A stretch of DNA of 64,000 nt, taken from contig NZ_JBCJKP010000001.1 of assembly GCF_039503195.1 (NCBI RefSeq), positions 9,362,001 to 9,426,000 of the forward strand. The letters run 5' to 3'. Position 1 is the first letter of the stretch. Each line of letters opens with the position of its first letter. This stretch comes from Streptomyces mirabilis (lineage in GTDB: Bacteria; Actinomycetota; Actinomycetes; Streptomycetales; Streptomycetaceae). The notes beneath the pieces are model-generated. The model was given only the letters and a program-made list of their open reading frames with translations, was not told the DNA's origin and did no database searches. A program made the translations under genes and the position numbers. Below are positions 1 to 64,000 of this stretch, piece after piece.

Positions 1-20
1 TTTTGGTCTGCGTTGGGAGA

Positions 21-47
21 GACCGGACAGCAGATCCATTTGTGACA
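21..47 (-). promoter_or_regulatory. ECF41-type promoter pointing out of the window
   Basis: Read on the minus strand, TGTCACA (41-47) is followed by exactly 16 nt and GGTC (21-24). This matches the other twelve sites in the window. It would drive a gene that lies left of the window edge. Confidence 0.6.
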
Positions 48-120
48 GGGATTCGTAAGAATCGGGAAAATCCCTGGAACGGACCCTCAATGAGACTGTT
101 CAGCCAGTCGTGGAGGGGCG

Positions 121-1851
121 TTATTCGGCGAGCTTTCCGTCGGTCGAGACCTCTGTCATCAGCGCGGAAATCTCGTCGGGAATGGCAGGAATGCTCTCGC
201 GGGTGATACCGGTCGTGGGTGACCACACGAGGTTGACCTGCTGGGCGGGGTCCTGGTGGGGGTGGTCGCTGCGGTTGTGGCAGCCACGGGTCTCGCGTCG
301 CTCAAGTGCTGCTTCGAGGGTCGCCCGGGCCGACAGTGCCGCGGACTTGAGATCAAAGGCGTGGGCGAGATCCTGGAAGCCGGCGATGTCCGGGTGGACG
401 CCGATGTCCGCCATCCTCTTCTCGATCGCCGCGAGTTCCGCGAGCCCGGTGCGCAGGCCTTGTTCGTCGCGTACGACTCCGGCGTGCTCGGTCATGGTGT
501 TGCGGATGGCGCGCTGCAGGGCGCGGACGTTCTCCGGCCCGTCGGCGACGAGAAGGTCGTCGATCTCCGCGCGGGCCTCTGCGATGGCCGACGCCGACCG
601 GGGCTGGGCGGTCAGGGACTGCGAGTAGGCGGCGGCCGCCCGGCCCGTGATGCGGCCGAAGACCAGCAGTTCGATGAGACTGTTCCCGCCGAGGCGATTG
701 GCACCGTGCAGGCCGCTCGACGCCTCACCGATGGCGTACAGACCGCGCACGTCGGTGCGGTGGTCCTCGGGACGTACCCACACCCCACCCATCGAATAGT
801 GCGCGGTGGGCGCGATCTCGATCGGATCGCGGGTGATGTCCAGCATCTGCAGATCGAGCAGGGTCTGGTAGACCCGGGGGAGACGCGTCATGATCGTCTG
901 CCGTGGCAGATGGGAGACGTCGAGCCATACTCCGCCCTTGGGCGTCCCCCGCCCTTCCTTGATCTCCGTGTAGGACGCCAAGGCCACGCGGTCGCGGGTC
1001 GACAACTCCATGCGTGCAGGGTCGTAGCGGTTCATGAACCGCTCGCCGAGCGCGTTGCGCAGGATGCCGCCCTCACCTCGGGCGGCCTCGCTGACCAGGG
1101 TTCCGGCCGCGTTCTCCGGCTCGATGATCCCGGAAGGATGGAACTGCACCAGCTCGGCGTCGCGCAGACGGGCTCCGGCCTCCACCGCCAGGCGGAAGGA
1201 ATCGCCTGTGTTCTCGTCGCGCCGGGAGGACGTTCGCCGCCAGATGCGGGTGTGACCACCAGCGGCAAGGATGACGGCGTCGGCGTGGATCAGGTACCGC
1301 GTTCCATGGGTGAGATCGAAGCCGTAGGCACCGAAGACGGCGCCGTCGTGGACCAGAAGCCGGGTGATGTAGACACCGTCGAGCACCGGAACGTTCAGCT
1401 GCTCCGCGCGCCGGATAAGCGTGCGCTGGATCTCCAGACCGGTGTAGTCGCCGGCAAACGCGGTCCGCCGATACTTGTGCGCGCCGAAGAAGCGCTGGGA
1501 GATCCGGCCGTCCTCCTCCCGGGCGAAGGCCATGCCATAGCGTTCCAGGTCGCCGATGCCCTGAGCGGCGCCCTGGGTGACGATCTCCACGGTGCGGGGA
1601 TCGGCCAGCAGATAACTCTCCTTGAGAGTGTCGGCGGCGTGCTGCTGCCAGCTGTCCTCGGGATCCATGGTGGCCAGGGCCGCATTGATTCCTCCAGCAG
1701 CAAGCGCCGTATGCGCGTCCTCCTTGGGACGCTTGCCGACCGCGAGGACGTCGACACCGGCCTCGGCCAGCTCGATCGCCGCTCGCAGCCCAGCACCTCC
1801 GGTTCCGATCACCAGCACCATGGTGGAAATACGTTGTTCGGTGATAGCCAC
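121..1851 (-). CDS. FAD-dependent fumarate reductase/succinate dehydrogenase flavoprotein-like oxidoreductase
   Basis: A 576-aa protein of the SdhA/FrdA family, which moves electrons between FAD and a dicarboxylate or related substrate. Seen: an N-terminal dinucleotide-binding motif (VIGTGGAGLRAA), the AHTALAAGG segment whose His sits where family members bind FAD covalently, the substrate/active-site stretches ARGEGGIL and HYSMGGV, and GANRLGGNSLIELLVFGR near the C-terminus. L-aspartate oxidases lack the covalent-FAD His, so the SdhA/FrdA assignment is preferred. No iron-sulfur (SdhB) or membrane subunit gene lies next to it, so it is either soluble or has distant partners. An ECF41-type promoter (1889-1915) ends 37 nt before the start codon. 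The physiological substrate is not known. Confidence 0.88.
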   Translation of the reverse strand: MAITEQRISTMVLVIGTGGAGLRAAIELAEAGVDVLAVGKRPKEDAHTALAAGGINAALATMDPEDSWQQHAADTLKESYLLADPRTVEIVTQGAAQGIGDLERYGMAFAREEDGRISQRFFGAHKYRRTAFAGDYTGLEIQRTLIRRAEQLNVPVLDGVYITRLLVHDGAVFGAYGFDLTHGTRYLIHADAVILAAGGHTRIWRRTSSRRDENTGDSFRLAVEAGARLRDAELVQFHPSGIIEPENAAGTLVSEAARGEGGILRNALGERFMNRYDPARMELSTRDRVALASYTEIKEGRGTPKGGVWLDVSHLPRQTIMTRLPRVYQTLLDLQMLDITRDPIEIAPTAHYSMGGVWVRPEDHRTDVRGLYAIGEASSGLHGANRLGGNSLIELLVFGRITGRAAAAYSQSLTAQPRSASAIAEARAEIDDLLVADGPENVRALQRAIRNTMTEHAGVVRDEQGLRTGLAELAAIEKRMADIGVHPDIAGFQDLAHAFDLKSAALSARATLEAALERRETRGCHNRSDHPHQDPAQQVNLVWSPTTGITRESIPAIPDEISALMTEVSTDGKLAE

Positions 1852-1888
1852 GATCTACTCCGATCGCCGAGGGATTGTCACTCAGTAG

Positions 1889-1915
1889 GACCAGGACGTC
1901 CTGGAATGTGTGACA
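1889..1915 (-). promoter_or_regulatory. ECF41-type promoter of the flavoprotein gene
   Basis: Minus strand TGTCACA (1909-1915), a 16-nt spacer, GGTC (1889-1892). The flavoprotein start at 1851 lies 37 nt downstream of the -10, a normal short leader. Confidence 0.7.
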
Positions 1916-1993
1916 CCGTTCGTGGACGCTCTCGTGGCAGGTGACGTCCACTGACATCGATCCCATCGACGACCTCGGCGGGCGGGCGTCGGC

Positions 1994-2020
1994 TGTCACA
2001 ACCTCGTGGGCTTCATGGTC
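1994..2020 (+). promoter_or_regulatory. ECF41-type promoter before the ferredoxin remnant
   Basis: TGTCACA (1994-2000), 16 nt, GGTC (2017-2020). It is divergent from the flavoprotein promoter 79 nt away and lies 73 nt upstream of the ferredoxin-like start codon at 2094. Confidence 0.65.
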
Positions 2021-2093
2021 ATACCTTCAGTCGAACATTGCCTCGGCGAGCTGACTGACCATTGATCATGTCCGTCGGGCAAAGGAGCGGAAG

Positions 2094-2185
2094 ATGCCGT
2101 ACGTCATTGCACAGCCTTGCGCCGACGTCGATCGATGACGGAGCTTGCCTCATCGAGCGCCCAGCTGGGCGCAGTAGACGACCAA
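2094..2185 (+). pseudogene. N-terminal remnant of a 7Fe-type ferredoxin
   Basis: The ATG at 2094 is preceded by AAAGGAG and opens with MPYVIAQPCADVDR, then a stop. Streptomyces FdxA-type ferredoxins begin in this way (M-YVIAQPC-DV). In the next frame the text continues GACLIERPAG, resembling the family's KACIEECPVDC cluster segment, so one frameshift plus loss of the rest explains it. No further cluster cysteines are recognisable. The gene is dead but keeps its promoter and ribosome-binding site. Confidence 0.6.
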
Positions 2186-2488
2186 TGCCGAGTACTCCCA
2201 GGTGTCCCGAGGCGAACGCGGTGGCGTGCTTGCCCCACTTGGTCGTGTCGAAACTTTGCACCGTGCTCGATGTCACCTACATGGCGAAGCACACGTGCAG
2301 TGGCTCTCAGCATGCAAGCTGCGGGGCCATGGGTGGTTGGTGGGGATGGCGTCCCCGGTGAGGGAATGAGGCAGTGCGTGGGAAGGACCGTTCACTCCGG
2401 AGGCCGGGCCTTCCGGCCGAACTCCGCTTCCGGCGGTACGCAACGCCTCGACCTCCGCTTGCGTCATGAGCGGGTGGCGTTCGCCAGG

Positions 2489-2914
2489 ATGCGCACGTCC
2501 CAGGACCGGTTCGCAGACGCGATCACCGCCTTCGCGGGCACGATGGGCTTCGTGTACGTCCATGCAGTCTGGTTCGCGGTGTGGATCGCCCTCAACCTCA
2601 GACTGTTCGGCTCCGTCGCAGTCTTCGACCCCTACCCGTTCGGGCTGCTCACCATGATCGTGAGCCTGGAGGCCATCTTCCTGTCCACATTCGTGATGGT
2701 GAGCCAAAATCGCCAGGCCGCACGTGAAAACATCCGGGCCGATCTGGACTTTGAGACCAATCTTCGCGCCGAGGTCTGGGCGGTGCACATAGGCAAGGCG
2801 CTCGGCCTGAATCCGCAGGAGATCGAGCTTCACGTCCAGGAGATCATCCAGCAGAGCAAGAGCGCGATGGAACCCGGGTCCGGGGTTCCGCCGGTGGCCC
2901 CGGATGCGCTGTGA
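2489..2914 (+). CDS. DUF1003 family membrane protein
   Basis: About 141 aa from the ATG at 2489. The text ADAITAFAGTMGFVYVHAVW, the short two-helix hairpin, DPYPFGLLTMIVSLEAIFLSTFVMVSQNRQ and a following charged region are typical of DUF1003 proteins. These are small inner-membrane proteins of unknown function, with two membrane segments (about residues 15-35 and 50-70) and a cytoplasmic C-terminal tail. The open frame runs further upstream, but the conserved part starts close to 2489; the exact start is uncertain because no strong ribosome-binding site precedes it. Confidence 0.75.
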   Translation: MRTSQDRFADAITAFAGTMGFVYVHAVWFAVWIALNLRLFGSVAVFDPYPFGLLTMIVSLEAIFLSTFVMVSQNRQAARENIRADLDFETNLRAEVWAVHIGKALGLNPQEIELHVQEIIQQSKSAMEPGSGVPPVAPDAL

Positions 2915-2925
2915 ACGTGCGGTGG

Positions 2926-3180
2926 CGGGCACGATGCTTCGGGTGCGGACCAGCTTGTGGTAACGGGTGTAGCCGAGGTCTGCGTAGAGCGTGACGGGTC
3001 TGCGGTGCGGTCGGCCGACCTGGCCGCGGAAGGCTTTGCGGCGTCCACCAGTGCCGGCAACTGGGTGAGCCGTCGCGGTTGCTGCCGGTCAGGAAGACCG
3101 GCAGCCGCGTGCCGTTCCCGTCGGTGATCAGGTAGTGGCCTGCTCCCTGCCGACCGGCGACGGGCCGGCTGGACTCCCCT
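2926..3180 (-). pseudogene. IS5-family transposase remnant
   Basis: On the minus strand one frame reads HYLITDGNGTRLPVFLTGSNRD, the next TQLPALVDAA, and a third DLGYTRYHKLVRTRSIVP. In order these resemble the central part of IS5-family transposases (HLI-DG-GTPL--LTG-N--D---LLPLLD, then --D-GYD--KYR). At least two frameshifts separate the pieces, and both ends of the protein are missing. It abuts the 3' end of the DUF1003 gene. Confidence 0.65.
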
Positions 3181-3182
3181 GT

Positions 3183-3225
3183 CCGTAGTCGTTGTGTGCC
3201 GGCATGAGGCACACAACGACTACGG
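3183..3225 (-). terminator. Strong hairpin downstream of ohr
   Basis: Perfect 18-bp arms (3183-3200 and 3208-3225) enclose a 7-nt loop, 38 nt after the ohr stop codon. There is no T-run, which is common for Streptomyces terminators. Confidence 0.7.
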
Positions 3226-3263
3226 AAACGACGTACAGCTGGACGGGCGGCCTTCGCCGTTGG

Positions 3264-3761
3264 CTATGAGACCAGCCTGATACTTGAAGGTGTTCCCCGC
3301 AGGGCCATCTTCGTGTAAGGGCACAGCGAATCGGCCTTCTCCACGAGTGGGGCGGCGACGGCGAGGTCGATGTCCGGCCACTTGACCTCAAGGTCGACGT
3401 GCAACAAGTAGCCGCCGTCTTCCGGGTCCCGTCCAAAAGCCACGCTCGCCTCCACGGAGATCGCTGCGGGGTCGAGCGCGGCCTGCCGTGTGACCAGACT
3501 CAGCGCCCCGTGGAAACAGGCTGCAATTCCGGCGGCGAACAACTGCTCGGGATTCGTCCCCTGGCCGTCTCCTCCCAGTTCTGCGGGCATGCGCAGGTTG
3601 AGATCCAGGACTCCGTCGCCCGAGCGTGCCCTTCCCGAGGCCCGCCCGTGACTCGCCATCCCCCCGCTCACCGTCACGGTCGTGGTGTAGATCGGGGCGA
3701 AGGTCTCTCCTTCGAAGTCTTTGTCGGTGGACAGATTGGGCGACTGGGGCCACTCGGTCAT
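3264..3761 (-). CDS. ohr: Organic hydroperoxide resistance protein (Ohr/OsmC family)
   Basis: A 165-aa cytoplasmic thiol peroxidase that reduces organic and fatty-acid hydroperoxides. Seen: IYTTTVTVSGG at the N-terminus, then DGVLDLNLRMPAELGG and TNPEQLFAAGIAACF with the peroxidatic Cys, and a second Cys in CPYTKMALRGT near the C-terminus, the Ohr two-cysteine arrangement. Full length is slightly longer than the usual 140 aa because of about 20 extra N-terminal residues. Its ATG overlaps the stop of a 59-codon ORF upstream (ATGA), so translation may be coupled. Instead of the usual adjacent MarR-type OhrR there is an ECF41-type promoter at 3988-4014. Confidence 0.92.
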   Translation of the reverse strand: MTEWPQSPNLSTDKDFEGETFAPIYTTTVTVSGGMASHGRASGRARSGDGVLDLNLRMPAELGGDGQGTNPEQLFAAGIAACFHGALSLVTRQAALDPAAISVEASVAFGRDPEDGGYLLHVDLEVKWPDIDLAVAAPLVEKADSLCPYTKMALRGTPSSIRLVS

Positions 3762-3937
3762 GGCATGACTCCGTCAGCAGTGCAGTACACGGTCGGGCGC
3801 TGAGCCGAAATCGGCATGGGAAAGGTCGCCGCCTTCGGCCTTTTTGCGTCATGCGGCCTCTTTATGCCGAGACGCCATGCGATACCAGATTCCGGGCCAT
3901 GGGCAAAGCCCCACGGACTGGCAATGTCGTATGCCAT
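3758..3937 (-). CDS. Small ORF translationally coupled to ohr
   Basis: A 59-codon ORF starting at 3937, with AAGGTG 8 nt before its ATG and a TGA that overlaps the ohr ATG by four bases. It begins 50 nt after the -10 of the ECF41-type promoter. The product (MAYDIASPWGFAHGPESG...) has no domain I recognise. It could be a leader peptide that meters ohr translation, or a chance frame; position and start signals favour the first. Confidence 0.4.
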   Translation of the reverse strand: MAYDIASPWGFAHGPESGIAWRLGIKRPHDAKRPKAATFPMPISAQRPTVYCTADGVMP

Positions 3938-3987
3938 ATTTGGTGCACCTTCGCGTATGGAGGGTTTCCAGATGCGGACAGTTAGTT

Positions 3988-4014
3988 GACCGACACGTCC
4001 GCGCTGTTGTGACA
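3988..4014 (-). promoter_or_regulatory. ECF41-type promoter of the small ORF/ohr unit
   Basis: Minus strand TGTCACA (4008-4014), 16 nt, GGTC (3988-3991). The transcript would run through the 59-codon ORF into ohr and stop at the hairpin at 3183-3225. Confidence 0.68.
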
Positions 4015-5116
4015 GTCGGAGGTGCGCAGCTCGATTGGCGAGTGCCACAGCACCGGCCAAGCCAACGGGCTTGTGTCGGGCGTCTTCGGCGGCCGCACCC
4101 CGGAGCCGGACCGCCCCTGTTCGCCCACGGCGAGGGCACTGCGTCATCAGGCGTTCCGCGCCGACGGATCTCCGTGCAGGTGACCGCCTGGTCGGGCCGT
4201 CGACCGCTTCGGTCAAGGCGATCGCGGCGGGCCGAGCGAGTGTGGTCGTCACCCGTCCCTGCTCTGGACCGAGTGCGCGAACCTGGCCCCGACAGTCGGG
4301 CGGCATGTGTCCAGGCCGGACCCATACTGCACACATGTCGTCACCGATCCCACCGCCGGTATGTTCGCCGTGGTCAAGGGCGACGTCCTCACCGACAAGA
4401 ACGCCCATCTCGCCCCCACCCGCTACACCGACTGGCTCTCCTGAGGAACTCGCACACACAGGCGAACAGACCGCAGCTCACTGGCCACTCTGGAGATGCC
4501 GACTTCGTTTGTGGACGAGGGACAGAATCCCCTTCGGTTCACGGCCGTTCAGAGCGGTGACCGGGATGGTCCGGCCTCATCGCCGGGCACGCGAGCCGGC
4601 ATCGCGCAGAGCACGGTTTCCTGGGGTAGAGGCCGGGCGTCGCGACGGGGCGCCCGATGAGTTGGTGGCGTTCGAAGCGGACTCGGGTGAGGACGAGGGC
4701 GGCGAAGTGAATCCTCTGCCGAACCTGGCGCCGGCCGCATCCTGCGGGGACCGGGCACTGGCGGCGGGCGAGAGCGTATGGGCCATGCTGATCGTTCCCA
4801 GAGTCGTCGTCAGTCCGCACCAGCCGCAAGCCCCCTCGCGCTGGTGCGCGAAGGGTGCCGTACGGGGCCGGCGTAGCCGCGATTGCGGGGATGAAGCTCT
4901 CCACGACGGGCCCGTCACACGAGACCCTGGCGCCATGAGGAGGTTGCGCTCAGTCTTGACCGTCGGCAGCAGCCGGCAGTGGTCAGCGGGACCCAAAAGT
5001 AGCGGCTGAGAAGAAGGCCGTCTGCCACAGTCTCGGCAGCCAGGGGCCGCGGTTCCACGGCAGCACCGCCATGACCCTGGCCATGGCGGTGCCATCCAAG
5101 ACTCCGTGACACGACG
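4015..5116. other. 1.1-kb stretch without a convincing gene
   Basis: Several long overlapping frames exist, but none has family motifs or a clear start. On the plus strand a piece ending at 4444 reads MFAVVKGDVLTDKNAHLAP and then TRYTDWLS before its stop. It looks like the C-terminus of a real but unidentified enzyme whose front is gone. The rest looks like decayed DNA. Confidence 0.4.
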
Positions 5117-5166
5117 GCATGCCGCAGTGCGCTGTTCGCGGCCGCGAACAGCGCACTGCGGCATGC
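5117..5166. repeat. Perfect 50-bp palindrome
   Basis: Arms 5117-5141 and 5142-5166 are exact reverse complements with no spacer. It lies 43 nt after the stop of the cupin gene and can act as its terminator, but a loop-free perfect 50-mer is unusual for that role. Confidence 0.85.
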
Positions 5167-5209
5167 AGTACACGCGCAGTTCGGAACCGGCCTGTGCCCA
5201 GGCGGGAGG

Positions 5210-5620
5210 TCAGCCGGTGGGCCGCGGGGCGCGCAGGTGGGCCCGCTTCTCCAGCTCCTCGTCGTCGACCAGCGTGAGCATCGGCTGGTCCGGCGCACAC
5301 ATCATGAACACGATGTATTTGGCTGGCACGTCCGACGAGGCGTTGCCGTTCTGGTAGTGGATCACCTCACCGCCCGGCTCCCAGAACGTCTCACCGGCCT
5401 TGATCACGTGCTCCGGCTCGCCCTCAAGCTCCCAGCGGACCGCTCCTTCGAGGACGTAGCCGAAACACGGCCCCGAGTGGCGGTGCGGAGGAGTCCCGGG
5501 GTCACCGGGAGCCCACTCGACGAGGACAGTCATCCCCGAAGCACCCTCGGGAATGAAAGGCGGTTTGATGTCCGCCAACATCTTGGGTCCGAAGCCGTCC
5601 TCTGAGTGCATTTCGTGCAT
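5210..5620 (-). CDS. Small cupin-domain protein (paralogue of 34894-35328)
   Basis: 136 aa, a single beta-barrel cupin. Motif 1 (PPHRHSGPCFGYVLEGAVRWELEGE) supplies two His, and motif 2 (GETFWEPGGEVIHYQNG) the third, enough for one metal ion. The start at 5620 is fixed by GGAGGTG 7 nt upstream; the longer frame is not used. The second cupin in the window shares the WEPGG-VIHYQ, CAP-QPML and RAPRP segments, and both genes have an ECF41-type promoter. Small cupins of this kind are often oxygenases, isomerases or small-molecule sensors; the substrate cannot be read from sequence. Confidence 0.85.
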   Translation of the reverse strand: MHEMHSEDGFGPKMLADIKPPFIPEGASGMTVLVEWAPGDPGTPPHRHSGPCFGYVLEGAVRWELEGEPEHVIKAGETFWEPGGEVIHYQNGNASSDVPAKYIVFMMCAPDQPMLTLVDDEELEKRAHLRAPRPTG

Positions 5621-5704
5621 TGCGTTACACCTCCGTAGACAGGCCCGGAACGGACGATCTCGCGTCGGCAATCCCAGGCCCACAACAACTTGCTTTACAG
5701 CGAA

Positions 5705-5731
5705 GACAGGGCGTGGCCCGCATCTGTGACA
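5705..5731 (-). promoter_or_regulatory. ECF41-type promoter of the cupin gene
   Basis: Minus strand TGTCACA (5725-5731), 16 nt, TGTC (5705-5708). The cupin start is 84 nt downstream. Confidence 0.68.
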
Positions 5732-5808
5732 CGCCGCGAGCCGTCTGCTTTACGCACAGTGAGTCGGCGGTCGCCACAAATCGGCCAGCTGCAACATTGA
5801 GAGCGCCG

Positions 5809-5846
5809 CCCGGCGCGCCGTGGACATGTGTCCACGCCGTGCCGGG
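5809..5846 (-). terminator. Hairpin after the CMD-family gene
   Basis: Two 17-nt arms with two mismatches around a 4-nt loop, beginning 17 nt past the stop codon. It separates this gene from the cupin promoter downstream. Confidence 0.6.
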
Positions 5847-5862
5847 CCCCGAAGGAACCGGC

Positions 5863-6336
5863 TCAGCCGAACATGCCGACCTTGTAGCTGCCGGCTGGCT
5901 GCTGGGTGATGATGTTGATGCGGTTGTAGGCGTTGATGATGGCGATGAGGGTCGTCAGCGCGGCGAGTTGGTCCTCATCGAAGTGCTTGGCGGCGTCCGC
6001 CCAAGCCTCGTCGGTGACACCACCGGCCGCGTCCGCGACGCGGGTGCCCTGCTCGGCCAGCTCCAGCGCGGCGCGCTCGGCCTCGGTGAAGACCGTCGCC
6101 TCCCGCCAAGCGGCGATCAGGTTGAGCCGCACCGAGGTTTCCCCGGCGTGGGTGGCCTCCTTGGTGTGCATGTCGGTACAGAAACCGCAGCCGTTGATCT
6201 GGCTGGCGCGGACCTCCACCAGATGCTGAATGGTGGCCGGCAGCGTCGAGTCCGACAGCGCCTTGCTGGCCGAGAAGAAATGCTTAAGCGCCTTGCCCGC
6301 GAGGGGATTGCCGTAGTAGTTAAGGCGTGCGTCCAT
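5863..6336 (-). CDS. Carboxymuconolactone decarboxylase (AhpD-like) family protein
   Basis: 157 aa. The motif GCGFCTDMHTKEA holds the CxxC and downstream His of AhpD-like peroxidase/disulfide reductase members, so a thiol-based antioxidant role is more likely than true decarboxylation. The helical CMD repeat follows (ALTTLIAIINAYNRINI). The start is fixed by GGAGGG just upstream. CMD-family genes are the best-known targets of ECF41 sigma factors, and this one has such a promoter 35 nt before its start, while the sigma gene lies 11 kb away. Confidence 0.9.
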   Translation of the reverse strand: MDARLNYYGNPLAGKALKHFFSASKALSDSTLPATIQHLVEVRASQINGCGFCTDMHTKEATHAGETSVRLNLIAAWREATVFTEAERAALELAEQGTRVADAAGGVTDEAWADAAKHFDEDQLAALTTLIAIINAYNRINIITQQPAGSYKVGMFG

Positions 6337-6371
6337 TGGCCCTCCTAGCAGAATTGCTGGTACGCACTACT

Positions 6372-6398
6372 GACCGGACAGCCCGGCAAGGTGTGACA
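6372..6398 (-). promoter_or_regulatory. ECF41-type promoter of the CMD-family gene
   Basis: Minus strand TGTCACA (6392-6398), 16 nt, GGTC (6372-6375). Confidence 0.72.
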
Positions 6399-6652
6399 CC
6401 AGAGCGCAGCGTGATGCATGTCTCAGCGGCCATGTCGTCGCCGTACAGCTGCCAGTTCGAGGGCTTCTGCGTGCTGTGCGCCCACCTCTGGATCCCATCC
6501 GGTGTCGAGGGGTTCGGGCGGTCAGAGCCCGATGCAGGTCATTCGGTGCACAGCGCTGATTTCGTGACGTTGAGCGCCAACCGGGTCGTGCCATGTCTTT
6601 CCTGCCTGCGGGACGCGCAGGAGTGGGCGGAGAGGGCCACACGGTGCCCGGC

Positions 6653-6684
6653 CTGCGAGCCCGGAGCGCGCTCCGGGCTCGCAG
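6653..6684. repeat. Perfect 32-bp palindrome
   Basis: Arms 6653-6668 and 6669-6684 are exact reverse complements without a spacer. It ends 27 nt before the -35 of the aceE promoter. It may block read-through into aceE or bind a regulator. Confidence 0.8.
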
Positions 6685-6711
6685 CGGACACATCGGCACA
6701 GTGTTGAGGCC

Positions 6712-6738
6712 CGTCACAAAAGTGGCACGAGTGCGGTC
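6712..6738 (+). promoter_or_regulatory. ECF41-type promoter of aceE
   Basis: CGTCACA (6712-6718, one mismatch to TGTCACA), 16 nt, GGTC (6735-6738). The aceE start is 121 nt downstream. Confidence 0.55.
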
Positions 6739-6859
6739 CTAGGTGTTGTGAAGGGCTGACTTCACCTCATCGACGCACATTTCTGACCGGTCGACACCGG
6801 AGTACCTCTGTGTCGGTCGTCGGTCTCTCCCCTGCCCACGATGTGACAGAAAGGCTGCC

Positions 6860-9562
6860 ATGAGTGATCCGTCCCGGCCCACTGAGTTCTCTGCGACGAG
6901 CGAGCTCGACCAGCTACCCGACTGGGACACCGAGGAGACCGCCGAATGGCAGGCATCACTCGACGCTGTCGTGCGGAACGCAGGGCCGGATCGGGCGGTC
7001 TACCTGCTGCGACGCGTGCACGAGTACGCGGCCAGGTCCGGACTCGCTCTGCCAAGGCTCTTGTCCTCGGACTACATCAACACGATCCCGGCGTCCGCGC
7101 AGCCCGTCTTTCCCGGTGACGTCGCCATGGAGTCCAGGATCACCGCCGTGAACCGCTGGAATGCGGCAGCGATGGTGACACGCGGCTCCCGCCTGGGGCT
7201 CGGCGGCCACATAGCCACCTACGCTTCGGCGGCATGGCTGTACGAGGTCGGGTTCAATCACTTCTTCCAGGGCAAGGACGGGGAGGGCTCGGGCGATCAG
7301 CTGTACGTGCAGGGGCATGCCTCGCCCGGCATCTACGCCCGCGTGTTCCTGGAAGGGCGCCTCGACGAGAGGCAGTTGGACAACTTCCGGCGCGAGGCCG
7401 GCGGCCACGGACTGCCGTCCTACCCCCACCCCCGCCGCCTGCCGTGGCTGTGGGAGTTTCCGACCGTCTCCATGGGACTTGGTCCGCTCGCCGCCATCTA
7501 CCAGGCTCGGTTCAACCGCTACCTGCACGCGCGCGGCATCAAGGACACATCCGGGTCCCGCGTATGGGCATTCCTTGGGGACGGGGAAATGGACGAGCCC
7601 GAAGCGATGGCCGCACTGGCGCTCGCCGCCCGCGAGCGGCTCGACAACCTCACCTTCGTCATCAACTGCAACCTCCAGCGCCTGGACGGCCCAGTGCGGT
7701 CGAATTCCAAGATCGTTCAGGAACTTGAGGGCCGGTTCCGCGGAGCGGGCTGGAACGTCGTGAAGTCCCTCTGGGGCGAGGCTTGGGACCACGTACTGCG
7801 ACAGGACACCACAGGGGCCCTCGTTCACCGCCTCGGCGAGGCCCCCGACGCCCAGATGCAGACGTACGCCGCGCGGGACGCCGCCTACATACGCACGCAT
7901 TTCTTCACCGGCGACGCGCTCTCCGGCATCGCCGCCCGGCTCAGCGATGCCCAGCTCACCGATCTGTTCGAGAACTCGCGCGGCGGGCACGAACCGCTCA
8001 AGGTCCATGCCGCCTATCGCGCCGCAGTCGAGCACCACGGAGCACCGACCGTCATCCTCGCCCAGACGGTGAAGGGGCACACGCTGGGCGCGGGCTTCGA
8101 GTCCCGCAACGCCAATCATCAGATGAAGAAGCTGACCATGGCGCAGTTCCGTGACATGCGGGACGTGCTTGAGCTTCCCATTCCCGACAGCGCGCTGAGC
8201 GGCGACCTGGTGCCGTACTGGCACCCCGGTGAGAATTCGGAAGAGGTGCAGTACCTGCGCGATCGGCGTACGGCTCTGGGAGGTCCCGCCCCGGTACGCA
8301 AGGTGGTCGTCAAGCCGATGCAGCTGTCCCCGGCCGCGCCTTTCGAGACCCTGACGAAGGGCTTCGGCAAACAGGAGGTGGCCACCACCATGGCTCTTGT
8401 CCGGCTGGTCAAGGACCTGATGCGCGTTGAGGAGACGGGGCGGCGCTGGGTGCCGATCATCCCCGACGAGGCCCGCACGTTCGGCATGGAATCCATGTTC
8501 CCGACAGCCGGCATCTACTCACCGCACGGCCAGACCTACGAACCGGTCGACGCGGATCAGCTGCTCTACTACCGCGAAGCCAAGAACGGCCAGCTCATCG
8601 ACGAGGGCATCACCGAGGCTGGTTCCATGGCCGAGTTCACCGCTGCGGCGACCTCGTACGCCACGCACGGCGAGCCCATGATCCCCTTCTACATGTTCTA
8701 CGCCATGTTCGGTTTCCAGCGAACCGGTGACCAGTTCTGGGCCCTGGCAGACCAGATGGGGCGCGGGTTCGTCATCGGGGCGACGGCCGGTCGTACGACC
8801 ATGACCGGCGAGGGACTACAGCACGCCGACGGACACTCCCACCTGCTGGCATCCGCGAATCCGGCCACTGTGAGCTACGACCCTGCCTTCGCGTACGAGA
8901 TCGCGGTGGTCGTCAGGGAAGGGCTGCGACGGATGTACGGCGACCAGCCCGAAGACGTCTTCTACTACCTGACGGTCTACAACGAGCCCAAGCAGCAGCC
9001 GGCCATGCCAACCGGGCCGGAGGTCGAGGAGGGGATCCTACGGGGCATATACCGGTTCCGGCAGGCGGAGCCACTTGGCGCGGGACCACGGATCCAGTTG
9101 CTGGCTTCCGGCACGGCCATCCACTGGGTGCTCGAGGCCCAGGAACTGCTCGCGTCCCAGTGGGGCGTCCAGGCTGACGTGTGGTCGGTGACCTCCTGGA
9201 CGGAGCTGCGCCGCGATGCCTTGGGTGCTGACAGGGCCCGGCTTCGGGGTGAGGAGCGCGTTCCGTACGTGACGGCTGCGCTGTCGGGCACTCCAGGGCC
9301 CGTTCTGGCGGTCAGTGACTGGATGCGGCAGGTGCCCGACCAGATCAGCCAGTGGGTAGAGCAGGACTACACGTCGCTGGGAACGGACGGCTTCGGGCTG
9401 TCGGACACCCGTGATGCCGTACGCCGCTATTTTCACGTCGACGCCGAGTCGATCGTCGTTGCCGCCCTGGACCAGTTGGCGCGGGCGGACGCTATCGCCC
9501 CGGAGACGCTTGTCCAGGCTCGCGATCGCTACGGCCGCCCGGGACGCCCTGCGATTGCATGA
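6860..9562 (+). CDS. aceE: Pyruvate dehydrogenase E1 component, homodimeric type
   Basis: A 900-aa thiamine-diphosphate enzyme that decarboxylates pyruvate and passes the acetyl group to lipoyl-E2. The length equals that of other homodimeric E1 proteins. Seen: the ThDP motif GDGEMDEPE...NLTFVINCN from about residue 240, the conserved IIPDEARTFGMES and IYSPHGQTY region in the middle, GRTTMTGEGLQHADGHSH, and the C-terminal SVTSWTELRRD and YTSLGTDGFGLSDTRDAVRRYF. No E2 or E3 gene is nearby, so it must use partners made elsewhere; it is probably a second E1. It has its own ECF41-type promoter. Its last 525 bp are overlapped by an antisense extension of the TetR frame. Confidence 0.95.
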   Translation: MSDPSRPTEFSATSELDQLPDWDTEETAEWQASLDAVVRNAGPDRAVYLLRRVHEYAARSGLALPRLLSSDYINTIPASAQPVFPGDVAMESRITAVNRWNAAAMVTRGSRLGLGGHIATYASAAWLYEVGFNHFFQGKDGEGSGDQLYVQGHASPGIYARVFLEGRLDERQLDNFRREAGGHGLPSYPHPRRLPWLWEFPTVSMGLGPLAAIYQARFNRYLHARGIKDTSGSRVWAFLGDGEMDEPEAMAALALAARERLDNLTFVINCNLQRLDGPVRSNSKIVQELEGRFRGAGWNVVKSLWGEAWDHVLRQDTTGALVHRLGEAPDAQMQTYAARDAAYIRTHFFTGDALSGIAARLSDAQLTDLFENSRGGHEPLKVHAAYRAAVEHHGAPTVILAQTVKGHTLGAGFESRNANHQMKKLTMAQFRDMRDVLELPIPDSALSGDLVPYWHPGENSEEVQYLRDRRTALGGPAPVRKVVVKPMQLSPAAPFETLTKGFGKQEVATTMALVRLVKDLMRVEETGRRWVPIIPDEARTFGMESMFPTAGIYSPHGQTYEPVDADQLLYYREAKNGQLIDEGITEAGSMAEFTAAATSYATHGEPMIPFYMFYAMFGFQRTGDQFWALADQMGRGFVIGATAGRTTMTGEGLQHADGHSHLLASANPATVSYDPAFAYEIAVVVREGLRRMYGDQPEDVFYYLTVYNEPKQQPAMPTGPEVEEGILRGIYRFRQAEPLGAGPRIQLLASGTAIHWVLEAQELLASQWGVQADVWSVTSWTELRRDALGADRARLRGEERVPYVTAALSGTPGPVLAVSDWMRQVPDQISQWVEQDYTSLGTDGFGLSDTRDAVRRYFHVDAESIVVAALDQLARADAIAPETLVQARDRYGRPGRPAIA

Positions 9563-10312
9563 GGAGTAACCGAGAGCACGGTCGGCCGCCGGCTGACGCA
9601 GGTCGGCGAGACAGCGCAGGTCGCGGAGCGTCTCCGGATCCGACGCCGACCGTGCTGCCGCCCTGCAGCCGGAACCCAACATCCGACCTGGCGTCTTCCC
9701 TCTTGGACCGCTCACGCGCAGCGTCAGGTCCTCGAATTCAAGAGAGGCCAGCGGCTCCACCGCGAGGACATAGCGCAGTATGGCGAGGCCGACCAGGTGT
9801 GCGGATACCAGAGACGTGAACGTCGGTGTCCGCTCGGTCTCCTCGGAGGTGATCCGGCCCAAGTACGACACGAAGGCCGCATCGAACTCGTTGCCGAACG
9901 TTTTGGCCGTCGCCTCGTCCGACAGGCTGGCCCGGTAGACGGCGACCAGCGCCGGGCGGGTCGACTCGTCCTCCCAATGGGAGAGGAACGTCCGGGCAAT
10001 CCGCTTCCCGCGGCTCAACCCCCGGACCTCCCCCTCCTCCTCCGTCTTCTCCGGCAGGGATTCGAAAAGGGCGGACATGTCGATCCGGGAGGAAACGGCC
10101 TCTCGGAAGAGGCCGTCCTTGTTGCCGAAGAAGTGGTGGATCAGAGCAGGATCCACTTCCGCCCGCTGGGCGATTCCGCGCATCGTCGTGCCCGAATAGC
10201 CCTGGACGGCGAAGAGATCGAGGGCAGCCGTGAGGATCTGGTCTCTGGTAGTGCTCTGTCCCGGGCGGCGGCCTGCGCCCAGTGAGGGCCGCTTCCTGCG
10301 GGCGCCCGTCAT
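9038..10312 (-). CDS. TetR-family regulator with an aberrant C-terminal run-on
   Basis: Residues 1-205 are a normal TetR protein: DNA-binding helices in TRDQILTAALDLFAVQGYSGTTMRGIAQRAEVDPALIHHFFGNKDGLF, then an all-helical ligand domain ending at LASLEFEDLTLRV. The frame then continues for about 215 residues of low-complexity Arg/Gly/Ala text, antisense to the end of aceE. The usual family stop seems lost by frameshift, so only the first half is credible protein. Its ATG overlaps the stop of the decayed patatin/hydrolase ORF (ATGA), suggesting it was the last gene of that ancestral operon. Confidence 0.75.
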   Translation of the reverse strand: MTGARRKRPSLGAGRRPGQSTTRDQILTAALDLFAVQGYSGTTMRGIAQRAEVDPALIHHFFGNKDGLFREAVSSRIDMSALFESLPEKTEEEGEVRGLSRGKRIARTFLSHWEDESTRPALVAVYRASLSDEATAKTFGNEFDAAFVSYLGRITSEETERTPTFTSLVSAHLVGLAILRYVLAVEPLASLEFEDLTLRVSGPRGKTPGRMLGSGCRAAARSASDPETLRDLRCLADLRQPAADRALGYSSCNRRASRAAVAIASLDKRLRGDSVRPRQLVQGGNDDRLGVDVKIAAYGITGVRQPEAVRSQRRVVLLYPLADLVGHLPHPVTDRQNGPWSARQRSRHVRNALLTPKPGPVSTQGIAAQLRPGGHRPHVSLDAPLGREQFLGLEHPVDGRAGSQQLDPWSRAKWLRLPEPVYAP

Positions 10313-11020
10313 GGCGACCAGCCATCGACATCTGTCGCTGCGGTCGCACCGTAGCGGTCACCGATGAGGGCGCCGGTGTTGGGGCTGCGGTCCAGGTAGC
10401 TGCGCTCATGGGACAGATGCGCCGTCGGGCTGATGCAGTTGCGCGGCCCGACGTGGGTGGCCGGGTCGAGCCGATGTACGGGGGATCTTCCCGGCGCGAA
10501 GGCCCCGAGTCCATTGGCTACGGCGGAACAACCGTCGGCGCTGAGGGAATGTCCAGGTGCCGACCCACTCGATCCGACCGTTCGCGCTGGTGAGCTGATG
10601 CACGTGCTCGGCGTGGGGAGAGCGATGGCACCGTTGCGGAATCCGCCGAGCACGATCAGCAGGAGCAGAGAGCGCAGCCGGGCGTGCAATGCGCCCATCC
10701 CGCTGGCGACGATCTGGGGGCACACGTGGTGCGGCCGCGGCGCGGCCCTGCCTGGGTGGGCGGCCGTGATGGCTTCGTCGAGAGCACTCACCGCGCTTCC
10801 GATGATCACGTCCGGGGCCAATCTGCGCTGGTCCAGTGCGTACCGGACACCGACATACGCCGCTGCGAGTACGCCACCGGCGCCCACCACCACGGCCACC
10901 GGACGCGGACGGGAGCGCAAGCCCGTCGACGGCGGATCCCCGGGCGGGCGGCTCGACGAGGTTGGTCTTTGCGACAAGTAAACCCTCCGCCTTTCGGACC
11001 ATGGCGTCGGATCGGAACGG
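10309..11020 (-). pseudogene. Decayed twin of the patatin operon: patatin front fused to hydrolase tail
   Basis: The first part reads RPVAVVVGAGGVLAAAYVGV..YALDQRR, matching the patatin at 32245-33213, but its nucleophile motif GTSVG has become GSAVS. From about 10720 it switches to the C-terminal third of the hydrolase at 29595-30533 (SLLLLIVLGGFRNG, VHRLDPATHVGPRNCISPT, RSYLDRSPNT). Everything between, including the glycosyltransferase and membrane genes, is missing, and further frameshifts follow. Compared with the intact copy, the six bases covering ATCATG after AAAGG-GG in the leader are also gone. Confidence 0.85.
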
Positions 11021-11032
11021 TTTCCCAAGTAG

Positions 11033-11059
11033 GACCGGGCGACCCTCAGGTCTGTGACA
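11033..11059 (-). promoter_or_regulatory. ECF41-type promoter kept before the decayed operon copy
   Basis: Minus strand TGTCACA (11053-11059), 16 nt, GGTC (11033-11036). The flanking bases resemble those of the intact copy at 33363-33389, so the promoter was duplicated with the operon. Confidence 0.65.
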
Positions 11060-11149
11060 CCGGACGCGCCGGCGAAGCGCTGGGCCATGAAGCGGACCCG
11101 CGGACGGCAATCCAGAAATTAGGGGGAAACACCAGGAGGAATCGACCTG

Positions 11150-13576
11150 TCAGAAAGAGGGAGCTGTCCGCGGCGATCGGCCCAGGGCTTGTTCGGCCCA
11201 GATGGTCTTGCCCGCTGAGGTGTAGCGGGTGCCCCAGCGCTGAGTGAGCTCGGCAACGAGGAACAGTCCCCGGCCGCCCTCGTCGCTGACCCGGGCCCGG
11301 CGCAGGTGAGGTGCGGTGCTGCTGCTGTCGGAGACCTCGCAGATGAGAGACCGCTCCTTGATCAGCCGCAGGCGGATCGGTTCGGTGCCGTATCGGATCG
11401 CGTTGGTGACCAGTTCGCTGACCACCAGTTCCGTGGTGAACGCGGCTTCCTCCAGCCTCCACGCGGTGAGCCGCTCGTCCACCATCTTGCGTGTCTCCGC
11501 CACCGCGGCCGCGTCTGCGGGCACGTCCCACTCGGCGACCTGTTCCTTGCGGAGGAGGCGGGTGCGGGCGACCAGCAGGGCGATGTCGTCGGTCCGCGTC
11601 TCGGTATGCAAGGACTCCAGGACTGTGTCGCACAGCTCTTCCAGAGAGGGCACGGACCGGGCCAGGGCGTCGCGCAACTCGTCGATTCGCTCATCGATGT
11701 CGTGGCCGCGGGTTGCGACGAGTCCGTCTGTGAACAGGGCCAGCAGGCTGCCCTCGGGAATGGTCAGCTCCGTCGCCTCGAACGGCAGGCTGCCCAGCCC
11801 GAGCGGAGGCCCGGCGGGCACGTCGACGACCTGCGTGGTGCCGTCCGGACACACCAGAATCGGGGGCGGATGACCTGCTCGGGCCAGCGTGCAGGTACCG
11901 GACACGGGGTCGTAGACGGCGTACAGACAGCTGGCGCCGATGTCGCCGGGGATCGCGTTGTAGTCGACGACATCGCCATCGGACTCGTCGCCCATTTCTT
12001 CCGCCGGGTGGGTCACCATGTCGTCGAGGTGGGTGAGGAGTTCGTCGGGCTGCAGATCGATGTCCGCGAGAGTACGTACCGCCGTCCGGAGCCGGCCCAT
12101 GGTGACCGAGGCGCCGATGCCGTGGCCGACGACGTCCCCGACGACCAGGCCGACGCGCGTACCGGGCAGGGGGATCACGTCGAACCAGTCCCCACCTGCC
12201 TCGGTGGCGCGGGCGGCGGGCAGGTAGCGGGTCGCGGTCTCCGCGCCCGGATGCACGATCGGGCCACGAGGCAGCAGGGTGCTCTGCAGGAACAGCGCGA
12301 TGCCGCGTTCGCGGGTGAACCGGCGGGCATTGTCCAGGCAGATCGCAGCACGGGCGACCACGTCCTCGGCGAGGGTCAGATCGTCCGCGGAGAAAGACTC
12401 ATGCGAGGCGCCATGGCGGAGGAAAGAGGCAGCTCCGAGAGTTGTGTCGCGGGCTCGGATCGGCACCGTGATCAGCGAGTGCGCTCCACAGGCGCGCAGC
12501 TCTGCCGCTGTCGCGGGGGCGTCGGCGAACCAACGGGTCCCCTGTGGATCGGTGACGTCGTGCAGTTCTGCCCTTCCGGTCACCACGCACCTGCTGACCG
12601 GTGAGGTAGCCGGGTGCCACTGCGTCTCGCCCAGGGCGGGACGCGCCCCTTCCGCGAAGCATGCAGGCCGTTGCGCGGCTCTGCGCAGCAGAACGGGCCC
12701 GGAGGGAACAGACGCGGGCAGATCGCCGCCGAAGACGGCCTCGAACAGGTCGACGCTGACGACATCCGCGAAACGGGGCACGAGGAGCTCGGCGAGCTCG
12801 TCAGCTGTTCCCTCCAGTTCCAGGCTGGCGCCGATGCGTGTGCGGGCCTCGCCGAGTAGGGCCAGCCGCTCTCGTGACTCGTACTGCCGGGAGTAGTCGT
12901 ACGCGGACATCGCCACTGCGCGCACCCGGCCGACCGGGTCCTTGAGCGGGAAGTAGTCCACGGTCCAGGCGTGCGCCTTCGGTTCGCCGGGGACCTTGAG
13001 GAAGGCCTCTCTCTGTGCCGGCTCGCCCGTCGCGGCCACCCGCCGGATCCATCGGTCGTTCTCGATCAGTGAGGCATCCGGGATCAGCTCGCTGACGCGC
13101 CGATCGTGGAGTTCGTCCTCGCGCAGACCGGTAGCCCGGGCCATCGTGTGGTTCTGCTTCAGGCTCCGGGCTTCGCAGTCGAATACTCCGAGGTGAGCTG
13201 GATACTGCTCGAACACCCACCGCATCAATGTCTCGTCTCCGGGCTCCTGCGCACCCGATCGAGCCTCCGCAGCCACCTGGGGCTCCGCGGTCAGTAGAAA
13301 CCCGCCCGGCAGTTCAGGGGCCACCAATGGCGACAAACACACCCTCGCCTCGACGGCGCGGCCGTCACGGTGCAACAGCGCTGCCCCGTCGGTGGTGAAG
13401 AGACGGGTGAGAGAGGTGCCGATGACTTCTTCGGGTGCGTAACCCCACAGTGCCTGTGCAGCGCTGCTCCAGAGGAATATCCGCCCAGAAGGGTCCGAGA
13501 CGGCGATGGCTGTGTCGACGTGGAGCCGTGCCGATCCTGGAGGCAGCGGGCCCGGCCACGCGTGGGAGTGTGCCAT
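11150..13576 (-). CDS. PAS-PAS-GAF SpoIIE-type phosphatase with RsbW-like kinase domain
   Basis: 808 aa from the ATG at 13576, chosen for AGGTAGG just upstream; an in-frame ATG at 13627 is the alternative. Domain order: PAS (about 20-85), second PAS (about 110-230), GAF (about 240-415), PP2C/SpoIIE phosphatase (about 430-650, with EAGGDWFDVIPL, VGDVVGHGIGA and ARAGHPPP), then a GHKL ATPase/anti-sigma kinase domain (VVSELVTNAIRYG, DEGGRGLFLVAEL). Proteins of this design are frequent in Streptomyces and tune anti-sigma/anti-anti-sigma switches by Ser/Thr (de)phosphorylation. It is cytoplasmic, with no membrane segments. No partner gene is adjacent. Confidence 0.9.
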   Translation of the reverse strand: MAHSHAWPGPLPPGSARLHVDTAIAVSDPSGRIFLWSSAAQALWGYAPEEVIGTSLTRLFTTDGAALLHRDGRAVEARVCLSPLVAPELPGGFLLTAEPQVAAEARSGAQEPGDETLMRWVFEQYPAHLGVFDCEARSLKQNHTMARATGLREDELHDRRVSELIPDASLIENDRWIRRVAATGEPAQREAFLKVPGEPKAHAWTVDYFPLKDPVGRVRAVAMSAYDYSRQYESRERLALLGEARTRIGASLELEGTADELAELLVPRFADVVSVDLFEAVFGGDLPASVPSGPVLLRRAAQRPACFAEGARPALGETQWHPATSPVSRCVVTGRAELHDVTDPQGTRWFADAPATAAELRACGAHSLITVPIRARDTTLGAASFLRHGASHESFSADDLTLAEDVVARAAICLDNARRFTRERGIALFLQSTLLPRGPIVHPGAETATRYLPAARATEAGGDWFDVIPLPGTRVGLVVGDVVGHGIGASVTMGRLRTAVRTLADIDLQPDELLTHLDDMVTHPAEEMGDESDGDVVDYNAIPGDIGASCLYAVYDPVSGTCTLARAGHPPPILVCPDGTTQVVDVPAGPPLGLGSLPFEATELTIPEGSLLALFTDGLVATRGHDIDERIDELRDALARSVPSLEELCDTVLESLHTETRTDDIALLVARTRLLRKEQVAEWDVPADAAAVAETRKMVDERLTAWRLEEAAFTTELVVSELVTNAIRYGTEPIRLRLIKERSLICEVSDSSSTAPHLRRARVSDEGGRGLFLVAELTQRWGTRYTSAGKTIWAEQALGRSPRTAPSF

Positions 13577-13757
13577 GGTGCCTACCTGGTGTGCTGTGCC
13601 AGATGACCGCCGGATTGCCCTCGCCATCGGCTCTCTTCACGATCGTTCCGCAACCGCCCGCCGTCAACACGAGGGTCCAGCACCCTGGTGTGATCCCGCA
13701 CAGGTGTTGGGGGCGCAGCGGAGGCAGGCATAGCCGCATTTCGTTTCAAACGATACC

Positions 13758-13768
13758 GTATTGGATGA
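13758..13768 (+). promoter_or_regulatory. Putative MarR operator at the left marR gene
   Basis: GTATTGGATGA, inside a longer imperfect dyad, 24 nt before the marR GTG. The same core occurs at three other promoters nearby. Confidence 0.5.
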
Positions 13769-13792
13769 ATTGATGGCTGGTAACCTGGAGCT

Positions 13793-14278
13793 GTGATTGA
13801 CGACGCTCCTCCCCCTTCGGCCGGCTCGCGTGCGACCGACCGTCCCGGGGACGCTTCGCCCTTCGCTCTGGGCTTGCTGCTGCGGCGGGCGCACTGGCGG
13901 GTGGCCGGGGTGATGACGGAGGCACTGCGCCCGCTCGGTATCGAGCTGCGGCATTTCGCGGTGCTGCTTGTTCTGGTCGACCGGGGGCCCACGGTGCAGC
14001 GGGACCTGGGGCCGGCGACGGGGTCGGACAAGGCGGGGATCATGCGGGTCGTGGACGACCTGGAGCGCATGGGTCTGGCCGTGCGCAAGGCGGTTCCCGG
14101 GGACCGGCGGGTGCGGGCGGTGGAGATCACACCTCGGGGTGTCGAGCTTTTCGATGCGGCGCACGTGGCGGCGGAGCCGCTGGCCGAGCGCCTGGTTGCC
14201 GATCTGGGACCGGGTGAGCGCGAGCAGTTGACGGGGCTGCTGACCCGGTTCGCCCATCCCGTGGAGGGTCAGGCGTAA
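13793..14278 (+). CDS. MarR-family regulator, left copy
   Basis: 161 aa with a GTG start (GGAG lies only 2 nt before it, closer than ideal). Winged-helix core: LGIELRHFAVLLVLVDRGPTVQRDL, then recognition helix DKAGIMRVVDDLERMGLAVRK and the wing GDRRVRAVEITPRG. MarR dimers typically repress oxidative or quinone-stress genes. From residue 30 on it appears identical to the right copy at 20270-20764, and only the first ten residues differ much. It converges with the azoreductase gene. Confidence 0.88.
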   Translation: MIDDAPPPSAGSRATDRPGDASPFALGLLLRRAHWRVAGVMTEALRPLGIELRHFAVLLVLVDRGPTVQRDLGPATGSDKAGIMRVVDDLERMGLAVRKAVPGDRRVRAVEITPRGVELFDAAHVAAEPLAERLVADLGPGEREQLTGLLTRFAHPVEGQA

Positions 14279-14395
14279 GCGCGCCCACGCGGGGGTGGCC
14301 CAAGGCGTGACCGGTTCCGGGCGGTACGTCCTTTACAGCGAAGGCGGCCCTGAGGACTACGGCCGCCCTTGCCGCACGCCGACCCTGCTGCAGGC
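13812..14395 (+). repeat. Left arm of a 584-bp inverted repeat
   Basis: Reverse complement of 20153-20736, equal in length with no indels and only about six differences seen by eye. It covers most of marR and a downstream hairpin. The arms enclose 5.8 kb. Confidence 0.9.
14341..14370 (+). terminator. Hairpin after the left marR gene
   Basis: Arms AAGGCGGCC and GGCCGCCCTT around about 11 nt. It lies 62 nt past the marR stop and is duplicated in the right repeat arm. Confidence 0.6.
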
Positions 14396-14582
14396 GGGAC
14401 TTTGTCGCCATTGTTCCGAGGCGCACCCTACTGGCGGGCCGAACACGTGGGCCAACCCGGAGTCGGGACACTGCACCGTCCTTCCGGGGGAGCGCGCCGC
14501 CGTCTCGGTCAGGGTGCAGACGACGCAGACTCCGTGTGACGTCCTACGTCGAGGCGTCACACGGTGTCCGTTGCGGGGTGTT

Positions 14583-15233
14583 CTACGCGGCGAGGAGTTC
14601 CGCGAGTTCCTCGGCCCTGGCGGCTGCGTCCTCCAAGGCACGCTTGCGGGAGGCCTCGTAGAGGGGGACCAGTTCGGACATGGCCGGATTGCGGGGGGCC
14701 ATGGTGAGTTCGGGGACGATGAAGTCGAGGTCCAGGCCGAGGGTGTTCTTGAGGACGGCCTCCAGGTAGTTCTGTACGAACTCGTAGTCCTCGCGCGGGG
14801 TGCCCGGTGCGTAGGAGCCGCCGCGGCTGGCGACGACGATGGCCGGGGTGCCCTGGGCGGAGGGGGTCTCGCCCGCGGTGCGGCCGAGCAGGAGCACGTT
14901 GTCCAGCCACGCCTTGAGGGTCGACGGGATCGAGTAGTTGTACATGGGGGCGCCGATCAGGACGGCGTCCGCCTGCTCCAGCTCCTCGATGAGCTTCACG
15001 CGCGCGGCGAACGCGGCGGACTGCTCCGGGCTGCGCTCGGCGGGGGCGGTGTAACCAGCGGACCAGGCGTCGGCGGTGATGTGCGGGACAGGGGCGGCGG
15101 CGAGGTCGCGGTAGATGACGGTGCCCTCCGGGTGCTGCTCCTCCCAGACCTTGCGGAAAGTAGCAGTGACAGAACGGGACGAGGACGCCTCGCCGGGGAA
15201 CACGGACGAGTCGATGTGCAGCAACGTGGCCAT
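14583..15233 (-). CDS. azoR: FMN-dependent NADH-azoreductase / quinone reductase
   Basis: 216 aa from 15233, with GGGAG 7 nt upstream. Flavodoxin-like fold: LLHIDSSVFPGEASSSRSVT at the N-terminus, the FMN-binding loop PMYNYSIPSTLKAWLDN and the second loop VASRGGSY. The family reduces azo dyes and quinones by two-electron transfer from NADH, protecting against quinone stress. A GTATTG-ATGA dyad lies 48 nt upstream, and the same motif precedes the two marR genes and the nitroreductase, so MarR repression is likely. Confidence 0.9.
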   Translation of the reverse strand: MATLLHIDSSVFPGEASSSRSVTATFRKVWEEQHPEGTVIYRDLAAAPVPHITADAWSAGYTAPAERSPEQSAAFAARVKLIEELEQADAVLIGAPMYNYSIPSTLKAWLDNVLLLGRTAGETPSAQGTPAIVVASRGGSYAPGTPREDYEFVQNYLEAVLKNTLGLDLDFIVPELTMAPRNPAMSELVPLYEASRKRALEDAAARAEELAELLAA

Positions 15234-15281
15234 GGACATTCTCCCAAGAGAGGATTGGCGCTCAGCGATAGTCAAACACGA

Positions 15282-15303
15282 GATGGTATTGAATGAGACT
15301 ATC
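15282..15303 (-). promoter_or_regulatory. Putative MarR operator of azoR
   Basis: A 22-bp imperfect dyad with half-sites GATGGT and ACTATC around a GTATTGAATGA core. Confidence 0.55.
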
Positions 15304-15355
15304 ACGGGTGAGATGGACGCCTGGATCTGGCGAGGAGACGGGCGAGCGCGGACCT

Positions 15356-15655
15356 CTATGGAGTGATGCAGGATCCGTCAACGGGCACGGAGCAGCCACA
15401 TGGGACCGTCGGCAAACCGTCCTCGCTGTCCGACTCCTGGACACTGCTTCGCCTGACCCGGGCCACGAGCAGCGAGTCCGCGGCGGCTATGGCCTCGTGC
15501 ACGTTTTGGGTTCCCATCGTGATGCACAGCGTGTAACTCACGTCCTCAAGCTCACGCGCACTTTCCCGCCCCTCGCCCTCGGCGGGCGCGATCTGCAGGG
15601 ACGCGTAGCGGGTCAGCAGCCTTCTGACGACCTTCGGATCCGGAACAATGAGCAC
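15356..15655 (-). CDS. DUF5133 domain protein
   Basis: 99 aa. The start is the GTG at 15655, preceded by GAGGA at 8 nt. The product would begin MLIVPDPKVVRRLLTRYASLQ. The body ARELEDVSYTLCITMGTQNVHEAIAAADSLL fits the Streptomyces DUF5133 family, whose function is unknown. These small proteins are often found near ECF-type or stress regulators. An ECF41-type promoter lies 106 nt upstream. Confidence 0.78.
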   Translation of the reverse strand: MLIVPDPKVVRRLLTRYASLQIAPAEGEGRESARELEDVSYTLCITMGTQNVHEAIAAADSLLVARVRRSSVQESDSEDGLPTVPCGCSVPVDGSCITP

Positions 15656-15761
15656 AGTCAGGGTCCTCTCTCTCAACGTTCGAGTCACCTCATGCCAACA
15701 TCACGCTTGGCGACAACAGCGTTCGGTTGCTGTCGTGGGCCACACCGCTGCCCTGAGTGAA

Positions 15762-15788
15762 GACCGGATGCCCCCGACTTCTGTGACG
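15762..15788 (-). promoter_or_regulatory. ECF41-type promoter of the DUF5133 gene
   Basis: Minus strand CGTCACA (15782-15788), 16 nt, GGTC (15762-15765). Confidence 0.58.
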
Positions 15789-15940
15789 AGATTGGCTTCA
15801 ACGCTCTATCGCCGTGGCCGTGTTGCACTGCCCTGGCTCGACTGGTCTGTCTGGTGTCGAAAAATAACCGTCGCTCCCGTTCGACCCGCGCGTACTTGCC
15901 GTCCTTGCTGGTCGTGCCGGCTCGGGGTGTGTCGGTGTGC

Positions 15941-16967
15941 AACTGACGATCACCGATTACGCCTGGGTCGTGGTCTTCTGCTTGAGGCGTTCGTAGGGGG
16001 TCTGGCCGCCGAGGCCGCCGTGGGGGCGATGGTAGTTGTAGTAGTCCTCCCACTCGCGCAGCTTGTCGTTGAAGACCTCGGCGTCGTCGATGATGACGCC
16101 GTCGAGGAGCCGGTAGAACTCCTCGGCGTCGATGCGGTGGGAGCGTTCTACTTTGCCGTTCAGCCGCGGGATGCGGGGCTTGATGTAGGTGTGGGCGATG
16201 CCCTTGTCGAGGACGTGCCAGTGGAAGGCGGACTGGAACTCGGCGCCGTTGTCGGTCTGGAGGACCTCGACCTGGAACGGCAGGCGCTGGATGACATAGT
16301 CGAGGAACTGGATCGCGGTGGCCTGGTTGAGCGTCGGGTAGATCCGCAGGACGCGCAGGCGGGTGCAGTCGTCGATCGCGGTGAACTGGTAGTACTTGTT
16401 GCGGCCGCCGCGGCGCCCCTGGGGCATCGAGGCGAGCGGTTCGATGAACTTCACCTCGATCTGGACGCGGTGGCCGGGCAGCTGCTTCTCGTACCGCTTC
16501 CATCTGCGGTCGTGCCTCTTGTAGCGCTGCGAGGCCGGCAGGCGGCCCATGTCGAGGCGGTTGAGGATGCGCCAGACGCCGGACTTGCTGATGGGGACGT
16601 CGTGGTACCGCTTGAGGTACATGGCGACCTTCTCGGGCCCGAAGTGGTCGTTCTGCCGGAGATAGATGATCTTCCCGACCACCTCGACATGGGTCGCGTT
16701 CGGGCAGGTCTTCGGCGCCTTGGACCGAGTGCGCAAGCCCTCGACGCCTTCGGCCTGGTAGCGGCGGTACCAGGTGTAGTACGCCTGCCGCGAGATGCCG
16801 AAATAGCGGCAGGACATCGCGACGTTTCCGCTGACCTCTTCGACGTGGCGTATGACGGCCAGGCGCCGCTTGGCCTCACGGTCAAGCGGCGGGGTGGTGG
16901 GGGTGGACTTCGACATGGCGATCTCCGTACTGATCAGAGACCCAGGTGTCAACGACGATCGGCAGTT
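15941..16967 (-). mobile_element. IS481-family insertion sequence, about 1.03 kb
   Basis: Imperfect terminal inverted repeats of about 29 nt (15941-15969 and 16939-16967, sharing AACTG-CGATC and the inner CCTGGGTC) enclose a single transposase gene. It sits next to an IS256-type remnant. No clear target-site duplication is visible. Confidence 0.75.
15957..16916 (-). CDS. IS481-family transposase, first catalytic Asp replaced by Glu
   Basis: 319 aa from the ATG at 16916, with GGAG upstream. Helix-turn-helix region (SCRYFGISRQAYYTWYRRY), then an integrase core with FTAIDDCTR, LQTDNGAEF (second Asp) and KVERSHRIDAEEF (Glu). The first catalytic Asp is expected in V-I-D-V-K, but here the codon is GAG (VQIEVKF). 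In DDE enzymes this change usually abolishes activity, so the copy may be inactive although full length. The stop codon lies inside the left terminal repeat. Confidence 0.88.
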   Translation of the reverse strand: MSKSTPTTPPLDREAKRRLAVIRHVEEVSGNVAMSCRYFGISRQAYYTWYRRYQAEGVEGLRTRSKAPKTCPNATHVEVVGKIIYLRQNDHFGPEKVAMYLKRYHDVPISKSGVWRILNRLDMGRLPASQRYKRHDRRWKRYEKQLPGHRVQIEVKFIEPLASMPQGRRGGRNKYYQFTAIDDCTRLRVLRIYPTLNQATAIQFLDYVIQRLPFQVEVLQTDNGAEFQSAFHWHVLDKGIAHTYIKPRIPRLNGKVERSHRIDAEEFYRLLDGVIIDDAEVFNDKLREWEDYYNYHRPHGGLGGQTPYERLKQKTTTQA

Positions 16968-16969
16968 TT

Positions 16970-17350
16970 AGATCGACAGGGGTGCTCGAGGGGTGCCGCC
17001 GTTCGAAACGGGCTCCGGAGCGGATGAGGGCGACTAAGTGGGGTGCGTTGACGGCTGGCCATCGCCGCTCGGCGGATTCGACGAGCTTGAAGACCGTGGA
17101 CAGAGCCGCGATGGGAGAGTCGGCGCCGCGGTGACTTTGGGCCGCGGCCCAGGGCGGAGAGGGTCGACTCGACAGGGTTCGTGGGCCGCGGGTGGAGCCC
17201 AGCGTTCGGCGGGGAAGTCGTAGGACGTCGGCAGTTGGTCTTGATCGTCGGTGATCTTCTTGAAGCCCTCGGGGAACTTCGCGCCGCAGAGCTGGGTGAA
17301 GGTCTTGATCGCCGCCTCGCGTGCTGCTTGTCCTCGGCGTGGAAGCCATG
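16970..17350 (-). pseudogene. IS256-family transposase C-terminal remnant
   Basis: Pieces in different minus-strand frames read AAIKTFTQLCGAKFPEGFKKITDD, DFPAERW, NPVESTLSALGRGPK, then TVFKLVESAERRWPAVNAPHLVALIRSGARFE. In this order they match the C-terminal third of IS256/Mutator-type transposases. At least two frameshifts are present and the catalytic front is absent. Confidence 0.75.
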
Positions 17351-17362
17351 CGGGACAGCTGA

Positions 17363-17389
17363 TGTCACACGACACGTGCACGCCCGGTC
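17363..17389 (+). promoter_or_regulatory. ECF41-type promoter of the sigma factor gene itself
   Basis: TGTCACA (17363-17369), 16 nt, GGTC (17386-17389). The sigma gene starts 196 nt downstream. Indicates positive autoregulation. Confidence 0.7.
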
Positions 17390-17585
17390 AAAGGATTGAG
17401 CCGAGGAATGAAGGAGGTGTGTCGTGTGTGAGGACTCGGACACTGGAGCCCCTTTGCCGGGCGCGGGGCTGCATGTTGGCAACCTGCCATCGACACGCAG
17501 AATTCTCTGAAGCCCTCGTGAAGGTTGACGGGATTAGTGTTTGCGGCCGTGTAGCGCCGTGCCTTGTGAGGGGGGAGGATGCCGT

Positions 17586-18470
17586 ATGAACCACGATGAC
17601 TCGGTGTCGGTCGCGGAGTTGCTCGATGAGCGTCGGCACCTGCTGGAAGTCACCTACTGGATGTTGGGCAACTCCCGTGAGGCGGAGAGCGTCGTGGGTG
17701 AGACCTACCGTCGGTGGTACGGGCTGTCCGAGGTGGAGCGTGGGGAAATCTCAGCTCCCCGATACTGGCTCGCGAAGACCGCTGGCGGGATCTGTCTGGG
17801 CCTGCTTGCTCACCCCCGACGGGGTGCGACCGGTCAGAGGGACCAGAGAGAAGAGCACCACACGACGACGGGAGGCGCCGAGGAAGTTCAGGCGAGCCTG
17901 GCAAAGGAGGTCAGCCGGGTTCTGCTGAACGCGCTGGACTCCCTGTCGCCGGCCGAGCGGGCGGCGTTCGTGCTCAATGACGTCTTCGGGATGGCCTCGG
18001 GTACGGTAGCCGACATCGTGGGACGCCCAGAGTCCGAGTGCGTCGGGCTCGCCGACCGTGCCCGCCACAGTCTTCGGATGCAGCGCTCACGCTCCACCCC
18101 GCCGGACGAGCACGATCTCCTCGCCCGCACCGTCCGCGAGGCCTGCGTGAACGAGGATGCCGAACTGCTTGAGTCGTTGCTGTGTCCGGACGCCACGGCG
18201 TTCTTCGACGGCGGCGGCAAGGTCCGAGCACTGAGCAGGCCCGTGCACGGCAGCCGTCAGGTCGCTCACAGTCTGCTGGTACTCCTGGCCCGCCATCCTC
18301 GCACCACCCTGACCACCCACTCCGTCAACGGGCGTACCGGCCTCATCGTCCGCTACGACCACCAGGTCGCTGCCGTCATCAGCCTCGACATCGCCGAACA
18401 CCATGTTGCAGAGGTCTGGGTCGTCCTCAATCCCGACAAGCTACGCTCCTGGAACCAGCCCCCCATTTAG
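17586..18470 (+). CDS. sigJ: ECF41-type (SigJ-like) RNA polymerase sigma factor
   Basis: 294 aa from the ATG at 17586, with GGGGGGAGG 7 nt upstream. Sigma region 2 lies at about residues 10-75 and region 4 at about 105-165 (LSPAERAAFVLNDVFGMASGTVADIVG). These are followed by a SnoaL-like domain of about 120 residues that, in this group, replaces a separate anti-sigma factor. Its two signature motifs are present: FFDGGGK (208-212) and NPDKL (282-286). Region 2 is shorter and less conserved than usual (TYWMLGNSREAESVVGETY). ECF41 factors recognise TGTCACA-N16-CGTC; thirteen close matches occur in this window, one in front of this gene. It sits within the segment bounded by the marR inverted repeats. 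Confidence 0.9.
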   Translation: MNHDDSVSVAELLDERRHLLEVTYWMLGNSREAESVVGETYRRWYGLSEVERGEISAPRYWLAKTAGGICLGLLAHPRRGATGQRDQREEHHTTTGGAEEVQASLAKEVSRVLLNALDSLSPAERAAFVLNDVFGMASGTVADIVGRPESECVGLADRARHSLRMQRSRSTPPDEHDLLARTVREACVNEDAELLESLLCPDATAFFDGGGKVRALSRPVHGSRQVAHSLLVLLARHPRTTLTTHSVNGRTGLIVRYDHQVAAVISLDIAEHHVAEVWVVLNPDKLRSWNQPPI

Positions 18471-19031
18471 GGCGACCCCGGCTCGCACGGACGCCCGTCA
18501 CAGCGAGGCGATGACCGGCTCTGGTCGCCTCTGTGCGTAGCCGTGTGGCCCTTCCACGCGACCTGCGATCGCCGTTGCTGTCGGCCTACCGTTGCGCATG
18601 GTGCTGTGAGGACCTTCTTCATCGTGGTCGCTGAAACAGCTCGATCTCGGGTCCCGCGGTGCAGGCCACCCTGGTGACCCATGTCGTGTGTCGCCGATGC
18701 CTTCGTACAGGAAAGCGCTGGCTCCACCGTTATGAGACACGGGACGACGAAGCCCTCTTCATGCTGGAGCAGCGGGTGGCCCGCGGTCTTCGGGACGAAG
18801 AGGGCCGCGTCCATGCCGCCCGGGGGCTTGATGAAGCCGAACGGGATGTTGACGCAGTGGCGGACGTGGCCTGACGGTGATCCGTGCTCCACGCCGTTTC
18901 TCGATCGCGGATGTCGTTCCGATGTCGCCTCCGCTCAGGCCCTTCGTGCTTGCATCGGTGCGTGGCTGGCCACGCTGCGAGCCTGAGCGTCCAGACGGGC
19001 TAGAGTGCGCCACCCACGGAGGTCGACGGTG
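18471..19031. other. 560 bp without a recognisable gene
   Basis: Open frames of 80-140 codons exist on the minus strand, but none shows family motifs or a good start. One frame (MEHGSPSGHVRHCVNIPFGF...) has protein-like text over about 50 residues and may be a remnant. No hairpin or ECF41 site at the right spacing was found. Confidence 0.4.
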
Positions 19032-19700
19032 TCAGCAACCGTCGACGAACGTCACTGTCTCCTCAAGCGGCGCCCGGCCGATGCGGGGTTCACCTGCCGT
19101 GACGGCCTCGTGCCCGATCGACATGCCGCAGAAGAGGAGGAGCTCATCCGGGGGTGACAGGACCTCCGCGACGGTCTTGTGATATTTGGCCCAGGCCATC
19201 TGTGTGCAACTGTGCAGCCCTTCGGCGCGGAGCAGCAGCATGACGGACTGCAGGTATATGCCCACGTCGGACCACTGGGGTCGGCCCATGCAACGGTCGA
19301 TGTAGCAGAACAGGGCGGCGGGTGCCCCGAAGCAGTCCCAGTTCGCGGCAGCGGCCCTCTGTCGCGCCTCCAGGTCCGCGCGCGATATGCCGAGTGCGCC
19401 GTAGCGCTGCGCGCCGAAGGCGGATCGGCGCTCCTGATAGGGACTCTTGAGTACCGGGGGGTACTGCTCGTACTCCGGCTCGTCCCAGGGGTCTCCTGTG
19501 GCTATGCGCTCACCGGCGCGCTTTTTGAGCTCAGCCAGTGGTCGGCCGGTCAGCACGTAGGCGTGCCACGGTTGGAGGTTCGATGCGGACGGCGCCCAGG
19601 CCGCGGCGGACAGCACGCGCTCCAGCACCTCCCGCGGGACCTGCTGGTCGGTGAACTCCCGCACAGCACGCCGACTCGCGACCGCTTCATAGACATTCAT
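19032..19700 (-). CDS. Nitroreductase-family flavoprotein
   Basis: 222 aa from 19700. An FMN-dependent NAD(P)H oxidoreductase of nitro compounds or quinones. Seen: SRRAVREFTDQQVPREVLERVL (FMN phosphate contacts in S-R-R--R-F), AAWAPSASNLQPWHAYVLTG, DVGIYLQSVMLLLRAEGLHSC and CGMSIGHEAV. The length is standard. A longer upstream frame exists but the conserved part begins here. A GTATTGGATGATAC dyad about 55-75 nt upstream is shared with azoR and both marR genes, pointing to common MarR control. Confidence 0.9.
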   Translation of the reverse strand: MNVYEAVASRRAVREFTDQQVPREVLERVLSAAAWAPSASNLQPWHAYVLTGRPLAELKKRAGERIATGDPWDEPEYEQYPPVLKSPYQERRSAFGAQRYGALGISRADLEARQRAAAANWDCFGAPAALFCYIDRCMGRPQWSDVGIYLQSVMLLLRAEGLHSCTQMAWAKYHKTVAEVLSPPDELLLFCGMSIGHEAVTAGEPRIGRAPLEETVTFVDGC

Positions 19701-19752
19701 GATCGCCTGAACCCCTTTTCTGTTCGGCACATCTGAAATCGTCACGTTCTTA

Positions 19753-19774
19753 ACGGTATCATCCAATACTATCT
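19753..19774 (-). promoter_or_regulatory. Putative MarR operator of the nitroreductase gene
   Basis: On the minus strand GATAGTATTGGATGATACC; half-sites GTAT and ATAC flank TGGATG. The clearest of the four copies. Confidence 0.6.
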
Positions 19775-20152
19775 AGCGCCAGCTGTGCACTTGGGGAAGG
19801 GTTGTCGTCCAGGGGTGGTTCGCCGGCGTCGTCTGCTGGCTTTCTGAGGGAATGATCTTCGCGTCGGCCGACGGGGTGTGCTCCGCGCCGCGGGCTTGCT
19901 GCGGGTCGAGGTGTCGGCTTGGGTGTTCGGCCCATTCGGCTATGTCGGGGCCCGATCCGAGGCGGTCAGGACCGCCTTGTCCAGCCTCTATCGGCGCTGC
20001 CGCAGTGTCCCCAACTCGGCCACTGCTTCACAGGGTTTGTGATGCTGTCGGCTCCAGGGGTAGGCGGCCGGTCATCCCGAAGCCGTCCTGCGTGGCTAGC
20101 GCACCGGTGCGGTGGTTCGGTTCCCACCGGCGATGACGCCCCTGGCTGTGCT
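19775..20152. other. 380 bp between the nitroreductase operator and the right repeat arm
   Basis: No frame has convincing coding features. Nothing recognised. Confidence 0.5.
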
Positions 20153-20736
20153 GCCTGCAGCAGGGTCGGCGTGTGGCAAGGGCGGCCGTAGTCCTCAGGG
20201 CCGCCTTCGCTGTAAAGGACGTACCGCCCGGAACCGGTCACGCCTTGGGCCACCCCCGCGTGGGCGCGCTTACGCCTGACCCTCCACGGGATGGGCGAAC
20301 CGGGTCAGCAGCCCCGTCAACTGCTCGCGCTCACCCGGTCCCAGATCGGCAACCAGGCGCTCGGCCAGCGGCTCCGCCGCCACGTGCGCCGCATCGAAAA
20401 GCTCGACACCCCGAGGTGTGATCTCCACCGCCCGCACCCGCCGGTCCCCGGGAACCGCCTTGCGCACGGCCAGACCCATGCGCTCCAGGTCGTCCACGAC
20501 CCGCATGATCCCCGCCTTGTCCGACCCCGTCGCCGGCCCCAGGTCCCGCTGCACCGTGGGCCCCCGGTCGACCAGAACAAGCAGCACCGCGAAATGCCGC
20601 AGCTCGATACCGAGCGGGCGCAGTGCCTCCGTCATCACCCCGGCCACCCGCCAGTGCGCCCGCCGCAGCAGCAAGGCGAGAGCGAAGGGCGAGGTGTCCC
20701 CGGGATGGTCGGTCGCACGCGAGCCGGCCGAAGGGG
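20153..20736 (-). repeat. Right arm of the 584-bp inverted repeat
   Basis: Reverse complement of 13812-14395. Ends inside the eleventh codon of the right marR gene, so the two genes differ only in promoter and first residues plus a few substitutions. Confidence 0.9.
20178..20207 (-). terminator. Hairpin after the right marR gene
   Basis: Duplicate of the hairpin at 14341-14370, in inverted orientation, 62 nt after the marR stop. Confidence 0.6.
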
Positions 20737-20764
20737 TGGCTCTGTGAGGGATGTCGATGGTCAC
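20270..20764 (-). CDS. MarR-family regulator, right copy
   Basis: 164 aa, GTG start at 20764. Same winged-helix protein as 13793-14278; the N-terminus (MTIDIPHRATPSAG) is unrelated to the left copy up to PSAGSRATD. Upstream of the nitroreductase gene on the same strand, 570 nt apart and separated by a hairpin, so they are separate units. Two near-identical regulators with different promoters would respond to the same ligand but be made under different conditions. Confidence 0.88.
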   Translation of the reverse strand: MTIDIPHRATPSAGSRATDHPGDTSPFALALLLRRAHWRVAGVMTEALRPLGIELRHFAVLLVLVDRGPTVQRDLGPATGSDKAGIMRVVDDLERMGLAVRKAVPGDRRVRAVEITPRGVELFDAAHVAAEPLAERLVADLGPGEREQLTGLLTRFAHPVEGQA

Positions 20765-20785
20765 GGGGTCACATTACAGCCATAT

Positions 20786-20798
20786 GTACATTCGATAC
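20786..20798 (-). promoter_or_regulatory. Putative MarR operator of the right marR gene
   Basis: GTATCGAATGTAC on the minus strand, a dyad with GTA/TAC ends, 22-34 nt before the GTG. A diverged member of the shared motif. Confidence 0.45.
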
Positions 20799-20899
20799 GG
20801 TTTCACTTGAAACTGAGTGTGCGCCGCAGAAGGGTCTCTCTCAGGCATCTGCCCTGGTCAGCAGGTCAGCTTCCGGTGTCTGTAAGGAGGCCGGGCATC

Positions 20900-21264
20900 A
20901 GCCGCGATCGCGATGTATGGAGGAATGTGGCCCGAAGGTGACGCTTCCGGCGGCCTGGACGTCTGCCAGTCGAAGCTTTGGCGCGTCCGCGGTGTTTGGC
21001 GATGCTGCGGTAGCAGGCGCCGAGGAAGGTGTCGGTGTGGGCGGTCGACGGTGCCCGGCAGTACCCGTACCAGCCGTGCGTGTCCTCGAACTGTCCGGTC
21101 AGGGCCTCGGTGAGGGCGGGCTTCTTCTTGACCAGGTTCCCTTTGGCGCGGTCGGCGAGGCTTCGCGGGTTGCGTTCGCCGGCGAGTACCGCGTCGAGCG
21201 TGGCACGTCCGGTCGCACACAAGCCGGACTCCCGCAGCGACACCGACACCCTCCCCAGGTGCAC
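20900..21264 (-). pseudogene. IS110-family transposase remnant
   Basis: The minus-strand frame reads LCATGRATLDAVLAGERNPRSLADRAKGNLVKKKPALTEALTGQFEDTHG, typical of the middle of IS110-type transposases, then jumps to YRSIAKHRGRAKA from their C-terminal part. The catalytic N-terminal DEDD domain and the linker are missing. Confidence 0.7.
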
Positions 21265-21682
21265 TGTCGGTCATCGCCACCCGCAACCGCGGAGATGAAG
21301 GCCGACGTCATGAGTCGGGATTGGACTACTTAGCAGTAGGTCCTGCAGGCCCCCGCGAGGTGGGCCAGCCGCCGATGCAGACGGCAGACAGAGCGTTGAG
21401 GTGATCGGGCTCGGTCCCCGACGGGCGGATCATCCACCGGGCGGTCGTGTAGCGACCCGGCACTGTCGCTCGGCTGATGCGCCGCGCCAGAGTCGTGGTC
21501 TGACCTGGCTCGTCCGCCAACAGTCACTTGACTGATGGATCAGATCTCAGTCGGCCCCAGGCTCGTGGTAACCCGATCTGCCGGAACAGGTGAGGACCTT
21601 CCGAACCAGCTGTTGCCCAATTCACGGCTCTATAGGCGCCGATCAGTAGCCGTCGTGGCGGCAAGACGAGAGAGGACGGATC

Positions 21683-22186
21683 ATGGGTGGCAAGGTCTCC
21701 GACACCGATGATGAGCCCGAGTGTGTTCACAAAGATCGCAGACACCGGCAAGATGGCCACGCAGAGTCGGACATCTGGCCCGAGCCAGTGACATGTCGGA
21801 CGGTTGTGGCTCTACTCGAAGAGGAGGTGCCTCTGCCGGTCATAACAGATCTCCGATATGACAGCGCAGAGCCATATTCAATAGTCATAGCGTTTAATGC
21901 CGGAACCGATATGGCCATTGAGTGGGAACTTGGTCGCGAACTTCTGCATTCCGGTCGGCGGCGGCTCGATGGTTTCGGCGATATTCAAATTTGGCCCGCT
22001 GAAATCCGCGGTCATGGCTTGGTGTACATGTCGTTCCGGTCGGGCTGGGAATCATTTGTTGTGGCCGCATCGGCGGTAGTACTCGACGAATTCCTAAAGT
22101 ACACCTTCGAGGTTGTGCCCCTAGGAGAGGAAAGAAATTATCTGGCGGTCGAAAGTTTCGTCAGTCAGTTGTCGGATGAAACATGA
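21683..22186 (+). CDS. SsgA-like sporulation/cell-division regulator
   Basis: 167 aa. After a 50-residue charged N-terminal extension it reads LRYDSAEPYSIVIAFNAGTDMAIEWELGRELLHSGRRRLDGFGDIQIWP, then VVLDEFLKYTFEVVPLGEE, the layout of SsgA-like proteins. These are found only in sporulating actinomycetes, where they help place septa and cell-wall machinery. The extension is unusual, as typical members are about 130-140 aa. The gene is noticeably AT-richer than its neighbours (AAATTATC, TTTAATGCC runs), which suggests separate acquisition. GAGAGGAC precedes the ATG. Confidence 0.82.
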   Translation: MGGKVSDTDDEPECVHKDRRHRQDGHAESDIWPEPVTCRTVVALLEEEVPLPVITDLRYDSAEPYSIVIAFNAGTDMAIEWELGRELLHSGRRRLDGFGDIQIWPAEIRGHGLVYMSFRSGWESFVVAASAVVLDEFLKYTFEVVPLGEERNYLAVESFVSQLSDET

Positions 22187-22959
22187 GATCTTCGATCTTG
22201 ATCGAGTAATGTCCGGCTACTACTGGGACGCATACAGGCTGGGGCCGGTGATCCGATGACGCACGGTGCCCATAGGGAACAGGTGTAGCGACGCGGTTGA
22301 GGATGACATGGGAGCGATTGCGGATTGAGTTCAGTGGGAGTCCTCCCGCTTAGAACGCAACTAATTTTCCTGCGCCGTACAGGAGCAGAACCACCAGCCG
22401 ACCAGCATTCGGACCGGAGTGGCGCCCACCGCTGATCAAGCCTGAGGCGAGCGGGGCGCTACGCTCGCCGGTATGCCATCCCAGACAGGCGAGAGCGGCG
22501 ACGAGGTATCTCTCCCCACGCTGCCGAAATCCCCGCTGTTGAGGCGAGTCGTGATTGTCGCCGCGCCACGCAACTTCAACAACGCTGCGACCTCCAGTGG
22601 GGTGCTCCGCCCGTCCTCAGAGAACCTCGTCGTAGGTTCGAGACGATCACCGACGGCGGAGTCTCCCCTATACGCTCGATCCGGGCCGGACTGTGTCGGC
22701 CGGGCAACGAGTGGCCATTCCCAACGAGTCGACCGGACCTTCAGCCGACGGTGCCGTGAATCCGTAGACGGCCGGCCGGGCGTAGGGCTGCTCGCCGATG
22801 CTTTTTCGACCTGAGGTTGGCTGAGCTCTCAGCGCGGCCATTGAGCGGAACGGCAACGGCGTCAGTAAGGCACAAAGCTCCCGGGCCGCGAGAGGGATGT
22901 TCGACGGGCCACGATACTCATAGTCACCGGTGAGGGTGATCGCTGCTGCAAGCCCCCAC
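22187..22959. other. 770 bp without a recognised gene
   Basis: The longest frames (plus strand 22473-22814; minus strand 22668-23075) show no motif, no good ribosome-binding site and no neighbour logic. Probably decayed DNA between the SsgA-like gene and an IS5 remnant. Confidence 0.4.
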
Positions 22960-23600
22960 CGCCCCAGCGTGGCCTGGTCGGCCTGGTTTACCCCACGCCG
23001 ACCGGACACCCCGCCCAGATCGAGGCCGGCTTCGGCATCTCCGTCCGCACCGTCTGCACCCACGACGTCTGTCATCTACCTGCTCGCCGACCACGCCCCG
23101 GTCTGCTGCGCGCCCGGCGCGCAGCTAAGCCCGACTACGTGCTGCTCGATGGCACCGTCGTGGAGTGCTACCGCATAGGCGACAGCTGGGCCGTCCGCCG
23201 GGCGGATTCGCGACACCGTCGGCATGGGGCGAACGTACAGGTGCTGATGGATCCGATCAGGCAGGGCGGCTGCTGTGGATCTCCCCCGTTCTGCCCGGGC
23301 GAGCCGAAGCCCTGACCGCTGTCCATACCCACCGGGTCATCCGGATCTGCGGCCGCCAGGGCATCCGGTCCTCGCTGCCGCGCCTAACTGGGCGCCAGCC
23401 CCGCGTGACAACATCAGTCCGACGCCCGCCCGTCGCCAACCCAACGCACAGTCAACCTTGCTCTCTCGGCGGTGCAGGGCACCCGTGGAGCCGGGCGTGG
23501 CCCGCTTGAAGTCCGGGCCCACCTTTCGCAAGGCCAGGCTTCAGCCCGCATCGCATGTCGTCCATCACTGCCGCCGCCCTCACCCTGAAGTGGCAACGCT
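22960..23600 (+). pseudogene. IS5-family transposase remnant
   Basis: Fragments in three plus-strand frames: FGISVRTVCTHD (helix-turn-helix part), KPDYVLLDGTVVECYRIGDS (first catalytic Asp), RRHGANVQVLMDP, RLLWISPVLPGRAEALTAVHTHRVIRICGRQGI and PVEPGVARLKSGPTFRKAR. In order they trace an entire IS5-type transposase with several frameshifts. Distinct from the copy at 2926-3180. Confidence 0.75.
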
Positions 23601-24102
23601 GAAAGAGCTCACTAAACCTGCTGGTCATGGGCCTGATCCTGCTCTTGGGCAATGGATCGCGCCCATGGGTGCTTCAGCTGTGCGCCTCCACGGCTTCTAC
23701 GCCCCCGTCGGGATCATGCTCGACAAGTCGCGGGTCCGCCCGGAATCGGCCGAGACTCGCCGCTCGCTGTGTTGTTCGAGAGTCGTTTGACTGATGGTTC
23801 AACCTCACCGATAAGGGAGACCGCGCCTGACGAGTACCATGGTGGCCGGAACGATCCCTTGATGGAGAGAAGCTTCACGTGCTGTGCCCCATGCCTGCTG
23901 TGCCGATGAGTGAACGTCCGGCCCTGCCTGAGCATCCCGTCGCCACGGTCAACGGAAGCACCGCAGGCGGTCACCGCCGGACGGCAGAGGGCTTCGTCTT
24001 CCTGCGGTCTGTTCAGGTCCGCATGCTCACGGTCACAGCGGGCGTACGTGTCGGGACGGGGCTGTGGGGAACCCCGCAGAAGGCGGGATCTGCGCGGGTC
24101 CG
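23601..24102. other. 500 bp upstream of the LAL regulator
   Basis: No gene recognised. The GTG at 24064 and other upstream starts would extend the LAL protein slightly. No ECF41 site. Confidence 0.4.
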
Positions 24103-26835
24103 ATGATCGGGCGGGACAAGGAGCTGCGCACCCTGCGCCGGCTGCTCGCCGACGCTGCGGCTGGGCACGGCAGTGCGCTGCTGATCCACGGCGCTGCCGG
24201 TGTCGGCAAGTCGGCTCTGCTGCGCACGGTCGGGGCCGAGGCCATCGAAAGTGGCTTCAAGGTGCTACGCACATCCGGGGTGGAGCCCGAGCAGTGGCTG
24301 CCGTTCGCCGCGCTGCAGATGCTGCTGCAACCGGTCGCTCATGGCATGAAAGACCTGTTCGCTCCGCACCGGTCGGCGCTGAGCGGCGCGTTCAGTGTCA
24401 GGGACACCGAGCCCGAGATATACCGGGTCGGACTGGCAGTGCTTGAACTGCTCGCCGACGAGGCCAACCAGCACCCTGTCCTGCTGCTGGTGGACGACCT
24501 GCAATGGATCGATTCCTCAAGCCGGGACGTGCTCAAGTTCGTTGCCCGGCGTACCAACGACCTCGCCATACAGGTGATCGCTGCCGCCCGGATCCAGTAC
24601 TCCGAATCGTATGTGCTCCAGGACATCCCGCTGGAATCGCTCAGCCGACCCGCCGCCGCCGAATTGCTCGACGTCCGCGCGCCTGACCTGCCGGCGCCGT
24701 TGCGGGCGCTCATTCTGGAGCGTGCCGCGGGTAATCCGCTGGCCCTGGTGGAGCTGCCCAAGGCGGTGCAGGGCGTGACCGCGCAGATGGACGACCTGCC
24801 GCTGACCCAGCGGCTGGAGGACGCGTTCTCCGCGCGTACCGATTCGGTGAGCCGGGGGTGTCGTACGTTGCTCCTGGTCCTTGCCGCCGAGCCGACCGCG
24901 CCCCTGAACCTCCTGCTGGATCTGTCGAGTCGCATCTCTGGCTCGGCGGTCTCCGTCGACGCGGTGCAGGAGGCGGTCGACGCGGATCTGGTCACCTTGG
25001 TCGGTTATACCGCCGAGTTTCGCCATCCGCTGATGCGCACGGCGATCTACACCCACGCTACGCTCGCCGATCGGCTGGCCACTCACCGTGCCCTCGCATC
25101 GGTGATGGGCGACACACCCGAGCGCCAACTCGCCCACGAGGCAGCGGCCACGATAGGGCCGGACGAGGAGCTGGCCGCCCGGCTTGAGCGTTTCGCCGAT
25201 GTGTCGCAGGCTCGGGGGAAGGCGGCGGCTGCCGTCCCGGCGCTGCGTCAGGCGGCCGACCTTGTCCTCGATACACAGCGCCGGACCGGCATCCTGGTCC
25301 GGGCGGCCGAGTTGTCCAGCGAGATCAACCACCGCATCAGCGTCCAGATGCTGCTGGACCGCATGGACATGAGCATGCTGGGCCCGGTGGAGCGGGCTCG
25401 CCTCATGGTGGTGTCCGACAGTTATGCATTTGAACCGGGCGAGCCGCAGCGACGGATCCAGGAAATGGTCACCGCGGCGGCCGGAGCGTTCGACGCGGGA
25501 GCCGGAGACGTCGCGGAGAACCTGTTGTGGCGAGCCAGCGCGCGGTGTTTCTTCGAGGACGGCGAAGCGCAGGTGCGTGCCCAGGCCGCAGCAGAACTGG
25601 ATCGATGGAACCCTGATCCGAATGCCCCCCACGTTCTGGCGGTGCGGGCGTACACCGAGCCGTTCCGGCACGGGGCCGACGTGATCGCGCGGCTCGGCGG
25701 AATCAGAGCAGACCATCAAGACGGCCGGATGCTGCATTTTCTCGGTAGCGGTGCAATGGTCATAGGCGACATCGGTCGCGCCACCCAGTACCTCGCGCTG
25801 GCGACCGCGGCGTGGCGGTCGCAGGGCCGACTCGGACTGCTCGCCCGTTCGCTGGCCGCCAGCTGGCCGCAGGTGTACCTCGGTCAGCTTGAGCGAGCTC
25901 GTGAGGAGTCTGCCGAGGGGCTGACCCTGGCCGAGGAGACCGGGGAATGGATCGTCTGGCTAGGACTGAAGGCTACGGCCGGCCTGGTGGCGGCGCTGCG
26001 CGGAGAAACCGAGCAAGCAGCGCGGATGATCGGCGAACTACGCCTGCACAGTCTGTTCCTGGGTATGCCGTTCGTCACGGTGATGGCGCAGCAGACCGAC
26101 GGCCTGCTCGCTCTCTTTGACGGTCGCGCCATGGAGGCATACGACGTTCTTGCGCGCGCCTTCGATCCCGTTGATCCGCACTACCATTCGGTGAGCCGTT
26201 GGCTGTTGGCGCCGGACTTGGCGGACGCCGCAGTCGCTGCGGGCACCGTGAAGCAAGCTCGGGAACTGCTGGCCGATCTTCCGGACCTGACCAGACGGCT
26301 GCCTTCGGAAATGATGGTGGTGGCTCACGCTTACACCGACGCGGTGCTGGCTCCGGACGACACCGCGGAGGAGCGTTACGCCGCGGCCCTTGCTGCCCTG
26401 CCGGCCGACTGGACGCTGTCACGTGCCCGATTGCATCTGCACCACGGCCGCTGGTTGCGCCGCCAACGCCGTAACGTGGACGCCCGGCACCCGCTTCGAC
26501 TCGCCCGTGCCGAGTTCGACCGTGTCGGCGCGCAGCCCTGGGCCGAGATGGCCCGCGAGCAGCTACGTGCTACCGGTGAGTCGAACGGTCGACGGCACGC
26601 GAACACGGGTGAGCAGCTGTCTGCCCAGGAAATGCAGATAGCCGTGCTGGCGTCACAGGGGCTGAGCAACCGGGAAATCGGTCAGCGCCTGTTCATCTCG
26701 CACCGCACCGTCGGAGCGCACCTGTACCGCATCTATCCACGTCTTGGCATCACCGGCCGGGGCAAGCTCGCCGCCGCCCTAGCAGCGCTTCACGATGAAC
26801 AGCCCACGTCTGACGTCTCCAGCGCCCCAGAGTGA
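24103..26835 (+). CDS. LuxR-family (LAL-type) ATP-dependent transcriptional regulator
   Basis: 910 aa from the ATG at 24103 (MIGRDKELRTLRRLLADA); a GTG at 24064 would add 13 residues. Walker A HGAAGVGKSALL at about residues 31-42, Walker B LLLVDDLQWID at about 128-138, a long helical TPR-like middle, and a C-terminal LuxR helix-turn-helix (LSAQEMQIAVLASQGLSNREIGQRLFISHRTVGAHLYRIYPRLGI). LAL regulators often act as pathway-specific activators of secondary metabolism or catabolism. Its neighbours are broken genes, so its present target is not evident. Confidence 0.92.
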   Translation: MIGRDKELRTLRRLLADAAAGHGSALLIHGAAGVGKSALLRTVGAEAIESGFKVLRTSGVEPEQWLPFAALQMLLQPVAHGMKDLFAPHRSALSGAFSVRDTEPEIYRVGLAVLELLADEANQHPVLLLVDDLQWIDSSSRDVLKFVARRTNDLAIQVIAAARIQYSESYVLQDIPLESLSRPAAAELLDVRAPDLPAPLRALILERAAGNPLALVELPKAVQGVTAQMDDLPLTQRLEDAFSARTDSVSRGCRTLLLVLAAEPTAPLNLLLDLSSRISGSAVSVDAVQEAVDADLVTLVGYTAEFRHPLMRTAIYTHATLADRLATHRALASVMGDTPERQLAHEAAATIGPDEELAARLERFADVSQARGKAAAAVPALRQAADLVLDTQRRTGILVRAAELSSEINHRISVQMLLDRMDMSMLGPVERARLMVVSDSYAFEPGEPQRRIQEMVTAAAGAFDAGAGDVAENLLWRASARCFFEDGEAQVRAQAAAELDRWNPDPNAPHVLAVRAYTEPFRHGADVIARLGGIRADHQDGRMLHFLGSGAMVIGDIGRATQYLALATAAWRSQGRLGLLARSLAASWPQVYLGQLERAREESAEGLTLAEETGEWIVWLGLKATAGLVAALRGETEQAARMIGELRLHSLFLGMPFVTVMAQQTDGLLALFDGRAMEAYDVLARAFDPVDPHYHSVSRWLLAPDLADAAVAAGTVKQARELLADLPDLTRRLPSEMMVVAHAYTDAVLAPDDTAEERYAAALAALPADWTLSRARLHLHHGRWLRRQRRNVDARHPLRLARAEFDRVGAQPWAEMAREQLRATGESNGRRHANTGEQLSAQEMQIAVLASQGLSNREIGQRLFISHRTVGAHLYRIYPRLGITGRGKLAAALAALHDEQPTSDVSSAPE

Positions 26836-27404
26836 CCTTCTGACTCGGAGGGCCGGGACGGTCATGACGGTTTCGGATTCCTTGGGGGCAGCCGACCGTG
26901 CGAAGCGAGCAGAGCAGGTGAGGGTTGAAGGCCCGGTGGGACGAAGTACAGCCACGGCGCGTCGGTATGACTGCTGCACGGTTTCCGGGCGAGCCGACGG
27001 GCTGCGCGCGGCAGGCTGGGCTCTGGTGGAGGTGTTGCGGCCGGGCGGGCTCGTCCTCGTCGCCCGCCACCGGACATCGCTGACCTGGGACCTCGGCGAG
27101 ACCCACGGCACGGTCGCGTGGTTGTCGCCGCATCCTTGTGGCTGCGGCTTTTCCCCCAGGCGCCGCTTGAGCTGGTGTGGAAGGCGGCGGTCGACGGGCC
27201 CTTCCGTAGTCGCGACCGTAGGCGCGTGAGCGAAGGGGACCAGTAGTGGCAGGAACGGCCCGACCGACCAGAGCCGCCGTCGCGGCAGGAGAGCAACGCC
27301 CCCACGGGGGCACCATAGCGGAGCCCAAATGCCTCATCAGTCCGACAGCACCCTCGGAGTATCCCGCCCGTCGCACGACGGTGGCAGGACTGGCAGCCGT
27401 GGCG
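26836..27404. other. 570 bp of probable gene debris
   Basis: A plus-strand stretch near 27000-27070 reads ALVEVLRPGGLVLVARHRTS, reminiscent of a methyltransferase or dehydrogenase core, but it is flanked by stops and no start is apparent. Otherwise nothing recognised. Confidence 0.35.
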
Positions 27405-27490
27405 GCCGTGATCGGCCAGATCAGCCCGATCACCTACGAACAGCGATCAACCACGCTGACCGCCGCCGCATGACAACCGGTGTCCACGAT
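27405..27490 (+). pseudogene. 3' end of an IS3-type transposase (orfB tail)
   Basis: IGQISPITYEQRSTTLTAAA and a stop, followed by a TGTCCACGATCA-like end. This is the C-terminus expected for the IS3 copy at 33677-34808, which lacks exactly this part. It shows that a second copy of that element was once here. Confidence 0.55.
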
Positions 27491-27553
27491 CACGGGGAAG
27501 CCCCCAGCCGTTCCTGCCCCAGGAACGCCTACCCGTCGGGCACCTAAAACTGG

Positions 27554-28096
27554 ATGCTCCGCGAGTTCAGCAAGACCGTGAAGATCACCGACAGCAAGGG
27601 CAAACCGGTCAGCCTGAGCCACACCCACCGCTTCCGTCACACCCAGCTGGCCAGGTTCGCCGAACTCGGCCTGCCCGTCCATGTGTTGATGCGCTATGCC
27701 GGACACGCCACCCCCGGAGACGGCCAACTGCGCATCACCGGCCTGGTCGAAAAGCCCGAGCCCGCTGCCGCCCCGTCGTCATACGCGGCCATCGGCGGCT
27801 ATGTCGTCACCCCCGGCATCATCGACGAACTGCGCGCGCAGACCCGCCACTGGTACGAGCACAAGACCGGCGAGGTCTACCTGACCGACGCCATCAACGC
27901 CTACGCCGCCACCCGCGCGGTGTACGGGCAGGTCATCAAGGGCCGCTGGTACGACACCGGCAACCCGGCCGACTACCTCGTCGCCCAGATGGCCCACGCT
28001 CTCGCCCACCCCGAGTACGGCCCCATCCTGCGCGGCCTGGTCGCCGGACTCGAAGTCGACCGTGCTGCCGCCCTCCAGGCGGAAACCAATACCTGA
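27554..28096 (+). pseudogene. In-frame chimera: tyrosine recombinase tail fused to GalU C-terminus
   Basis: Residues 1-55 are the end of a phage-type integrase: SLSHTHRFRHTQLARFAELG with the catalytic HxxR box, then VLMRYAGHATP, where the downstream His/Tyr motif is cut off. From GDGQLRITGLVEKPEP on, about 125 residues are the C-terminal domain of UTP-glucose-1-phosphate uridylyltransferase (AIGGYVVTPGIIDELR, GEVYLTDAINAY, GRWYDTGNPADYLVAQM). The nucleotide-binding N-terminal two thirds of GalU are absent. There is no ribosome-binding site. The join lies near 27715. Unlikely to be functional. Confidence 0.85.
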
Positions 28097-28386
28097 CCCG
28101 CCGCTTTCTGTCCTGGGCCGCCCGCCCACAGCGAGCGCGCCCAAGGCTGGGAGCACCTCGTGGTACCCCAACGCGTCGTCGAACCCGTCATCGATCAGCA
28201 CGACACGTGTCCTGGTGGAAGAGCGGCCTTGGCGTGCGCGGCTACGCACCGATCGGGTAGCACCACACGGAACGCTCCTCGTCCTGCTCGTTGACCGGGC
28301 ATCCCAAGGTTCACTCTGGTCTGCCCTGGGTCTGATGGAGTCGGGTTGCTGGACAATTGACGATCCAGCAGCCTTCGGAGGCCGTG

Positions 28387-28689
28387 ATGCCCCGCAGTTA
28401 TCCGCCCGAATTCCGCCGTAAGGTCCTCGATCTCGTCGCATCCGGAAGGAAGGTCACCGAGGTTGCCCGGCTCCTGGGCATCAGCGACCAGACGATCTAT
28501 GTCAGGCATCGCCAGCACCTCATCGATACAGAGCAGTTGCCCGGCACGAACAGCAGCGACCTGTCCGAACTCGCTGCGGCCCGCAAGCGCATCGCCGAGC
28601 TGGAGGCCGAGTTGGCCATCCACCGTCGCGCTGCCGAGCTGCTGGGTGAGGTGACGTCCCCAAAAGGCGGTGCGAAGCCATCCGCGTGA
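28387..28689 (+). CDS. IS3-family transposase orfA
   Basis: 100 aa from MPRSYPPEFRRKVLDLVASG. Helix-turn-helix (VTEVARLLGISDQTIYVRHRQH) followed by a leucine-rich coiled coil (LAAARKRIAELEAELAIHRRAAELLGE), the usual OrfA design. Belongs to the deletion derivative described in the next entry; alone it cannot transpose. Confidence 0.8.
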   Translation: MPRSYPPEFRRKVLDLVASGRKVTEVARLLGISDQTIYVRHRQHLIDTEQLPGTNSSDLSELAAARKRIAELEAELAIHRRAAELLGEVTSPKGGAKPSA

Positions 28690-28800
28690 TGGCTCGTGAG
28701 CACCTGCCGGTGCAGCTGGCCTGCCGGGTGCTGCATGTCGCCGAGTCCGGGCACTCCGCACTGGGCATGCTCAGTCCCGTGGAGTACGAACTCCGCACCC
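28690..28800 (+). pseudogene. IS3 orfB with its catalytic middle deleted
   Basis: Begins as a normal OrfB (AREHLPVQLACRVLHVAESG) and after 20 residues passes directly into the very C-terminus (HSALGMLSPVEYEL). The whole DDE core is gone, leaving a mini-element with intact orfA. Confidence 0.75.
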
Positions 28801-29109
28801 CGCCAGTAGAGTGCAGCCAAGCGACTCGACTCCACTCAACTCGGGACAGTCCGCTCCCTCCACAAAAGCTGGGGATGTCGGCAGGGAACGAGTCGGATTC
28901 GTTCCCTACTCGCCACTGGGTCGCGGATTCCTCACCGACGTGATGAAGCCTGCCGCCGAATACCCCGCCGACCCCATGCCCCGTTGGCCACTCCGTCGGC
29001 GGGCTCGCCGCCCCACGCAACGCGGGTTGCCCGCCGGCCGACCAAACAGGGCGGGGAGAACGCTGTGGCGCCGTGGCCTGTAGAGCAGTGGACCCCTGGT
29101 CAGCGAAAC
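28801..29109. other. 310 bp, no gene; one 23-nt hairpin
   Basis: A hairpin at 28884-28906 (GGGAACGA and TCGTTCCC arms) may mark the end of the IS3 derivative. Nothing else recognised. Confidence 0.35.
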
Positions 29110-29460
29110 CGAAGATCCTGCGCACCACAAATAGGCCACCGTTCCGCGCGAAGATGCACCTCAACGTCGCCCGTCCCGTGGTGGCCGAGCCCGGTCAACG
29201 TCCCGGGTGACCCGAGATCGAGGTCGACTCCCTTGCGGTCCGCCGAGAGGTAGATGAGCAGCGGTCTGCAGCGGCGGACAGACACATGCGAAGTTGTGCA
29301 GCCGCTGGTAGGGACAGTAGGCCTTGCGCTGGGCCCGGGCGATGCCGTCTGCCACGCCGAGCAGGACCTCGTCGAGCGCGTCCCGCAGCTTCGCCGGCGT
29401 CCCACCCTGCCCACGGGCGGGCGGGAGCCGCGGCCACGCGCCGACGGCCACTGAAGGTCG
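29110..29460 (-). pseudogene. Frameshifted DUF5655-like protein remnant
   Basis: The minus-strand frame reads KLRDALDEVLLGVADGIARAQRKAYCPYQRLHNFACV, then after a frameshift LLIYLSADRKGVDLD and GLGHHGTGDVEVHL. This is the layout of the DUF5655 domain (FA-VV--, L-VYL, G-GHHGTGDLEV), often found at the end of nuclease-like or predicted transport proteins. No start remains. Confidence 0.55.
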
Positions 29461-29594
29461 TGGTACCGGGCGGATTGGGCGAGGAGATCACCCTCGTCGA
29501 CGCAACAGCCGGCGACGCCGCGGCGGAGGCGCCCGGCAAGGCCGACTTCGTGCCAAGGGTTCCGGACCCTGCGCTGCGCGCTCTGGTCGAGGAC

Positions 29595-30533
29595 TCATGG
29601 CGACGGATCGTCTGTCGCCGCGGTCGCGCTGTGGCGGGCGCGGATGAGCGCGATCACGGTGTCGGTGGTGCGGTCGAGGTAGCTACGGCCGTCGGGCGGC
29701 TGAGGCGTCGGGCTGATGTAGCTGCGCGGCCCGAGGTGGGTGGCCGGGTCGAGCCGATGCACGGTGATCTTCCCGGCGTGGCGGGCCCGGTTCCATCCGC
29801 TACCACGGCACAGCCGCCAGCGCTGAGGGAAGATCCAGGTCCCGAACCGCTCAATTCCGTCGCTCGCGCTGGTGAGCCGATGCACGTGCTCGGCATGGGT
29901 GAGGTCGTTGGCGCCGTTGTGGAACCCACCGAGCGTGATCAGCAGGAGCGGGGAACGTAGCTGGGTGTGCAGTTCGTCAACCGCGCCGGTGGCGACCTGG
30001 GCGCCGCCGCTGTAGCTGAGCAGCACCACGGGGATACCGCTGTCGGCCTGATAGCCGGCGAGCCGGAGCTGAGTGGCGATCTGGGAGCCGACAGCCCGGT
30101 TGTACAAGGGGCGGTACCGGTGGTCGGCGGCTACGAAGATCTGCATGACATTGTGCAGGAACAACAGCAGCCCGATGCGGCGACGCAGCCACGCCCACAC
30201 CGGCCGATCAGCAAGCGGGTCGGCCAGCGGCGAGTAGGGCTGCACCTGACCCAGTACCCGCAACTCCGGAGCCCCGGCGATCACGGCCTTGACCAGCTGG
30301 CCGCCGTCCCGGGTGTCGCGGACGCGGCGTTTACCGATGCCGTCCAGGTAGACCACATAGGCATCCGGGGGACCGTCAGCGTCCGCACCTCGGGCGTAGG
30401 GCACGCCCTCTGGGAGCTCGGTGGTAGGGGCCCGCCAGCCGGCGCTGTAGGCCAGCACCTCATAGCGGGCCAGCAGAGCTTCGACGAGGAGGAGCGGACC
30501 AAGGACCAGGACAATGAGCGGGAACCAGGTCAC
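29595..30533 (-). CDS. Membrane-anchored alpha/beta-hydrolase-like protein
   Basis: 312 aa. One N-terminal membrane segment (residues 3-22), then DAYVVYLDGIGKRR, a second hydrophobic stretch (about 118-135) and a nucleophile-elbow-like LLSYSGGAQVATG centred on Ser175. I do not recognise a named family; a lipase/thioesterase-like role fits the patatin gene in the same operon. Its ATG overlaps the membrane gene's stop by 4 nt. The last third reappears in the decayed copy at 10309-11020. Its own stop overlaps another ATG (ATGA), where the twin copy has the TetR gene, so a fifth gene may have been lost here. Confidence 0.75.
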   Translation of the reverse strand: MTWFPLIVLVLGPLLLVEALLARYEVLAYSAGWRAPTTELPEGVPYARGADADGPPDAYVVYLDGIGKRRVRDTRDGGQLVKAVIAGAPELRVLGQVQPYSPLADPLADRPVWAWLRRRIGLLLFLHNVMQIFVAADHRYRPLYNRAVGSQIATQLRLAGYQADSGIPVVLLSYSGGAQVATGAVDELHTQLRSPLLLITLGGFHNGANDLTHAEHVHRLTSASDGIERFGTWIFPQRWRLCRGSGWNRARHAGKITVHRLDPATHLGPRSYISPTPQPPDGRSYLDRTTDTVIALIRARHSATAATDDPSP

Positions 30534-31021
30534 GTCAGCAACTCCTGCGCCCCGCTGGCACTAATCTTCACGAGCAGGTTCCGAACAACTTCGACGGCGG
30601 CGGCCAGCCCGACTCCTGCTACGGCCACGCAGCCCGCCGCAGCCCACCAGCCCAGATCCGTCATCTCGGACAGCGGGGCGACGAGGCCGACTCCGACCCC
30701 CACGATGAGCAGCAGGTGCAACAGGGGCCCGAGCAGCGGGAATGCGAGGACAGCGGCGAGAACCAGGGGGGCAACGAGGCCAGGTGTCCAGGTCAGCGCG
30801 GCGTGTGATGATGGAGCGGACACCACCAGCTCGGCAAGGGCCGATGTGGTCCGTGGCCACAGTGCGATCACAGCGGACTCGACCATGGCACCGGTCAGCA
30901 GTAGCCCGATGGCCACAATGGGCCGGGACGCGCTGTACCGGGTGGCTACCAGGGGCAGGATCCGCCCGGCGGATTCGGACAGCCCGGCGAGCAGCAGCAG
31001 GACGACAACAACGGACGACAT
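30530..31021 (-). CDS. Small integral membrane protein of the patatin operon
   Basis: 163 aa with four predicted membrane helices (about residues 3-20, 35-55, 82-115, 122-145) and no known motif. It starts 3 nt after the glycosyltransferase stop and overlaps the hydrolase start by 4 nt, so the three are translated together. It could be a carrier or anchor for the lipid substrate or product; this is inferred only from position. Confidence 0.75.
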   Translation of the reverse strand: MSSVVVVLLLLAGLSESAGRILPLVATRYSASRPIVAIGLLLTGAMVESAVIALWPRTTSALAELVVSAPSSHAALTWTPGLVAPLVLAAVLAFPLLGPLLHLLLIVGVGVGLVAPLSEMTDLGWWAAAGCVAVAGVGLAAAVEVVRNLLVKISASGAQELLT

Positions 31022-31024
31022 CGG

Positions 31025-32248
31025 TCAGCGCTCCTGTGGGGAATCCGGCGGTGTCGGTCGGCCGACCCGGCCGACCCGGTGCAGGTAGCGCTCGAGTTCG
31101 TCGGCGGCGCGCACATAGCCGCCGGCCTCGCGCTGGGCGAGCTGCATGGTGGCGGCCGCGTCCCGAAAGCCTGGTTCGTCGAGCAGGCGTCGGGCCAGGA
31201 CGTTCACGGGTCCCGGGGCGGCGTCCTGGGTACGGATCGACAGGCCTGCGCCGAGCTCGACAACCCGCCGGGCCACCAGCGGTTGATCTGCGCCCTGTGG
31301 GACCACCAGCATCGGCACCCCGGCGTGCATGGCCTCGTTGACGCTGTTCATCCCGCCATGAGTGACGAACAGCGCGGCGCGGGCCAGCACCTCCGGTTGC
31401 GGCACGAAGCGGCGGGCGAGCACGTTGGCCGGCAACGGACCCAGGGCGGCGGGATCGGTCTGCCCGGTGGCGACGACCACGGTACCGCCCAGCGGGGCGA
31501 GCGCGGTGGCGAAGCTGCGCAGTAGCTTTGGGTGAGCGTTGAACACCGTGCCCAACGAGGCGTACAGCACCGGGGCTTGCAGGCGATCGATCGGGAACGA
31601 CGGGTCGAGTGGACGGGCGCCAAGGCTTGGGCCTACGAACTGGTATGACTGGTCGAAGGCGTCGACGCCGAGTTGGAACGCGCGCGAGGTGAAGACCAGG
31701 TTGAGGGGCTGGCGTACGTTGGCCAAGTCGAGCAGTGGCAACCCACGGGTGTTGTAGCGGCGGTACAACCCCCACCGCGACCGCACGTAGCTCTGGACAT
31801 TGCGGGGCCGGGTCGCCGCCGCGGCCAGCAGTTCCCACGAGACGCGGCTGGGGCTGGGCACCTGCCGGTTGAACGCAAAGGTGGTGAACGCCGCTGCCGT
31901 CGGCACCTCGAGCTCGCGGGCGGCGACTGCGCCCCAGGGGCAGGCGGCGCCATGGACGATCAGGTCGGGCCGGACGCGACGCAGATCGGAAAGCACAGCG
32001 GGCAGCAGACCCACGGCGGTGCGCGCAAGCCCGTCCAGCATCGTGAGTGGCATCGGCGGATCGGGGAGCGGTCGGTCGCCCCCGGGGTAGAGGCACACCG
32101 TCGCGCCGGTGGCCTCGATCTCCTGCGAGAACGCGGGCGAGGTGTGATACGTGACGGAGTGGCCACGACGAACAAGCTCGGCTATGACCGGCAGCGTCGG
32201 ATTGATGTGCCCGTGCATGGCGATATTGAGGAACGCGATGGTACTCAC
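31025..32248 (-). CDS. Glycosyltransferase, GT1/MGT type
   Basis: 407 aa from the GTG at 32248, whose GTGA overlaps the patatin stop. Two-domain GT-B fold: N-terminal acceptor half (STIAFLNIAMHGHINPTLPVIAELVRRGH), C-terminal donor half with VLYASLGTVF and the nucleotide-sugar motif FVTHGGMNSVNEAMHAGVPMLVVPQGADQP. Enzymes of this kind glycosylate small lipophilic acceptors, including macrolides, sterols and carotenoids. Coupling to a patatin lipase suggests a lipid acceptor. Cytosolic or peripheral at the membrane; no signal peptide. Confidence 0.9.
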   Translation of the reverse strand: MSTIAFLNIAMHGHINPTLPVIAELVRRGHSVTYHTSPAFSQEIEATGATVCLYPGGDRPLPDPPMPLTMLDGLARTAVGLLPAVLSDLRRVRPDLIVHGAACPWGAVAARELEVPTAAAFTTFAFNRQVPSPSRVSWELLAAAATRPRNVQSYVRSRWGLYRRYNTRGLPLLDLANVRQPLNLVFTSRAFQLGVDAFDQSYQFVGPSLGARPLDPSFPIDRLQAPVLYASLGTVFNAHPKLLRSFATALAPLGGTVVVATGQTDPAALGPLPANVLARRFVPQPEVLARAALFVTHGGMNSVNEAMHAGVPMLVVPQGADQPLVARRVVELGAGLSIRTQDAAPGPVNVLARRLLDEPGFRDAAATMQLAQREAGGYVRAADELERYLHRVGRVGRPTPPDSPQER

Positions 32249-33213
32249 CGGCCGACCTCCGATACGGAGGTGTTCCGCGCCTTGTGCAAGACGGCCGGTG
32301 TCGCCGGAGGATCGTCGCCCCGATACAGGCCCGGCCCACTGATGCGCAGCCCGTCGAGAAAGCGCCCCGCCGTGCGGGACGCGGTGCTGATCAGCCGCTG
32401 GGAATGTCCGAAGTCCCACGGGGCGGGCCAGGCCTCGATGCCGGTCGGCAGCACGACGGTCGGGATGTGCTGGGACACCTCGTGCAGGTCACGCTCGATC
32501 TGATGGCGCATCAGCAGCAGTCCGGCCCTGGCGGCGATTGCGCTGGCGCGTCGGCGCGGGATAGTTGGGCTCAACGGCGAGCTCTCCGGCCCGGTCGACA
32601 GCACCACCATGCTGGCCGCCCCGGCCTGGAGGGCCGCCAGTACCGGGACATAGGCGATCACCCCGCCGTCGACGAGCGTCCGACCCTCACGATCCACCGG
32701 GGGCAGGATCCCGGGAATGGCTGCGCTGGCCAGCAGCGCGGACTCGAGGTCTCCGTGGTTGAGCAGCGCCGGAGCGCCGGAGCCCAGGTCCATGGCCACC
32801 GCGGTGAACGGGACCGCCAACTGCTCGATCCGCGACGGCAGTCCAGCCCGGGCGATCAGCCGACGCAGGCCGCGATCGGTGAAGAGGCTGGCCCGTGAGG
32901 ACAGGTAGCCGAGCGGATACACCTCACGGCGACGCAACTGGGTCCAGACGTGGTCCAGCCATGGTGCGGCCCCGTCGGGGTGGGCGGCTCCGATTGCCCC
33001 GATGAGGGCGCCCACCGACGTTCCGATGATCATGTCCGGGACGAATCCGCGCTGCTCCAGCGCGTACCCGACACCAACATGCGCCGCTCCGAGCACGCCA
33101 CCGGCGCCCACCACCACGGCGACGGGACGGGGCAGGGTGCGCAAGGCCGCCGGCGCCGGGCCCCCGGGTGGCTCGCTCGATGACAGCGGACGCGGTCCCT
33201 TGCCGCCCGTCAT
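32245..33213 (-). CDS. Patatin-like phospholipase
   Basis: 322 aa from 33213. Oxyanion-hole loop GAGGVLGAAHVG at about residues 36-47, nucleophile elbow GTSVG (Ser66) and catalytic DGG (182-184) form the Ser-Asp dyad of patatin-like lipid acyl hydrolases. An in-frame ATG at 33312 is a rival start, having AAAGGTGG just upstream, and would add 33 residues; in the decayed twin exactly this ATG is deleted. First gene of a four-gene operon with 4-nt overlaps, driven by an ECF41-type promoter at 33363-33389. Likely hydrolyses membrane phospholipid under stress (inference). Confidence 0.9.
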   Translation of the reverse strand: MTGGKGPRPLSSSEPPGGPAPAALRTLPRPVAVVVGAGGVLGAAHVGVGYALEQRGFVPDMIIGTSVGALIGAIGAAHPDGAAPWLDHVWTQLRRREVYPLGYLSSRASLFTDRGLRRLIARAGLPSRIEQLAVPFTAVAMDLGSGAPALLNHGDLESALLASAAIPGILPPVDREGRTLVDGGVIAYVPVLAALQAGAASMVVLSTGPESSPLSPTIPRRRASAIAARAGLLLMRHQIERDLHEVSQHIPTVVLPTGIEAWPAPWDFGHSQRLISTASRTAGRFLDGLRISGPGLYRGDDPPATPAVLHKARNTSVSEVGR

Positions 33214-33362
33214 GGTTCGGCGCCTCTTATGGCCGCGACCGCTTGCCAAGTCGCCCCAGTTGAAGGCAAATTGTCCCAATGGGACTGGTCTCCGGCGACA
33301 AGTAACCCTCATGATCCACCTTTCTCCCCACGGCACCGAATCGGATCGGTATCCCCAACAAG

Positions 33363-33389
33363 GACCGGGAGGCCACCACATCTGTGACA
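33363..33389 (-). promoter_or_regulatory. ECF41-type promoter of the patatin operon
   Basis: Minus strand TGTCACA (33383-33389), 16 nt, GGTC (33363-33366). Confidence 0.72.
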
Positions 33390-33577
33390 CCGCCAGCCAG
33401 GCGTCTCTGGTGAGCCGTCTCTGAAACCGGTGGCTACGCACCGCATCCGCCGACCGGGAGGTGCATGACGCCTCGCGAGATCTGTGGCTCTGGTGTCCGA
33501 TCCGGGGAGCGAGCTCATCAACGTGGTACTCCGGCACGGTGAACCCGACCGAACGACGGTCGCCATCCGATACGGCC

Positions 33578-34480
33578 CTATGTCCCGGCGAGAATGTCGT
33601 CGTTGATCCGTCGGGAATGCCGGCGAACAGTAGCGCACGGCTCAGCGCTGGAGCGCGGGAGTAGTCGATCTTCCGCCCATCGGCGGACTGCGAGGCGTGC
33701 CTCACCGGCCCCGTTCCACCGCTTGCGTCCGTGGAGCGTCTCGCGCTTCATGGTCGCGTTCAGACTTTCCGCGGCGGCGTTGTCCGCGCTTGTGCCGACC
33801 GTGCCGCGCGATCTGGTCACGCCGAGCTCGTCACAGACCTGGGCGAACTTCTTCGACACATATTGCGCCCCGTTGTCGCTGTGAAATATTGCCCCGCGCG
33901 GACCGTTCCGGCCGCGGGCCTTCGCTGCGGCCCTGAGCGCGTCGGTGACCAGCGAGATCCTCATGTGGTCGGCGGTCGGCCGGCCCGTCAGGCGTTTCGA
34001 GCACAGGTCCAACACCGTGGCCAGGCAAAGGAATTGTCCGTCTCCGATGGGGAGGTAGGTGATGTCTCCCACGTACTTGGTGTTCGGCTCCTGGGCAGCA
34101 AAGTCCCGCTGGAGCAGGTCCGGCACCAATGTCGCCCACGGCTCGGGGATGATAGTGCGGACCTTCTTGCGCAGGTGCAGCCCGACGATGTGGAACATGC
34201 GCATGACGCGCTCGACCCGCTTGTGATTGACCGGCCTCCCGGCCTCCTTCAGCTCGGCGGTGACGCGCGGAACCCCATAGGTGCCGTCCGATTCCTGATG
34301 AATCCGATTGATGTGCTCGGCGAGTTCGGCATCCGCCCTCGCCCGGCCGGCCCGCGCGGATGCGCCGGCCAGCCACCGGTAGAAGCCGGCACGCGAGACC
34401 GTGAGTATCCGGCACGGCCGCTTGACGCCGAAGGCGCCACGGTGATCCTCGACGAACTGGAAGCGGCTGCTTACCAACTG
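33578..34480 (-). pseudogene. IS3-family orfB, 3' end replaced
   Basis: Integrase core complete: VGDITYLPIGDGQFLCLATVLDL (first Asp), IFHSDNGAQY (second Asp) and AAAESLNATMKRETL (Glu). After EARLAV (near 33677) the sequence no longer follows the family, where YN-RRRHS-LGQISP is expected, and it ends in unrelated residues. The matching tail survives separately at 27405-27490. Read after a frameshift from orfA, as usual in IS3. Confidence 0.75.
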
Positions 34481-34808
34481 GTCTCCGCCGCAGAATACTT
34501 CGCGGCCCTCCGCAGGATCTCCCGCTCGAGCTCGAGTTCCTTCACTCGCGCCCGCAGCTGCCGGTTCTCCTTCTCCATCGCGGTGGCCTCCACCGCCCCG
34601 GGCCGGACGGCCTGCTCGGCATCCCGCACCCACGTGCGGAGCGTCTCGTGATTGACGCCCAGGTCCCTGGCCACTGGCGCGTACGTCCCACTCGGGCTCG
34701 AGTGGTACAGCGCGACGGCATCGGCCCGGAACTCAGGAGAGTACTTCGACGTCCCCAACGGGAACTCCCGTCCTATGGATCATCACGATCCAATGATCAG
34801 GGTGTCCA
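33677..34808 (-). mobile_element. IS3-family element, truncated at the orfB end
   Basis: The orfA-side end is probably GGTGTCCA at 34801-34808 (TGGACACC inwards), matching the end next to the orfB tail at 27480. The other end has been cut off at about 33677. It lies between the patatin promoter and the second cupin. Confidence 0.65.
34471..34758 (-). CDS. IS3-family transposase orfA
   Basis: 95 aa: MGTSKYSPEFRADAVALYHSS, a helix-turn-helix (YAPVARDLGVNHETLRTWVRD) and a coiled coil (MEKENRQLRARVKELELEREILRRAAKY). orfB overlaps its end in another frame, so a programmed shift would make the full transposase. Confidence 0.85.
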   Translation of the reverse strand: MGTSKYSPEFRADAVALYHSSPSGTYAPVARDLGVNHETLRTWVRDAEQAVRPGAVEATAMEKENRQLRARVKELELEREILRRAAKYSAAETSW

Positions 34809-34893
34809 CGCACAAGGGGAAATGCCCCACGGCTGTCCTCGGGTGCCGGAATGCCGGGGGAGGCGGGCACGGAGCCGACCTCCCCCCGTGCGG

Positions 34894-35328
34894 TCAGGGG
34901 CGAGGTGCGCGACGGTCCCGCCGCTGCTCGAGCTCCTCCGCGCTGACCGGGATGAGCATCGGCTGGCCGGGTGCGCAGAACATCGTCACGACGAATGCGG
35001 ATTCGGCGTCGGCGAGGTTGTTGCCGTCCTGGTAGTGGATGACGTCGCCGCCCGGCTCCCAGAAGGTCTCGCCGGCCTTGAGGACGCGCGCCGGCTCGCC
35101 CTCCAGCTCGAAGATCATCTCACCCTTGAGGACATAGCCGTAGGCAGGGCCGGAGTGGCGGTGTGGCGGGGCGCCCTCGCAGCCCGGCGGGAGGGTGACC
35201 AGGAGTGTCATCGCCTCGGCGCCCTCGGGTATCTGCCGTGCGCCGGGTACGGAGCCGATCACGTCGATCTTGGGCGGCGGTGTGGTCGCGTTGGGGTTCT
35301 CGATGTGGTGCGAATGTTCGGCGCTCAT
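34894..35328 (-). CDS. Small cupin-domain protein (paralogue of 5210-5620)
   Basis: 144 aa from 35328, with AGGAAA upstream. Cupin motif 1 PPHRHSGPAYGYVLKGEMIFELEGE and motif 2 GETFWEPGGDVIHYQDG keep all metal-binding His. It shares long identical segments with the first cupin, so the pair arose by duplication. It is divergent from the esterase gene at 35542; the 213-nt gap holds two ECF41-type promoters back to back. Confidence 0.86.
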   Translation of the reverse strand: MSAEHSHHIENPNATTPPPKIDVIGSVPGARQIPEGAEAMTLLVTLPPGCEGAPPHRHSGPAYGYVLKGEMIFELEGEPARVLKAGETFWEPGGDVIHYQDGNNLADAESAFVVTMFCAPGQPMLIPVSAEELEQRRDRRAPRP

Positions 35329-35376
35329 GGGTTTCCTCATCATTTGTGGTCGGTTGGATCTTCTTACGTCAGTTAA

Positions 35377-35403
35377 GACAGGGTGGAGTCGCGAAGTGTG
35401 ACA
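35377..35403 (-). promoter_or_regulatory. ECF41-type promoter of the second cupin
   Basis: Minus strand TGTCACA (35397-35403), 16 nt, TGTC (35377-35380). Confidence 0.7.
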
Positions 35404-35471
35404 GCCCTCGCCGCCGTCGGATGGCGACGACGATGGGGCGGCCAGAACGAGCCTGATCGGCCTGGGGCGTG

Positions 35472-35498
35472 TGTCACACCGGCAGCAGGTGCCCTGTC
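35472..35498 (+). promoter_or_regulatory. ECF41-type promoter of the esterase gene
   Basis: TGTCACA (35472-35478), 16 nt, TGTC (35495-35498), 43 nt before the start codon. Confidence 0.72.
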
Positions 35499-35541
35499 AT
35501 AGGGGTGGAAGCAGGAAGAGCCTGCCGACCCAAGGAGTGCA

Positions 35542-36495
35542 GTGATGACCAAGTCCGTTCTTGAGCCTGGTGCGCAGGAGCTCGCGGACGCGACGGCCAA
35601 CCCGCCACTTTTGTACGAGCTCGGCCCAGAGGGTGCCCGGAAGGTCCTGGACGAGCTACAGGCGGCGCCGGTGGACAAGCTGGACGTGGAGGAGAAGTGG
35701 ATCACGGTGCCCGCCGAGGTGGGCGATGTGCAGGTACGCATTGTCAAGCCCGTCGGTACTCAAGGCATGCTGCCGGTCGTCCTCTACGTGCACGGCGGCG
35801 GCTGGGTCACCGGCAACGCCGGCACTCATGACCGTCTGGTGCGCGAGCTGGCTGTCGGGACGCATGCCGCCGTCGTGTTCGTCGAGTACGACCGTTCGCC
35901 GGAGGCCAGGTACCCGGTCGCCATCGAGCAGGCATACGCGACTGCCCACTGGATCACCGCGAAGGGCGCAGAGGAAGGCCTGGACGCTGCCCGTCTGGCT
36001 GTGGCCGGTGACTCCGTCGGCGGCAACATGACCGCGGCACTCACCCTCATGGCCAAGCAGCGCGGTGACGTGACCTTCGTGCACCAGTCGCTGTACTACC
36101 CCGTCACGGACGCGGCCCAGGACACCGAAAGCTACCGGGAATTCGCAGACGGCCCTTACCTCACAGCGAAGGCCATGGCCTGGTTCTGGGACTGCTACAC
36201 CACCGACCCCGCCCAGCGGGCGGAGATCACCGCCTCGCCGCTCCGGGCGAGCTTGCAGGAGCTGCAGGGGCTGCCGCCGGCGCTCGTCATCGTCGACGAC
36301 AGCGACGTGCTGCGGGACGAGGGCGAGGCGTACGCACGCAGGCTGACCCAGGCTGACGTTCCCACTACGAGCATCCGTATCAACGGCACCCTGCACGACT
36401 TCATGATGCTCAACCCGCTACGGTCCACGCAGGCCACAACAGCCGCGGTGGAGACGGCCATTCACACCTTGCGCACCGCCCTGCGCGGCAACTGA
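35542..36495 (+). CDS. Alpha/beta-hydrolase, HSL-type esterase
   Basis: 317 aa, with AAGGAG 7 nt before the ATG. Oxyanion-hole motif LYVHGGGWVTGNAGTH at about residues 80-95, nucleophile motif AGDSVGGNM near residue 158, acid in VIVDDSDVLRDEG and His in NGTLHDFMM. This is the hormone-sensitive-lipase family, which hydrolyses short-chain esters. Cytoplasmic, with no signal peptide. Divergent from the second cupin and preceded by an ECF41-type promoter. Confidence 0.92.
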   Translation: MMTKSVLEPGAQELADATANPPLLYELGPEGARKVLDELQAAPVDKLDVEEKWITVPAEVGDVQVRIVKPVGTQGMLPVVLYVHGGGWVTGNAGTHDRLVRELAVGTHAAVVFVEYDRSPEARYPVAIEQAYATAHWITAKGAEEGLDAARLAVAGDSVGGNMTAALTLMAKQRGDVTFVHQSLYYPVTDAAQDTESYREFADGPYLTAKAMAWFWDCYTTDPAQRAEITASPLRASLQELQGLPPALVIVDDSDVLRDEGEAYARRLTQADVPTTSIRINGTLHDFMMLNPLRSTQATTAAVETAIHTLRTALRGN

Positions 36496-36888
36496 CAGTT
36501 CTCCGCAGCTCAACCGCAGCATCTGAAGGACCAGCAGCGACGAAGCTGCTGCCCACCCTCGGCGCTCGTGCGCCGTGAACCCATCGGCGCAGGACAGTGA
36601 CCATCCCTGTCCTCAGTGTTCACCGGCCCCACGGTCACGATGAGCAATGTGGGCGAGCCGATCCGCACGGTCGCTGTGGCACCCTGTCAAACCGTGCACG
36701 GGGAGCCCGGCCGATTCATCGAGCCGAGCCAATCCTCGGCCGCAGCACCTCCAGGTACGCCCCGGAGCTCCTACCCGCTCGCCGACTCCGGCCTGCCTCT
36801 CCATGACGCGCGGCAGCGTCCTGTCGCAACCGCGGCCATGTCCGTGGGTCCGGACACGGTCGAATTCTCTGCCTCGAAAGGGCCTCTC
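36496..36888. other. 390-bp gap
   Basis: No gene or ECF41 site recognised; an in-frame N-terminal extension of the next ORF runs through it but lacks coding character. Confidence 0.45.
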
Positions 36889-37353
36889 ATGAACAACCGT
36901 TCGCTTTACCGACGTGCCCGCACTCCTCTCTCCCTCCTGGCTACCGCCACCGTCGCCGCCGCACTCTTCGCTGCATCGGTCGTCCCGGCGAGCGCCGGAA
37001 AAGCCACTTCCTCGCGGCACCGCAAGCCGACCGTCGTCCTCGTCCACGGCGCGTTCGCCGACTCCACCAGCTGGAACGACGTCGTCAAGAAGCTGAAGCG
37101 GGACGGCTATCCGGTGATCGCCGCGGCCGATCCGCTGCGCGGGCTGAGCAGCGACACCGCTTACATCAAGGACTTCCTGGCCAGCATTGACGGTCCGGTT
37201 GTGCTTGCCGGCCAATCCTACGGGGGTTCGGTCATCAGCGACACCGCCTACGGCGCCTACAACGTCAAGGCGCTCGTGTACATCGCTGCCTTCCTCCCTG
37301 AGAAGGGCGAGAGCGCGTTCGAGCTGTCGGGCAAGTTCCCGGGCAGCAGCTGA
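36889..37353 (+). pseudogene. Secreted alpha/beta-hydrolase, C-terminally truncated
   Basis: 154 aa from the ATG at 36889 (AAAGGG upstream). A clear signal peptide (MNNRSLYRRARTPLSLLATA... ending VPASA-GK) and the front half of a hydrolase: TVVLVHGAFADSTSWNDVV and the nucleophile motif LAGQSYGGSVISD. It stops at KFPGSS, where relatives continue for about 120 residues carrying the catalytic Asp/His. Probably inactive, although signal peptide and start are intact. Confidence 0.75.
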
Positions 37354-37383
37354 GCCACGCCACCCCGCATGGAAAGATCCGCC

Positions 37384-38016
37384 ATGACGCCAGACGAACA
37401 CCACCCAGCGCCCCCGACGGGAGACGCCATGCAGCACCACAACGGCGACCTCGCCGACACCCAGCAGGAACACTGGCAGCGCACCTACGGCGCCCACCCC
37501 GGCATGTACGGCCAGGAGCCTTCCGGCGCCGCCCAGTCCCAGGGCCTGGCCACGCGCGTAACCACCGCTGTTCACGACGTGCGCGAGCCGCTGCCGCTTC
37601 CCGACGCCTCCGTGGACGCCATCTACGCCCACATGCTGCTGTGCATGGCCCTGTCCACCCAGGAGATCCATGCCCTGGTCCGCGACGTCCGGCGCGTCCT
37701 CCGTAGGGGAGGCGTGTTCATCCGGCTACCGTTCCTCGCTGTCGCCGTACTTTTCCGGATCCTTCGCGCGATCCGAAGCCTGTGCGCAAGCCGCCGTCAG
37801 GTCACCTGCGTCAAGGCACGTGGCCCGCTACGGCATCGGTCCGCACGGCGCCCTGTTCCAGACGATGACCGGGACCCTGGTGGCCACCTCGGACTACTCG
37901 TCTTCCTACCCGTGACCACCCCAGGAAACCCGTCCCGTGCTCAGGCCCACACTGCTCGTCCGCGCGTAGGTTCTCTCCACGCGGACCGTGCTCAACTGCT
38001 GTGCGCCATCAGGTAA
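37384..38016 (+). pseudogene. SAM-dependent methyltransferase with deleted SAM-binding core
   Basis: Starts with EHWQRTYGAHPGMYGQEPS and then jumps to RVTTAVHDVREPLPLPDASVDAIYAHMLLCMALSTQEIHALVRDVRRVLRRGGVFI. In the class I methyltransferase family that this resembles, about 50 residues with the SAM-binding glycine motif lie between the two. After GGVFI the sequence frameshifts into unrelated text. Not functional. Confidence 0.7.
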
Positions 38017-38051
38017 TTGACGTGGCGGTCGGGGGGCTGCTTCACTGGAGC

Positions 38052-38119
38052 AGTGGCTGAGCCACTAGACCAAGAAGTCGCTGAACCAGTGGGCCACTAG
38101 ACCAGTGAGCCGCTGAACC
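38052..38119 (+). repeat. Tandem repeat (36 + 32 bp), probable GntR operator
   Basis: Unit 1 (38052-38087) and unit 2 (38088-38119) share AGTGG, GCCACTAGACCA and GCTGAACC. They end 26 nt before the GntR start, a typical place for autoregulation. Confidence 0.6.
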
Positions 38120-38145
38120 ATTGACCGAAGCCTGGGAGATCCTCC

Positions 38146-38874
38146 GTGGCCGTCGAAAGCATTCCGCGCCGAACCGTGGTCGACCTGCTTGAAGCACGGC
38201 TGCGTGGCGACATTCTGAGCGGTACGCACGAACCCGGATCCCTGCTGCCCCCCGAGAGGGAGCTGGCCGCCGGGTACGGGGTCACCCGTACGACCTTGAA
38301 GCACGCGCTGACCCGGTTGGAGCAGGCGGGACTGCTGAGCACCCGGCACGGCATCGGCACGCGCATCCTGGATTACCTGCGGGTCGGCGGCGCCGACCTG
38401 CTTCCGATGCTGGCCGCACAGGACCCCACGTGGCTGCGGGAGGTCTTCGAGGTGCGGCGGCAGATCGGCACCCTGATCGCCGGCCGCGCGGCCGACCGGC
38501 GCACGGAACGACAGGCCCGGCGGCTGGAACACCTGCTGCGCCAGGTCGCGGACGGCCCGGACGCCGACGCCGTCCAGCTCGCCGACGTGGAAGTGCATCG
38601 CGAACTGGCGCGGGCCACGGGGAACCGGGTCTATGTGCTCCTCACGAACACGCTGTTCAACGCCTACCTTCCGGTACGGGCTTCGCTGCGGGCGCCGTTC
38701 GAGGACGCGGCGCGGGCGGCGGACCGGCTCGCGCCGGTGGTACGGGCCGTGGTCGACCGGGACGGCGAGGAGGCGCGGCGCGCGGCGGAGACGTATCTGG
38801 CCGTCACCGAGAAGATCATGCTCGGTTCGCTGAGCAGTTCTCACGGGCGTCCGACCGCCGACGGTCCCCGGTAG
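38146..38874 (+). CDS. GntR-family regulator, FadR subfamily
   Basis: 242 aa, GTG start with GGGAG upstream. Winged helix at residues 10-75 (LEARLRGDILSGTHEPGSLLPPERELAAGYGVTRTTLKHALTRLEQAGLL), then an FCD effector domain with EVFEVRRQIGTLIAGRAA and metal-site-like VEVHRELARATGN. FadR-type regulators sense carboxylates or sugars. No clear target is adjacent; the FGGY kinase gene is 2 kb away on the other strand. Confidence 0.88.
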   Translation: MAVESIPRRTVVDLLEARLRGDILSGTHEPGSLLPPERELAAGYGVTRTTLKHALTRLEQAGLLSTRHGIGTRILDYLRVGGADLLPMLAAQDPTWLREVFEVRRQIGTLIAGRAADRRTERQARRLEHLLRQVADGPDADAVQLADVEVHRELARATGNRVYVLLTNTLFNAYLPVRASLRAPFEDAARAADRLAPVVRAVVDRDGEEARRAAETYLAVTEKIMLGSLSSSHGRPTADGPR

Positions 38875-39014
38875 CCGCGCTTCCCGGCGGAGACTCCGGG
38901 CCCGCCGGCTCCCGTCGAGGCGAGGTGTGTGCGGCGAAGCGGCCCGACCTCGGGATGGCCCCGATCATGCACGGATGCCCGTTCATCTCACGTTTCGTCC
39001 ATTGTCATGCATAG

Positions 39015-39026
39015 GTCAACGTTGAC
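39015..39026. promoter_or_regulatory. 12-bp palindrome upstream of the secreted-protein gene
   Basis: GTCAACGTTGAC, perfect dyad, 139 nt before the start at 39165. Could be a regulator site; short palindromes also arise by chance. Confidence 0.3.
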
Positions 39027-39164
39027 GTCCTGGTGAACGCCCGGCGGGGTGGGACCAGGTGCGCGGCTGCGACCCCCCAGGTGCCCGAGGCAATCCGGGC
39101 CCATCACCCCCAGGACGGCCGCCCGTTCACCGTGGGCGCGGCGGCGACCAACAACACAAGGAGC

Positions 39165-40322
39165 ATGGTGAGCAGATCAAGCAAGAGACGCGGCGTCCTC
39201 ATCGGCGTGATGCTGTCCGCGGCCATCGGCGGCACCGTCCAGCCGGCGATCGCCGCGCCGGTGCGGGACGCGGGAGACCAGGCCACGTCGTTCCGGAAGT
39301 CTCCGATGCGGTCGACCGAGCAGGAGATCGCGCGGGCGCTGTCCGCCTCGCTGCGCAACCCGCAGTGGCGCGAGCAGGTCCGTGCGGCCGCGCTCGGCAC
39401 CGAGGACGTGGACCTCCAGGCACTGGCGGGCAGGACCGCCGCTCCGGAGGGCAAGAACCTGTTCGCTTCCGTCTCTGCCGCGGACCGTCGCATCGCGGGC
39501 CTGAAGGGCCTGCCCGCGTCGACCGGGTCGCTGTTGCGCGTTCGGCTGGGCGCGCCGTCCATGCGGTCGCACCTGAACGCCGAAGCCACCCCCTGGATCG
39601 CCGTCGCCGCGGCCGACGACGACGCCAAGACCATCACGGCGTACGACAGTCAGGGCCACACCCACGCCGTCGACACCGCGCGCGTCCCCGACCGCCCGCT
39701 GTACGTCCTGGACATCGACGTCACCAAGGCTCACCGGGCCGGCCTGAAGGTGCTGCAGAAGGCCTTCGCCGACAAGGGGCTGACCTCCCTCCCGTCGAAG
39801 CCGGCGAACAGCGCCGACGCCGCGAGCGCGGCGGGCTGGTGGGCGACCAAGGTCACGGCCGTCGAGGTGAACGACGACCAGGAGCCCTGGTTCAAGGGCG
39901 CCGCCGAGATGTTCTCGCTGGTGACCGGCTTCGGCCAGGACGGCACGGCACGCGTCGACTCGGTGGACATGCCCTACCTGGACTACGACGGCACCGTCTA
40001 CTACCCGAACCAGATCCTGGTCAACTGGTCGAACTACAAGTACAACCTGGCCGACGTCGTCATGATGGAGGACGACGACGGCACCAACTACCGTGCGCTG
40101 GCACAGGCGATCACCACGGCGCTGCTCACCGTGACGGACCAGGGCACCTACATCCCGTTGGTGAACGCGGTCCTGAGCGCGATCCCCGACAGCTGGTTCA
40201 CCGACGATCCCGACTACGTGGAGTCCTGGTACACCCTCGCCCAGAATTCCTCGGGCCGACTGAACGGCGCCTCGGGCAACGGCTGGATGACCGTCGAGCC
40301 CTACTTCGTCGAGGAGTTCTAG
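39165..40322 (+). CDS. Secreted protein of unknown function (DUF3103-like)
   Basis: 385 aa. Start at ATG 39165, or the next codon GTG, as AAGGAG sits only 1 nt before the ATG. Signal peptide (SKRRGVLIGVMLSAAIGGTVQPAIAAP). The mature protein begins with a helical part (EQEIARALSASLRNPQWREQVR) and has an acidic, aromatic C-terminal half (DDDAKTITAYDSQGH, WWATKVTAVEVNDDQEPW, VNWSNYKYNLADVVMMEDDD). The N-terminal helix and VTAVEVNDDQE text resemble DUF3103 proteins; I hold this loosely. No catalytic motif is recognisable. A terminator-like hairpin lies 130 nt downstream. Confidence 0.7.
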   Translation: MVSRSSKRRGVLIGVMLSAAIGGTVQPAIAAPVRDAGDQATSFRKSPMRSTEQEIARALSASLRNPQWREQVRAAALGTEDVDLQALAGRTAAPEGKNLFASVSAADRRIAGLKGLPASTGSLLRVRLGAPSMRSHLNAEATPWIAVAAADDDAKTITAYDSQGHTHAVDTARVPDRPLYVLDIDVTKAHRAGLKVLQKAFADKGLTSLPSKPANSADAASAAGWWATKVTAVEVNDDQEPWFKGAAEMFSLVTGFGQDGTARVDSVDMPYLDYDGTVYYPNQILVNWSNYKYNLADVVMMEDDDGTNYRALAQAITTALLTVTDQGTYIPLVNAVLSAIPDSWFTDDPDYVESWYTLAQNSSGRLNGASGNGWMTVEPYFVEEF

Positions 40323-40453
40323 ACCTCGCGCGCAAGCGCGGACCGGCCGCCGCACCTCGGTGAACGCGCCGGTCCGCGCCGAGCACACGGCCGTCGTGCC
40401 GGAGGCCGCATGCTCCCGACACCGCGGCGCAGCCGTGCCCGGCACTGACCAAG

Positions 40454-40496
40454 AAGGGCGCCTGCCGGACATCTGACCTGGTCAGGCACCCCTTTT
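40454..40496 (+). terminator. Rho-independent-like terminator
   Basis: AAGGGCGCCTG pairs with CAGGCACCCCTTTT, followed by T-rich DNA. Confidence 0.65.
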
Positions 40497-40938
40497 CTGC
40501 GACGGGAAGAAGCCCAGCCGCATCGCCGAGGAGGACACCAGGAGGTGCTTCGGCTGCTGGTGATATATCGTCTGCGCGCCTCTGAGCAGCACGAATGCGG
40601 TTGAGGGAGCGGTGTGTCGGCCCTGGCCCGAGCATGGCCCGGATCTTGATCGCAGCCTGTGTCAGCGATTGCGGAGGCCGGTCCCGACGAGGTGAGCCGA
40701 AGCGAAGGGACTTGGCGACCGGTCGCTTCATGACCTGCCGCAATTGGTGCGACTGACCATCTTGGAGCGGGCTGGAGGCCGTGGAGCGAGAACCGCAGAG
40801 TGTTGAGCGAGGTCGGTTCACAGAGGTGGAGCGGGTAGAGGAGTACGGTGCTCAGCGGTGGTTCGGCGTGTGGTACTCGTCGTCCGGCTTCAGGACCGGA
40901 CACGGAACGGAACGGGGCGGGCAGGGCGTAGGACGACG
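40497..40938. other. 440-bp gap
   Basis: No gene recognised between the terminator and the kinase gene end. Confidence 0.5.
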
Positions 40939-42426
40939 TCACGGGGTATCTACTTCACGGCCGGTGTTCTGGTCGTGAGCCAGGGCGTGGGTGACCGCGG
41001 TGGTGCTCTCGTACAGGACCCGGTACTGGGTGAACCGGCGGTCGTGGACACTCGCGGTGGCGGGCTCGGGCCGGACCACCGATTCCGCCGGATTCCAGGC
41101 CGCGATGTCCGGTCGGCCGATCAGCCCGGCGGCGAGGAAGGCGGCACCATAGCTGGCACCGATGGTCGTGCGGGCGACGATCTGTTCGAGACCGGTGACA
41201 TCGCTGACGATCTGAGGCCACAGTCCGCCCCGGGTGCCGCCGCCGACCGCAACGATCCGCCGGATGTCGGCACCGGCCGCGAGCATCGTCTCGACGTTGT
41301 GCCGGACACCGTAGGCGGTGGCCTCCAGCGCCGCCCGCATCAGGTCGGCCCGGGTGTGACCCAGCGTCAGGCCCGCGATCACGCCCCGGGCGTCGGGGTC
41401 CATGACGGGTGTCCTTTCCCCGGCGAAGTACGGCAGCATCACCAGGCCGTTCGCACCCGGGGGCGAGGCGGCCGCCTCGTCGAACAGCACGCCGAGGTCG
41501 ACGTCGCCGAAGAGGTGCCCGAGCCAGTCGGTGACGGCGCCGGAGGTGGCCATACCGCCGGCCAGGCTACGGGTGCCGGGCAGGGCGCCAACCGTGGACC
41601 ACATCGACGGGCTGGTCACGAGCCGGTCGACGGTGTTCACCAGGAACATGGTGGTGCCGTACATCAACATGAGGTCGCCGACGCCGTGGCCGCCGACGCT
41701 GATGGCCTCGCTCCAGGCGTCGATCGTCCCCACGATGACCGGCGTCCCGGCCGGGACGCCCGCGACGGGCGTGCTCACCCGACCGGCCTCCTCGCCCGGC
41801 CAGCGCAGCGGGGGGAGTTCGATGCCGGGTGCGATGTGCTCGGCCCACTCGGGAATCCAGCGCTGCTCGTGGATGTCGAACAGCGGGGTGCACTGGCTGG
41901 CCGAATGCAGGTCCAGCACGTAGGCGCCGGTCAGCCGGTGGGCGAGCCACGAGGCAGGCATGAGGAGGCGGCGGGCGCGTGCCCACACCCCGGGCTCCCG
42001 CTCGCTGATCCAGGCGAGTTTCGGCCCGACGGCCTGGGACGACAGCGCCGAACCGCACCTGCGAAAGACGGTGTCCGACCCCAACTCGCGGTTCAGCCGG
42101 GCGATCTGTTCCTCGGCGCGGGTGTCCACCCCGTACAGCACCGCCGGACGCACCGGCTCTCCCGCGTCATCGACCAGAAGGGTGCACGGGCCCATGCCGC
42201 TGACTCCGACGGCGCGGACGGTGACGTCGTCGCGATCGAGCAACTCGGCCGCGAGCGAGACGAACTCGTCCCACCACACATGTGCGTCCATCTCGACGTG
42301 CCCCGGCCGGGGACGGTCGACCACGTGACTGCGTACGGCCTCACCCAGGATGCGGCCGACAGGGTCGACCACCACGCCCTTGGTGCTGGAGGTGCCAACG
42401 TCAACTCCAAAGACGACGTCGATCAT
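40939..42426 (-). CDS. FGGY-family sugar kinase (xylulokinase-like)
   Basis: 495 aa, with GGAGG 6 nt upstream. Phosphate-binding FGVDVGTSSTKGVVVD at the N-terminus, AVGVSGMGPCTLLVDD, the mid-domain VGTIDAWSEAISVGGHGVGDLMLMYGTT and the adenosine-binding VAVGGGTRGGLWPQIVSDVTG. Closest to xylulokinase/ribulokinase types; the sugar cannot be fixed from sequence. It stands alone, without isomerase or transporter genes, so it may scavenge a sugar from another pathway. Confidence 0.9.
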   Translation of the reverse strand: MIDVVFGVDVGTSSTKGVVVDPVGRILGEAVRSHVVDRPRPGHVEMDAHVWWDEFVSLAAELLDRDDVTVRAVGVSGMGPCTLLVDDAGEPVRPAVLYGVDTRAEEQIARLNRELGSDTVFRRCGSALSSQAVGPKLAWISEREPGVWARARRLLMPASWLAHRLTGAYVLDLHSASQCTPLFDIHEQRWIPEWAEHIAPGIELPPLRWPGEEAGRVSTPVAGVPAGTPVIVGTIDAWSEAISVGGHGVGDLMLMYGTTMFLVNTVDRLVTSPSMWSTVGALPGTRSLAGGMATSGAVTDWLGHLFGDVDLGVLFDEAAASPPGANGLVMLPYFAGERTPVMDPDARGVIAGLTLGHTRADLMRAALEATAYGVRHNVETMLAAGADIRRIVAVGGGTRGGLWPQIVSDVTGLEQIVARTTIGASYGAAFLAAGLIGRPDIAAWNPAESVVRPEPATASVHDRRFTQYRVLYESTTAVTHALAHDQNTGREVDTP

Positions 42427-43445
42427 GTACTGCCTCCCTTGGCGCGGGGTGCGCCACCGTAGGTTGTCGCTCGGTCCGGCTCCCGCGGTTCAGCCGGACG
42501 GCAGCCGGAGATGTCGTCACATCTGTACCTCGGACGAGCGCGGCTGCGTCCCCCCGGGTCTCCACGGCAGAACCCAAATACCGGATCCACGCCCAGTACA
42601 CGGATTTCTCGGTCTGCTGGTGGCACAGAGGTAGCGCATTGCTGACCAGCGCAAAAAGCGCCCGTCGAGACTTTGGCAGGACCGCCGGCCCGGAAATGGT
42701 CCGGATCTCGACCGATGCGGTCCCTCGGACCGGGTGGCTGCCCGCGGCGCCACGCAGCGGTCGGAGCCGGAAAAAATGGGGGGTGCCCCCTACTGCATCC
42801 GCTCGCGCTCTGGTGTGACATGGCCATCGGCCGACACAGCCCTGTACGCCGAAAGCCGCACGCTGCTGGCGTAGAGCGATAACCCGCTCGCCGTGGCCGC
42901 GTGCGGTGGTGTCCATCCGTCGTGAGCTATGACGGTCCCCCATGGCACAGGTCGTGACGACTGTCCGTGGGCGTCCAGGACGGCCGCGTAATGCCAGCTC
43001 AGGGCATCCCAGCACGGGGGAGTCGGCACATTTGGTGAGAGCTGTGTGAGAGCGCGCGTGAGACGACGAAGCCCCACCGGAGTGCTCGGGTGGGGCTCCT
43101 GCGTGAGGTCGGCTCCGCACGGTTCGGTCGGTGCCCATGCGCTCCGCCCTTCCTGTGATGCTTTCGGGGGTGCTCTTCTTCCGGGATCGCACCCCTCCTG
43201 CAAGGGAACCGCTCCCTCACGGCACGCCTGGGCCACGCGTGTGCGGTGGAGCCGGCAGCGCAAATGGCCGAATCCCCTAGCGTAGCTAGTGCCGTGACCG
43301 GATAGGTTCACCGAGGTCTCGTGGTCTGCGGGTGCGTGAGTCACCGCTGCTCCCCGGCTTCGGCTGGTCGCAGGGCTGAGCGACCTCGTTCGCATGGTTG
43401 TAATCAACTTGCTGTCCGCCCCGGCGGGCGGGCAGGGTCTGGATC
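42427..43445. other. 1-kb gap with an orphan hairpin
   Basis: No convincing gene on either strand. A hairpin at 43070-43098 (AGCCCCACC and GGTGGGGCT) looks like a terminator but has no gene before it on either strand, suggesting that a gene was lost. It is not a tRNA. Confidence 0.45.
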
Positions 43446-43943
43446 ATGCTTGAACTACGCACTTTGGAATCAGACGACTGGCCCCTTTGGCGGGAGTTGC
43501 GACTGGCCGCGCTTGCTGAGGCGCCCTACGCGTTCGGATCGACGCTGGCCCAGTGGCAGGGCTCCGGCGACCGAGAGGAACGCTGGCGTGCCCGTCTGTC
43601 GATTCCTGGCGCGCACGATCTCGTCGCGCTCCTCGACGGCCTTCCAGTGGGCATGGCCAGCGGAGTGCCGGGCGAGGGAGCAGAGAACGTGGAGTTGATC
43701 TCGATGTGGGTCAACCCAACGGCTCGGGGCAAGGGCGTGGGCGACTACCTGATCCAGGCGGTCGAGCGGTGGGGGGCGGAGCGCGGCGCCACGACCTTGC
43801 GGTTGTCCGTCATGCCGGACAACCGCAAGGCGACCGCGCTCTATGAGCGGCACGGTTTCACGGACACGGGTGAGCCCGGCGATCTTCTGCCCGATGGCGT
43901 CGGCAGGGAGCGGGTCATGGCGAAGAGCCTGGCCGCTGTCTGA
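43446..43943 (+). CDS. GNAT-family N-acetyltransferase
   Basis: 165 aa. Acyl-CoA-binding motif A VELISMWVNPTARGKGVGDYLIQAVERWG, then LRLSVMPDNRKATALYERHGFTDTGE. Starts with the usual LELRTLESDDWPLWRELRLAAL. Transfers an acetyl group to an unidentified amine. Single gene with no operon partner. Confidence 0.9.
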   Translation: MLELRTLESDDWPLWRELRLAALAEAPYAFGSTLAQWQGSGDREERWRARLSIPGAHDLVALLDGLPVGMASGVPGEGAENVELISMWVNPTARGKGVGDYLIQAVERWGAERGATTLRLSVMPDNRKATALYERHGFTDTGEPGDLLPDGVGRERVMAKSLAAV

Positions 43944-43974
43944 TCTCCACATCCGGGCACGGCCGGATCCCTCA

Positions 43975-44530
43975 CTTGGTCAGGCTGCGGGCGAGGGGGC
44001 GTCCGCCCCAGCGAATGCCCTTCTTGCTGCGGATGCGGGCGCGTTCGCGACGCTGTGCCGCCAGGACGCCGGGATGGCGTGCGTTCTGGTTGCGCCAGTG
44101 CAAGTAGTGATGCAGCGCGCGGGTCTGGACTGTGTGGTGGGGGTGGTTCGAGTGGGCGAGGGTGAACTGCCGCAGCGGCCCGAAGTGCGCCTCGCGGTGA
44201 TAGCTCGCCGGCAAGCGGTTGGGCTTGCCCTGCTTCGCCCCGCACAGGTCGGCGGTGGGGCGGATGCCGAGCGGGCCGAACGCGTCGAAGGCGAAGGTGC
44301 GCTCGGGCCGCTCGGTGAGCGCGTACTCGGGCGACGTTGCGCCGCAGGTGCTCGGAGAGCTTCTGGACCGACCAACGGGTGAAGGGCTGACCAAGCGTGA
44401 CCGGCCGGGTGGTGGCCGTCCGGATGACGAAGCCCTCGTCGTCATCGCTGAGCGCGGCTTCCTGCTCTGCGGGCTCGGGCGCGCCGCCGAGGCGATCACG
44501 GCCTTCGGCCGCGCGCTGGAAGCCGATCCG
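43975..44530 (-). pseudogene. IS630-family transposase remnant
   Basis: Minus-strand pieces: DDEGFVIRTATTRPVTLGQPFTRWSVQKLSEHL (N-terminal half), RTFAFDAFGPLGIRP (first Asp region), YHREAHFGPL, and YLHWRNQNARHPGVLAAQRRERARIRSKKGIRWGGRPL (C-terminus). Frameshifts separate them, and the middle with the second Asp/Glu is lost. Confidence 0.75.
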
Positions 44531-44572
44531 GTCTTCTGGCGTCAGGGACAGGCACCACGAGATGATCACCCT

Positions 44573-45304
44573 ATGGCGGATGTGATCTTCTTCGATCTGG
44601 ACGGCACCCTGGTCGATCATCGAAGCGCGGTCTTGGAAACGATCGGCCAGATCGTCCAGTCTGCGCCGAACGCGGCGGCTCCACCGGAGGAGCTGGTGCC
44701 GTTGTGGTGGACGCTGGAGGCGCGCCACATGCGGGAATACCTGGCCGGTCAGTGCTCCTTCGCTGAGCACCACCGACGCAGGCTCCGTTCCTTCCTGCCG
44801 ATGCTCGGTGAGCCGGTTCCGGAAAGTCCCGGCCTTCTGGACGCCTGGATCGCCGAGCGCTACCTCACCGTGTTCGAGGAGTCCTGGCGGTGTTATCCCG
44901 ATGTCCAGCCCTGCCTGGAGACCCTGAAACGGCTTTCCCGAGGGCCGCGTCTGGCTGTTCTCACCAACGGGGACCCCGAGCAGCAGCGCGCCAAGCTCGC
45001 CCGCTTCGGCCTCCTGGAATACTTCGAAGCCGTCCTGACCCCGGCCGAGCTCGGTGTGGCCAAGCCCGTCGCCTACGCCGCCGCCTGCCGGTGGATGCGG
45101 ACGGACCCCGCGCAGGCGGTCAACGTGGGCGACATGCTGGAAAGCGATGTGCACGCAGCCGCCCGCGCCGGGCTCACCGGCATCTGGCTGGACCGCGGCA
45201 TCGACTTCGTCACCGGTGGACCATCGCCGACGGCAGACGAGACGGTGCTCCGCATCGAACGGCTCACCGACCTCCCGGACCACCTGTCACGCACGAACGT
45301 CTGA
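44573..45304 (+). CDS. HAD-superfamily hydrolase
   Basis: 243 aa. Motif I VIFFDLDGTLVDH (nucleophile Asp), motif II LAVLTNGD, motif III Lys in GVAKPVAY, motif IV VGDMLESDV. A helical cap of about 80 residues lies between I and II. Phosphatase or phosphoglucomutase-like/phosphonatase type; substrate unknown. The longer upstream frame overlaps the IS630 remnant and is rejected as start; only a weak ribosome-binding site precedes 44573. Confidence 0.88.
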   Translation: MADVIFFDLDGTLVDHRSAVLETIGQIVQSAPNAAAPPEELVPLWWTLEARHMREYLAGQCSFAEHHRRRLRSFLPMLGEPVPESPGLLDAWIAERYLTVFEESWRCYPDVQPCLETLKRLSRGPRLAVLTNGDPEQQRAKLARFGLLEYFEAVLTPAELGVAKPVAYAAACRWMRTDPAQAVNVGDMLESDVHAAARAGLTGIWLDRGIDFVTGGPSPTADETVLRIERLTDLPDHLSRTNV

Positions 45305-45399
45305 CCGGCTCTCACGGCCGTCGTAAGTGAGCGGCCCGGGCCAACGCCTTCCCCGGGGCGCGCATCAGCTGCTTCCACTCCGGCCGTGGTTCATTGACC

Positions 45400-45664
45400 C
45401 TGGCCTGCAACCATCACGTACGTCCGCGTTCACCGTCCCGGACCGGGTGGGCACCTCGGTCACCGTCACCGCGTCGAGGCGGAGGAGGGGGCGGCGCCCT
45501 CGCGAGCCGCACCCTCTCCGGACTGAGCACGGGCCAGACGCTCACCATCACCGTGGCGAAAGGCGGCGAAGCCGGCGCAGGCGCCGGGAAACGAGGCCGT
45601 CGTGGACCTCGGTTCCCCGTGGGGCCAGTACGAATACGTCACCGCTATCGGTATCGCGGCCTGA
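45400..45664 (+). pseudogene. Remnant of a glycine-rich, beta-structured protein
   Basis: The plus-strand text FTVPDRVGTSVTVTA, then (other frame) GGGGGGALASRTLSGLSTGQTLTITVAKGGEAGAG, then VDLGSPWGQYEYVTAIGIAA and a stop. Three frames are needed, so it is broken. No family named. Confidence 0.45.
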
Positions 45665-45809
45665 CCCGCAGGTCCACTGGGCCGCCTGTCGGCCGGGTGA
45701 TGGATTCGGGGCGGTGGCGCATTCCCGCGTCGAAGGATAAGAAACCCATAAACTTCGGGTGCATGGCGGGGTGTTGCCGGGGAACTCGCTGCTTCGGAGG
45801 TTGATAACT

Positions 45810-45980
45810 ATGGTTCCCCTGCTTCTCGTTCTTCTGCTGGCCCTGGTTCTCTTCGGTGCGGGTTTCGCGCTGAAGGCTCTGTGGATCGTGGCGGTGATCG
45901 TGCTGGCCGTGTGGCTGCTCGGTTTCGTCATGCGTTCCGCCGGAACCGGCGGCAGCCGTGGCCGTTGGTACCGCTGGTAG
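45810..45980 (+). CDS. Small hydrophobic membrane protein
   Basis: 56 aa, with GGAGG 9 nt before the ATG. Two tightly packed membrane segments (residues 2-21 and 23-42), then a short basic tail (GGSRGRWYRW). Streptomyces encode many such 'hydrophobic proteins' of unknown role. A very strong hairpin follows. Confidence 0.75.
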   Translation: MVPLLLVLLLALVLFGAGFALKALWIVAVIVLAVWLLGFVMRSAGTGGSRGRWYRW

Positions 45981-46004
45981 CGCACGGCAGTCCCACCCCC
46001 TGAT

Positions 46005-46044
46005 GCGGGGCGGCCCCGGACGCAGGCGTCCGGGGCCGCCCCGC
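46005..46044 (+). terminator. 19-bp perfect hairpin
   Basis: Arms 46005-46023 and 46026-46044 are perfectly complementary; ends 24 nt after the small membrane gene. No T-run. Confidence 0.7.
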
Positions 46045-46270
46045 ACGCATGTGACTCTTGGGTGAAGATGCCGGCGCCGACGCGCGGGCGGTGGGGGAGC
46101 GGGGCAGGAGAGCGGTGTGGCCGGGAGGCCCGCTGTGCGCGCCCGGAACCGCGCACCTCCAACACGGCGGACTTCCCGGGCACACCCGGCCGCACGCCTC
46201 GGGCAGACCGTGGAAGCAGTACCGCGCTGTCGCCACTTGGTAGCGGATGCCGGCCCTTCCGAGGAACGCG

Positions 46271-47125
46271 TCATGGTGTCCTCGAGAAGGCGTTTTCGGC
46301 CCAGCCGGCGAACGACGTCCAGCGCACACCGGGATGGGCGGCGCGCAGCGCCGGCAGGTCGACGCGGTAGCCGGGGCCACGCAGGAACGCCCACATCGCC
46401 CGCATGTCGGCGTTGCCGATCTCATCGAGCTGCACCTCGTGGTGGCGAACGGTCCCACCGACTGCCGTGCTCAACGCGGCCGCCATGTCCTCGGGCGTGG
46501 GGGCGTCGCCGGCCAGCTCGATGCGCTGCCCGGCGAACGCGTCGGGCGCGGCGAAGACCGCGGCGGTGAACTCGCCCAGATCGGGGCGTGCCAGTTGCTG
46601 CAGCGGACGGTCCGGTGGCAGGGGAAGATCGAGCACCCCCTGGCGGATCCGGTCCTCTCCGCCGAGGGCGTTGTCGAAGAAGTAGGTGGGCCCCAGGATC
46701 GTGTAGGGCACCTCGCCCGCGGCCAGCTCCCGCTCGATGACGGCCTTGGTCTCGAAGTGCGGCACGCCCGTGTCCTGGTCGGCACCTGCCACGGAACTGA
46801 AGACCAGGTGGGGCACACGAGCATGACGGGCGGCGGCGAGAATGGTCCGACCCTGTGCGATCTCGGCGGCCGGTCCTGACTCGAAGGGCGTGGTCATCGC
46901 GAACACACCGGCTACGCCTCGCATGGCTGAGGCCAGGGACTCGCGGTCCATGAGATCCCCGCCCACCACCTCGACGCCGCGCGCGGCCAGGCCCCGGGCC
47001 GCAGCGGATCGAGGGTTGCGGACCAGGCCACGGACGACGGCGCCGCGGGACAGCAACGCGCTGACGACGGCGCCGCCCTGGCCCCCGGTCGCCCCGAGAA
47101 CCAGTACCGACTGGTCGACATTCAT
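46271..47125 (-). CDS. NmrA-like NAD(P)-binding protein
   Basis: 284 aa, with GGAAGGAG upstream. Rossmann motif VLVLGATGGQGGAVV at residues 7-21, RGLVRNP, GVEVVGGDLMDRESL, and PHLVFSSVAG. No Tyr-x-x-x-Lys catalytic pair is seen, as in NmrA sensors and quinone-reductase-like members. Could report redox state or reduce a quinone. Divergent from the DUF5996 gene. Confidence 0.88.
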   Translation of the reverse strand: MNVDQSVLVLGATGGQGGAVVSALLSRGAVVRGLVRNPRSAAARGLAARGVEVVGGDLMDRESLASAMRGVAGVFAMTTPFESGPAAEIAQGRTILAAARHARVPHLVFSSVAGADQDTGVPHFETKAVIERELAAGEVPYTILGPTYFFDNALGGEDRIRQGVLDLPLPPDRPLQQLARPDLGEFTAAVFAAPDAFAGQRIELAGDAPTPEDMAAALSTAVGGTVRHHEVQLDEIGNADMRAMWAFLRGPGYRVDLPALRAAHPGVRWTSFAGWAENAFSRTP

Positions 47126-47360
47126 GAGGAAAGCTCCTTCCGGTCGATCGGCCCCGGAGGGCCTCGCCGCGGGTGGGACCGAACCGCTGGATCACCCCTT
47201 GCGGTGCGGGCGCACGGCTGCTCGTGGAGCATGCAAGCGTCGCGGCCCGATGGCCGGTGAGGCGCGCCGGGGACCTGCCGACCTACCTGCCGGGTTGCCT
47301 GATTCCCCGGCTGAGGGCAGCGTGGTCGGTGTCGGCCGGTTGTCCTGGGAGGAGTGTGCT

Positions 47361-48308
47361 GTGGCCGTGATCTCCGATGGGGCGTCGCGGACGGCGTGGC
47401 CGCGGCTGCGCGTCGCCGACTGGACCGAGACCCGGGACACACTGCACATGTGGACCCAGATCGTCGGCAAGATCCGGCTGGCCCACGCGCCCCTGGTCAA
47501 TCACTGGTGGCAGGTCACCTTCTATGTCAGCCCGCGCGGCCTCACCACGTCGGCGATCCCCTACCGCTCAGGGGTCTTCGACATCGAGTTCGACTTCCTC
47601 GACCATCAGCTGCGTATCCGCGGCAGCGACGGCGCCCACCGCGGCGTGGCCCTGGAGCCGAGGCCGGTGGCCGACTTCTACCGCGAGACGATGCGGGCCC
47701 TGAGCGAGCTGGGAATCGAGACAAAGATCCAGGCGTCTCCCAACGAGGTGGACCCGGCGATCCCGTTCGACGAAGACGACCGGCACACTTCCTACGACCC
47801 GAGGGCCGCGCAGCTCTTCTGGCGCCAGTTGCTGCAGGCCAACCGGGTGCTGGGGGAGTTCCGCTCGTACTTCGTCGGCAAGGTGAGCCCGGTGCACTTC
47901 TTCTGGGGCGCCATGGACCTGGCCTGCACGAGGTTCTCGGGACGGGCGGCGCCGCCGCATCCCGGCGGGGCCCCGAACTGCGGTGACTGGGTGATGGTGG
48001 AGGGCTACTCCCGCGAGTTGAGCAGCTGTGGATTCTGGCCCGGCGGTGGTGAAGAGGGAGCCTTCTACTCGTACGCCTATCCCGAACCGGATGGCTTCGC
48101 CGACCACCCGGTCACCCCGGCCGACGCGTCCTACAACCCTGACTTCGGTCAGTTCCTTCTGCCGTACGAGGCGGTGCGCACTGCGGCCGACCCTGACCGG
48201 GCACTGGCCGGTTTCCTGCACACGACCTACGAGGCCGCCGCGGAACACGGCGACTGGGACCGGGCGGCCCTGGAAGAGGACCCGAACCGGTGGCGACAGC
48301 GCCGGTAG
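47361..48308 (+). CDS. DUF5996 family protein
   Basis: 315 aa from the GTG at 47361 (GGGAGGAG upstream). Strongly conserved blocks LRVADWTETRDTLHMWTQIVGKIRLAH, NHWWQVTFYVSPRGLTTSAIPY, KVSPVHFFWGAMDLACTRFSGR and GFWPGG...FYSYAYPEP identify the family, which is widespread in actinobacteria and other bacteria. Function unknown; the many Trp/His suggest an enzyme. Earlier in-frame starts overlap the divergent gene's promoter and are less likely. Confidence 0.88.
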   Translation: MAVISDGASRTAWPRLRVADWTETRDTLHMWTQIVGKIRLAHAPLVNHWWQVTFYVSPRGLTTSAIPYRSGVFDIEFDFLDHQLRIRGSDGAHRGVALEPRPVADFYRETMRALSELGIETKIQASPNEVDPAIPFDEDDRHTSYDPRAAQLFWRQLLQANRVLGEFRSYFVGKVSPVHFFWGAMDLACTRFSGRAAPPHPGGAPNCGDWVMVEGYSRELSSCGFWPGGGEEGAFYSYAYPEPDGFADHPVTPADASYNPDFGQFLLPYEAVRTAADPDRALAGFLHTTYEAAAEHGDWDRAALEEDPNRWRQRR

Positions 48309-48721
48309 ACGGGTGCGGCCGAACGGTTCGTACCCGCCACTGCATTGCTGCCGCCGGCGGTCACGTCCGGTGCCCACGTCGGCGCCGGCGCCTCGCTTCG
48401 GCGATCTCGCCCGCGATGGGAAGCCAGAAGCAGAGGATGAAGGCGGCGTCGCCCCTCCTCCCGGTCCGTCCGGTCCGTCCGGTCCATGAACAGGTTCTGT
48501 CATCGCCCCAGCCTCCGGCACCGCACGCTCCCACACGCGCAACCAGGGAGTGTTTCCCCTGAAGACGGCCAAGGCCGCGCCCGGCACGGGGATCACGCTT
48601 CCATCAGGATCGAAGTGATCGACCTGGGCCGCCCGCGCTCGGCATAGTGGCCGCAGCACACCGTGCCTCGACGCACCTTGATCCGGTCACCGCTGGGTGA
48701 CACGACAACGCGGGGGAATAC

Positions 48722-49108
48722 ATGCGTGCTCACAGGAAGATCGGCGCGATGTTGGCGACAGCGGCGCTGGCCGTCGGGTTCGGCGCGGTGGCGGCTCCGT
48801 CCGCCGATGCCGCCGCGGGCTGCTGGACCAACGACGACGGCATCAAGTGGTACTGCAACAACGTGTCGGGCGCGCCCGTCTACGGCATCATCGGCAACAA
48901 CCACTCCTACCCCGACCCCGGCAAGATCGTCGGCTACATGTACTCCAACCCGAGCTGGTTCTACTGCAAGGAGGACGGCCAGGCCTGGGTCGGCGGACCG
49001 CACCCGACCCGCTGGCTGATGACCGTCGCCGACAACGGCCAGCTGGGATTCATGAAGGACACCGCGATCTACAGCGAGACCGACCCGGTGCTGGACTGCT
49101 ACCGCTAA
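48722..49108 (+). CDS. Small secreted cysteine-containing protein
   Basis: 128 aa. Signal peptide (MRAHRKIGAMLATAALAVGF ... PSADA-AAG). The mature 97 residues hold four Cys (GCWT, WYCNN, YCKED, DCYR), enough for two disulfides. GGGGG precedes the ATG. Resembles the many small extracellular proteins of Streptomyces; no function assigned. Confidence 0.78.
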   Translation: MRAHRKIGAMLATAALAVGFGAVAAPSADAAAGCWTNDDGIKWYCNNVSGAPVYGIIGNNHSYPDPGKIVGYMYSNPSWFYCKEDGQAWVGGPHPTRWLMTVADNGQLGFMKDTAIYSETDPVLDCYR

Positions 49109-49213
49109 CCGGTCACCGCGTGGAGCTCAGGCCCTGACGGGACACCTGGCAGGGCCTGCCTGATCATGTCGTGCCTGATCATGTCGTCTCCTCCGCGGGA
49201 GGGCGGGGCGAGT

Positions 49214-49432
49214 TCAGGCGTCCGGGCGGGCCGGTCGCCTGCTGCTGCCGGCGGCGGTCTTGGCGGTGGGCCACTGCGCCAGCGAGAGCATCCCCGTCAC
49301 CCGGCGGATGGGGTAGAAGGCCGGCGGCAGTTCGACACACGCCGCGAGCACCGCCGACAGCCGCACCCCCGCGAGGCGTCGAACCCACGTCACACGCCAC
49401 CGGCGGACCTCGTACACGGACGGCAGCGTCAT
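49214..49432 (-). pseudogene. Shortened duplicate of the membrane gene at 52900-53403
   Basis: TLPSVYEVRRWRVTWV joins directly to GVRLSAVLAACVELPPAFY and runs to the same C-terminus RPARPDA. Compared with the intact copy about 145 nt are missing in the middle without breaking the frame, and the first 50 codons are gone. Confidence 0.8.
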
Positions 49433-49519
49433 CGCCGGCAGGACCGTCCACGGGACAAGACCGAGGACGCCGCGCCGACCACCTCGACGTGCCTGAGGGA
49501 TGCCCGCCGCTGTTCCCCA

Positions 49520-49670
49520 GACGCGGGAGTTGCACCGCTACCTGCGCCGGCGCAACCGGAACGCTCGGCACCCCGACGTCCCGGCCGCCCAGCGGTGCGA
49601 GAGCGCCCGCGTCCGCAGCGAGAAATGCGTCCGCTGGGGCGGACGACCACTCGCCGCCCGAACGTACGAC
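49520..49670 (+). pseudogene. IS630 transposase C-terminal scrap
   Basis: ELHRYLRRRNRNARHPDVPAAQRCESARVRSEKCVRWGGRPL, almost the same as the end of the copy at 43975-44530 but on the other strand. Confidence 0.65.
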
Positions 49671-49713
49671 CCGGTGTTCGCGCCCGATCACACCAGGAGC
49701 ACGGCAAGGCGGT

Positions 49714-49740
49714 GACGTAGTTCACAAGGAAAGGGTGACA
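49714..49740 (-). promoter_or_regulatory. Imperfect ECF41-like site
   Basis: Minus strand TGTCACC, 16 nt, CGTC. The -10 is the textbook ECF41 sequence but the -35 has a mismatch, and only the broken membrane gene lies downstream. Confidence 0.25.
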
Positions 49741-49775
49741 GGGCGTTGTCGCGGGCAGCTGCCACTGTCGACGGC

Positions 49776-50708
49776 ATGACGATCACAGATGAGGACTGTC
49801 TCCCCGAGACCCTGGCGTTCAACGAGCACTTTGAGGCTGCCGCCGCGAGCCGCCCAGCTCGAGGGGAGGCGCCGAACCCAGCCATGCTGGCGCTCCTTCG
49901 GCGCAACCGGCTCGGCGGTGACACGCCACCGGTGAGACTGCCCTACGGCCGGGACCGCGTTGTTGAGGGCGGAGTGAAGGTACGGGTCTTCGTGCCGGAC
50001 CACGCCGACGGCGTGTACCTGCACCTCCACGGTGGTGGCTGGGCGTTCGGGTCCGCGGACGGACAGGACGAGCGCCTCTGGCGGCTCGCCGAGCAGGCAC
50101 GGCTGGCCGTGGTGAGCGTGGAGTACCGCCTCGCGCCGGAACACCCCTTCCCCGCCGGGCCCGACGACTGCGAAGCGGCTGCCCGATGGCTGGTGAAACA
50201 CGCCGTGGCCGAGTTCGGTACCGAACGGCTGCTGATCGGCGGTGAATCGGCCGGTGCCCACCTCAGCGTCGTGACGCTGCTGCGCCTTCGCGACCGGCAC
50301 GGCATCACGGGCGCGTTCCGGGCGGCCCACCTGCTCTTCGGCCCCTACGACCTGTCGATGACACCAAGCCAGCGGTCGTTTGGCTCCCGACAACTGCTGA
50401 GCAACACCGACGCGATCCGGGGCAGCTATGAGCTGTTCACGCCAGGGATGGGGCAGGAGCAGCGCCGCGCTCCCGAGGTGTCGCCCCTGTTCGCGAACTT
50501 GACCGGGTTGCCGCCTGCCCGGATCGTCGTCGGCACCGAGGATCCGCTGCTGGACGACTCGCTGTTCCTGGCCCAACGGTGGCAGGCGGCGGGCGCGCCT
50601 GTGCAGCTCGGCGTCGTCGCCGGCGCGATGCACGGCTTCACTCTGTTCCCCCTGACCATCACCGAGCGGGAACTGCGGCGCGAGCGGGACTTCCTGGCCA
50701 CTGCGTGA
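49776..50708 (+). CDS. Alpha/beta-hydrolase, HSL-type esterase
   Basis: 310 aa. [20 protein letters not shown] (oxyanion hole), [19 protein letters not shown], nucleophile [10 protein letters not shown], acid in [11 protein letters not shown], His in AMHGFTLFP: a full catalytic set. The start could also be TTG 49746. It is followed 16 nt later by the WYL regulator gene on the same strand, which probably controls it. Paralogous in family only to the esterase at 35542. Confidence 0.92.
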
Positions 50709-50724
50709 CGGTAGCGTCGGCGGC

Positions 50725-51444
50725 ATGAACCGAACTGCCCGGCTGTACGCGCTGGTGGAGGACTTGCGCGCGGTGGCGCCGCGGCCGCTGACGGTCGCGG
50801 TGCTCGCCACGCGGTTCGAGATCAGCACACGCACGGTGCAGCGTGACCTGCAAACCCTGTTGGAGACCGGTGTCCCGGTGCGCTCCATACCCGGGCGGGG
50901 CGGCGGCTGGTCGATCGACCCGGAGATGACCCTGCCCCCGGTCCGCCTCACCGCCGACGAAGCCTCGGCACTGATTACCGCGCTCGCCGCGGCCGACGCC
51001 TCCACCCCCTACGTCGGCGCGGCCCGCACGGCGGCCCAGAAGATTGCGGCCTCGATGACCGGCCCCGCCTCGGCGGCGGCGCGGGAACTCGCCGCACGGA
51101 TCGTTACCCTGCCGACGCGCAGCGACTGCGAGGTCCGTACCGCGGTGGAGCAGGCCCTCGCCAACAACCTGGTGCTGCGGCTGTCCTACACCGACGCGGC
51201 CGGACACGAAAGCGACCGCGTCGTGGAACCGGCCGGATTGCTCACCGCCGACGGCCGCTGGTACCTCATCGCCTGGTGCCGCACACGCCGGGCCGGCCGG
51301 GGTTTCCGGCTGGACCGGATCGCAGCAGCGGCTCCGACCAGTGAACCGGCACAGCCGCATAACCTGACCGAACTACTGCTCGGCTCGGCCGCCGTCGGCG
51401 CAGTACAACCCACTGCACTGACCTCACTGAGACCCTCGCCATGA
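50725..51444 (+). CDS. WYL-domain transcriptional regulator
   Basis: 239 aa. N-terminal HTH (LTVAVLATRFEISTRTVQRDLQTLLETGVPVRSIPGRGGGWSI) and C-terminal WYL-like domain (NNLVLRLSYTDAAGHESDRVVEPAGLLTADGRWYLIAWCR). WYL regulators bind small ligands or nucleic acid. Close spacing to the esterase suggests one operon. It converges with the metallo-hydrolase gene, 8 nt from its end. Confidence 0.88.
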   Translation: MNRTARLYALVEDLRAVAPRPLTVAVLATRFEISTRTVQRDLQTLLETGVPVRSIPGRGGGWSIDPEMTLPPVRLTADEASALITALAAADASTPYVGAARTAAQKIAASMTGPASAAARELAARIVTLPTRSDCEVRTAVEQALANNLVLRLSYTDAAGHESDRVVEPAGLLTADGRWYLIAWCRTRRAGRGFRLDRIAAAAPTSEPAQPHNLTELLLGSAAVGAVQPTALTSLRPSP

Positions 51445-51452
51445 GGATCCGA

Positions 51453-52505
51453 TCAGTGGATCATGATGCTGGCGAACGCTTCCAGTAGACCTATGTCGAC
51501 GCCGTCAGCTTTGGTGCGGGCAAGTACGGTGTCGAACGCGGCGGGAGTGTTGTCGACCAGTTTGCGTTGCAGCGGAAGGCCCTCGTGAACCGGACAGAAG
51601 AAGTCGTTCCAGTGGGTGGGGATGACAATGGCAGGCTGAACGGTGCCGATGGTCGCGTCGAGGAAGTCCTTGCTGAAACGTCGTTCGGCGCGTCCGAGAC
51701 CGCCGATGCCGAGGAACAGGGCGTCAGCGTGGACTCCGGCGAGCGCGCCGGGGATCCAGTTGGCTGAACCTTTGAACAGCATGCTCGTCTCTGGTGCCGC
51801 CACGAGGAAGTCATAGGTGCCCCCCTCCTTGTATGCGCTGATGGGGGCGGGCTGCAGGAGCGGCTTGTCAATGGTCGCACCCTCACCGCCCATCGGGTTG
51901 GGGGAGTGTTTGGAGGCGATGGTGCGCACCGTGAAGCTGCCCACCGTGACGGATTTCTCCGGGTCCAGAAGTGCCAAGCGGTCCTCGGGGACGTTGCCAC
52001 CCCTGGCGATGTTCAACGTGGACGGTGAGCCGTAGACGGTGGCTTCCGTGCGGTTGGCGATGTAGGCGACGTCCAGCGCGTGGTCGTGGTGGGAGTGAGA
52101 GATGAAGATGGCGCGTACGCGGTCCGCGCCCACCTTGTCGAGTGCGGTGTCCACGGCGTCGGGGTCGGTGGAGACCGGTCGACCGAGCGCGGCATCGAGA
52201 AGGCCGGCCGGGGTGATGAAAGCGTCGATGAGGATCTGGGTGGTGCCGTCGTCGACGAGCATCATGGTGGTGCCCAATGAGGTCACCTTGACCGTGGCTC
52301 CACCTGGTCCGCCGGGGTCGTCCACGAGAAGGTCGCGGTAGTCGTTGAGGTCTCCGGAGTGACGGATCTTGGTTTGCCACACAGCACCCAGCGCCACGGC
52401 TGTGGTCAGTTTGAGTGCGAGGGCGATCGAGAGGGCGGGGTGTTGCCGGACCGCTCCCGCCAGCCGTGCTCGTAGACCCGGGGCGAACCTGCTGATCTCT
52501 GGCAT
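51453..52505 (-). CDS. MBL-fold metallo-hydrolase with N-terminal membrane anchor
   Basis: 350 aa. A membrane helix at about residues 24-43 precedes the beta-lactamase-like fold; metal motif HSHHDH at 137-142, further His in SKHSPNPMGGEG and IPTHWNDFF. Closest to UlaG-like MBL proteins. Probably faces the outside or acts at the membrane; substrate unknown. Confidence 0.88.
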   Translation of the reverse strand: MPEISRFAPGLRARLAGAVRQHPALSIALALKLTTAVALGAVWQTKIRHSGDLNDYRDLLVDDPGGPGGATVKVTSLGTTMMLVDDGTTQILIDAFITPAGLLDAALGRPVSTDPDAVDTALDKVGADRVRAIFISHSHHDHALDVAYIANRTEATVYGSPSTLNIARGGNVPEDRLALLDPEKSVTVGSFTVRTIASKHSPNPMGGEGATIDKPLLQPAPISAYKEGGTYDFLVAAPETSMLFKGSANWIPGALAGVHADALFLGIGGLGRAERRFSKDFLDATIGTVQPAIVIPTHWNDFFCPVHEGLPLQRKLVDNTPAAFDTVLARTKADGVDIGLLEAFASIMIH

Positions 52506-52615
52506 GAAGTCTCCTCGCTCATTCTCGCAGCGCTGCTAGTGACCTTGGCGTCATGGCGACTGGATCTTTTGTCGGACCTGGTGGCAGGGTCCGTCTTGGC
52601 TGGTGGCCCGGAAGT

Positions 52616-52850
52616 ATGCGGTATCCGGACGAGGGCGGCCTGACCGCCGAGCAGCGCAAGCGCCGCGAAGAGGTGTGCATGCGGGCCGCTGACCTCTTCG
52701 AGGAGGACGTAAAAGTCCCGTGCGTCACGCGGACGGGTGAGCGAGAAGTCGGTCGACCAGTGGCGTGCCTGGGCGTCCGGCGGGCGGGAGGCGCTGCGCT
52801 CCCGGGGGCCCGCCCCGCCGGCAGCGTCTGGGGTGCGGCCCGGTGTGGGC
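52616..52850 (+). pseudogene. IS630 transposase N-terminal scrap
   Basis: MRYPDEGGLTAEQRKRREEVCMRAADLF, then in another frame EKSVDQWRAWASGGREALRSRGP, the typical start of IS630-type transposases. Lies directly next to the membrane gene. Confidence 0.65.
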
Positions 52851-52899
52851 AGTCAGGAATCGTCGCCGGTCGTCTCCTCCGCGGGGAGGCGGGGCGAGT

Positions 52900-53403
52900 T
52901 CAGGCGTCCGGGCGGGCCGGTTGCCTGCTGCCGTCGGCGGCGGTCCTGGCGGTGGGCCACTGCGCCAGCCAGAGCATCCCCGTCACCCGGCGGATGAGGT
53001 AGAAGGCCAGCGGCAGTTCGACACACGCCGCGAGCACCGCTGACAGCCACACCCCCGCGGTGCCGAAAGCGAGTGACACGTCGAACCACGCGTCGCAGAT
53101 CAGCAGCACCGCCGTCGCGGTCGCCGACACGATCACAGCGCGGTGCCGCAGCCACCCGAGCAGTGCCGTGGCCGCCATCGCGACCATGAGCAGGGCGTCG
53201 AATCCGACCCATGTCACACGCCACTGGCGGACCTCATACACGGACGGCAGCGTCATCGCCAGCAGGACCGTCCACGGGACAAGACCGAGGGCGCAGACGG
53301 TGAGCAGCTCCAGCGTCTGGCGCCGGTGCCGGCGTATGCGCTCGAGCAGATCGGCCGCCGGTGCCACGGCTCCTTCCTGGGTGCTGGCTTGGGTGTCGCT
53401 CAC
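52900..53403 (-). CDS. Four-helix membrane protein of unknown function
   Basis: 167 aa. Hydrophilic first 30 residues, then four membrane helices (about 33-52, 68-85, 90-106, 118-140) and a polar tail. Text such as LLVCDAWFDV... and ELPLAFYLIRRV is widespread in unnamed actinobacterial membrane proteins. A shortened copy exists at 49214-49432, each beside an IS630 scrap. Confidence 0.75.
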   Translation of the reverse strand: MSDTQASTQEGAVAPAADLLERIRRHRRQTLELLTVCALGLVPWTVLLAMTLPSVYEVRQWRVTWVGFDALLMVAMAATALLGWLRHRAVIVSATATAVLLICDAWFDVSLAFGTAGVWLSAVLAACVELPLAFYLIRRVTGMLWLAQWPTARTAADGSRQPARPDA

Positions 53404-53761
53404 GTCGGCTGCTCCGTTCTCTTCCGGCCCGGGTGGACAGCGGCGGGGTACTCCGCCGGCATCGGGCGGTCAGGTGCCGGTGATGATCCAGCCCGGAACT
53501 GCCAGGCTAGCCCGCACCCGTTCCGCTCCGGCTCCGGGCCCCTTGATGTGCCGCTGATGTGCCGCGCGTCCCCAGTGGAGCTGCCGTCGTCCGTCAACTC
53601 CCGAGTTCTCCCGCCACGCATTCCAGGGGCATGACTCCTTTCGTCCGCCCGTGCCCAATGGAGATGCGGGCCCGTTCAACAGGAGCTGGCCCTCATCGAA
53701 CGGCCGCGAATTGTCAGAACTGTTCGGAAACCCCGATTATTTCTCACGGGGGAGAATTCCC

Positions 53762-53917
53762 ATGACCCGCACTTCCCGTACTCAGCGCCTTGTGATGCTT
53801 GCCGCCTCGACCGTCCTGGCGGCAGGAGGCGCGCTGAGACCCTCCAACGCTTTCGCCGCCCCGGCGACGCCGCGCCCCGCCCCCTCCGGACGGCAGAGAT
53901 GTTGCGCGAAGTCTTGA
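53762..53917 (+). pseudogene. Signal peptide of a lost secreted protein
   Basis: 51 codons: GGGGGAG 8 nt before the ATG, then a signal peptide (SRTQRLVMLAASTVLAAGGA ... NAFA-APA) and a stop after 15 mature residues. Only the export signal is left. Confidence 0.5.
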
Positions 53918-53941
53918 CGCGCCCCGCCCCGTTGCGTAGAT

Positions 53942-53971
53942 ATGACAGCGCAGTCATGACAGCGCAGTCAT
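53942..53971 (+). promoter_or_regulatory. Two overlapping LacI operators
   Basis: ATGACAGCGCAGTCAT occurs twice (53942-53957 and 53956-53971), sharing AT. Each is a near-perfect dyad with a GCGC centre, as LacI-family dimers prefer. They lie 48 nt before the lacI-type start. Confidence 0.75.
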
Positions 53972-54018
53972 ACAGCGGATCTGGACTAGGATCCGACTGC
54001 CGAAGATCGGGAGACACC

Positions 54019-55062
54019 ATGACACCAGTGGCAGGACGCGGCGCGGGAGCCGCGCCGCGCAGTGTGGACGTGGCGCGCCTGGCGGGTGTGTCGCAGAAGA
54101 CGGTGTCCCGGGTCATGAACGACGAGCCGTACGTCTCGGCTGACGTGCGCCGCCGCGTCCTGGCGGCGGCCGAGGAACTCGGTTACCGCTCGAACAACGC
54201 GGCCCGCGCCCTGGCCTCCGGACGCACCCGGTCCATCGGTGTGGTGACGCTCGGCACCGCCCTGTACGGTCCGGCCTCGCTGCTCATGGGTGTCGAGCGT
54301 GCCGTGCGGGACACCGGCTACGCACTCCGTGTGGTCAACACGATGGAAGGCGAGAGGGCGGGCATCGCCGGGGCCGTGGACTCGCTCCTGGACCAGGGCG
54401 TCGACGGCATCGTCATCTCCGAGCCGATCGACGAGGCGGACGGCGCGGATCTCTCCGCACGGGTCGACGTGCCGGTCCTCGTCCTCGGCGCACCCCCGCC
54501 CTTCGCCGCCCCCCATGTGGTGACGGCCGGCATCGTCTCCAGCCAGATGGCGCGGGCGGCCACCGAGCACCTGCTGGAGCTGGGCCACGCCACCGTCCAC
54601 CACCTGGCGGGTCCACAGCGCTGGTACTCCGCCCGGGACCGTCTCGACGGATGGCGCGAGGCGCTCGCCGCGCACGGCCGGGCCGAGCCGCCGGTCGCCG
54701 AGGGTGACTGGTCGGCCGCCTCCGGCTACGCGGCGGGCCGTGAACTTCTCGCCGACCCCGGTGTGACCGCGGTGTTCGCCGCCAACGACGACATGGCCAT
54801 CGGCCTGATCCGCGCGCTGACGGAAGCCGGGCGGCGCGTGCCGGAGGACGTCAGTGTGGTCGGCTTCGACGACATCCCGGTCGCCGCCTACGTGACCCCG
54901 CCGCTGACCACGGTGCGTCAGCCGTTCGACGCCATGGCGCAGGACGGCCTGAAGCTCCTCGTGCACGCCATCGAGAACCCGCAGGCCGACCCGCTGCCGA
55001 TGACCGACCCACCGGTCGAACTCGTCGTCCGCGCCTCGTCAGCACCCCCGCCGCCCCGCTAG
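54019..55062 (+). CDS. LacI-family transcriptional regulator
   Basis: 347 aa from the ATG at 54019 (GGGAG upstream). HTH RSVDVARLAGVSQKTVSRVMNDEPYVSADVRRRVLAAAEELGYRSNNAARALASG with its hinge helix, then a periplasmic-binding-like sensor domain (SIGVVTLGT, GVDGIVISEP, AVFAANDDMAIGL, VSVVGFDDIPVAAYVTPPLTTV). Represses the transporter/GH42 genes downstream until its sugar is present (inference from position), and probably itself through the double operator. Confidence 0.93.
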   Translation: MTPVAGRGAGAAPRSVDVARLAGVSQKTVSRVMNDEPYVSADVRRRVLAAAEELGYRSNNAARALASGRTRSIGVVTLGTALYGPASLLMGVERAVRDTGYALRVVNTMEGERAGIAGAVDSLLDQGVDGIVISEPIDEADGADLSARVDVPVLVLGAPPPFAAPHVVTAGIVSSQMARAATEHLLELGHATVHHLAGPQRWYSARDRLDGWREALAAHGRAEPPVAEGDWSAASGYAAGRELLADPGVTAVFAANDDMAIGLIRALTEAGRRVPEDVSVVGFDDIPVAAYVTPPLTTVRQPFDAMAQDGLKLLVHAIENPQADPLPMTDPPVELVVRASSAPPPPR

Positions 55063-55156
55063 CCCCCGGGGCACCGCAGTCCCCCTCACCGACGGAGGTC
55101 CGCCCCACCAGAGCCATCCACCGCTTCCCACGCTTCCGGCGTTGCCCCAGCCCCAT

Positions 55157-55245
55157 CCCGCCCAACTCAGCCCAAGCCCAACTCAGCTCAGCCCAGCCCC
55201 CGCCCAACTCAGCTCAGCCCAAGCCAGCCCAGCCCAGTCCAGTTC
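55157..55245 (+). repeat. Low-complexity CAACTCAGC/CAGCCCA repeats
   Basis: Tandem, slightly varied blocks of CCCAACTCAG and CTCAGCCCA. G-poor on this strand. In the 393-nt gap between the LacI gene and the binding-protein gene. Confidence 0.7.
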
Positions 55246-55455
55246 CTCAGCAGCACCCACCGCCGCTCCCCGGGCCTCGATCAGGCCCCGCACCGGCCGC
55301 CGTTTCCTCTCGCGCCCTCCCCGGCGCAACCTCTGACAGGCCCGCCCTCCCGGCCCCGCCCGTCACGCCACACCGCGCCTGACACCACCGCATCCAGCTT
55401 CAGCACGCCGTCGCCCGGTGTGCCGGTCCTCAACACCCTTCCGCGGGAGTTCACC

Positions 55456-56865
55456 ATGTCCGGACCCTTCCCCAGCCCCTTCCCCAGCCCCTCCTCCAGC
55501 CCGTCACCCCTGAGCCGCCGGGGCTTCCTCGCCGCCACGGGCGCGCTGTCGCTGGCCGCCACCCTGTCCGCCTGCGGCGGCGACGGCGGCCCCCCCGCCG
55601 GTTCCTCCGCCAAGCCGGTCGGTCGGGCCGACATCGACAAGGCCATGAAGACCCCGACCCAGCTGACGTTTTGGACCTGGGTCCCGAACATCGACAAGGA
55701 GGTCGCGCTCTTCGAGAAGAAGTACCCGGCCGTCAAGATCAAGGTCGTCAACGCCGGTCAGGGCACACCGGAGTACACCAAGCTGCGCACCGCGCTGAAG
55801 GCCGGCAGCGGCGCCCCGGACATGGTGCAGATCGAGTACCAGGCCATCCCGACGTTCACCATCACCGGCAGCCTGCTGGACCTGCGCCCGTACGGCGCCT
55901 CCGCGCTCAAGTCCACCTTCGTCGACTGGACCTGGGGGCAGGTCTCCGGCAGCGGCGGCGAGATCTGGGCGATCCCCCAGGACACCGGCCCGATGGGCAT
56001 GCTCTACCGCAAGGACATCTTCGACCGGCACGGCATCCAAGTCCCCACCACCTGGGACGAGTTCGCCGCCGCAGCCCGCACACTCCACAAGGCCGACCCC
56101 GACGTCTACCTCACCAACCTCGCCGCCAACCAGGTCGCCGCCTGGCACGGCCTGCTCTGGCAGGCGGGCGCCAAGCCGTACGTGACCTCCGGCAAGAGTG
56201 ACATCACCATCAGCGTCGACGACACGGTCTCGAAGAAACTCGGCCAGTACTGGGGCGCCCTCGCCAAGGAAGGCGTGATCGGCGTCGAACCGGACTTCAC
56301 CGACTCCTGGTACGCCGCCCTCAACAAGGGCAAGTACGCCACCTGGCTCACCGGCGCCTGGGGCCCGGCCTTCCTGTCCGGCTCCGCCAAGGCCACCGCG
56401 GGCAAGTGGCGCGCGGCCCCGCTGCCGCAGTGGGACGCCGCCAAGCCCAGCGCGGGCAACTGGGGCGGCTCGACCACCGCGGTCATCCGCTCCACCAAGA
56501 ACCCCATCCAGGCGGCGGTGTTCGCCCAGTTCCTCAACAGCGACCCCGCAAGCGCCAGGAGGTTCACCACCGAACAGTTCTTCTTCCCGGCGACCAAGAC
56601 CCTGCTCGCGGAGGCGAGTTTCCTCGGGGACACGCCCGCCTTCTACGGCGGCCAGAAGGTCAACCAGGTCTTCGCGGACATCAGCACCCAGGTCAACCCC
56701 GCCTTCCAGTGGCCGCCGTTCCTCGACCGGGTCGCCACGGACTGGACCGAGACCGTCGGCAAGTCCCTCGCGGACAAGACCGACACCGTCCGCGCCCTCG
56801 GCTCGTGGCAGTCGCGCATCACGACCTTCGCCAAGGGCCAGGGCTTCACGGTCGAGGGAGGCTGA
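55456..56865 (+). CDS. Sugar ABC transporter substrate-binding lipoprotein
   Basis: 469 aa. The ATG at 55456 has GGGAG upstream. A Ser/Pro-rich leader, then a twin-arginine plus lipobox signal (LSRRGFLAATGALSLAATLSAC), so it is exported folded by Tat and anchored by lipid at that Cys. The mature part is a CUT1 family solute-binding protein (TFWTWVPNIDKEVALFEKKYP, WAIPQDTGPMGMLYRKDIFD). Binds oligosaccharides for the two permeases that follow; 2 nt separate it from the first. Confidence 0.92.
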   Translation: MSGPFPSPFPSPSSSPSPLSRRGFLAATGALSLAATLSACGGDGGPPAGSSAKPVGRADIDKAMKTPTQLTFWTWVPNIDKEVALFEKKYPAVKIKVVNAGQGTPEYTKLRTALKAGSGAPDMVQIEYQAIPTFTITGSLLDLRPYGASALKSTFVDWTWGQVSGSGGEIWAIPQDTGPMGMLYRKDIFDRHGIQVPTTWDEFAAAARTLHKADPDVYLTNLAANQVAAWHGLLWQAGAKPYVTSGKSDITISVDDTVSKKLGQYWGALAKEGVIGVEPDFTDSWYAALNKGKYATWLTGAWGPAFLSGSAKATAGKWRAAPLPQWDAAKPSAGNWGGSTTAVIRSTKNPIQAAVFAQFLNSDPASARRFTTEQFFFPATKTLLAEASFLGDTPAFYGGQKVNQVFADISTQVNPAFQWPPFLDRVATDWTETVGKSLADKTDTVRALGSWQSRITTFAKGQGFTVEGG

Positions 56866-56867
56866 CG

Positions 56868-57800
56868 ATGGCCACCACAGCGGCCACCCCCGTGGCGCCC
56901 GCCCGCACGAACCGCACGAAGCCCACGCCCCGCCGACGCCACGGCACCGCAGGAGCCCTGTTCATCGCCCCGTTCATGGCGCTGTTCCTGCTCCTCTTCC
57001 TCGCCCCGCTCGGCTACGCCGCCTACCTGAGCCTCTTCCAGGAGAAACTCATCGGCGGCTCGACCTTCGTCGGCCTCGACAACTACATCACCGCCCTCAA
57101 AGACCCCCTCCTCCTCAAGGGCATCGGCCGCGTCGCCCTGTTCTTCGTCATCCAGGTCCCCGTGATGCTGCTGCTGGCCCTGTGCTTCGCACTGGCCCTG
57201 GACAGCGGCCTGCTGCGTCTCGCCCGCGTGATCCGCCTCGGCATCTTCGTCCCGTACGCCGTCCCCAGCGTGATCGCCACCCTCATGTGGGGCTACCTCT
57301 ACGGCCCCGACTTCGGCCCCTTCGCCCAGATCAGCCACGACCTCCACCTGCCGGCCCCGCACTTCCTCAGCGACAGCTGGATGCTCGGCAGCCTCGCGAA
57401 CATCGTGACCTGGGAGTTCGTCGGCTACAACATGATCATCCTGTACGCCGCCCTGCGCACCATCCCCGCCGAGCTGTACGAGGCGGCCGCCATGGACGGC
57501 GCAGGCGCCTGGCGCATCGCCTGGTCCATCAAACTCCCCGCGCTGCGCCCGGCGCTGACCCTCACCCTGCTGTTCTCGGTGATCGGCAGCTTCCAGCTCT
57601 TCAACGAACCGAACCTGCTGATGAAGGTCGCACCGGACGTCATCACCAGCTCGTACACCGCCAACCTCTACGCCTACTCGGTCGCCTTCATCAGCCAGCA
57701 GACCAACTACGCGGCCACAGTGTCCTTCATCCTCGGCCTGGTCATCGTGATCGTGTCGTACGCCTTCCTGCTCACCGCGAACCGCAGGAGGACCGCATGA
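56868..57800 (+). CDS. Sugar ABC transporter permease (MalF-like)
   Basis: 310 aa, six membrane helices. EAA loop ELYEAAAMDGAGAWRIAWSIKLPALRPA, the contact with the ATPase. Its stop overlaps the next permease start (ATGA). Confidence 0.93.
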   Translation: MATTAATPVAPARTNRTKPTPRRRHGTAGALFIAPFMALFLLLFLAPLGYAAYLSLFQEKLIGGSTFVGLDNYITALKDPLLLKGIGRVALFFVIQVPVMLLLALCFALALDSGLLRLARVIRLGIFVPYAVPSVIATLMWGYLYGPDFGPFAQISHDLHLPAPHFLSDSWMLGSLANIVTWEFVGYNMIILYAALRTIPAELYEAAAMDGAGAWRIAWSIKLPALRPALTLTLLFSVIGSFQLFNEPNLLMKVAPDVITSSYTANLYAYSVAFISQQTNYAATVSFILGLVIVIVSYAFLLTANRRRTA

Positions 57801-58732
57801 CCACCGTGACGCCCCCCGCCGCCACCACGTCGACGGCGAAACGGCTGCCCGCCGAGACCCGCTCGCCGCGCCGTTCATCGGTGCACCGCCGCAGCACCCC
57901 GCTCACCATCGCCATGCTGGCCGTCCTGGCCTACTTCCTGCTCCCGCTGTTCTGGCTGCTCATCGCCTCCACCAAGAGCACCCAGGACCTGTTCAACAGC
58001 TTCGGCCTGTGGTTCTCGCACGCCCCGCGGCTGCTGTCGAACATCAAGGCCACCTTCACCCAGGACGACGGCGTCTTCGGGCGCTGGCTGCTCAACACGG
58101 CCCTGTACGCCGGGGCCAGCGCACTCGGCGCCGCGCTGCTCGCGGCGGCGGCCGGATACGGGTTCGCCAAGTACCGCTTCCGCGGCCACGGCGCGGCCTT
58201 CAACCTGGTCCTCGGCGCCATCATGATCCCGACCACCGCACTGGCGATCCCCACCTACCTCCTCTTCGCCAAGGCAGGCCTGGTCAACACCCCCTGGGCG
58301 GTCATCCTGCCCTCCCTCATCAGCCCCTTCGGCCTCTACCTCATGCGGATCTACGCCGAGGACGCCGTCCCCGACAGCCTCGTCGAGGCCGCTCGCATGG
58401 ACGGCGCCGGAGAGCTCCGCATCTTCCTCACCATCGGGCTGCGGCTGCTGGCTCCCGGCCTGGTGACCGTCATCCTCTTCACGCTCGTCGCCACCTGGAA
58501 CAACTACTTCCTGCCGCTGATCATGCTCAACGACCCGGACCTGTACCCCATCACCGTCGGGCTGTCCCGCTGGGCCGACCAGGCGCAGAACGGGGGCGCC
58601 GGAGCCAGCAGCGACATGCTCGCCCTCGTCGTGACCGGCTCCCTCATCTCGATCGTCCCGCTCGTCCTGGCCTTCCTGATGCTCCAGCGGTACTGGCAGA
58701 GCGGCCTGGCCACCGGCGGCGTCAAGCAGTAG
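57797..58732 (+). CDS. Sugar ABC transporter permease (MalG-like)
   Basis: 311 aa, six membrane helices, EAA loop DSLVEAARMDGAGELRIFLTIGLRLLAPG. Together with the upstream genes it is a CUT1 uptake system. No ATPase gene is present; Streptomyces commonly supply the shared ATPase MsiK from elsewhere. Confidence 0.93.
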   Translation: MTTVTPPAATTSTAKRLPAETRSPRRSSVHRRSTPLTIAMLAVLAYFLLPLFWLLIASTKSTQDLFNSFGLWFSHAPRLLSNIKATFTQDDGVFGRWLLNTALYAGASALGAALLAAAAGYGFAKYRFRGHGAAFNLVLGAIMIPTTALAIPTYLLFAKAGLVNTPWAVILPSLISPFGLYLMRIYAEDAVPDSLVEAARMDGAGELRIFLTIGLRLLAPGLVTVILFTLVATWNNYFLPLIMLNDPDLYPITVGLSRWADQAQNGGAGASSDMLALVVTGSLISIVPLVLAFLMLQRYWQSGLATGGVKQ

Positions 58733-58768
58733 CACCCCCAACACCCCCTGCTCCCTGGAGGTTTGTCC

Positions 58769-60916
58769 ATGGCGGACCTGCCCGCCCGCGTGCTGTTCGG
58801 CGCTGCCTACTACCACGAGTACCACCCCGCCTACGGCCCGGACGTACGGCCCGACGAACAGCTCAAGACCGACCTCGACCTGATGGCCGACGCGCACTTC
58901 ACCGTCATCCGGGTCGGCGAGTCGGTCTGGTCGACCTGGGAACCCGAGAACGGCCGCTTCGCACTCGACTGGCTCCAGCCGGTGCTGGACGGCGCCCACG
59001 AACGCGGCATCTCCGTCATCCTCGGCACCCCCACGTACGCCGTACCGCCGTGGCTGGCCCGCCAGTACCCGGAGATCACCGGCGAGCGGCGCACCGGCGA
59101 ACGCATCGGCTGGGGCGCCCGCCAGGAAGTGGACTTCACCCACCCCGCCTTCCGCTTCCACGCCGAGCGGATCATCCGCGAGATCGTCGCCCGGTACGCC
59201 GGCCACCCGGCCGTCATCGGCTTCCAGGTCGACAACGAACCGGGCCTGGAGCTCTTCCACAACCACGGCGTCTTCCAGCGCTTCACCGACCACCTGCGCG
59301 CCAAGTACGGCGACGTCGAGACCCTCAACCGCGAATGGGGCCTGGTCTACTGGTCCCACCGCCTGTCCACCTGGGCCGACCTGTGGACGCCCGACGGCAA
59401 CGTGCAGCCCCAATACGACGTCGCCTGGCGGGAGTTCCAGGCCCGCCAGTGCACCGAGTTCATCGGCTGGCAGGCCGACCTCGTCCGCGAGTACGCCCGC
59501 CCCGGGCAGTTCGTCACCACCTGCATCTCCTACACCCGCCCCGCCGTGGAGGACGACGAGCTCACCGACCGCCTCGACATCGCCACCGGCAACCCCTACT
59601 ACGCCATGCAGGACGGCCTGCTCCTGCCCGATGCGACACCGGACGACCACGAGCAGAAGTGGCAGAGCACCGGCGTCTGGTCGCTGTACCAGACCGCCGA
59701 CTGGATGTTCTCCTCCCGCCAGGAACCGTTCCTGGTCACCGAGACCAACGCCTCCTCCATCGGCTACGCGTGGGACAACCGCCCCGCCTACGACGGCCAG
59801 TGGCGCCAGGCCGCCTGGGCCCTCGTCGGCCGCGGGGCCCGGATGATCGAGTACTGGCAGTGGCAGACCCTGCGCTTCGGCGCGGAGACCTACTGGGGCG
59901 GCGTTCTGCCGCACAGCGGCCGACCGGGCCGCACGTACGCCGAACTGGCCCGGCTGGGCGAGGAGTTCGAGGCCGTAGGGCCGCTCGTCGCGGGGCTCGA
60001 ACCCGATGCCGACGTCACGATCGTCTACTCCACCCCCAGCAAGTGGCTGATGCAGAAGCACCCGCCCCTCGCGACCCCCGACGGCGCACCGGACCCGACC
60101 GCCTACCACCGCATCCTCGACCCCTTCTACCGCGGTGCCTTCGACGCCGGACGGCAGGTCCGCATCGTCCACGCCCGCCAGCTGCACGACCCGCGCGGCC
60201 GGCGGGAAGGCATGGCCCCCCACGAGGCCGCCCACCGCCACCCCGTCCTCGTCGTCCCCGCCCTGTACCTCGCCGACGACACCACCCTCGACTGGCTCGC
60301 CGCCTACGCCCACGCCGGCGGCCACCTGGTCCTGGGCCCCCGCACGGGCTACGCCGACCACGAGGCCCGGGCCCGGCACGAGGCGGCCCCCGCCCGCCTC
60401 ACCGGCGCCGCGGGAGTGACGTACGACGAATTCAGCAACCTCACCCACGCCCTCCCGGTCCGCGCCGCACCCGACAGCCCCCTCCCACTGCCCGAGACCG
60501 CGACGGCGACGCACTGGGCCGACGGCCTCACCGTCACCGACGCCGACGTCCTCGCCACCTACGAGCACCCGCACTTCGGCCGCTTTCCCGCCATCACCAC
60601 CCGCCGCCACGGCGAAGGCCGCGTCACCTGCGTCGGCACCGTGCCCGGCCGCGACCTCGCCCGCGCGCTGGCCGCCTGGATGGCACCGGCCTCCCGCAGC
60701 GCGTGGCGTGACCTGCCGGCGTCCGTCACCGCGACGACCGGCACAGCGCCCGACGGCCGCCGCGTCCACATCGTCCACAACTGGAGCTGGCAGCCCACGA
60801 GCGTCCCCGCTCCGGTGAACCTCGCCGACGCCCTGACCGGCACACCCCTGCCCGCGGGCACCGTGCTGGACCTCGGCCCGTGGGACGTACGCGTACTCGT
60901 CTCCCCGAAGGAGTAG
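58769..60916 (+). CDS. GH42 beta-galactosidase, cytoplasmic
   Basis: 715 aa, with GGAGG 8 nt upstream. TIM barrel with acid/base Glu157 (DNEPG) and nucleophile Glu325 (VTETNAS), trimerisation/Rossmann-like domain (residues about 400-610) and small beta domain ending HNWSWQPTS. No signal peptide, so it cleaves imported galacto-oligosaccharides inside the cell. Lies 36 nt after the second permease and 2 nt before the secreted propeller enzyme. Confidence 0.93.
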   Translation: MADLPARVLFGAAYYHEYHPAYGPDVRPDEQLKTDLDLMADAHFTVIRVGESVWSTWEPENGRFALDWLQPVLDGAHERGISVILGTPTYAVPPWLARQYPEITGERRTGERIGWGARQEVDFTHPAFRFHAERIIREIVARYAGHPAVIGFQVDNEPGLELFHNHGVFQRFTDHLRAKYGDVETLNREWGLVYWSHRLSTWADLWTPDGNVQPQYDVAWREFQARQCTEFIGWQADLVREYARPGQFVTTCISYTRPAVEDDELTDRLDIATGNPYYAMQDGLLLPDATPDDHEQKWQSTGVWSLYQTADWMFSSRQEPFLVTETNASSIGYAWDNRPAYDGQWRQAAWALVGRGARMIEYWQWQTLRFGAETYWGGVLPHSGRPGRTYAELARLGEEFEAVGPLVAGLEPDADVTIVYSTPSKWLMQKHPPLATPDGAPDPTAYHRILDPFYRGAFDAGRQVRIVHARQLHDPRGRREGMAPHEAAHRHPVLVVPALYLADDTTLDWLAAYAHAGGHLVLGPRTGYADHEARARHEAAPARLTGAAGVTYDEFSNLTHALPVRAAPDSPLPLPETATATHWADGLTVTDADVLATYEHPHFGRFPAITTRRHGEGRVTCVGTVPGRDLARALAAWMAPASRSAWRDLPASVTATTGTAPDGRRVHIVHNWSWQPTSVPAPVNLADALTGTPLPAGTVLDLGPWDVRVLVSPKE

Positions 60917-60918
60917 CC

Positions 60919-62736
60919 GTGCAAGCTGTGCAGGGAAGAAGAGCGGCAAAGGCACTGGGCACGGTCATCGCGGCAGCCGCGATACTGGCCATACCCATGA
61001 CCACCGGTGCGCAGGCCTACAACCCGACGGGCGGGATCCTCTACCAGCTCGGCAGCGAACCGTGCCTGAAGGGGCGCGGCAACTGCGCCGTCTACCCGAA
61101 GTCGGCGCAACTGCCGAGCGGACGCCTGGTCGCGTCGTTCGAGAAGTCCACCGTCGTAGCGGCGACGGGCAGTGCCGACAGGCAGACCCTCCCGGTCTAC
61201 AAGAGCGACGACCACGGAACGACCTGGCAGCCGCTGTCGGAGGTCAAGGCTCCCGCGTACCTCTCCAGCGACCCCCAGTACGCGAAGTACACCAGCAACT
61301 GGACGAACCCGTACCTCTACACGCTCCCGCAGGACGTCGGGAACCTGAAGCAGGGCACGCTGCTCCTGGCGAGTGTCGTGTCGGGCGACGACCAGTACTA
61401 CCGTGAGCACAAGGCGGCCGACCCCAACTGGACACCCTCCAACGACGGCGACCGCGACGACCTCGCCATCGCGCTGTACTCCAGCACCGACGAGGGCGCG
61501 TCCTGGAAGGTCGTCAACGTCATCGCGACCGGCGGCTGGCAGGGCGGCAGCGCGGGCGCGATCGGCCAGAACATCGCCGCCGCCAACACACACCAGCAGG
61601 TGGACCCCGTCTGGGAGCCGTACCTGATGGTCTATCAGGGCCAACTCGTCTGCTACTACTCGGACGAGAACGACTACACCGGCTTCAACGCGATCACCGG
61701 CGTCCCGACCCTCGACCCCGCCAACACCACCGCCACCGACTCGCACGGCCAGATCCTCGCCCACAAGACCTGGGACGGCCGCAGTGCGCAGTGGAGCGCC
61801 CCCGTCGTCGACATCGCGGGCCTGACCCAGAGCGTGGGAGGCGGCAGGACGCAGATCGGCGGCGGGCGGCCGGGCATGGCGAACGTCGTCCGCACCGCGG
61901 ACGGCAAGTGGCTCCTCACCTTCGAGTACTGGGGCGGCGGAGCCAACACCAGGTACGTGGTCGCCGACAACCCGCTGCAGTTCCACCGCGGTTCCCCGAC
62001 CGGCGAAGCCGTCACCTCACTGCCGGTCGACACCGGCTCCCGGCCGCTCGCGACGGGGGGCAGCCCGGTCGTCATCAGGCTTCCCGGGGGACGCCTGGTC
62101 TACAACGCGGCCGGCAGCGGCAATGTGTGGGTCAACGAGAGCGGACGCAGCGACGGTACGTGGAAGGAGTACCAGACCACCTCGAAGGCCGGTTACAGCC
62201 GTAGCCTGCAGTACGTCGACGACACGGGCCGTATCGCGGTCCTCAACAACCAGGGCACCTCGACGCTGGCCTACGCCGAGGTCGACCTCGGCCGATCGGG
62301 CGGCGCCTACCACCAGTTGGTGAACCGCAGGACCGGCCAGGTGATCGGCACCGGGAACAAGACCAACGACGCGAACATCGGCAACGCGGACGTCCCCGAC
62401 GTCGCCCTGGAGGCCCCCGGCTCCGCGGCGAACCCGGACACCCAGTACTGGCACGTGGTGACCGAGCCGAACGGCGGCGTGACCCTGCTGAACAAGTCCG
62501 GCGGCCGCGCGGCGGCCGTCTGGACCGGCAACGCGACGGCCGGGCAGCGGATCGGCCAGTGGGTCGACAACAGCGCCACCGGCAGCTGGAACCTCGTCAA
62601 GACCACCGACGGGTTCTACAGGTTCCAGTCGGTCAGGGACACGAACCTGTACCTGACCGGCCCGCCCAACAGCGCACCGCTCACCTTGCAGAACGCGCTC
62701 ACGGACGGCTCGCAGGACTGGGAACTCGTCCAGTAG
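60919..62736 (+). CDS. Secreted GH93-like beta-propeller glycosidase with C-terminal ricin-type domain
   Basis: 605 aa, GTG start with AAGGAG 6 nt upstream. Signal peptide (KALGTVIAAAAILAIPMTTGAQA). Two Asp-boxes (SDDHGTTW, STDEGASW) mark a sialidase-like propeller; WEPYLMVYQGQLVCYYSDEND and RPGMANVVRTADGKWLLTFEYWGGG fit exo-arabinanases of GH93. The last about 130 residues (YHQLVNRRTGQVIGTGN ... WELVQ) are a beta-trefoil of the ricin/CBM13 type. With GH42 and the transporter, it would trim arabinan or arabinogalactan outside the cell before uptake; substrate is inferred. Confidence 0.82.
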   Translation: MQAVQGRRAAKALGTVIAAAAILAIPMTTGAQAYNPTGGILYQLGSEPCLKGRGNCAVYPKSAQLPSGRLVASFEKSTVVAATGSADRQTLPVYKSDDHGTTWQPLSEVKAPAYLSSDPQYAKYTSNWTNPYLYTLPQDVGNLKQGTLLLASVVSGDDQYYREHKAADPNWTPSNDGDRDDLAIALYSSTDEGASWKVVNVIATGGWQGGSAGAIGQNIAAANTHQQVDPVWEPYLMVYQGQLVCYYSDENDYTGFNAITGVPTLDPANTTATDSHGQILAHKTWDGRSAQWSAPVVDIAGLTQSVGGGRTQIGGGRPGMANVVRTADGKWLLTFEYWGGGANTRYVVADNPLQFHRGSPTGEAVTSLPVDTGSRPLATGGSPVVIRLPGGRLVYNAAGSGNVWVNESGRSDGTWKEYQTTSKAGYSRSLQYVDDTGRIAVLNNQGTSTLAYAEVDLGRSGGAYHQLVNRRTGQVIGTGNKTNDANIGNADVPDVALEAPGSAANPDTQYWHVVTEPNGGVTLLNKSGGRAAAVWTGNATAGQRIGQWVDNSATGSWNLVKTTDGFYRFQSVRDTNLYLTGPPNSAPLTLQNALTDGSQDWELVQ

Positions 62737-62757
62737 CCCCCTCAACCAGGCCACCGA

Positions 62758-62785
62758 GAGGCTCCGCCCCTGCCTGCGGAGCCTC
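62758..62785 (+). terminator. Terminator of the sugar operon
   Basis: 10-bp perfect stem (GAGGCTCCGC / GCGGAGCCTC) with an 8-nt loop, 21 nt after the last stop. Confidence 0.75.
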
Positions 62786-63260
62786 AGGGGGTCCCCGGTG
62801 TCGGTTGGCGGGTACAGGGAGCCGTAGATGAAGGGCACACCGGCGGCGGCCTTGACAAGGTCGGCGTCGAGCAGGAGAGGCCGGGTGGAGGAGCGGCCTG
62901 GTGGTGAGCCACCGACGATGGTGAAGTGGTTCGGTCGGGCTGAGGACGTCCCCTGGGCCCCAGGGAATGCCGCTCGTATCGAGGGCTGAGTCCGCGGTAG
63001 CCGGACAGCCAGGAGATCGTGCGTTGACGACAGCAGGCGCCGGGCGGCTCCGGCGGACCCGGGCGGGTTGTCCTCCCGGAACAACTCGGTCTCGGAGCGG
63101 TTCGGCTGGTTCGGGAGTTCTGGCGCCCGCTGTCAGTCGCCGATGCGATGATCCCCGCACACGACAGCGAAGGAGGCCCCTCTTGGGCGGCGGGGGGCAT
63201 CGAGCCCTTCGGCAACGACGTCAGGGCAATCGGGCTCGTGTGCAGACCGGGGCCACCGCA
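62786..63260. other. 475 bp of debris
   Basis: A minus-strand frame reads PLLLDADLVKAAAGVPFIYG..SLYPPTDTGD, protein-like but unidentified, without start or stop of its own. Nothing else recognised. Confidence 0.35.
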
Positions 63261-63329
63261 ATGAGCTACAGCCTGGGCGTCTACCGGTTCTTGGACGGTG
63301 AGCCGGCCGAGCCGGACGCATCACTGTGA
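63261..63329 (+). pseudogene. Truncated start of an unidentified gene
   Basis: 22 codons (MSYSLGVYRFLDGEPAEPDA...) and a stop. It reads like the N-terminus of a longer protein that has been cut. Confidence 0.35.
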
Positions 63330-63479
63330 GTCCCGCGAGAACCGACACTGGCGGTCCCGCGAGAGCCGACGGACATGTGGCAGCCGCCCAGCCGACTGAC
63401 CACCGAGTCGGCCCGCCGGGCCCTCGCACTCGCCACCGAGTTCACCTGCCGTCAGCGGACCGGTCGGCCGCCGCGGTTT

Positions 63480-63780
63480 CGTCGACGCTCACGCTCAACG
63501 GTCAGGGTGCTGCGGAAGCGGGCCTTGAAGTTCGGGGCGTCCGTCCGGCCGGCCCAGCGGTTTTTCCACGCCTGGCAATACGTCCTCAACACCGCCTGCG
63601 CGGCCTGCGCGAGAGGGACGGCGAGGAAGTCGACGTCCCTGCGGGCCCGGCGGATCGCGGGGTCCGCGTTCGCGTTCGCCAGGGTCCGCTTCTCCTTCGG
63701 CACCATCTGCCACCAGGCGTGCGGGAGATTGCACACCGTGCGGGCCGCGTGTGCCTGATCGTCAGCCTTGACCGCCAGGG
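63480..63780 (-). pseudogene. TnpB (IS200/IS605 OrfB) N-terminal remnant
   Basis: ARTVCNLPHAWWQMVPKEKRTLA, DFLAVPLAQAAQAVLRTYCQAWKNRWAGR and DAPNFKARFRSTLTV follow the order of the TnpB N-terminal domain. The RuvC nuclease and zinc-finger parts are missing. Confidence 0.7.
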
Positions 63781-63836
63781 CAGGGGACAGCGCAAGCCGG
63801 GCGCGGTGCCCGAACTGCCGCGTCTCCAAGCCGCGA

Positions 63837-63998
63837 TCACTCGCGGACGACATACTGTGCGACGCGGTCCTCCCAGAGGGTGCGCACACCGCGGCCGAGC
63901 ATTTTGCGCAGGATCGGCCAATGCGCGATCAGTTGGGTGGCGTCGAGGTGGCAGGTGTAGCCCTCGCATCTGCCCTTGAGCAAGACGATCCGGTACAT
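63837..63998 (-). CDS. Short or 5'-incomplete ORF at the right edge
   Basis: 53 codons before the stop at 63837-63839: YRIVLLKGRCEGYTCHLD, LRKMLGRGVRTLWEDRVAQYVVRE. An ATG sits at 63998, but the frame may continue beyond the window. Not recognised; ends just upstream of the TnpB remnant. Confidence 0.4.
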   Translation of the reverse strand: MYRIVLLKGRCEGYTCHLDATQLIAHWPILRKMLGRGVRTLWEDRVAQYVVRE

Positions 63999-64000
63999 CC

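Follow-up and report, generated by a model that had tools for sequence, protein, structure and literature searches.

ECF41 sigma factors are widely distributed, with several copies per Streptomyces genome, and, in the available part of the study of Wecke et al. (2012, PMC3426412), they generally control one target gene or operon from promoters whose –35 element, TGTCACA, was mapped experimentally. The DNA analyzed here, hereafter the window, comprises the 64,000 nt from 9,362,001 to 9,426,000 of contig NZ_JBCJKP010000001.1 of Streptomyces mirabilis (GCF_039503195.1). An earlier note on this stretch had listed thirteen sites of the form YGTCACA-N16-KGTC by left coordinate, and all of them were recovered; dinucleotide shuffling of the window yielded a mean of 0.14 and a maximum of 2 sites, and none of 100 shuffles reached 13. 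When the gap in [CT]GTCACA-Nn-NGTC was varied from 8 to 27, 13 matches were found at n = 16 and 0–2 at each other length. As the note had also stated, perfect sites are absent beyond 35.5 kb, with zero matches in that part of the window.

A scan of the genome (11.1 Mb) revealed 46 sites, against 3 matches of a reversed control pattern, and 26 of the 46 fell within 78 kb, divided between one stretch of 5 sites (9,131,615–9,137,455) and another of 21 (9,325,651–9,397,498; 8 left of the window and 13 inside). About 0.14 sites would be expected in 78 kb (Poisson P ~2e-49, the stretch limits having been set after seeing the data). The pattern TGTCACA-N17-GTC occurred 31 times in the genome, 23 of them inside the two stretches. 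The window is therefore half of the cluster, and the claim that many ECF41-type promoters form one physical cluster, borne out by 13 sites in the window and 26 in 78 kb, was correct but understated. Chance as the source of the sites was ruled out by the shuffles, the genome scan and the spacer scans in the window and around sigA genes.

The island promoters take the form TGTCACA-N16-[G/T]GTC, often ending in CCGGTC, and thus share the –35 element and the spacer of 16 ± 1 nt with ECF41 promoters. The –10 element is another matter: GGTC and TGTC had been taken for the known ECF41 version, but the published consensus is CGTC, which is carried by none of the 13 window sites and by 2 of 240 TGTCACA-N16-NGTC sites, 192 of which have GGTC. 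The sigma involved must therefore tolerate or prefer a –10 element unlike that of published ECF41 factors. The spacer positions in the 240-site alignment are low in information, as would not be expected if a repeat element carrying the motif had recently multiplied.

Genes were called with a simple codon-usage finder, so that start positions, and the site-to-gene distances that rest on them, are approximate; Pfam assignments were made on window genes or on family representatives. They back the member genes named earlier, namely cupin, carboxymuconolactone decarboxylase (CMD), OsmC, pyruvate dehydrogenase (PDH) E1, DUF5133, Abhydrolase_3 and a patatin/glycosyltransferase operon. The leftmost site (21..47, minus strand), described as pointing out of the window, faces an NmrA-like SDR gene just outside it (–818..–72), 93 nt away. 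The minus-strand site at 1889..1915 lies 68 nt from the gene of a fumarate-reductase-like flavoprotein (121..1821, minus, 566 aa), whose FAD_binding_2 and Succ_DH_flav_C domains were read from a 95% identical copy at 9.135 Mb. Downstream of the plus-strand site at 1994..2020 just a 12-residue ferredoxin start was recognized, in a probable remnant (2094..2138, plus) that matches over 2094–2129 (83%, E 0.003) and then meets a stop. Three minus-strand sites, at 3988..4014, 5705..5731 and 6372..6398, precede at 227, 85 and 36 nt the minus-strand genes of an OsmC-like protein (3264..3761, 165 aa; representative scanned), a cupin (5210..5620; representative scanned) and a CMD/AhpD-like protein (5863..6336, 157 aa; paralogue scanned). 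An ECF41 sigma gene remnant composed of sigA/B family fragments (6450..6589, minus) lies beside the site at 6712..6738 (plus), which is 122 nt ahead of the gene of a 900-aa PDH E1 (6860..9562, plus).

Farther along, the site at 11033..11059 (minus) precedes a decayed copy of a lipid operon, with remnants of patatin and of a 312-aa lipid-operon protein (10330..10926, minus), and that at 15762..15788 (minus) precedes genes for a DUF5133 protein (15356..15688, minus) and an NAD(P)H quinone reductase-like protein of the Flavodoxin_2 family (14583..15305, minus). The site at 17363..17389 (plus) lies 197 nt from the gene termed sigD (17586..18470, plus). The intact lipid operon (29595..33117, minus) encodes a patatin, a UDPGT-type glycosyltransferase and proteins of 163 and 312 aa without a Pfam family, some of its Pfam calls having been made via family representatives; its site (33363..33389, minus) is 246 or 150 nt away by two start calls. 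Finally, the sites at 35377..35403 (minus) and 35472..35498 (plus) face a second cupin (34894..35328, minus) at 49 nt and an Abhydrolase_3 esterase-like protein of 316 aa (35545..36495, plus; representative scanned) at 47 nt. Across the cluster, 22 of the 26 sites have downstream a gene or clear remnant whose family recurs around sigA genes elsewhere. Sites at 9,348,702 and 9,348,876 lie ahead of an SDR, 400 nt away and 36% identical to a recurring SDR family, and of a 275-aa protein absent from the other islands mapped, while the plus-strand site at 9,137,058 has only antisense remnants downstream.

Two intact ECF41 factors are encoded outside the window. Full-length sigA (9,137,497–9,138,393, minus) matched Sigma70 regions 2 (PF04542, 43.4 bits) and 4 (PF08281, 51.6 bits) and TIGR02957 (339.4, above the cut-off of 323.25), with WLPEP at residue 90, DGGG at 210 and NPAKL at 285. 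Similarly, sigB (about 9,330,371–9,331,306, plus) matched PF04542 (40.6 bits) and PF08281 (52.5 bits) and carries WLPEP, DGNG and NPSKI; its TIGR02957 score of 318.6 is slightly below the cut-off with the short start used. Among 295 Streptomyces genomes, 49 had sigA (identity of at least 69%), 14 sigB only (55–63% and >330 bits) and 232 neither, by classes set by hand from the matches listed (down to ~218 bits, 8 candidates scored per genome). TGTCACA-N16-GGTC/TGTC was abundant (at least 12 sites) in 30 of the 295, comprising 27 of the 49 with sigA, 2 of the 14 with sigB only and 1 of the 232 with neither. Mean site number was 15.2 with sigA and 2.98 with neither, in genomes that are not phylogenetically independent, whereas the CGTC control pattern did not differ between the same groups (3.73 and 3.27); base composition, or ECF41-like sites in general, was therefore rejected as the cause of the enrichment. 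Seven of the 49 sigA genomes have at most 5 sites, and G230 has zero. Close sigA relatives also occur on three plasmid records of 0.84–1.6 Mb; a plasmid-only system was rejected, as the S. mirabilis island lies on a contig of 10.97 Mb and a complete chromosome is among the named records. Named carriers include S. olivochromogenes DSM 40451 and S. canus DSM 40017.

In five mapped site-rich genomes, most sites (19–28 per genome) were gathered in one stretch of 52–111 kb, where the genes behind them are conserved and belong to redox, respiratory, peroxide and lipid functions, and where canonical ECF41 sigmas are interspersed. In 42 stretches (the surroundings of 40 sigA genes plus the two S. mirabilis stretches), 240 TGTCACA-N16-NGTC sites contrasted with 0–36 at spacings of 10–15 and 17–23, and 259 of 265 YGTCACA-N16-KGTC sites lay outside called genes in DNA that is 74% coding. 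Around 80 sigA loci from named records, which overlap in part with the 40 genome loci and are not independent of them, 372 sites were found at spacer 16 against 0–8 at 12–15 and 17–20; seven of these loci, some of which are short contigs, had zero sites and 14 had one. A same-strand start lay within 250 nt for 181 of 210 sites; 114 had a start in the forward direction only, 7 in the mirrored direction only, 67 in both, and 22 no called start within 250 nt either way. No same-strand gene was found within 450 nt for 18 of 147 island sites. ECF41 systems are typically associated with CMD, oxidoreductase or epimerase genes, and CMD (18 of 42 stretches) and NmrA-type SDR genes (36 of 42) recur in the islands, as does the OsmC-like family (17 of 42), and MarR, WhiB and LuxR-type regulators are also encoded there. 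Judged by promoter count, the islands do not have the single target, a gene or operon adjacent to the sigma gene, of ECF41 factors.

Promoter form, clustering, recurrence, co-occurrence with sigA or sigB, gene content and sigma types were all computed, and they very probably reflect a multi-promoter ECF41 regulon in which one or more island sigmas read the shared promoter; sigA and sigB cannot be told apart in their roles by sequence. The window would be half of a sigma island of about two dozen transcription units devoted to a redox, respiratory and electrophile-stress program, read by RNA polymerase with sigA or the related sigB. The former would sense a signal via its SnoaL-like C-terminal domain and then turn on the island, including sigB as amplification and sigD as feedback. 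In two overlapping locus sets, sites lay within 300 nt upstream of sigA in 1 of 40 and 3 of 81 cases, of sigB in 6 of 11 and 13 of 20, and of sigD in 11 of 23 and 24 of 40. The S. mirabilis sigB has no site directly upstream, and the islands of G079 and G212 have sigB and no sigA.

The protein encoded at 17586 had been described as an ECF41 sigma with both signature motifs. It is a degenerate ECF41 paralogue in which DGGGK and NPDKL are kept, but WLPEP and a recognizable region 2 are absent: PF04542 and the Pfam SnoaL models gave no match at 1e-3, and region 4 fell below the cut-off. Among 24 family members, WLPEP occurs in none, DGGGK in 19 (the other five lack DGGG) and NPDKL in 23, the last having NPEKL. 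The AED-VQ stretch, which we take to be the core-binding part of the sigma, is replaced by AES-V[GD] or similar, and the recognition-helix stretch is eroded or deleted in relatives, some of which lack most of region 4. In nine sigD proteins, identity was 0.17 in the linker and 0.42 in region 4, against 0.81 and 0.81 in six sigA, and the C-terminal regulatory domain is the best conserved part (mean identity 67%). The predicted structure has helices at the region-2 and region-4 parts with uncertain domain placement (pTM 0.49), and in Foldseek it matched NTF2-like folds, with SigJ (PDB 5xe7) as the top match. Of 34 genomes with a sigD match of at least 233 bits, the lowest score counted among 8 candidates per genome, 33 also carry sigA or sigB; G165, with neither, has the C-terminal part only. 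Seven further C-terminal-only matches (163–205 bits, 60–71% identity; G128, G207, G068, G220, G045, G067 and G061), all from genomes with sigA or sigB, were left out of this count.

Relatives' islands also carry truncated sigmas (sigC), the S. mirabilis island having whole and degenerate versions. Five that were aligned stop at the equivalent of sigA residues 203–212, close to positions 204 and 206, where shortening ECF41 in the laboratory had made it ~20- and 120-fold more active; others among the 19 distinct proteins end near region 4, run into unrelated residues or are fragments, so an end at 203–212 is not universal. A frameshift artifact was rejected: in the 900 bp downstream, or as far as the locus reaches, 17 of the 19 have nothing that matches a C-terminus of sigA, sigB or sigD, and those of L096 and L212 have matches on the opposite strand (in L096, the adjacent sigD). 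In the 8-site island of G105, a truncated sigma is the sole sigma relative found. A core tree (FastTree, arbitrary root) placed some truncated sigmas within the sigB clade with weak support and others on long branches apart from sigA and sigB; with one unclassified protein inside sigA and some grouped with the truncated forms, it supports only that the latter are not one lineage.

We read the islands as a multi-promoter ECF41 regulon in which sigma and regulatory domains have become partly separated. In a bolder form of this reading, which is less likely than not, the one-piece sigma with its built-in SnoaL inhibitor was divided repeatedly into truncated sigmas, five aligned ones of which stop near the hyperactive laboratory truncations, and sigD, in which the inhibitor domain persists while the sigma part has degenerated. 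Having lost the linker motif normally clamped in cis by the C-terminal domain, and with its DNA-binding helix eroded and its C-terminal domain with NPDKL conserved, sigD may act in trans on sigA/sigB or the truncated sigmas through their WLPEP linker, in the service of a many-promoter regulon whose –10 specificity has changed. It is also possible, though we would sooner doubt than accept it, that the promoters are used as proposed while sigC and sigD are functionless decaying copies and the multiplicity arose by duplication of promoter–gene modules. The S. mirabilis island is full of remnants and paralogues, some truncated sigmas nest weakly in sigB, and some sigD relatives lack DGGG or most of region 4; against decay, the sigD C-terminal domain and NPDKL were retained while the linker drifted, matches of at least 233 bits have no internal stop, other truncated sigmas stand on long branches of their own, and 23 of 46 sigD genes have sigB or a truncated sigma no more than 500 bp away.

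The assignment of the 17586 protein as the reader of the promoters is probably wrong, and it is very unlikely that sigD itself serves them. Its place in the cluster, relationship to SigJ along nearly its whole length, frequent position behind a site, co-occurrence with sigA or sigB and residual helices would suit that role, but it has no Sigma70_r2 match, its linker and recognition helix are degraded, intact ECF41 factors are encoded elsewhere in the cluster, and no sigD-family match was found, among 8 candidates scored per genome, in site-rich G153 (27 sites) and G149 (12) or in G105 with its 8-site island. It is scarcely credible that the sites are bound by an ordinary transcription factor instead of being promoters, MarR, WhiB and LuxR-type candidates in the islands notwithstanding, as the motif consists of two unequal, non-palindromic half-elements at a fixed 16-nt gap, is strongly directional, has a –35 identical to that of the mapped promoters in the available part of PMC3426412 and tracks sigA in number.

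No earlier description of a clustered, many-promoter ECF41 regulon was found among the open-licence papers listed on ECF41, SnoaL sigmas, SigJ and clustered regulons. An ECF41 island read as proposed would place roughly two dozen genes concerned with stress and energy, part of them decayed, under one rare promoter, against the view of one sigma for one target, and would be a stress regulon physically held together, resembling a biosynthetic cluster. Islands with a dozen to more than 20 promoters, a defined gene set and natural variants (full-length, truncated and regulator-only) could offer direct access both to the signal sensed by the SnoaL-like domain and to its mode of inhibiting the sigma.

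Among wider regulons, that of S. coelicolor SigR is, to our knowledge, not physically clustered, unlike the islands, and its promoter and anti-sigma type differ from those of the island system. In Azospirillum, a 2020 study by Dubey and colleagues reportedly dealt with an ECF41 factor together with lateral flagella, and this may be another wider ECF41 regulon. Like the proposed island sigmas, SigR governs a many-gene redox-stress ECF regulon, with 134 targets in the available part of PMC9205884 (Table 1). M. tuberculosis SigJ (PDB 5xe7) is the best solved relative of both sigA (E 3e-43) and sigD (E 2e-22), but sigD is without its linker motif and normal recognition helix, and the overall TM-score with the sigD model, whose domain placement is uncertain, was just ~0.4. 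In the available parts of the sources, SigG1–RsfG (ECF56; PMC7730460, PDB 7qh5) likewise pairs a Streptomyces sigma bearing a SnoaL_2 extension with an adjacent controlling protein, although RsfG is a separate anti-sigma and sigD a degenerate sigma paralogue; and S. meliloti RpoE9 (PMC6180224) is likewise an ECF41 sigma with a CMD target, its single target found setting it apart from the islands. The closest parallels are Ecf41Bli and Ecf41Rsp: as far as the available part of PMC3426412 goes, these differ in having one target, against 12–42 promoters in site-rich genomes, and –10 elements CGTC/TGTT instead of GGTC/TGTC, and the islands hold several sigma paralogues in one place, whereas region 2, the WLPEP linker, region 4, the C-terminal extension with DGGG/DGNG and NPxKL/I, the –35 element TGTCACA and the 16-nt spacer are shared with sigA/B and the island promoters.

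All 13 TGTCACA (or CGTCACA)-N16-GGTC/TGTC sites, which the earlier note had proposed as ECF41-type promoters of identical spacing, were present in the window where it had placed them, against a mean of 0.14 in 100 shuffles, and enrichment occurred at spacing 16 only. A scan of the whole 11.1-Mb Streptomyces mirabilis genome, which contains the window at 9,362,001-9,426,000, was the check that the earlier note had proposed, and it gave a clear result: 26 of 46 sites were clustered in two stretches, at 9,131,615-9,137,455 (5 sites) and 9,325,651-9,397,498 (21 sites), and the reversed control pattern was found 3 times genome-wide. The Poisson expectation was 0.14 sites per 78 kb, the stretch limits having been chosen post hoc from the data. 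Similarly, 23 of the 31 TGTCACA-N17-GTC matches in this genome fell within the two stretches. Since 13 of the 26 clustered sites lie to the left of the window, the window holds half of them.

In the genus comparison set of 295 Streptomyces genomes, this one included, TGTCACA-N16-KGTC was mostly found 0-8 times per genome, and at least 12 times in 30 of the 295. In five of these 30, single site-rich stretches (islands) carried most of the sites: 28 of 42 in genome G141 (72 kb), 22 of 28 in G172 (63 kb), 22 of 26 in both G118 (74 kb) and G246 (111 kb), and 19 of 21 in G262 (52 kb). In 40 surroundings of sigA, an intact ECF41 sigma gene, together with the two S. mirabilis stretches (0.89 Mb), TGTCACA-N16-NGTC occurred 240 times, versus 0-36 at spacings 10-15 and 17-23, and 259 of 265 YGTCACA-N16-KGTC sites were outside called genes, the coding share being 74%. 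Moreover, 80 named loci, including S. olivochromogenes, S. canus, S. flaveolus, Actinacidiphila, Streptacidiphilus, Embleya and others, presented 372 sites at spacer 16 versus 0-8 at neighbouring spacings, with no site in 7 loci and one in 14. A same-strand gene start was placed at most 450 nt from the site in 129 of 147 cases (S. mirabilis, four islands of other genomes and the greater part of a fifth), and in S. mirabilis and the other islands the distance was often similar for orthologous genes, being 66-69 nt at 6 of 9 sites in the flavoprotein family. The base preceding GTC in the 240 sites was G in 192, T in 40, A in 6 and C in 2. TGTCACA-N11-TGTC was likewise over-represented around sigA, with 21 occurrences, since the sequence preceding the -10 is often TGTCCGGTC, a possible extended -10 element. 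Outside islands, a near-identical lone site, TGTCACAAGGG-GGCGCACACGGTGTC, was observed at 6,262,385-6,262,411 in S. mirabilis and in many genomes with and without sigA, and is perhaps the conserved target of another ECF41 factor.

Two canonical factors are encoded outside the window, sigA (9,137,497-9,138,393) and sigB (~9,330,371-9,331,306), which are 57-59% identical. Of 121 Streptomycetaceae genomes, spanning 17 genera, 22 genomes from 5 genera had SigA/B-type sigmas (E ≤1e-95). sigA (at least 69% identity) was present in 49 of the 295 genomes, and raw counts, which ignore kinship, gave mean site numbers of 15.2 with sigA, 6.5 with sigB only (14 genomes) and 2.98 with neither (232 genomes), the corresponding CGTC control means being 3.73, 3.79 and 3.27. 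Informative exceptions to this association were G079 and G212, whose islands had sigB and the degenerate paralogue sigD without sigA, and G105, with an 8-site island in which the sole sigma relative found was truncated. As counter-evidence, seven sigA genomes had at most 5 sites, one of them (G230) having none. A well-conserved sigA with one or no surrounding site was observed at loci L118 (G101), L097 (G230) and L137 (Actinacidiphila acididurans), where either the islands may have been lost or the target set may differ.

The sigD protein, encoded at window position 17586, had been taken for a normal ECF41 factor, a claim that did not hold: Pfam region 2 was not detected, region 4 was sub-threshold and the linker motif WLPEP was absent. 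WLPEP was missing in all 24 sigD relatives, and the C-terminal SnoaL-like domain kept NPDKL in 23 of them (NPEKL in 1) and lacked DGGG in 5. Mean identities in region 2, linker, region 4 and C-terminal domain were 0.59, 0.17, 0.42 and 0.67 among nine sigD members, and 0.75, 0.81, 0.81 and 0.72 among six sigA. The AlphaFold model of sigD (pLDDT 75.6, pTM 0.49; linker residues 78-110 below 50) contained an NTF2-like part as well as helices where regions 2 and 4 would lie, and matched SigJ and SigG1. Of 46 sigD genes, 23 had sigB or a truncated sigma gene at most 500 bp away, the sigD/sigB pair of S. mirabilis being 48 kb apart, and sigA or sigB was present in 33 of 34 sigD genomes. The ECF41 C-terminal domain is described as contacting the WLPEP linker via NPDKL (PMC7730460, PMC8999054); having kept NPDKL and lost WLPEP, sigD might be free to act in trans on other sigmas.

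In two overlapping locus sets, a site was found at most 300 nt upstream of sigA in 1/40 and 3/81 cases, of sigB in 6/11 and 13/20, of sigD in 11/23 and 24/40, and of truncated sigmas in 1/7 and 2/6. The putative regulon therefore mostly excludes sigA and often includes sigB and sigD. Truncation of ECF41 at 204 or 206 is reported to increase activity about 20- or 120-fold, and removal of the whole extension to abolish it (PMC3426412). The ends of five truncated island sigmas aligned to sigA residues 203-212, the match with Ecf41Bli/Rsp numbering being estimated from where region 4 ends. In the sigma-core tree the truncated forms were not united, some being apart from sigA and sigB and others inside sigB with weak support.

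Targets of the S. mirabilis sites were assigned by gene calling and by comparing translations with the sigA-neighbouring genes of other genomes, and their families by Pfam on the proteins themselves or on family representatives. They included an NmrA-like SDR, a fumarate-reductase-like flavoprotein, OsmC, two cupins, CMD, PDH E1, DUF5133 with a quinone-reductase-like protein, a patatin/glycosyltransferase operon, Abhydrolase_3, a QcrB-like cytochrome b and an NDH-like FAD enzyme, in addition to sigD and, by match, a WhiB-like protein. Remnants behind sites were a 12-residue ferredoxin start (window 2094), a decayed lipid operon (window 10330-10926), OsmC pieces at 9.1372 Mb and, followed by an acyl-CoA dehydrogenase, at 9.3398 Mb, a broken nitroreductase (9.3295 Mb) and an SDR piece (9.3274 Mb). 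The same approach found no surviving sense-strand target for site 9,137,058 (+), and the genes after 9,348,702 and 9,348,876 were not found in the other mapped islands, the one resemblance being 36% to an SDR family that recurs. Numerous families had copies in both stretches, at 9.13 Mb and at 9.33-9.40 Mb, and the two flavoproteins shared 95% identity. Judged by its families, the gene set reads as a putative reserve for redox and electron-transport functions and for those directed at peroxides and electrophiles.

Between CMD and PDH E1, window 6450-6589 (-) carries ECF41 sigma gene fragments in two frames, apparently a lost sigma copy within the island. The window ORFs 13913-14278 (+) and 20270-20764 (-), in opposite orientation, encode products 100% identical over 121 residues, which appear to reflect a recent duplication or a mobile element piece. 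An IS481-type transposase (window 15957-16916, -) is directly upstream of site 15762, and another transposase, which we take to be IS256-like, is at 9,358,840-9,360,141. The window also encodes a PAS-GAF-SpoIIE-HATPase phosphatase (11150-13627, -) and a large AAA-LuxR regulator (24103-26835, +); similar proteins are encoded in islands of other genomes, with a site upstream of the SpoIIE-domain protein in G141 and of the AAA-LuxR protein in G118.

As judged by sequence, sigA and sigB belong to ECF41, and the island system would work like ECF41. Wecke et al. describe a single target or operon as generally being under ECF41 control (PMC3426412), and one target is given for S. meliloti RpoE9 (PMC6180224). 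The island system differs from those described in promoter number, physical clustering and the -10 element, and in being accompanied by truncated and degenerate sigma paralogues.
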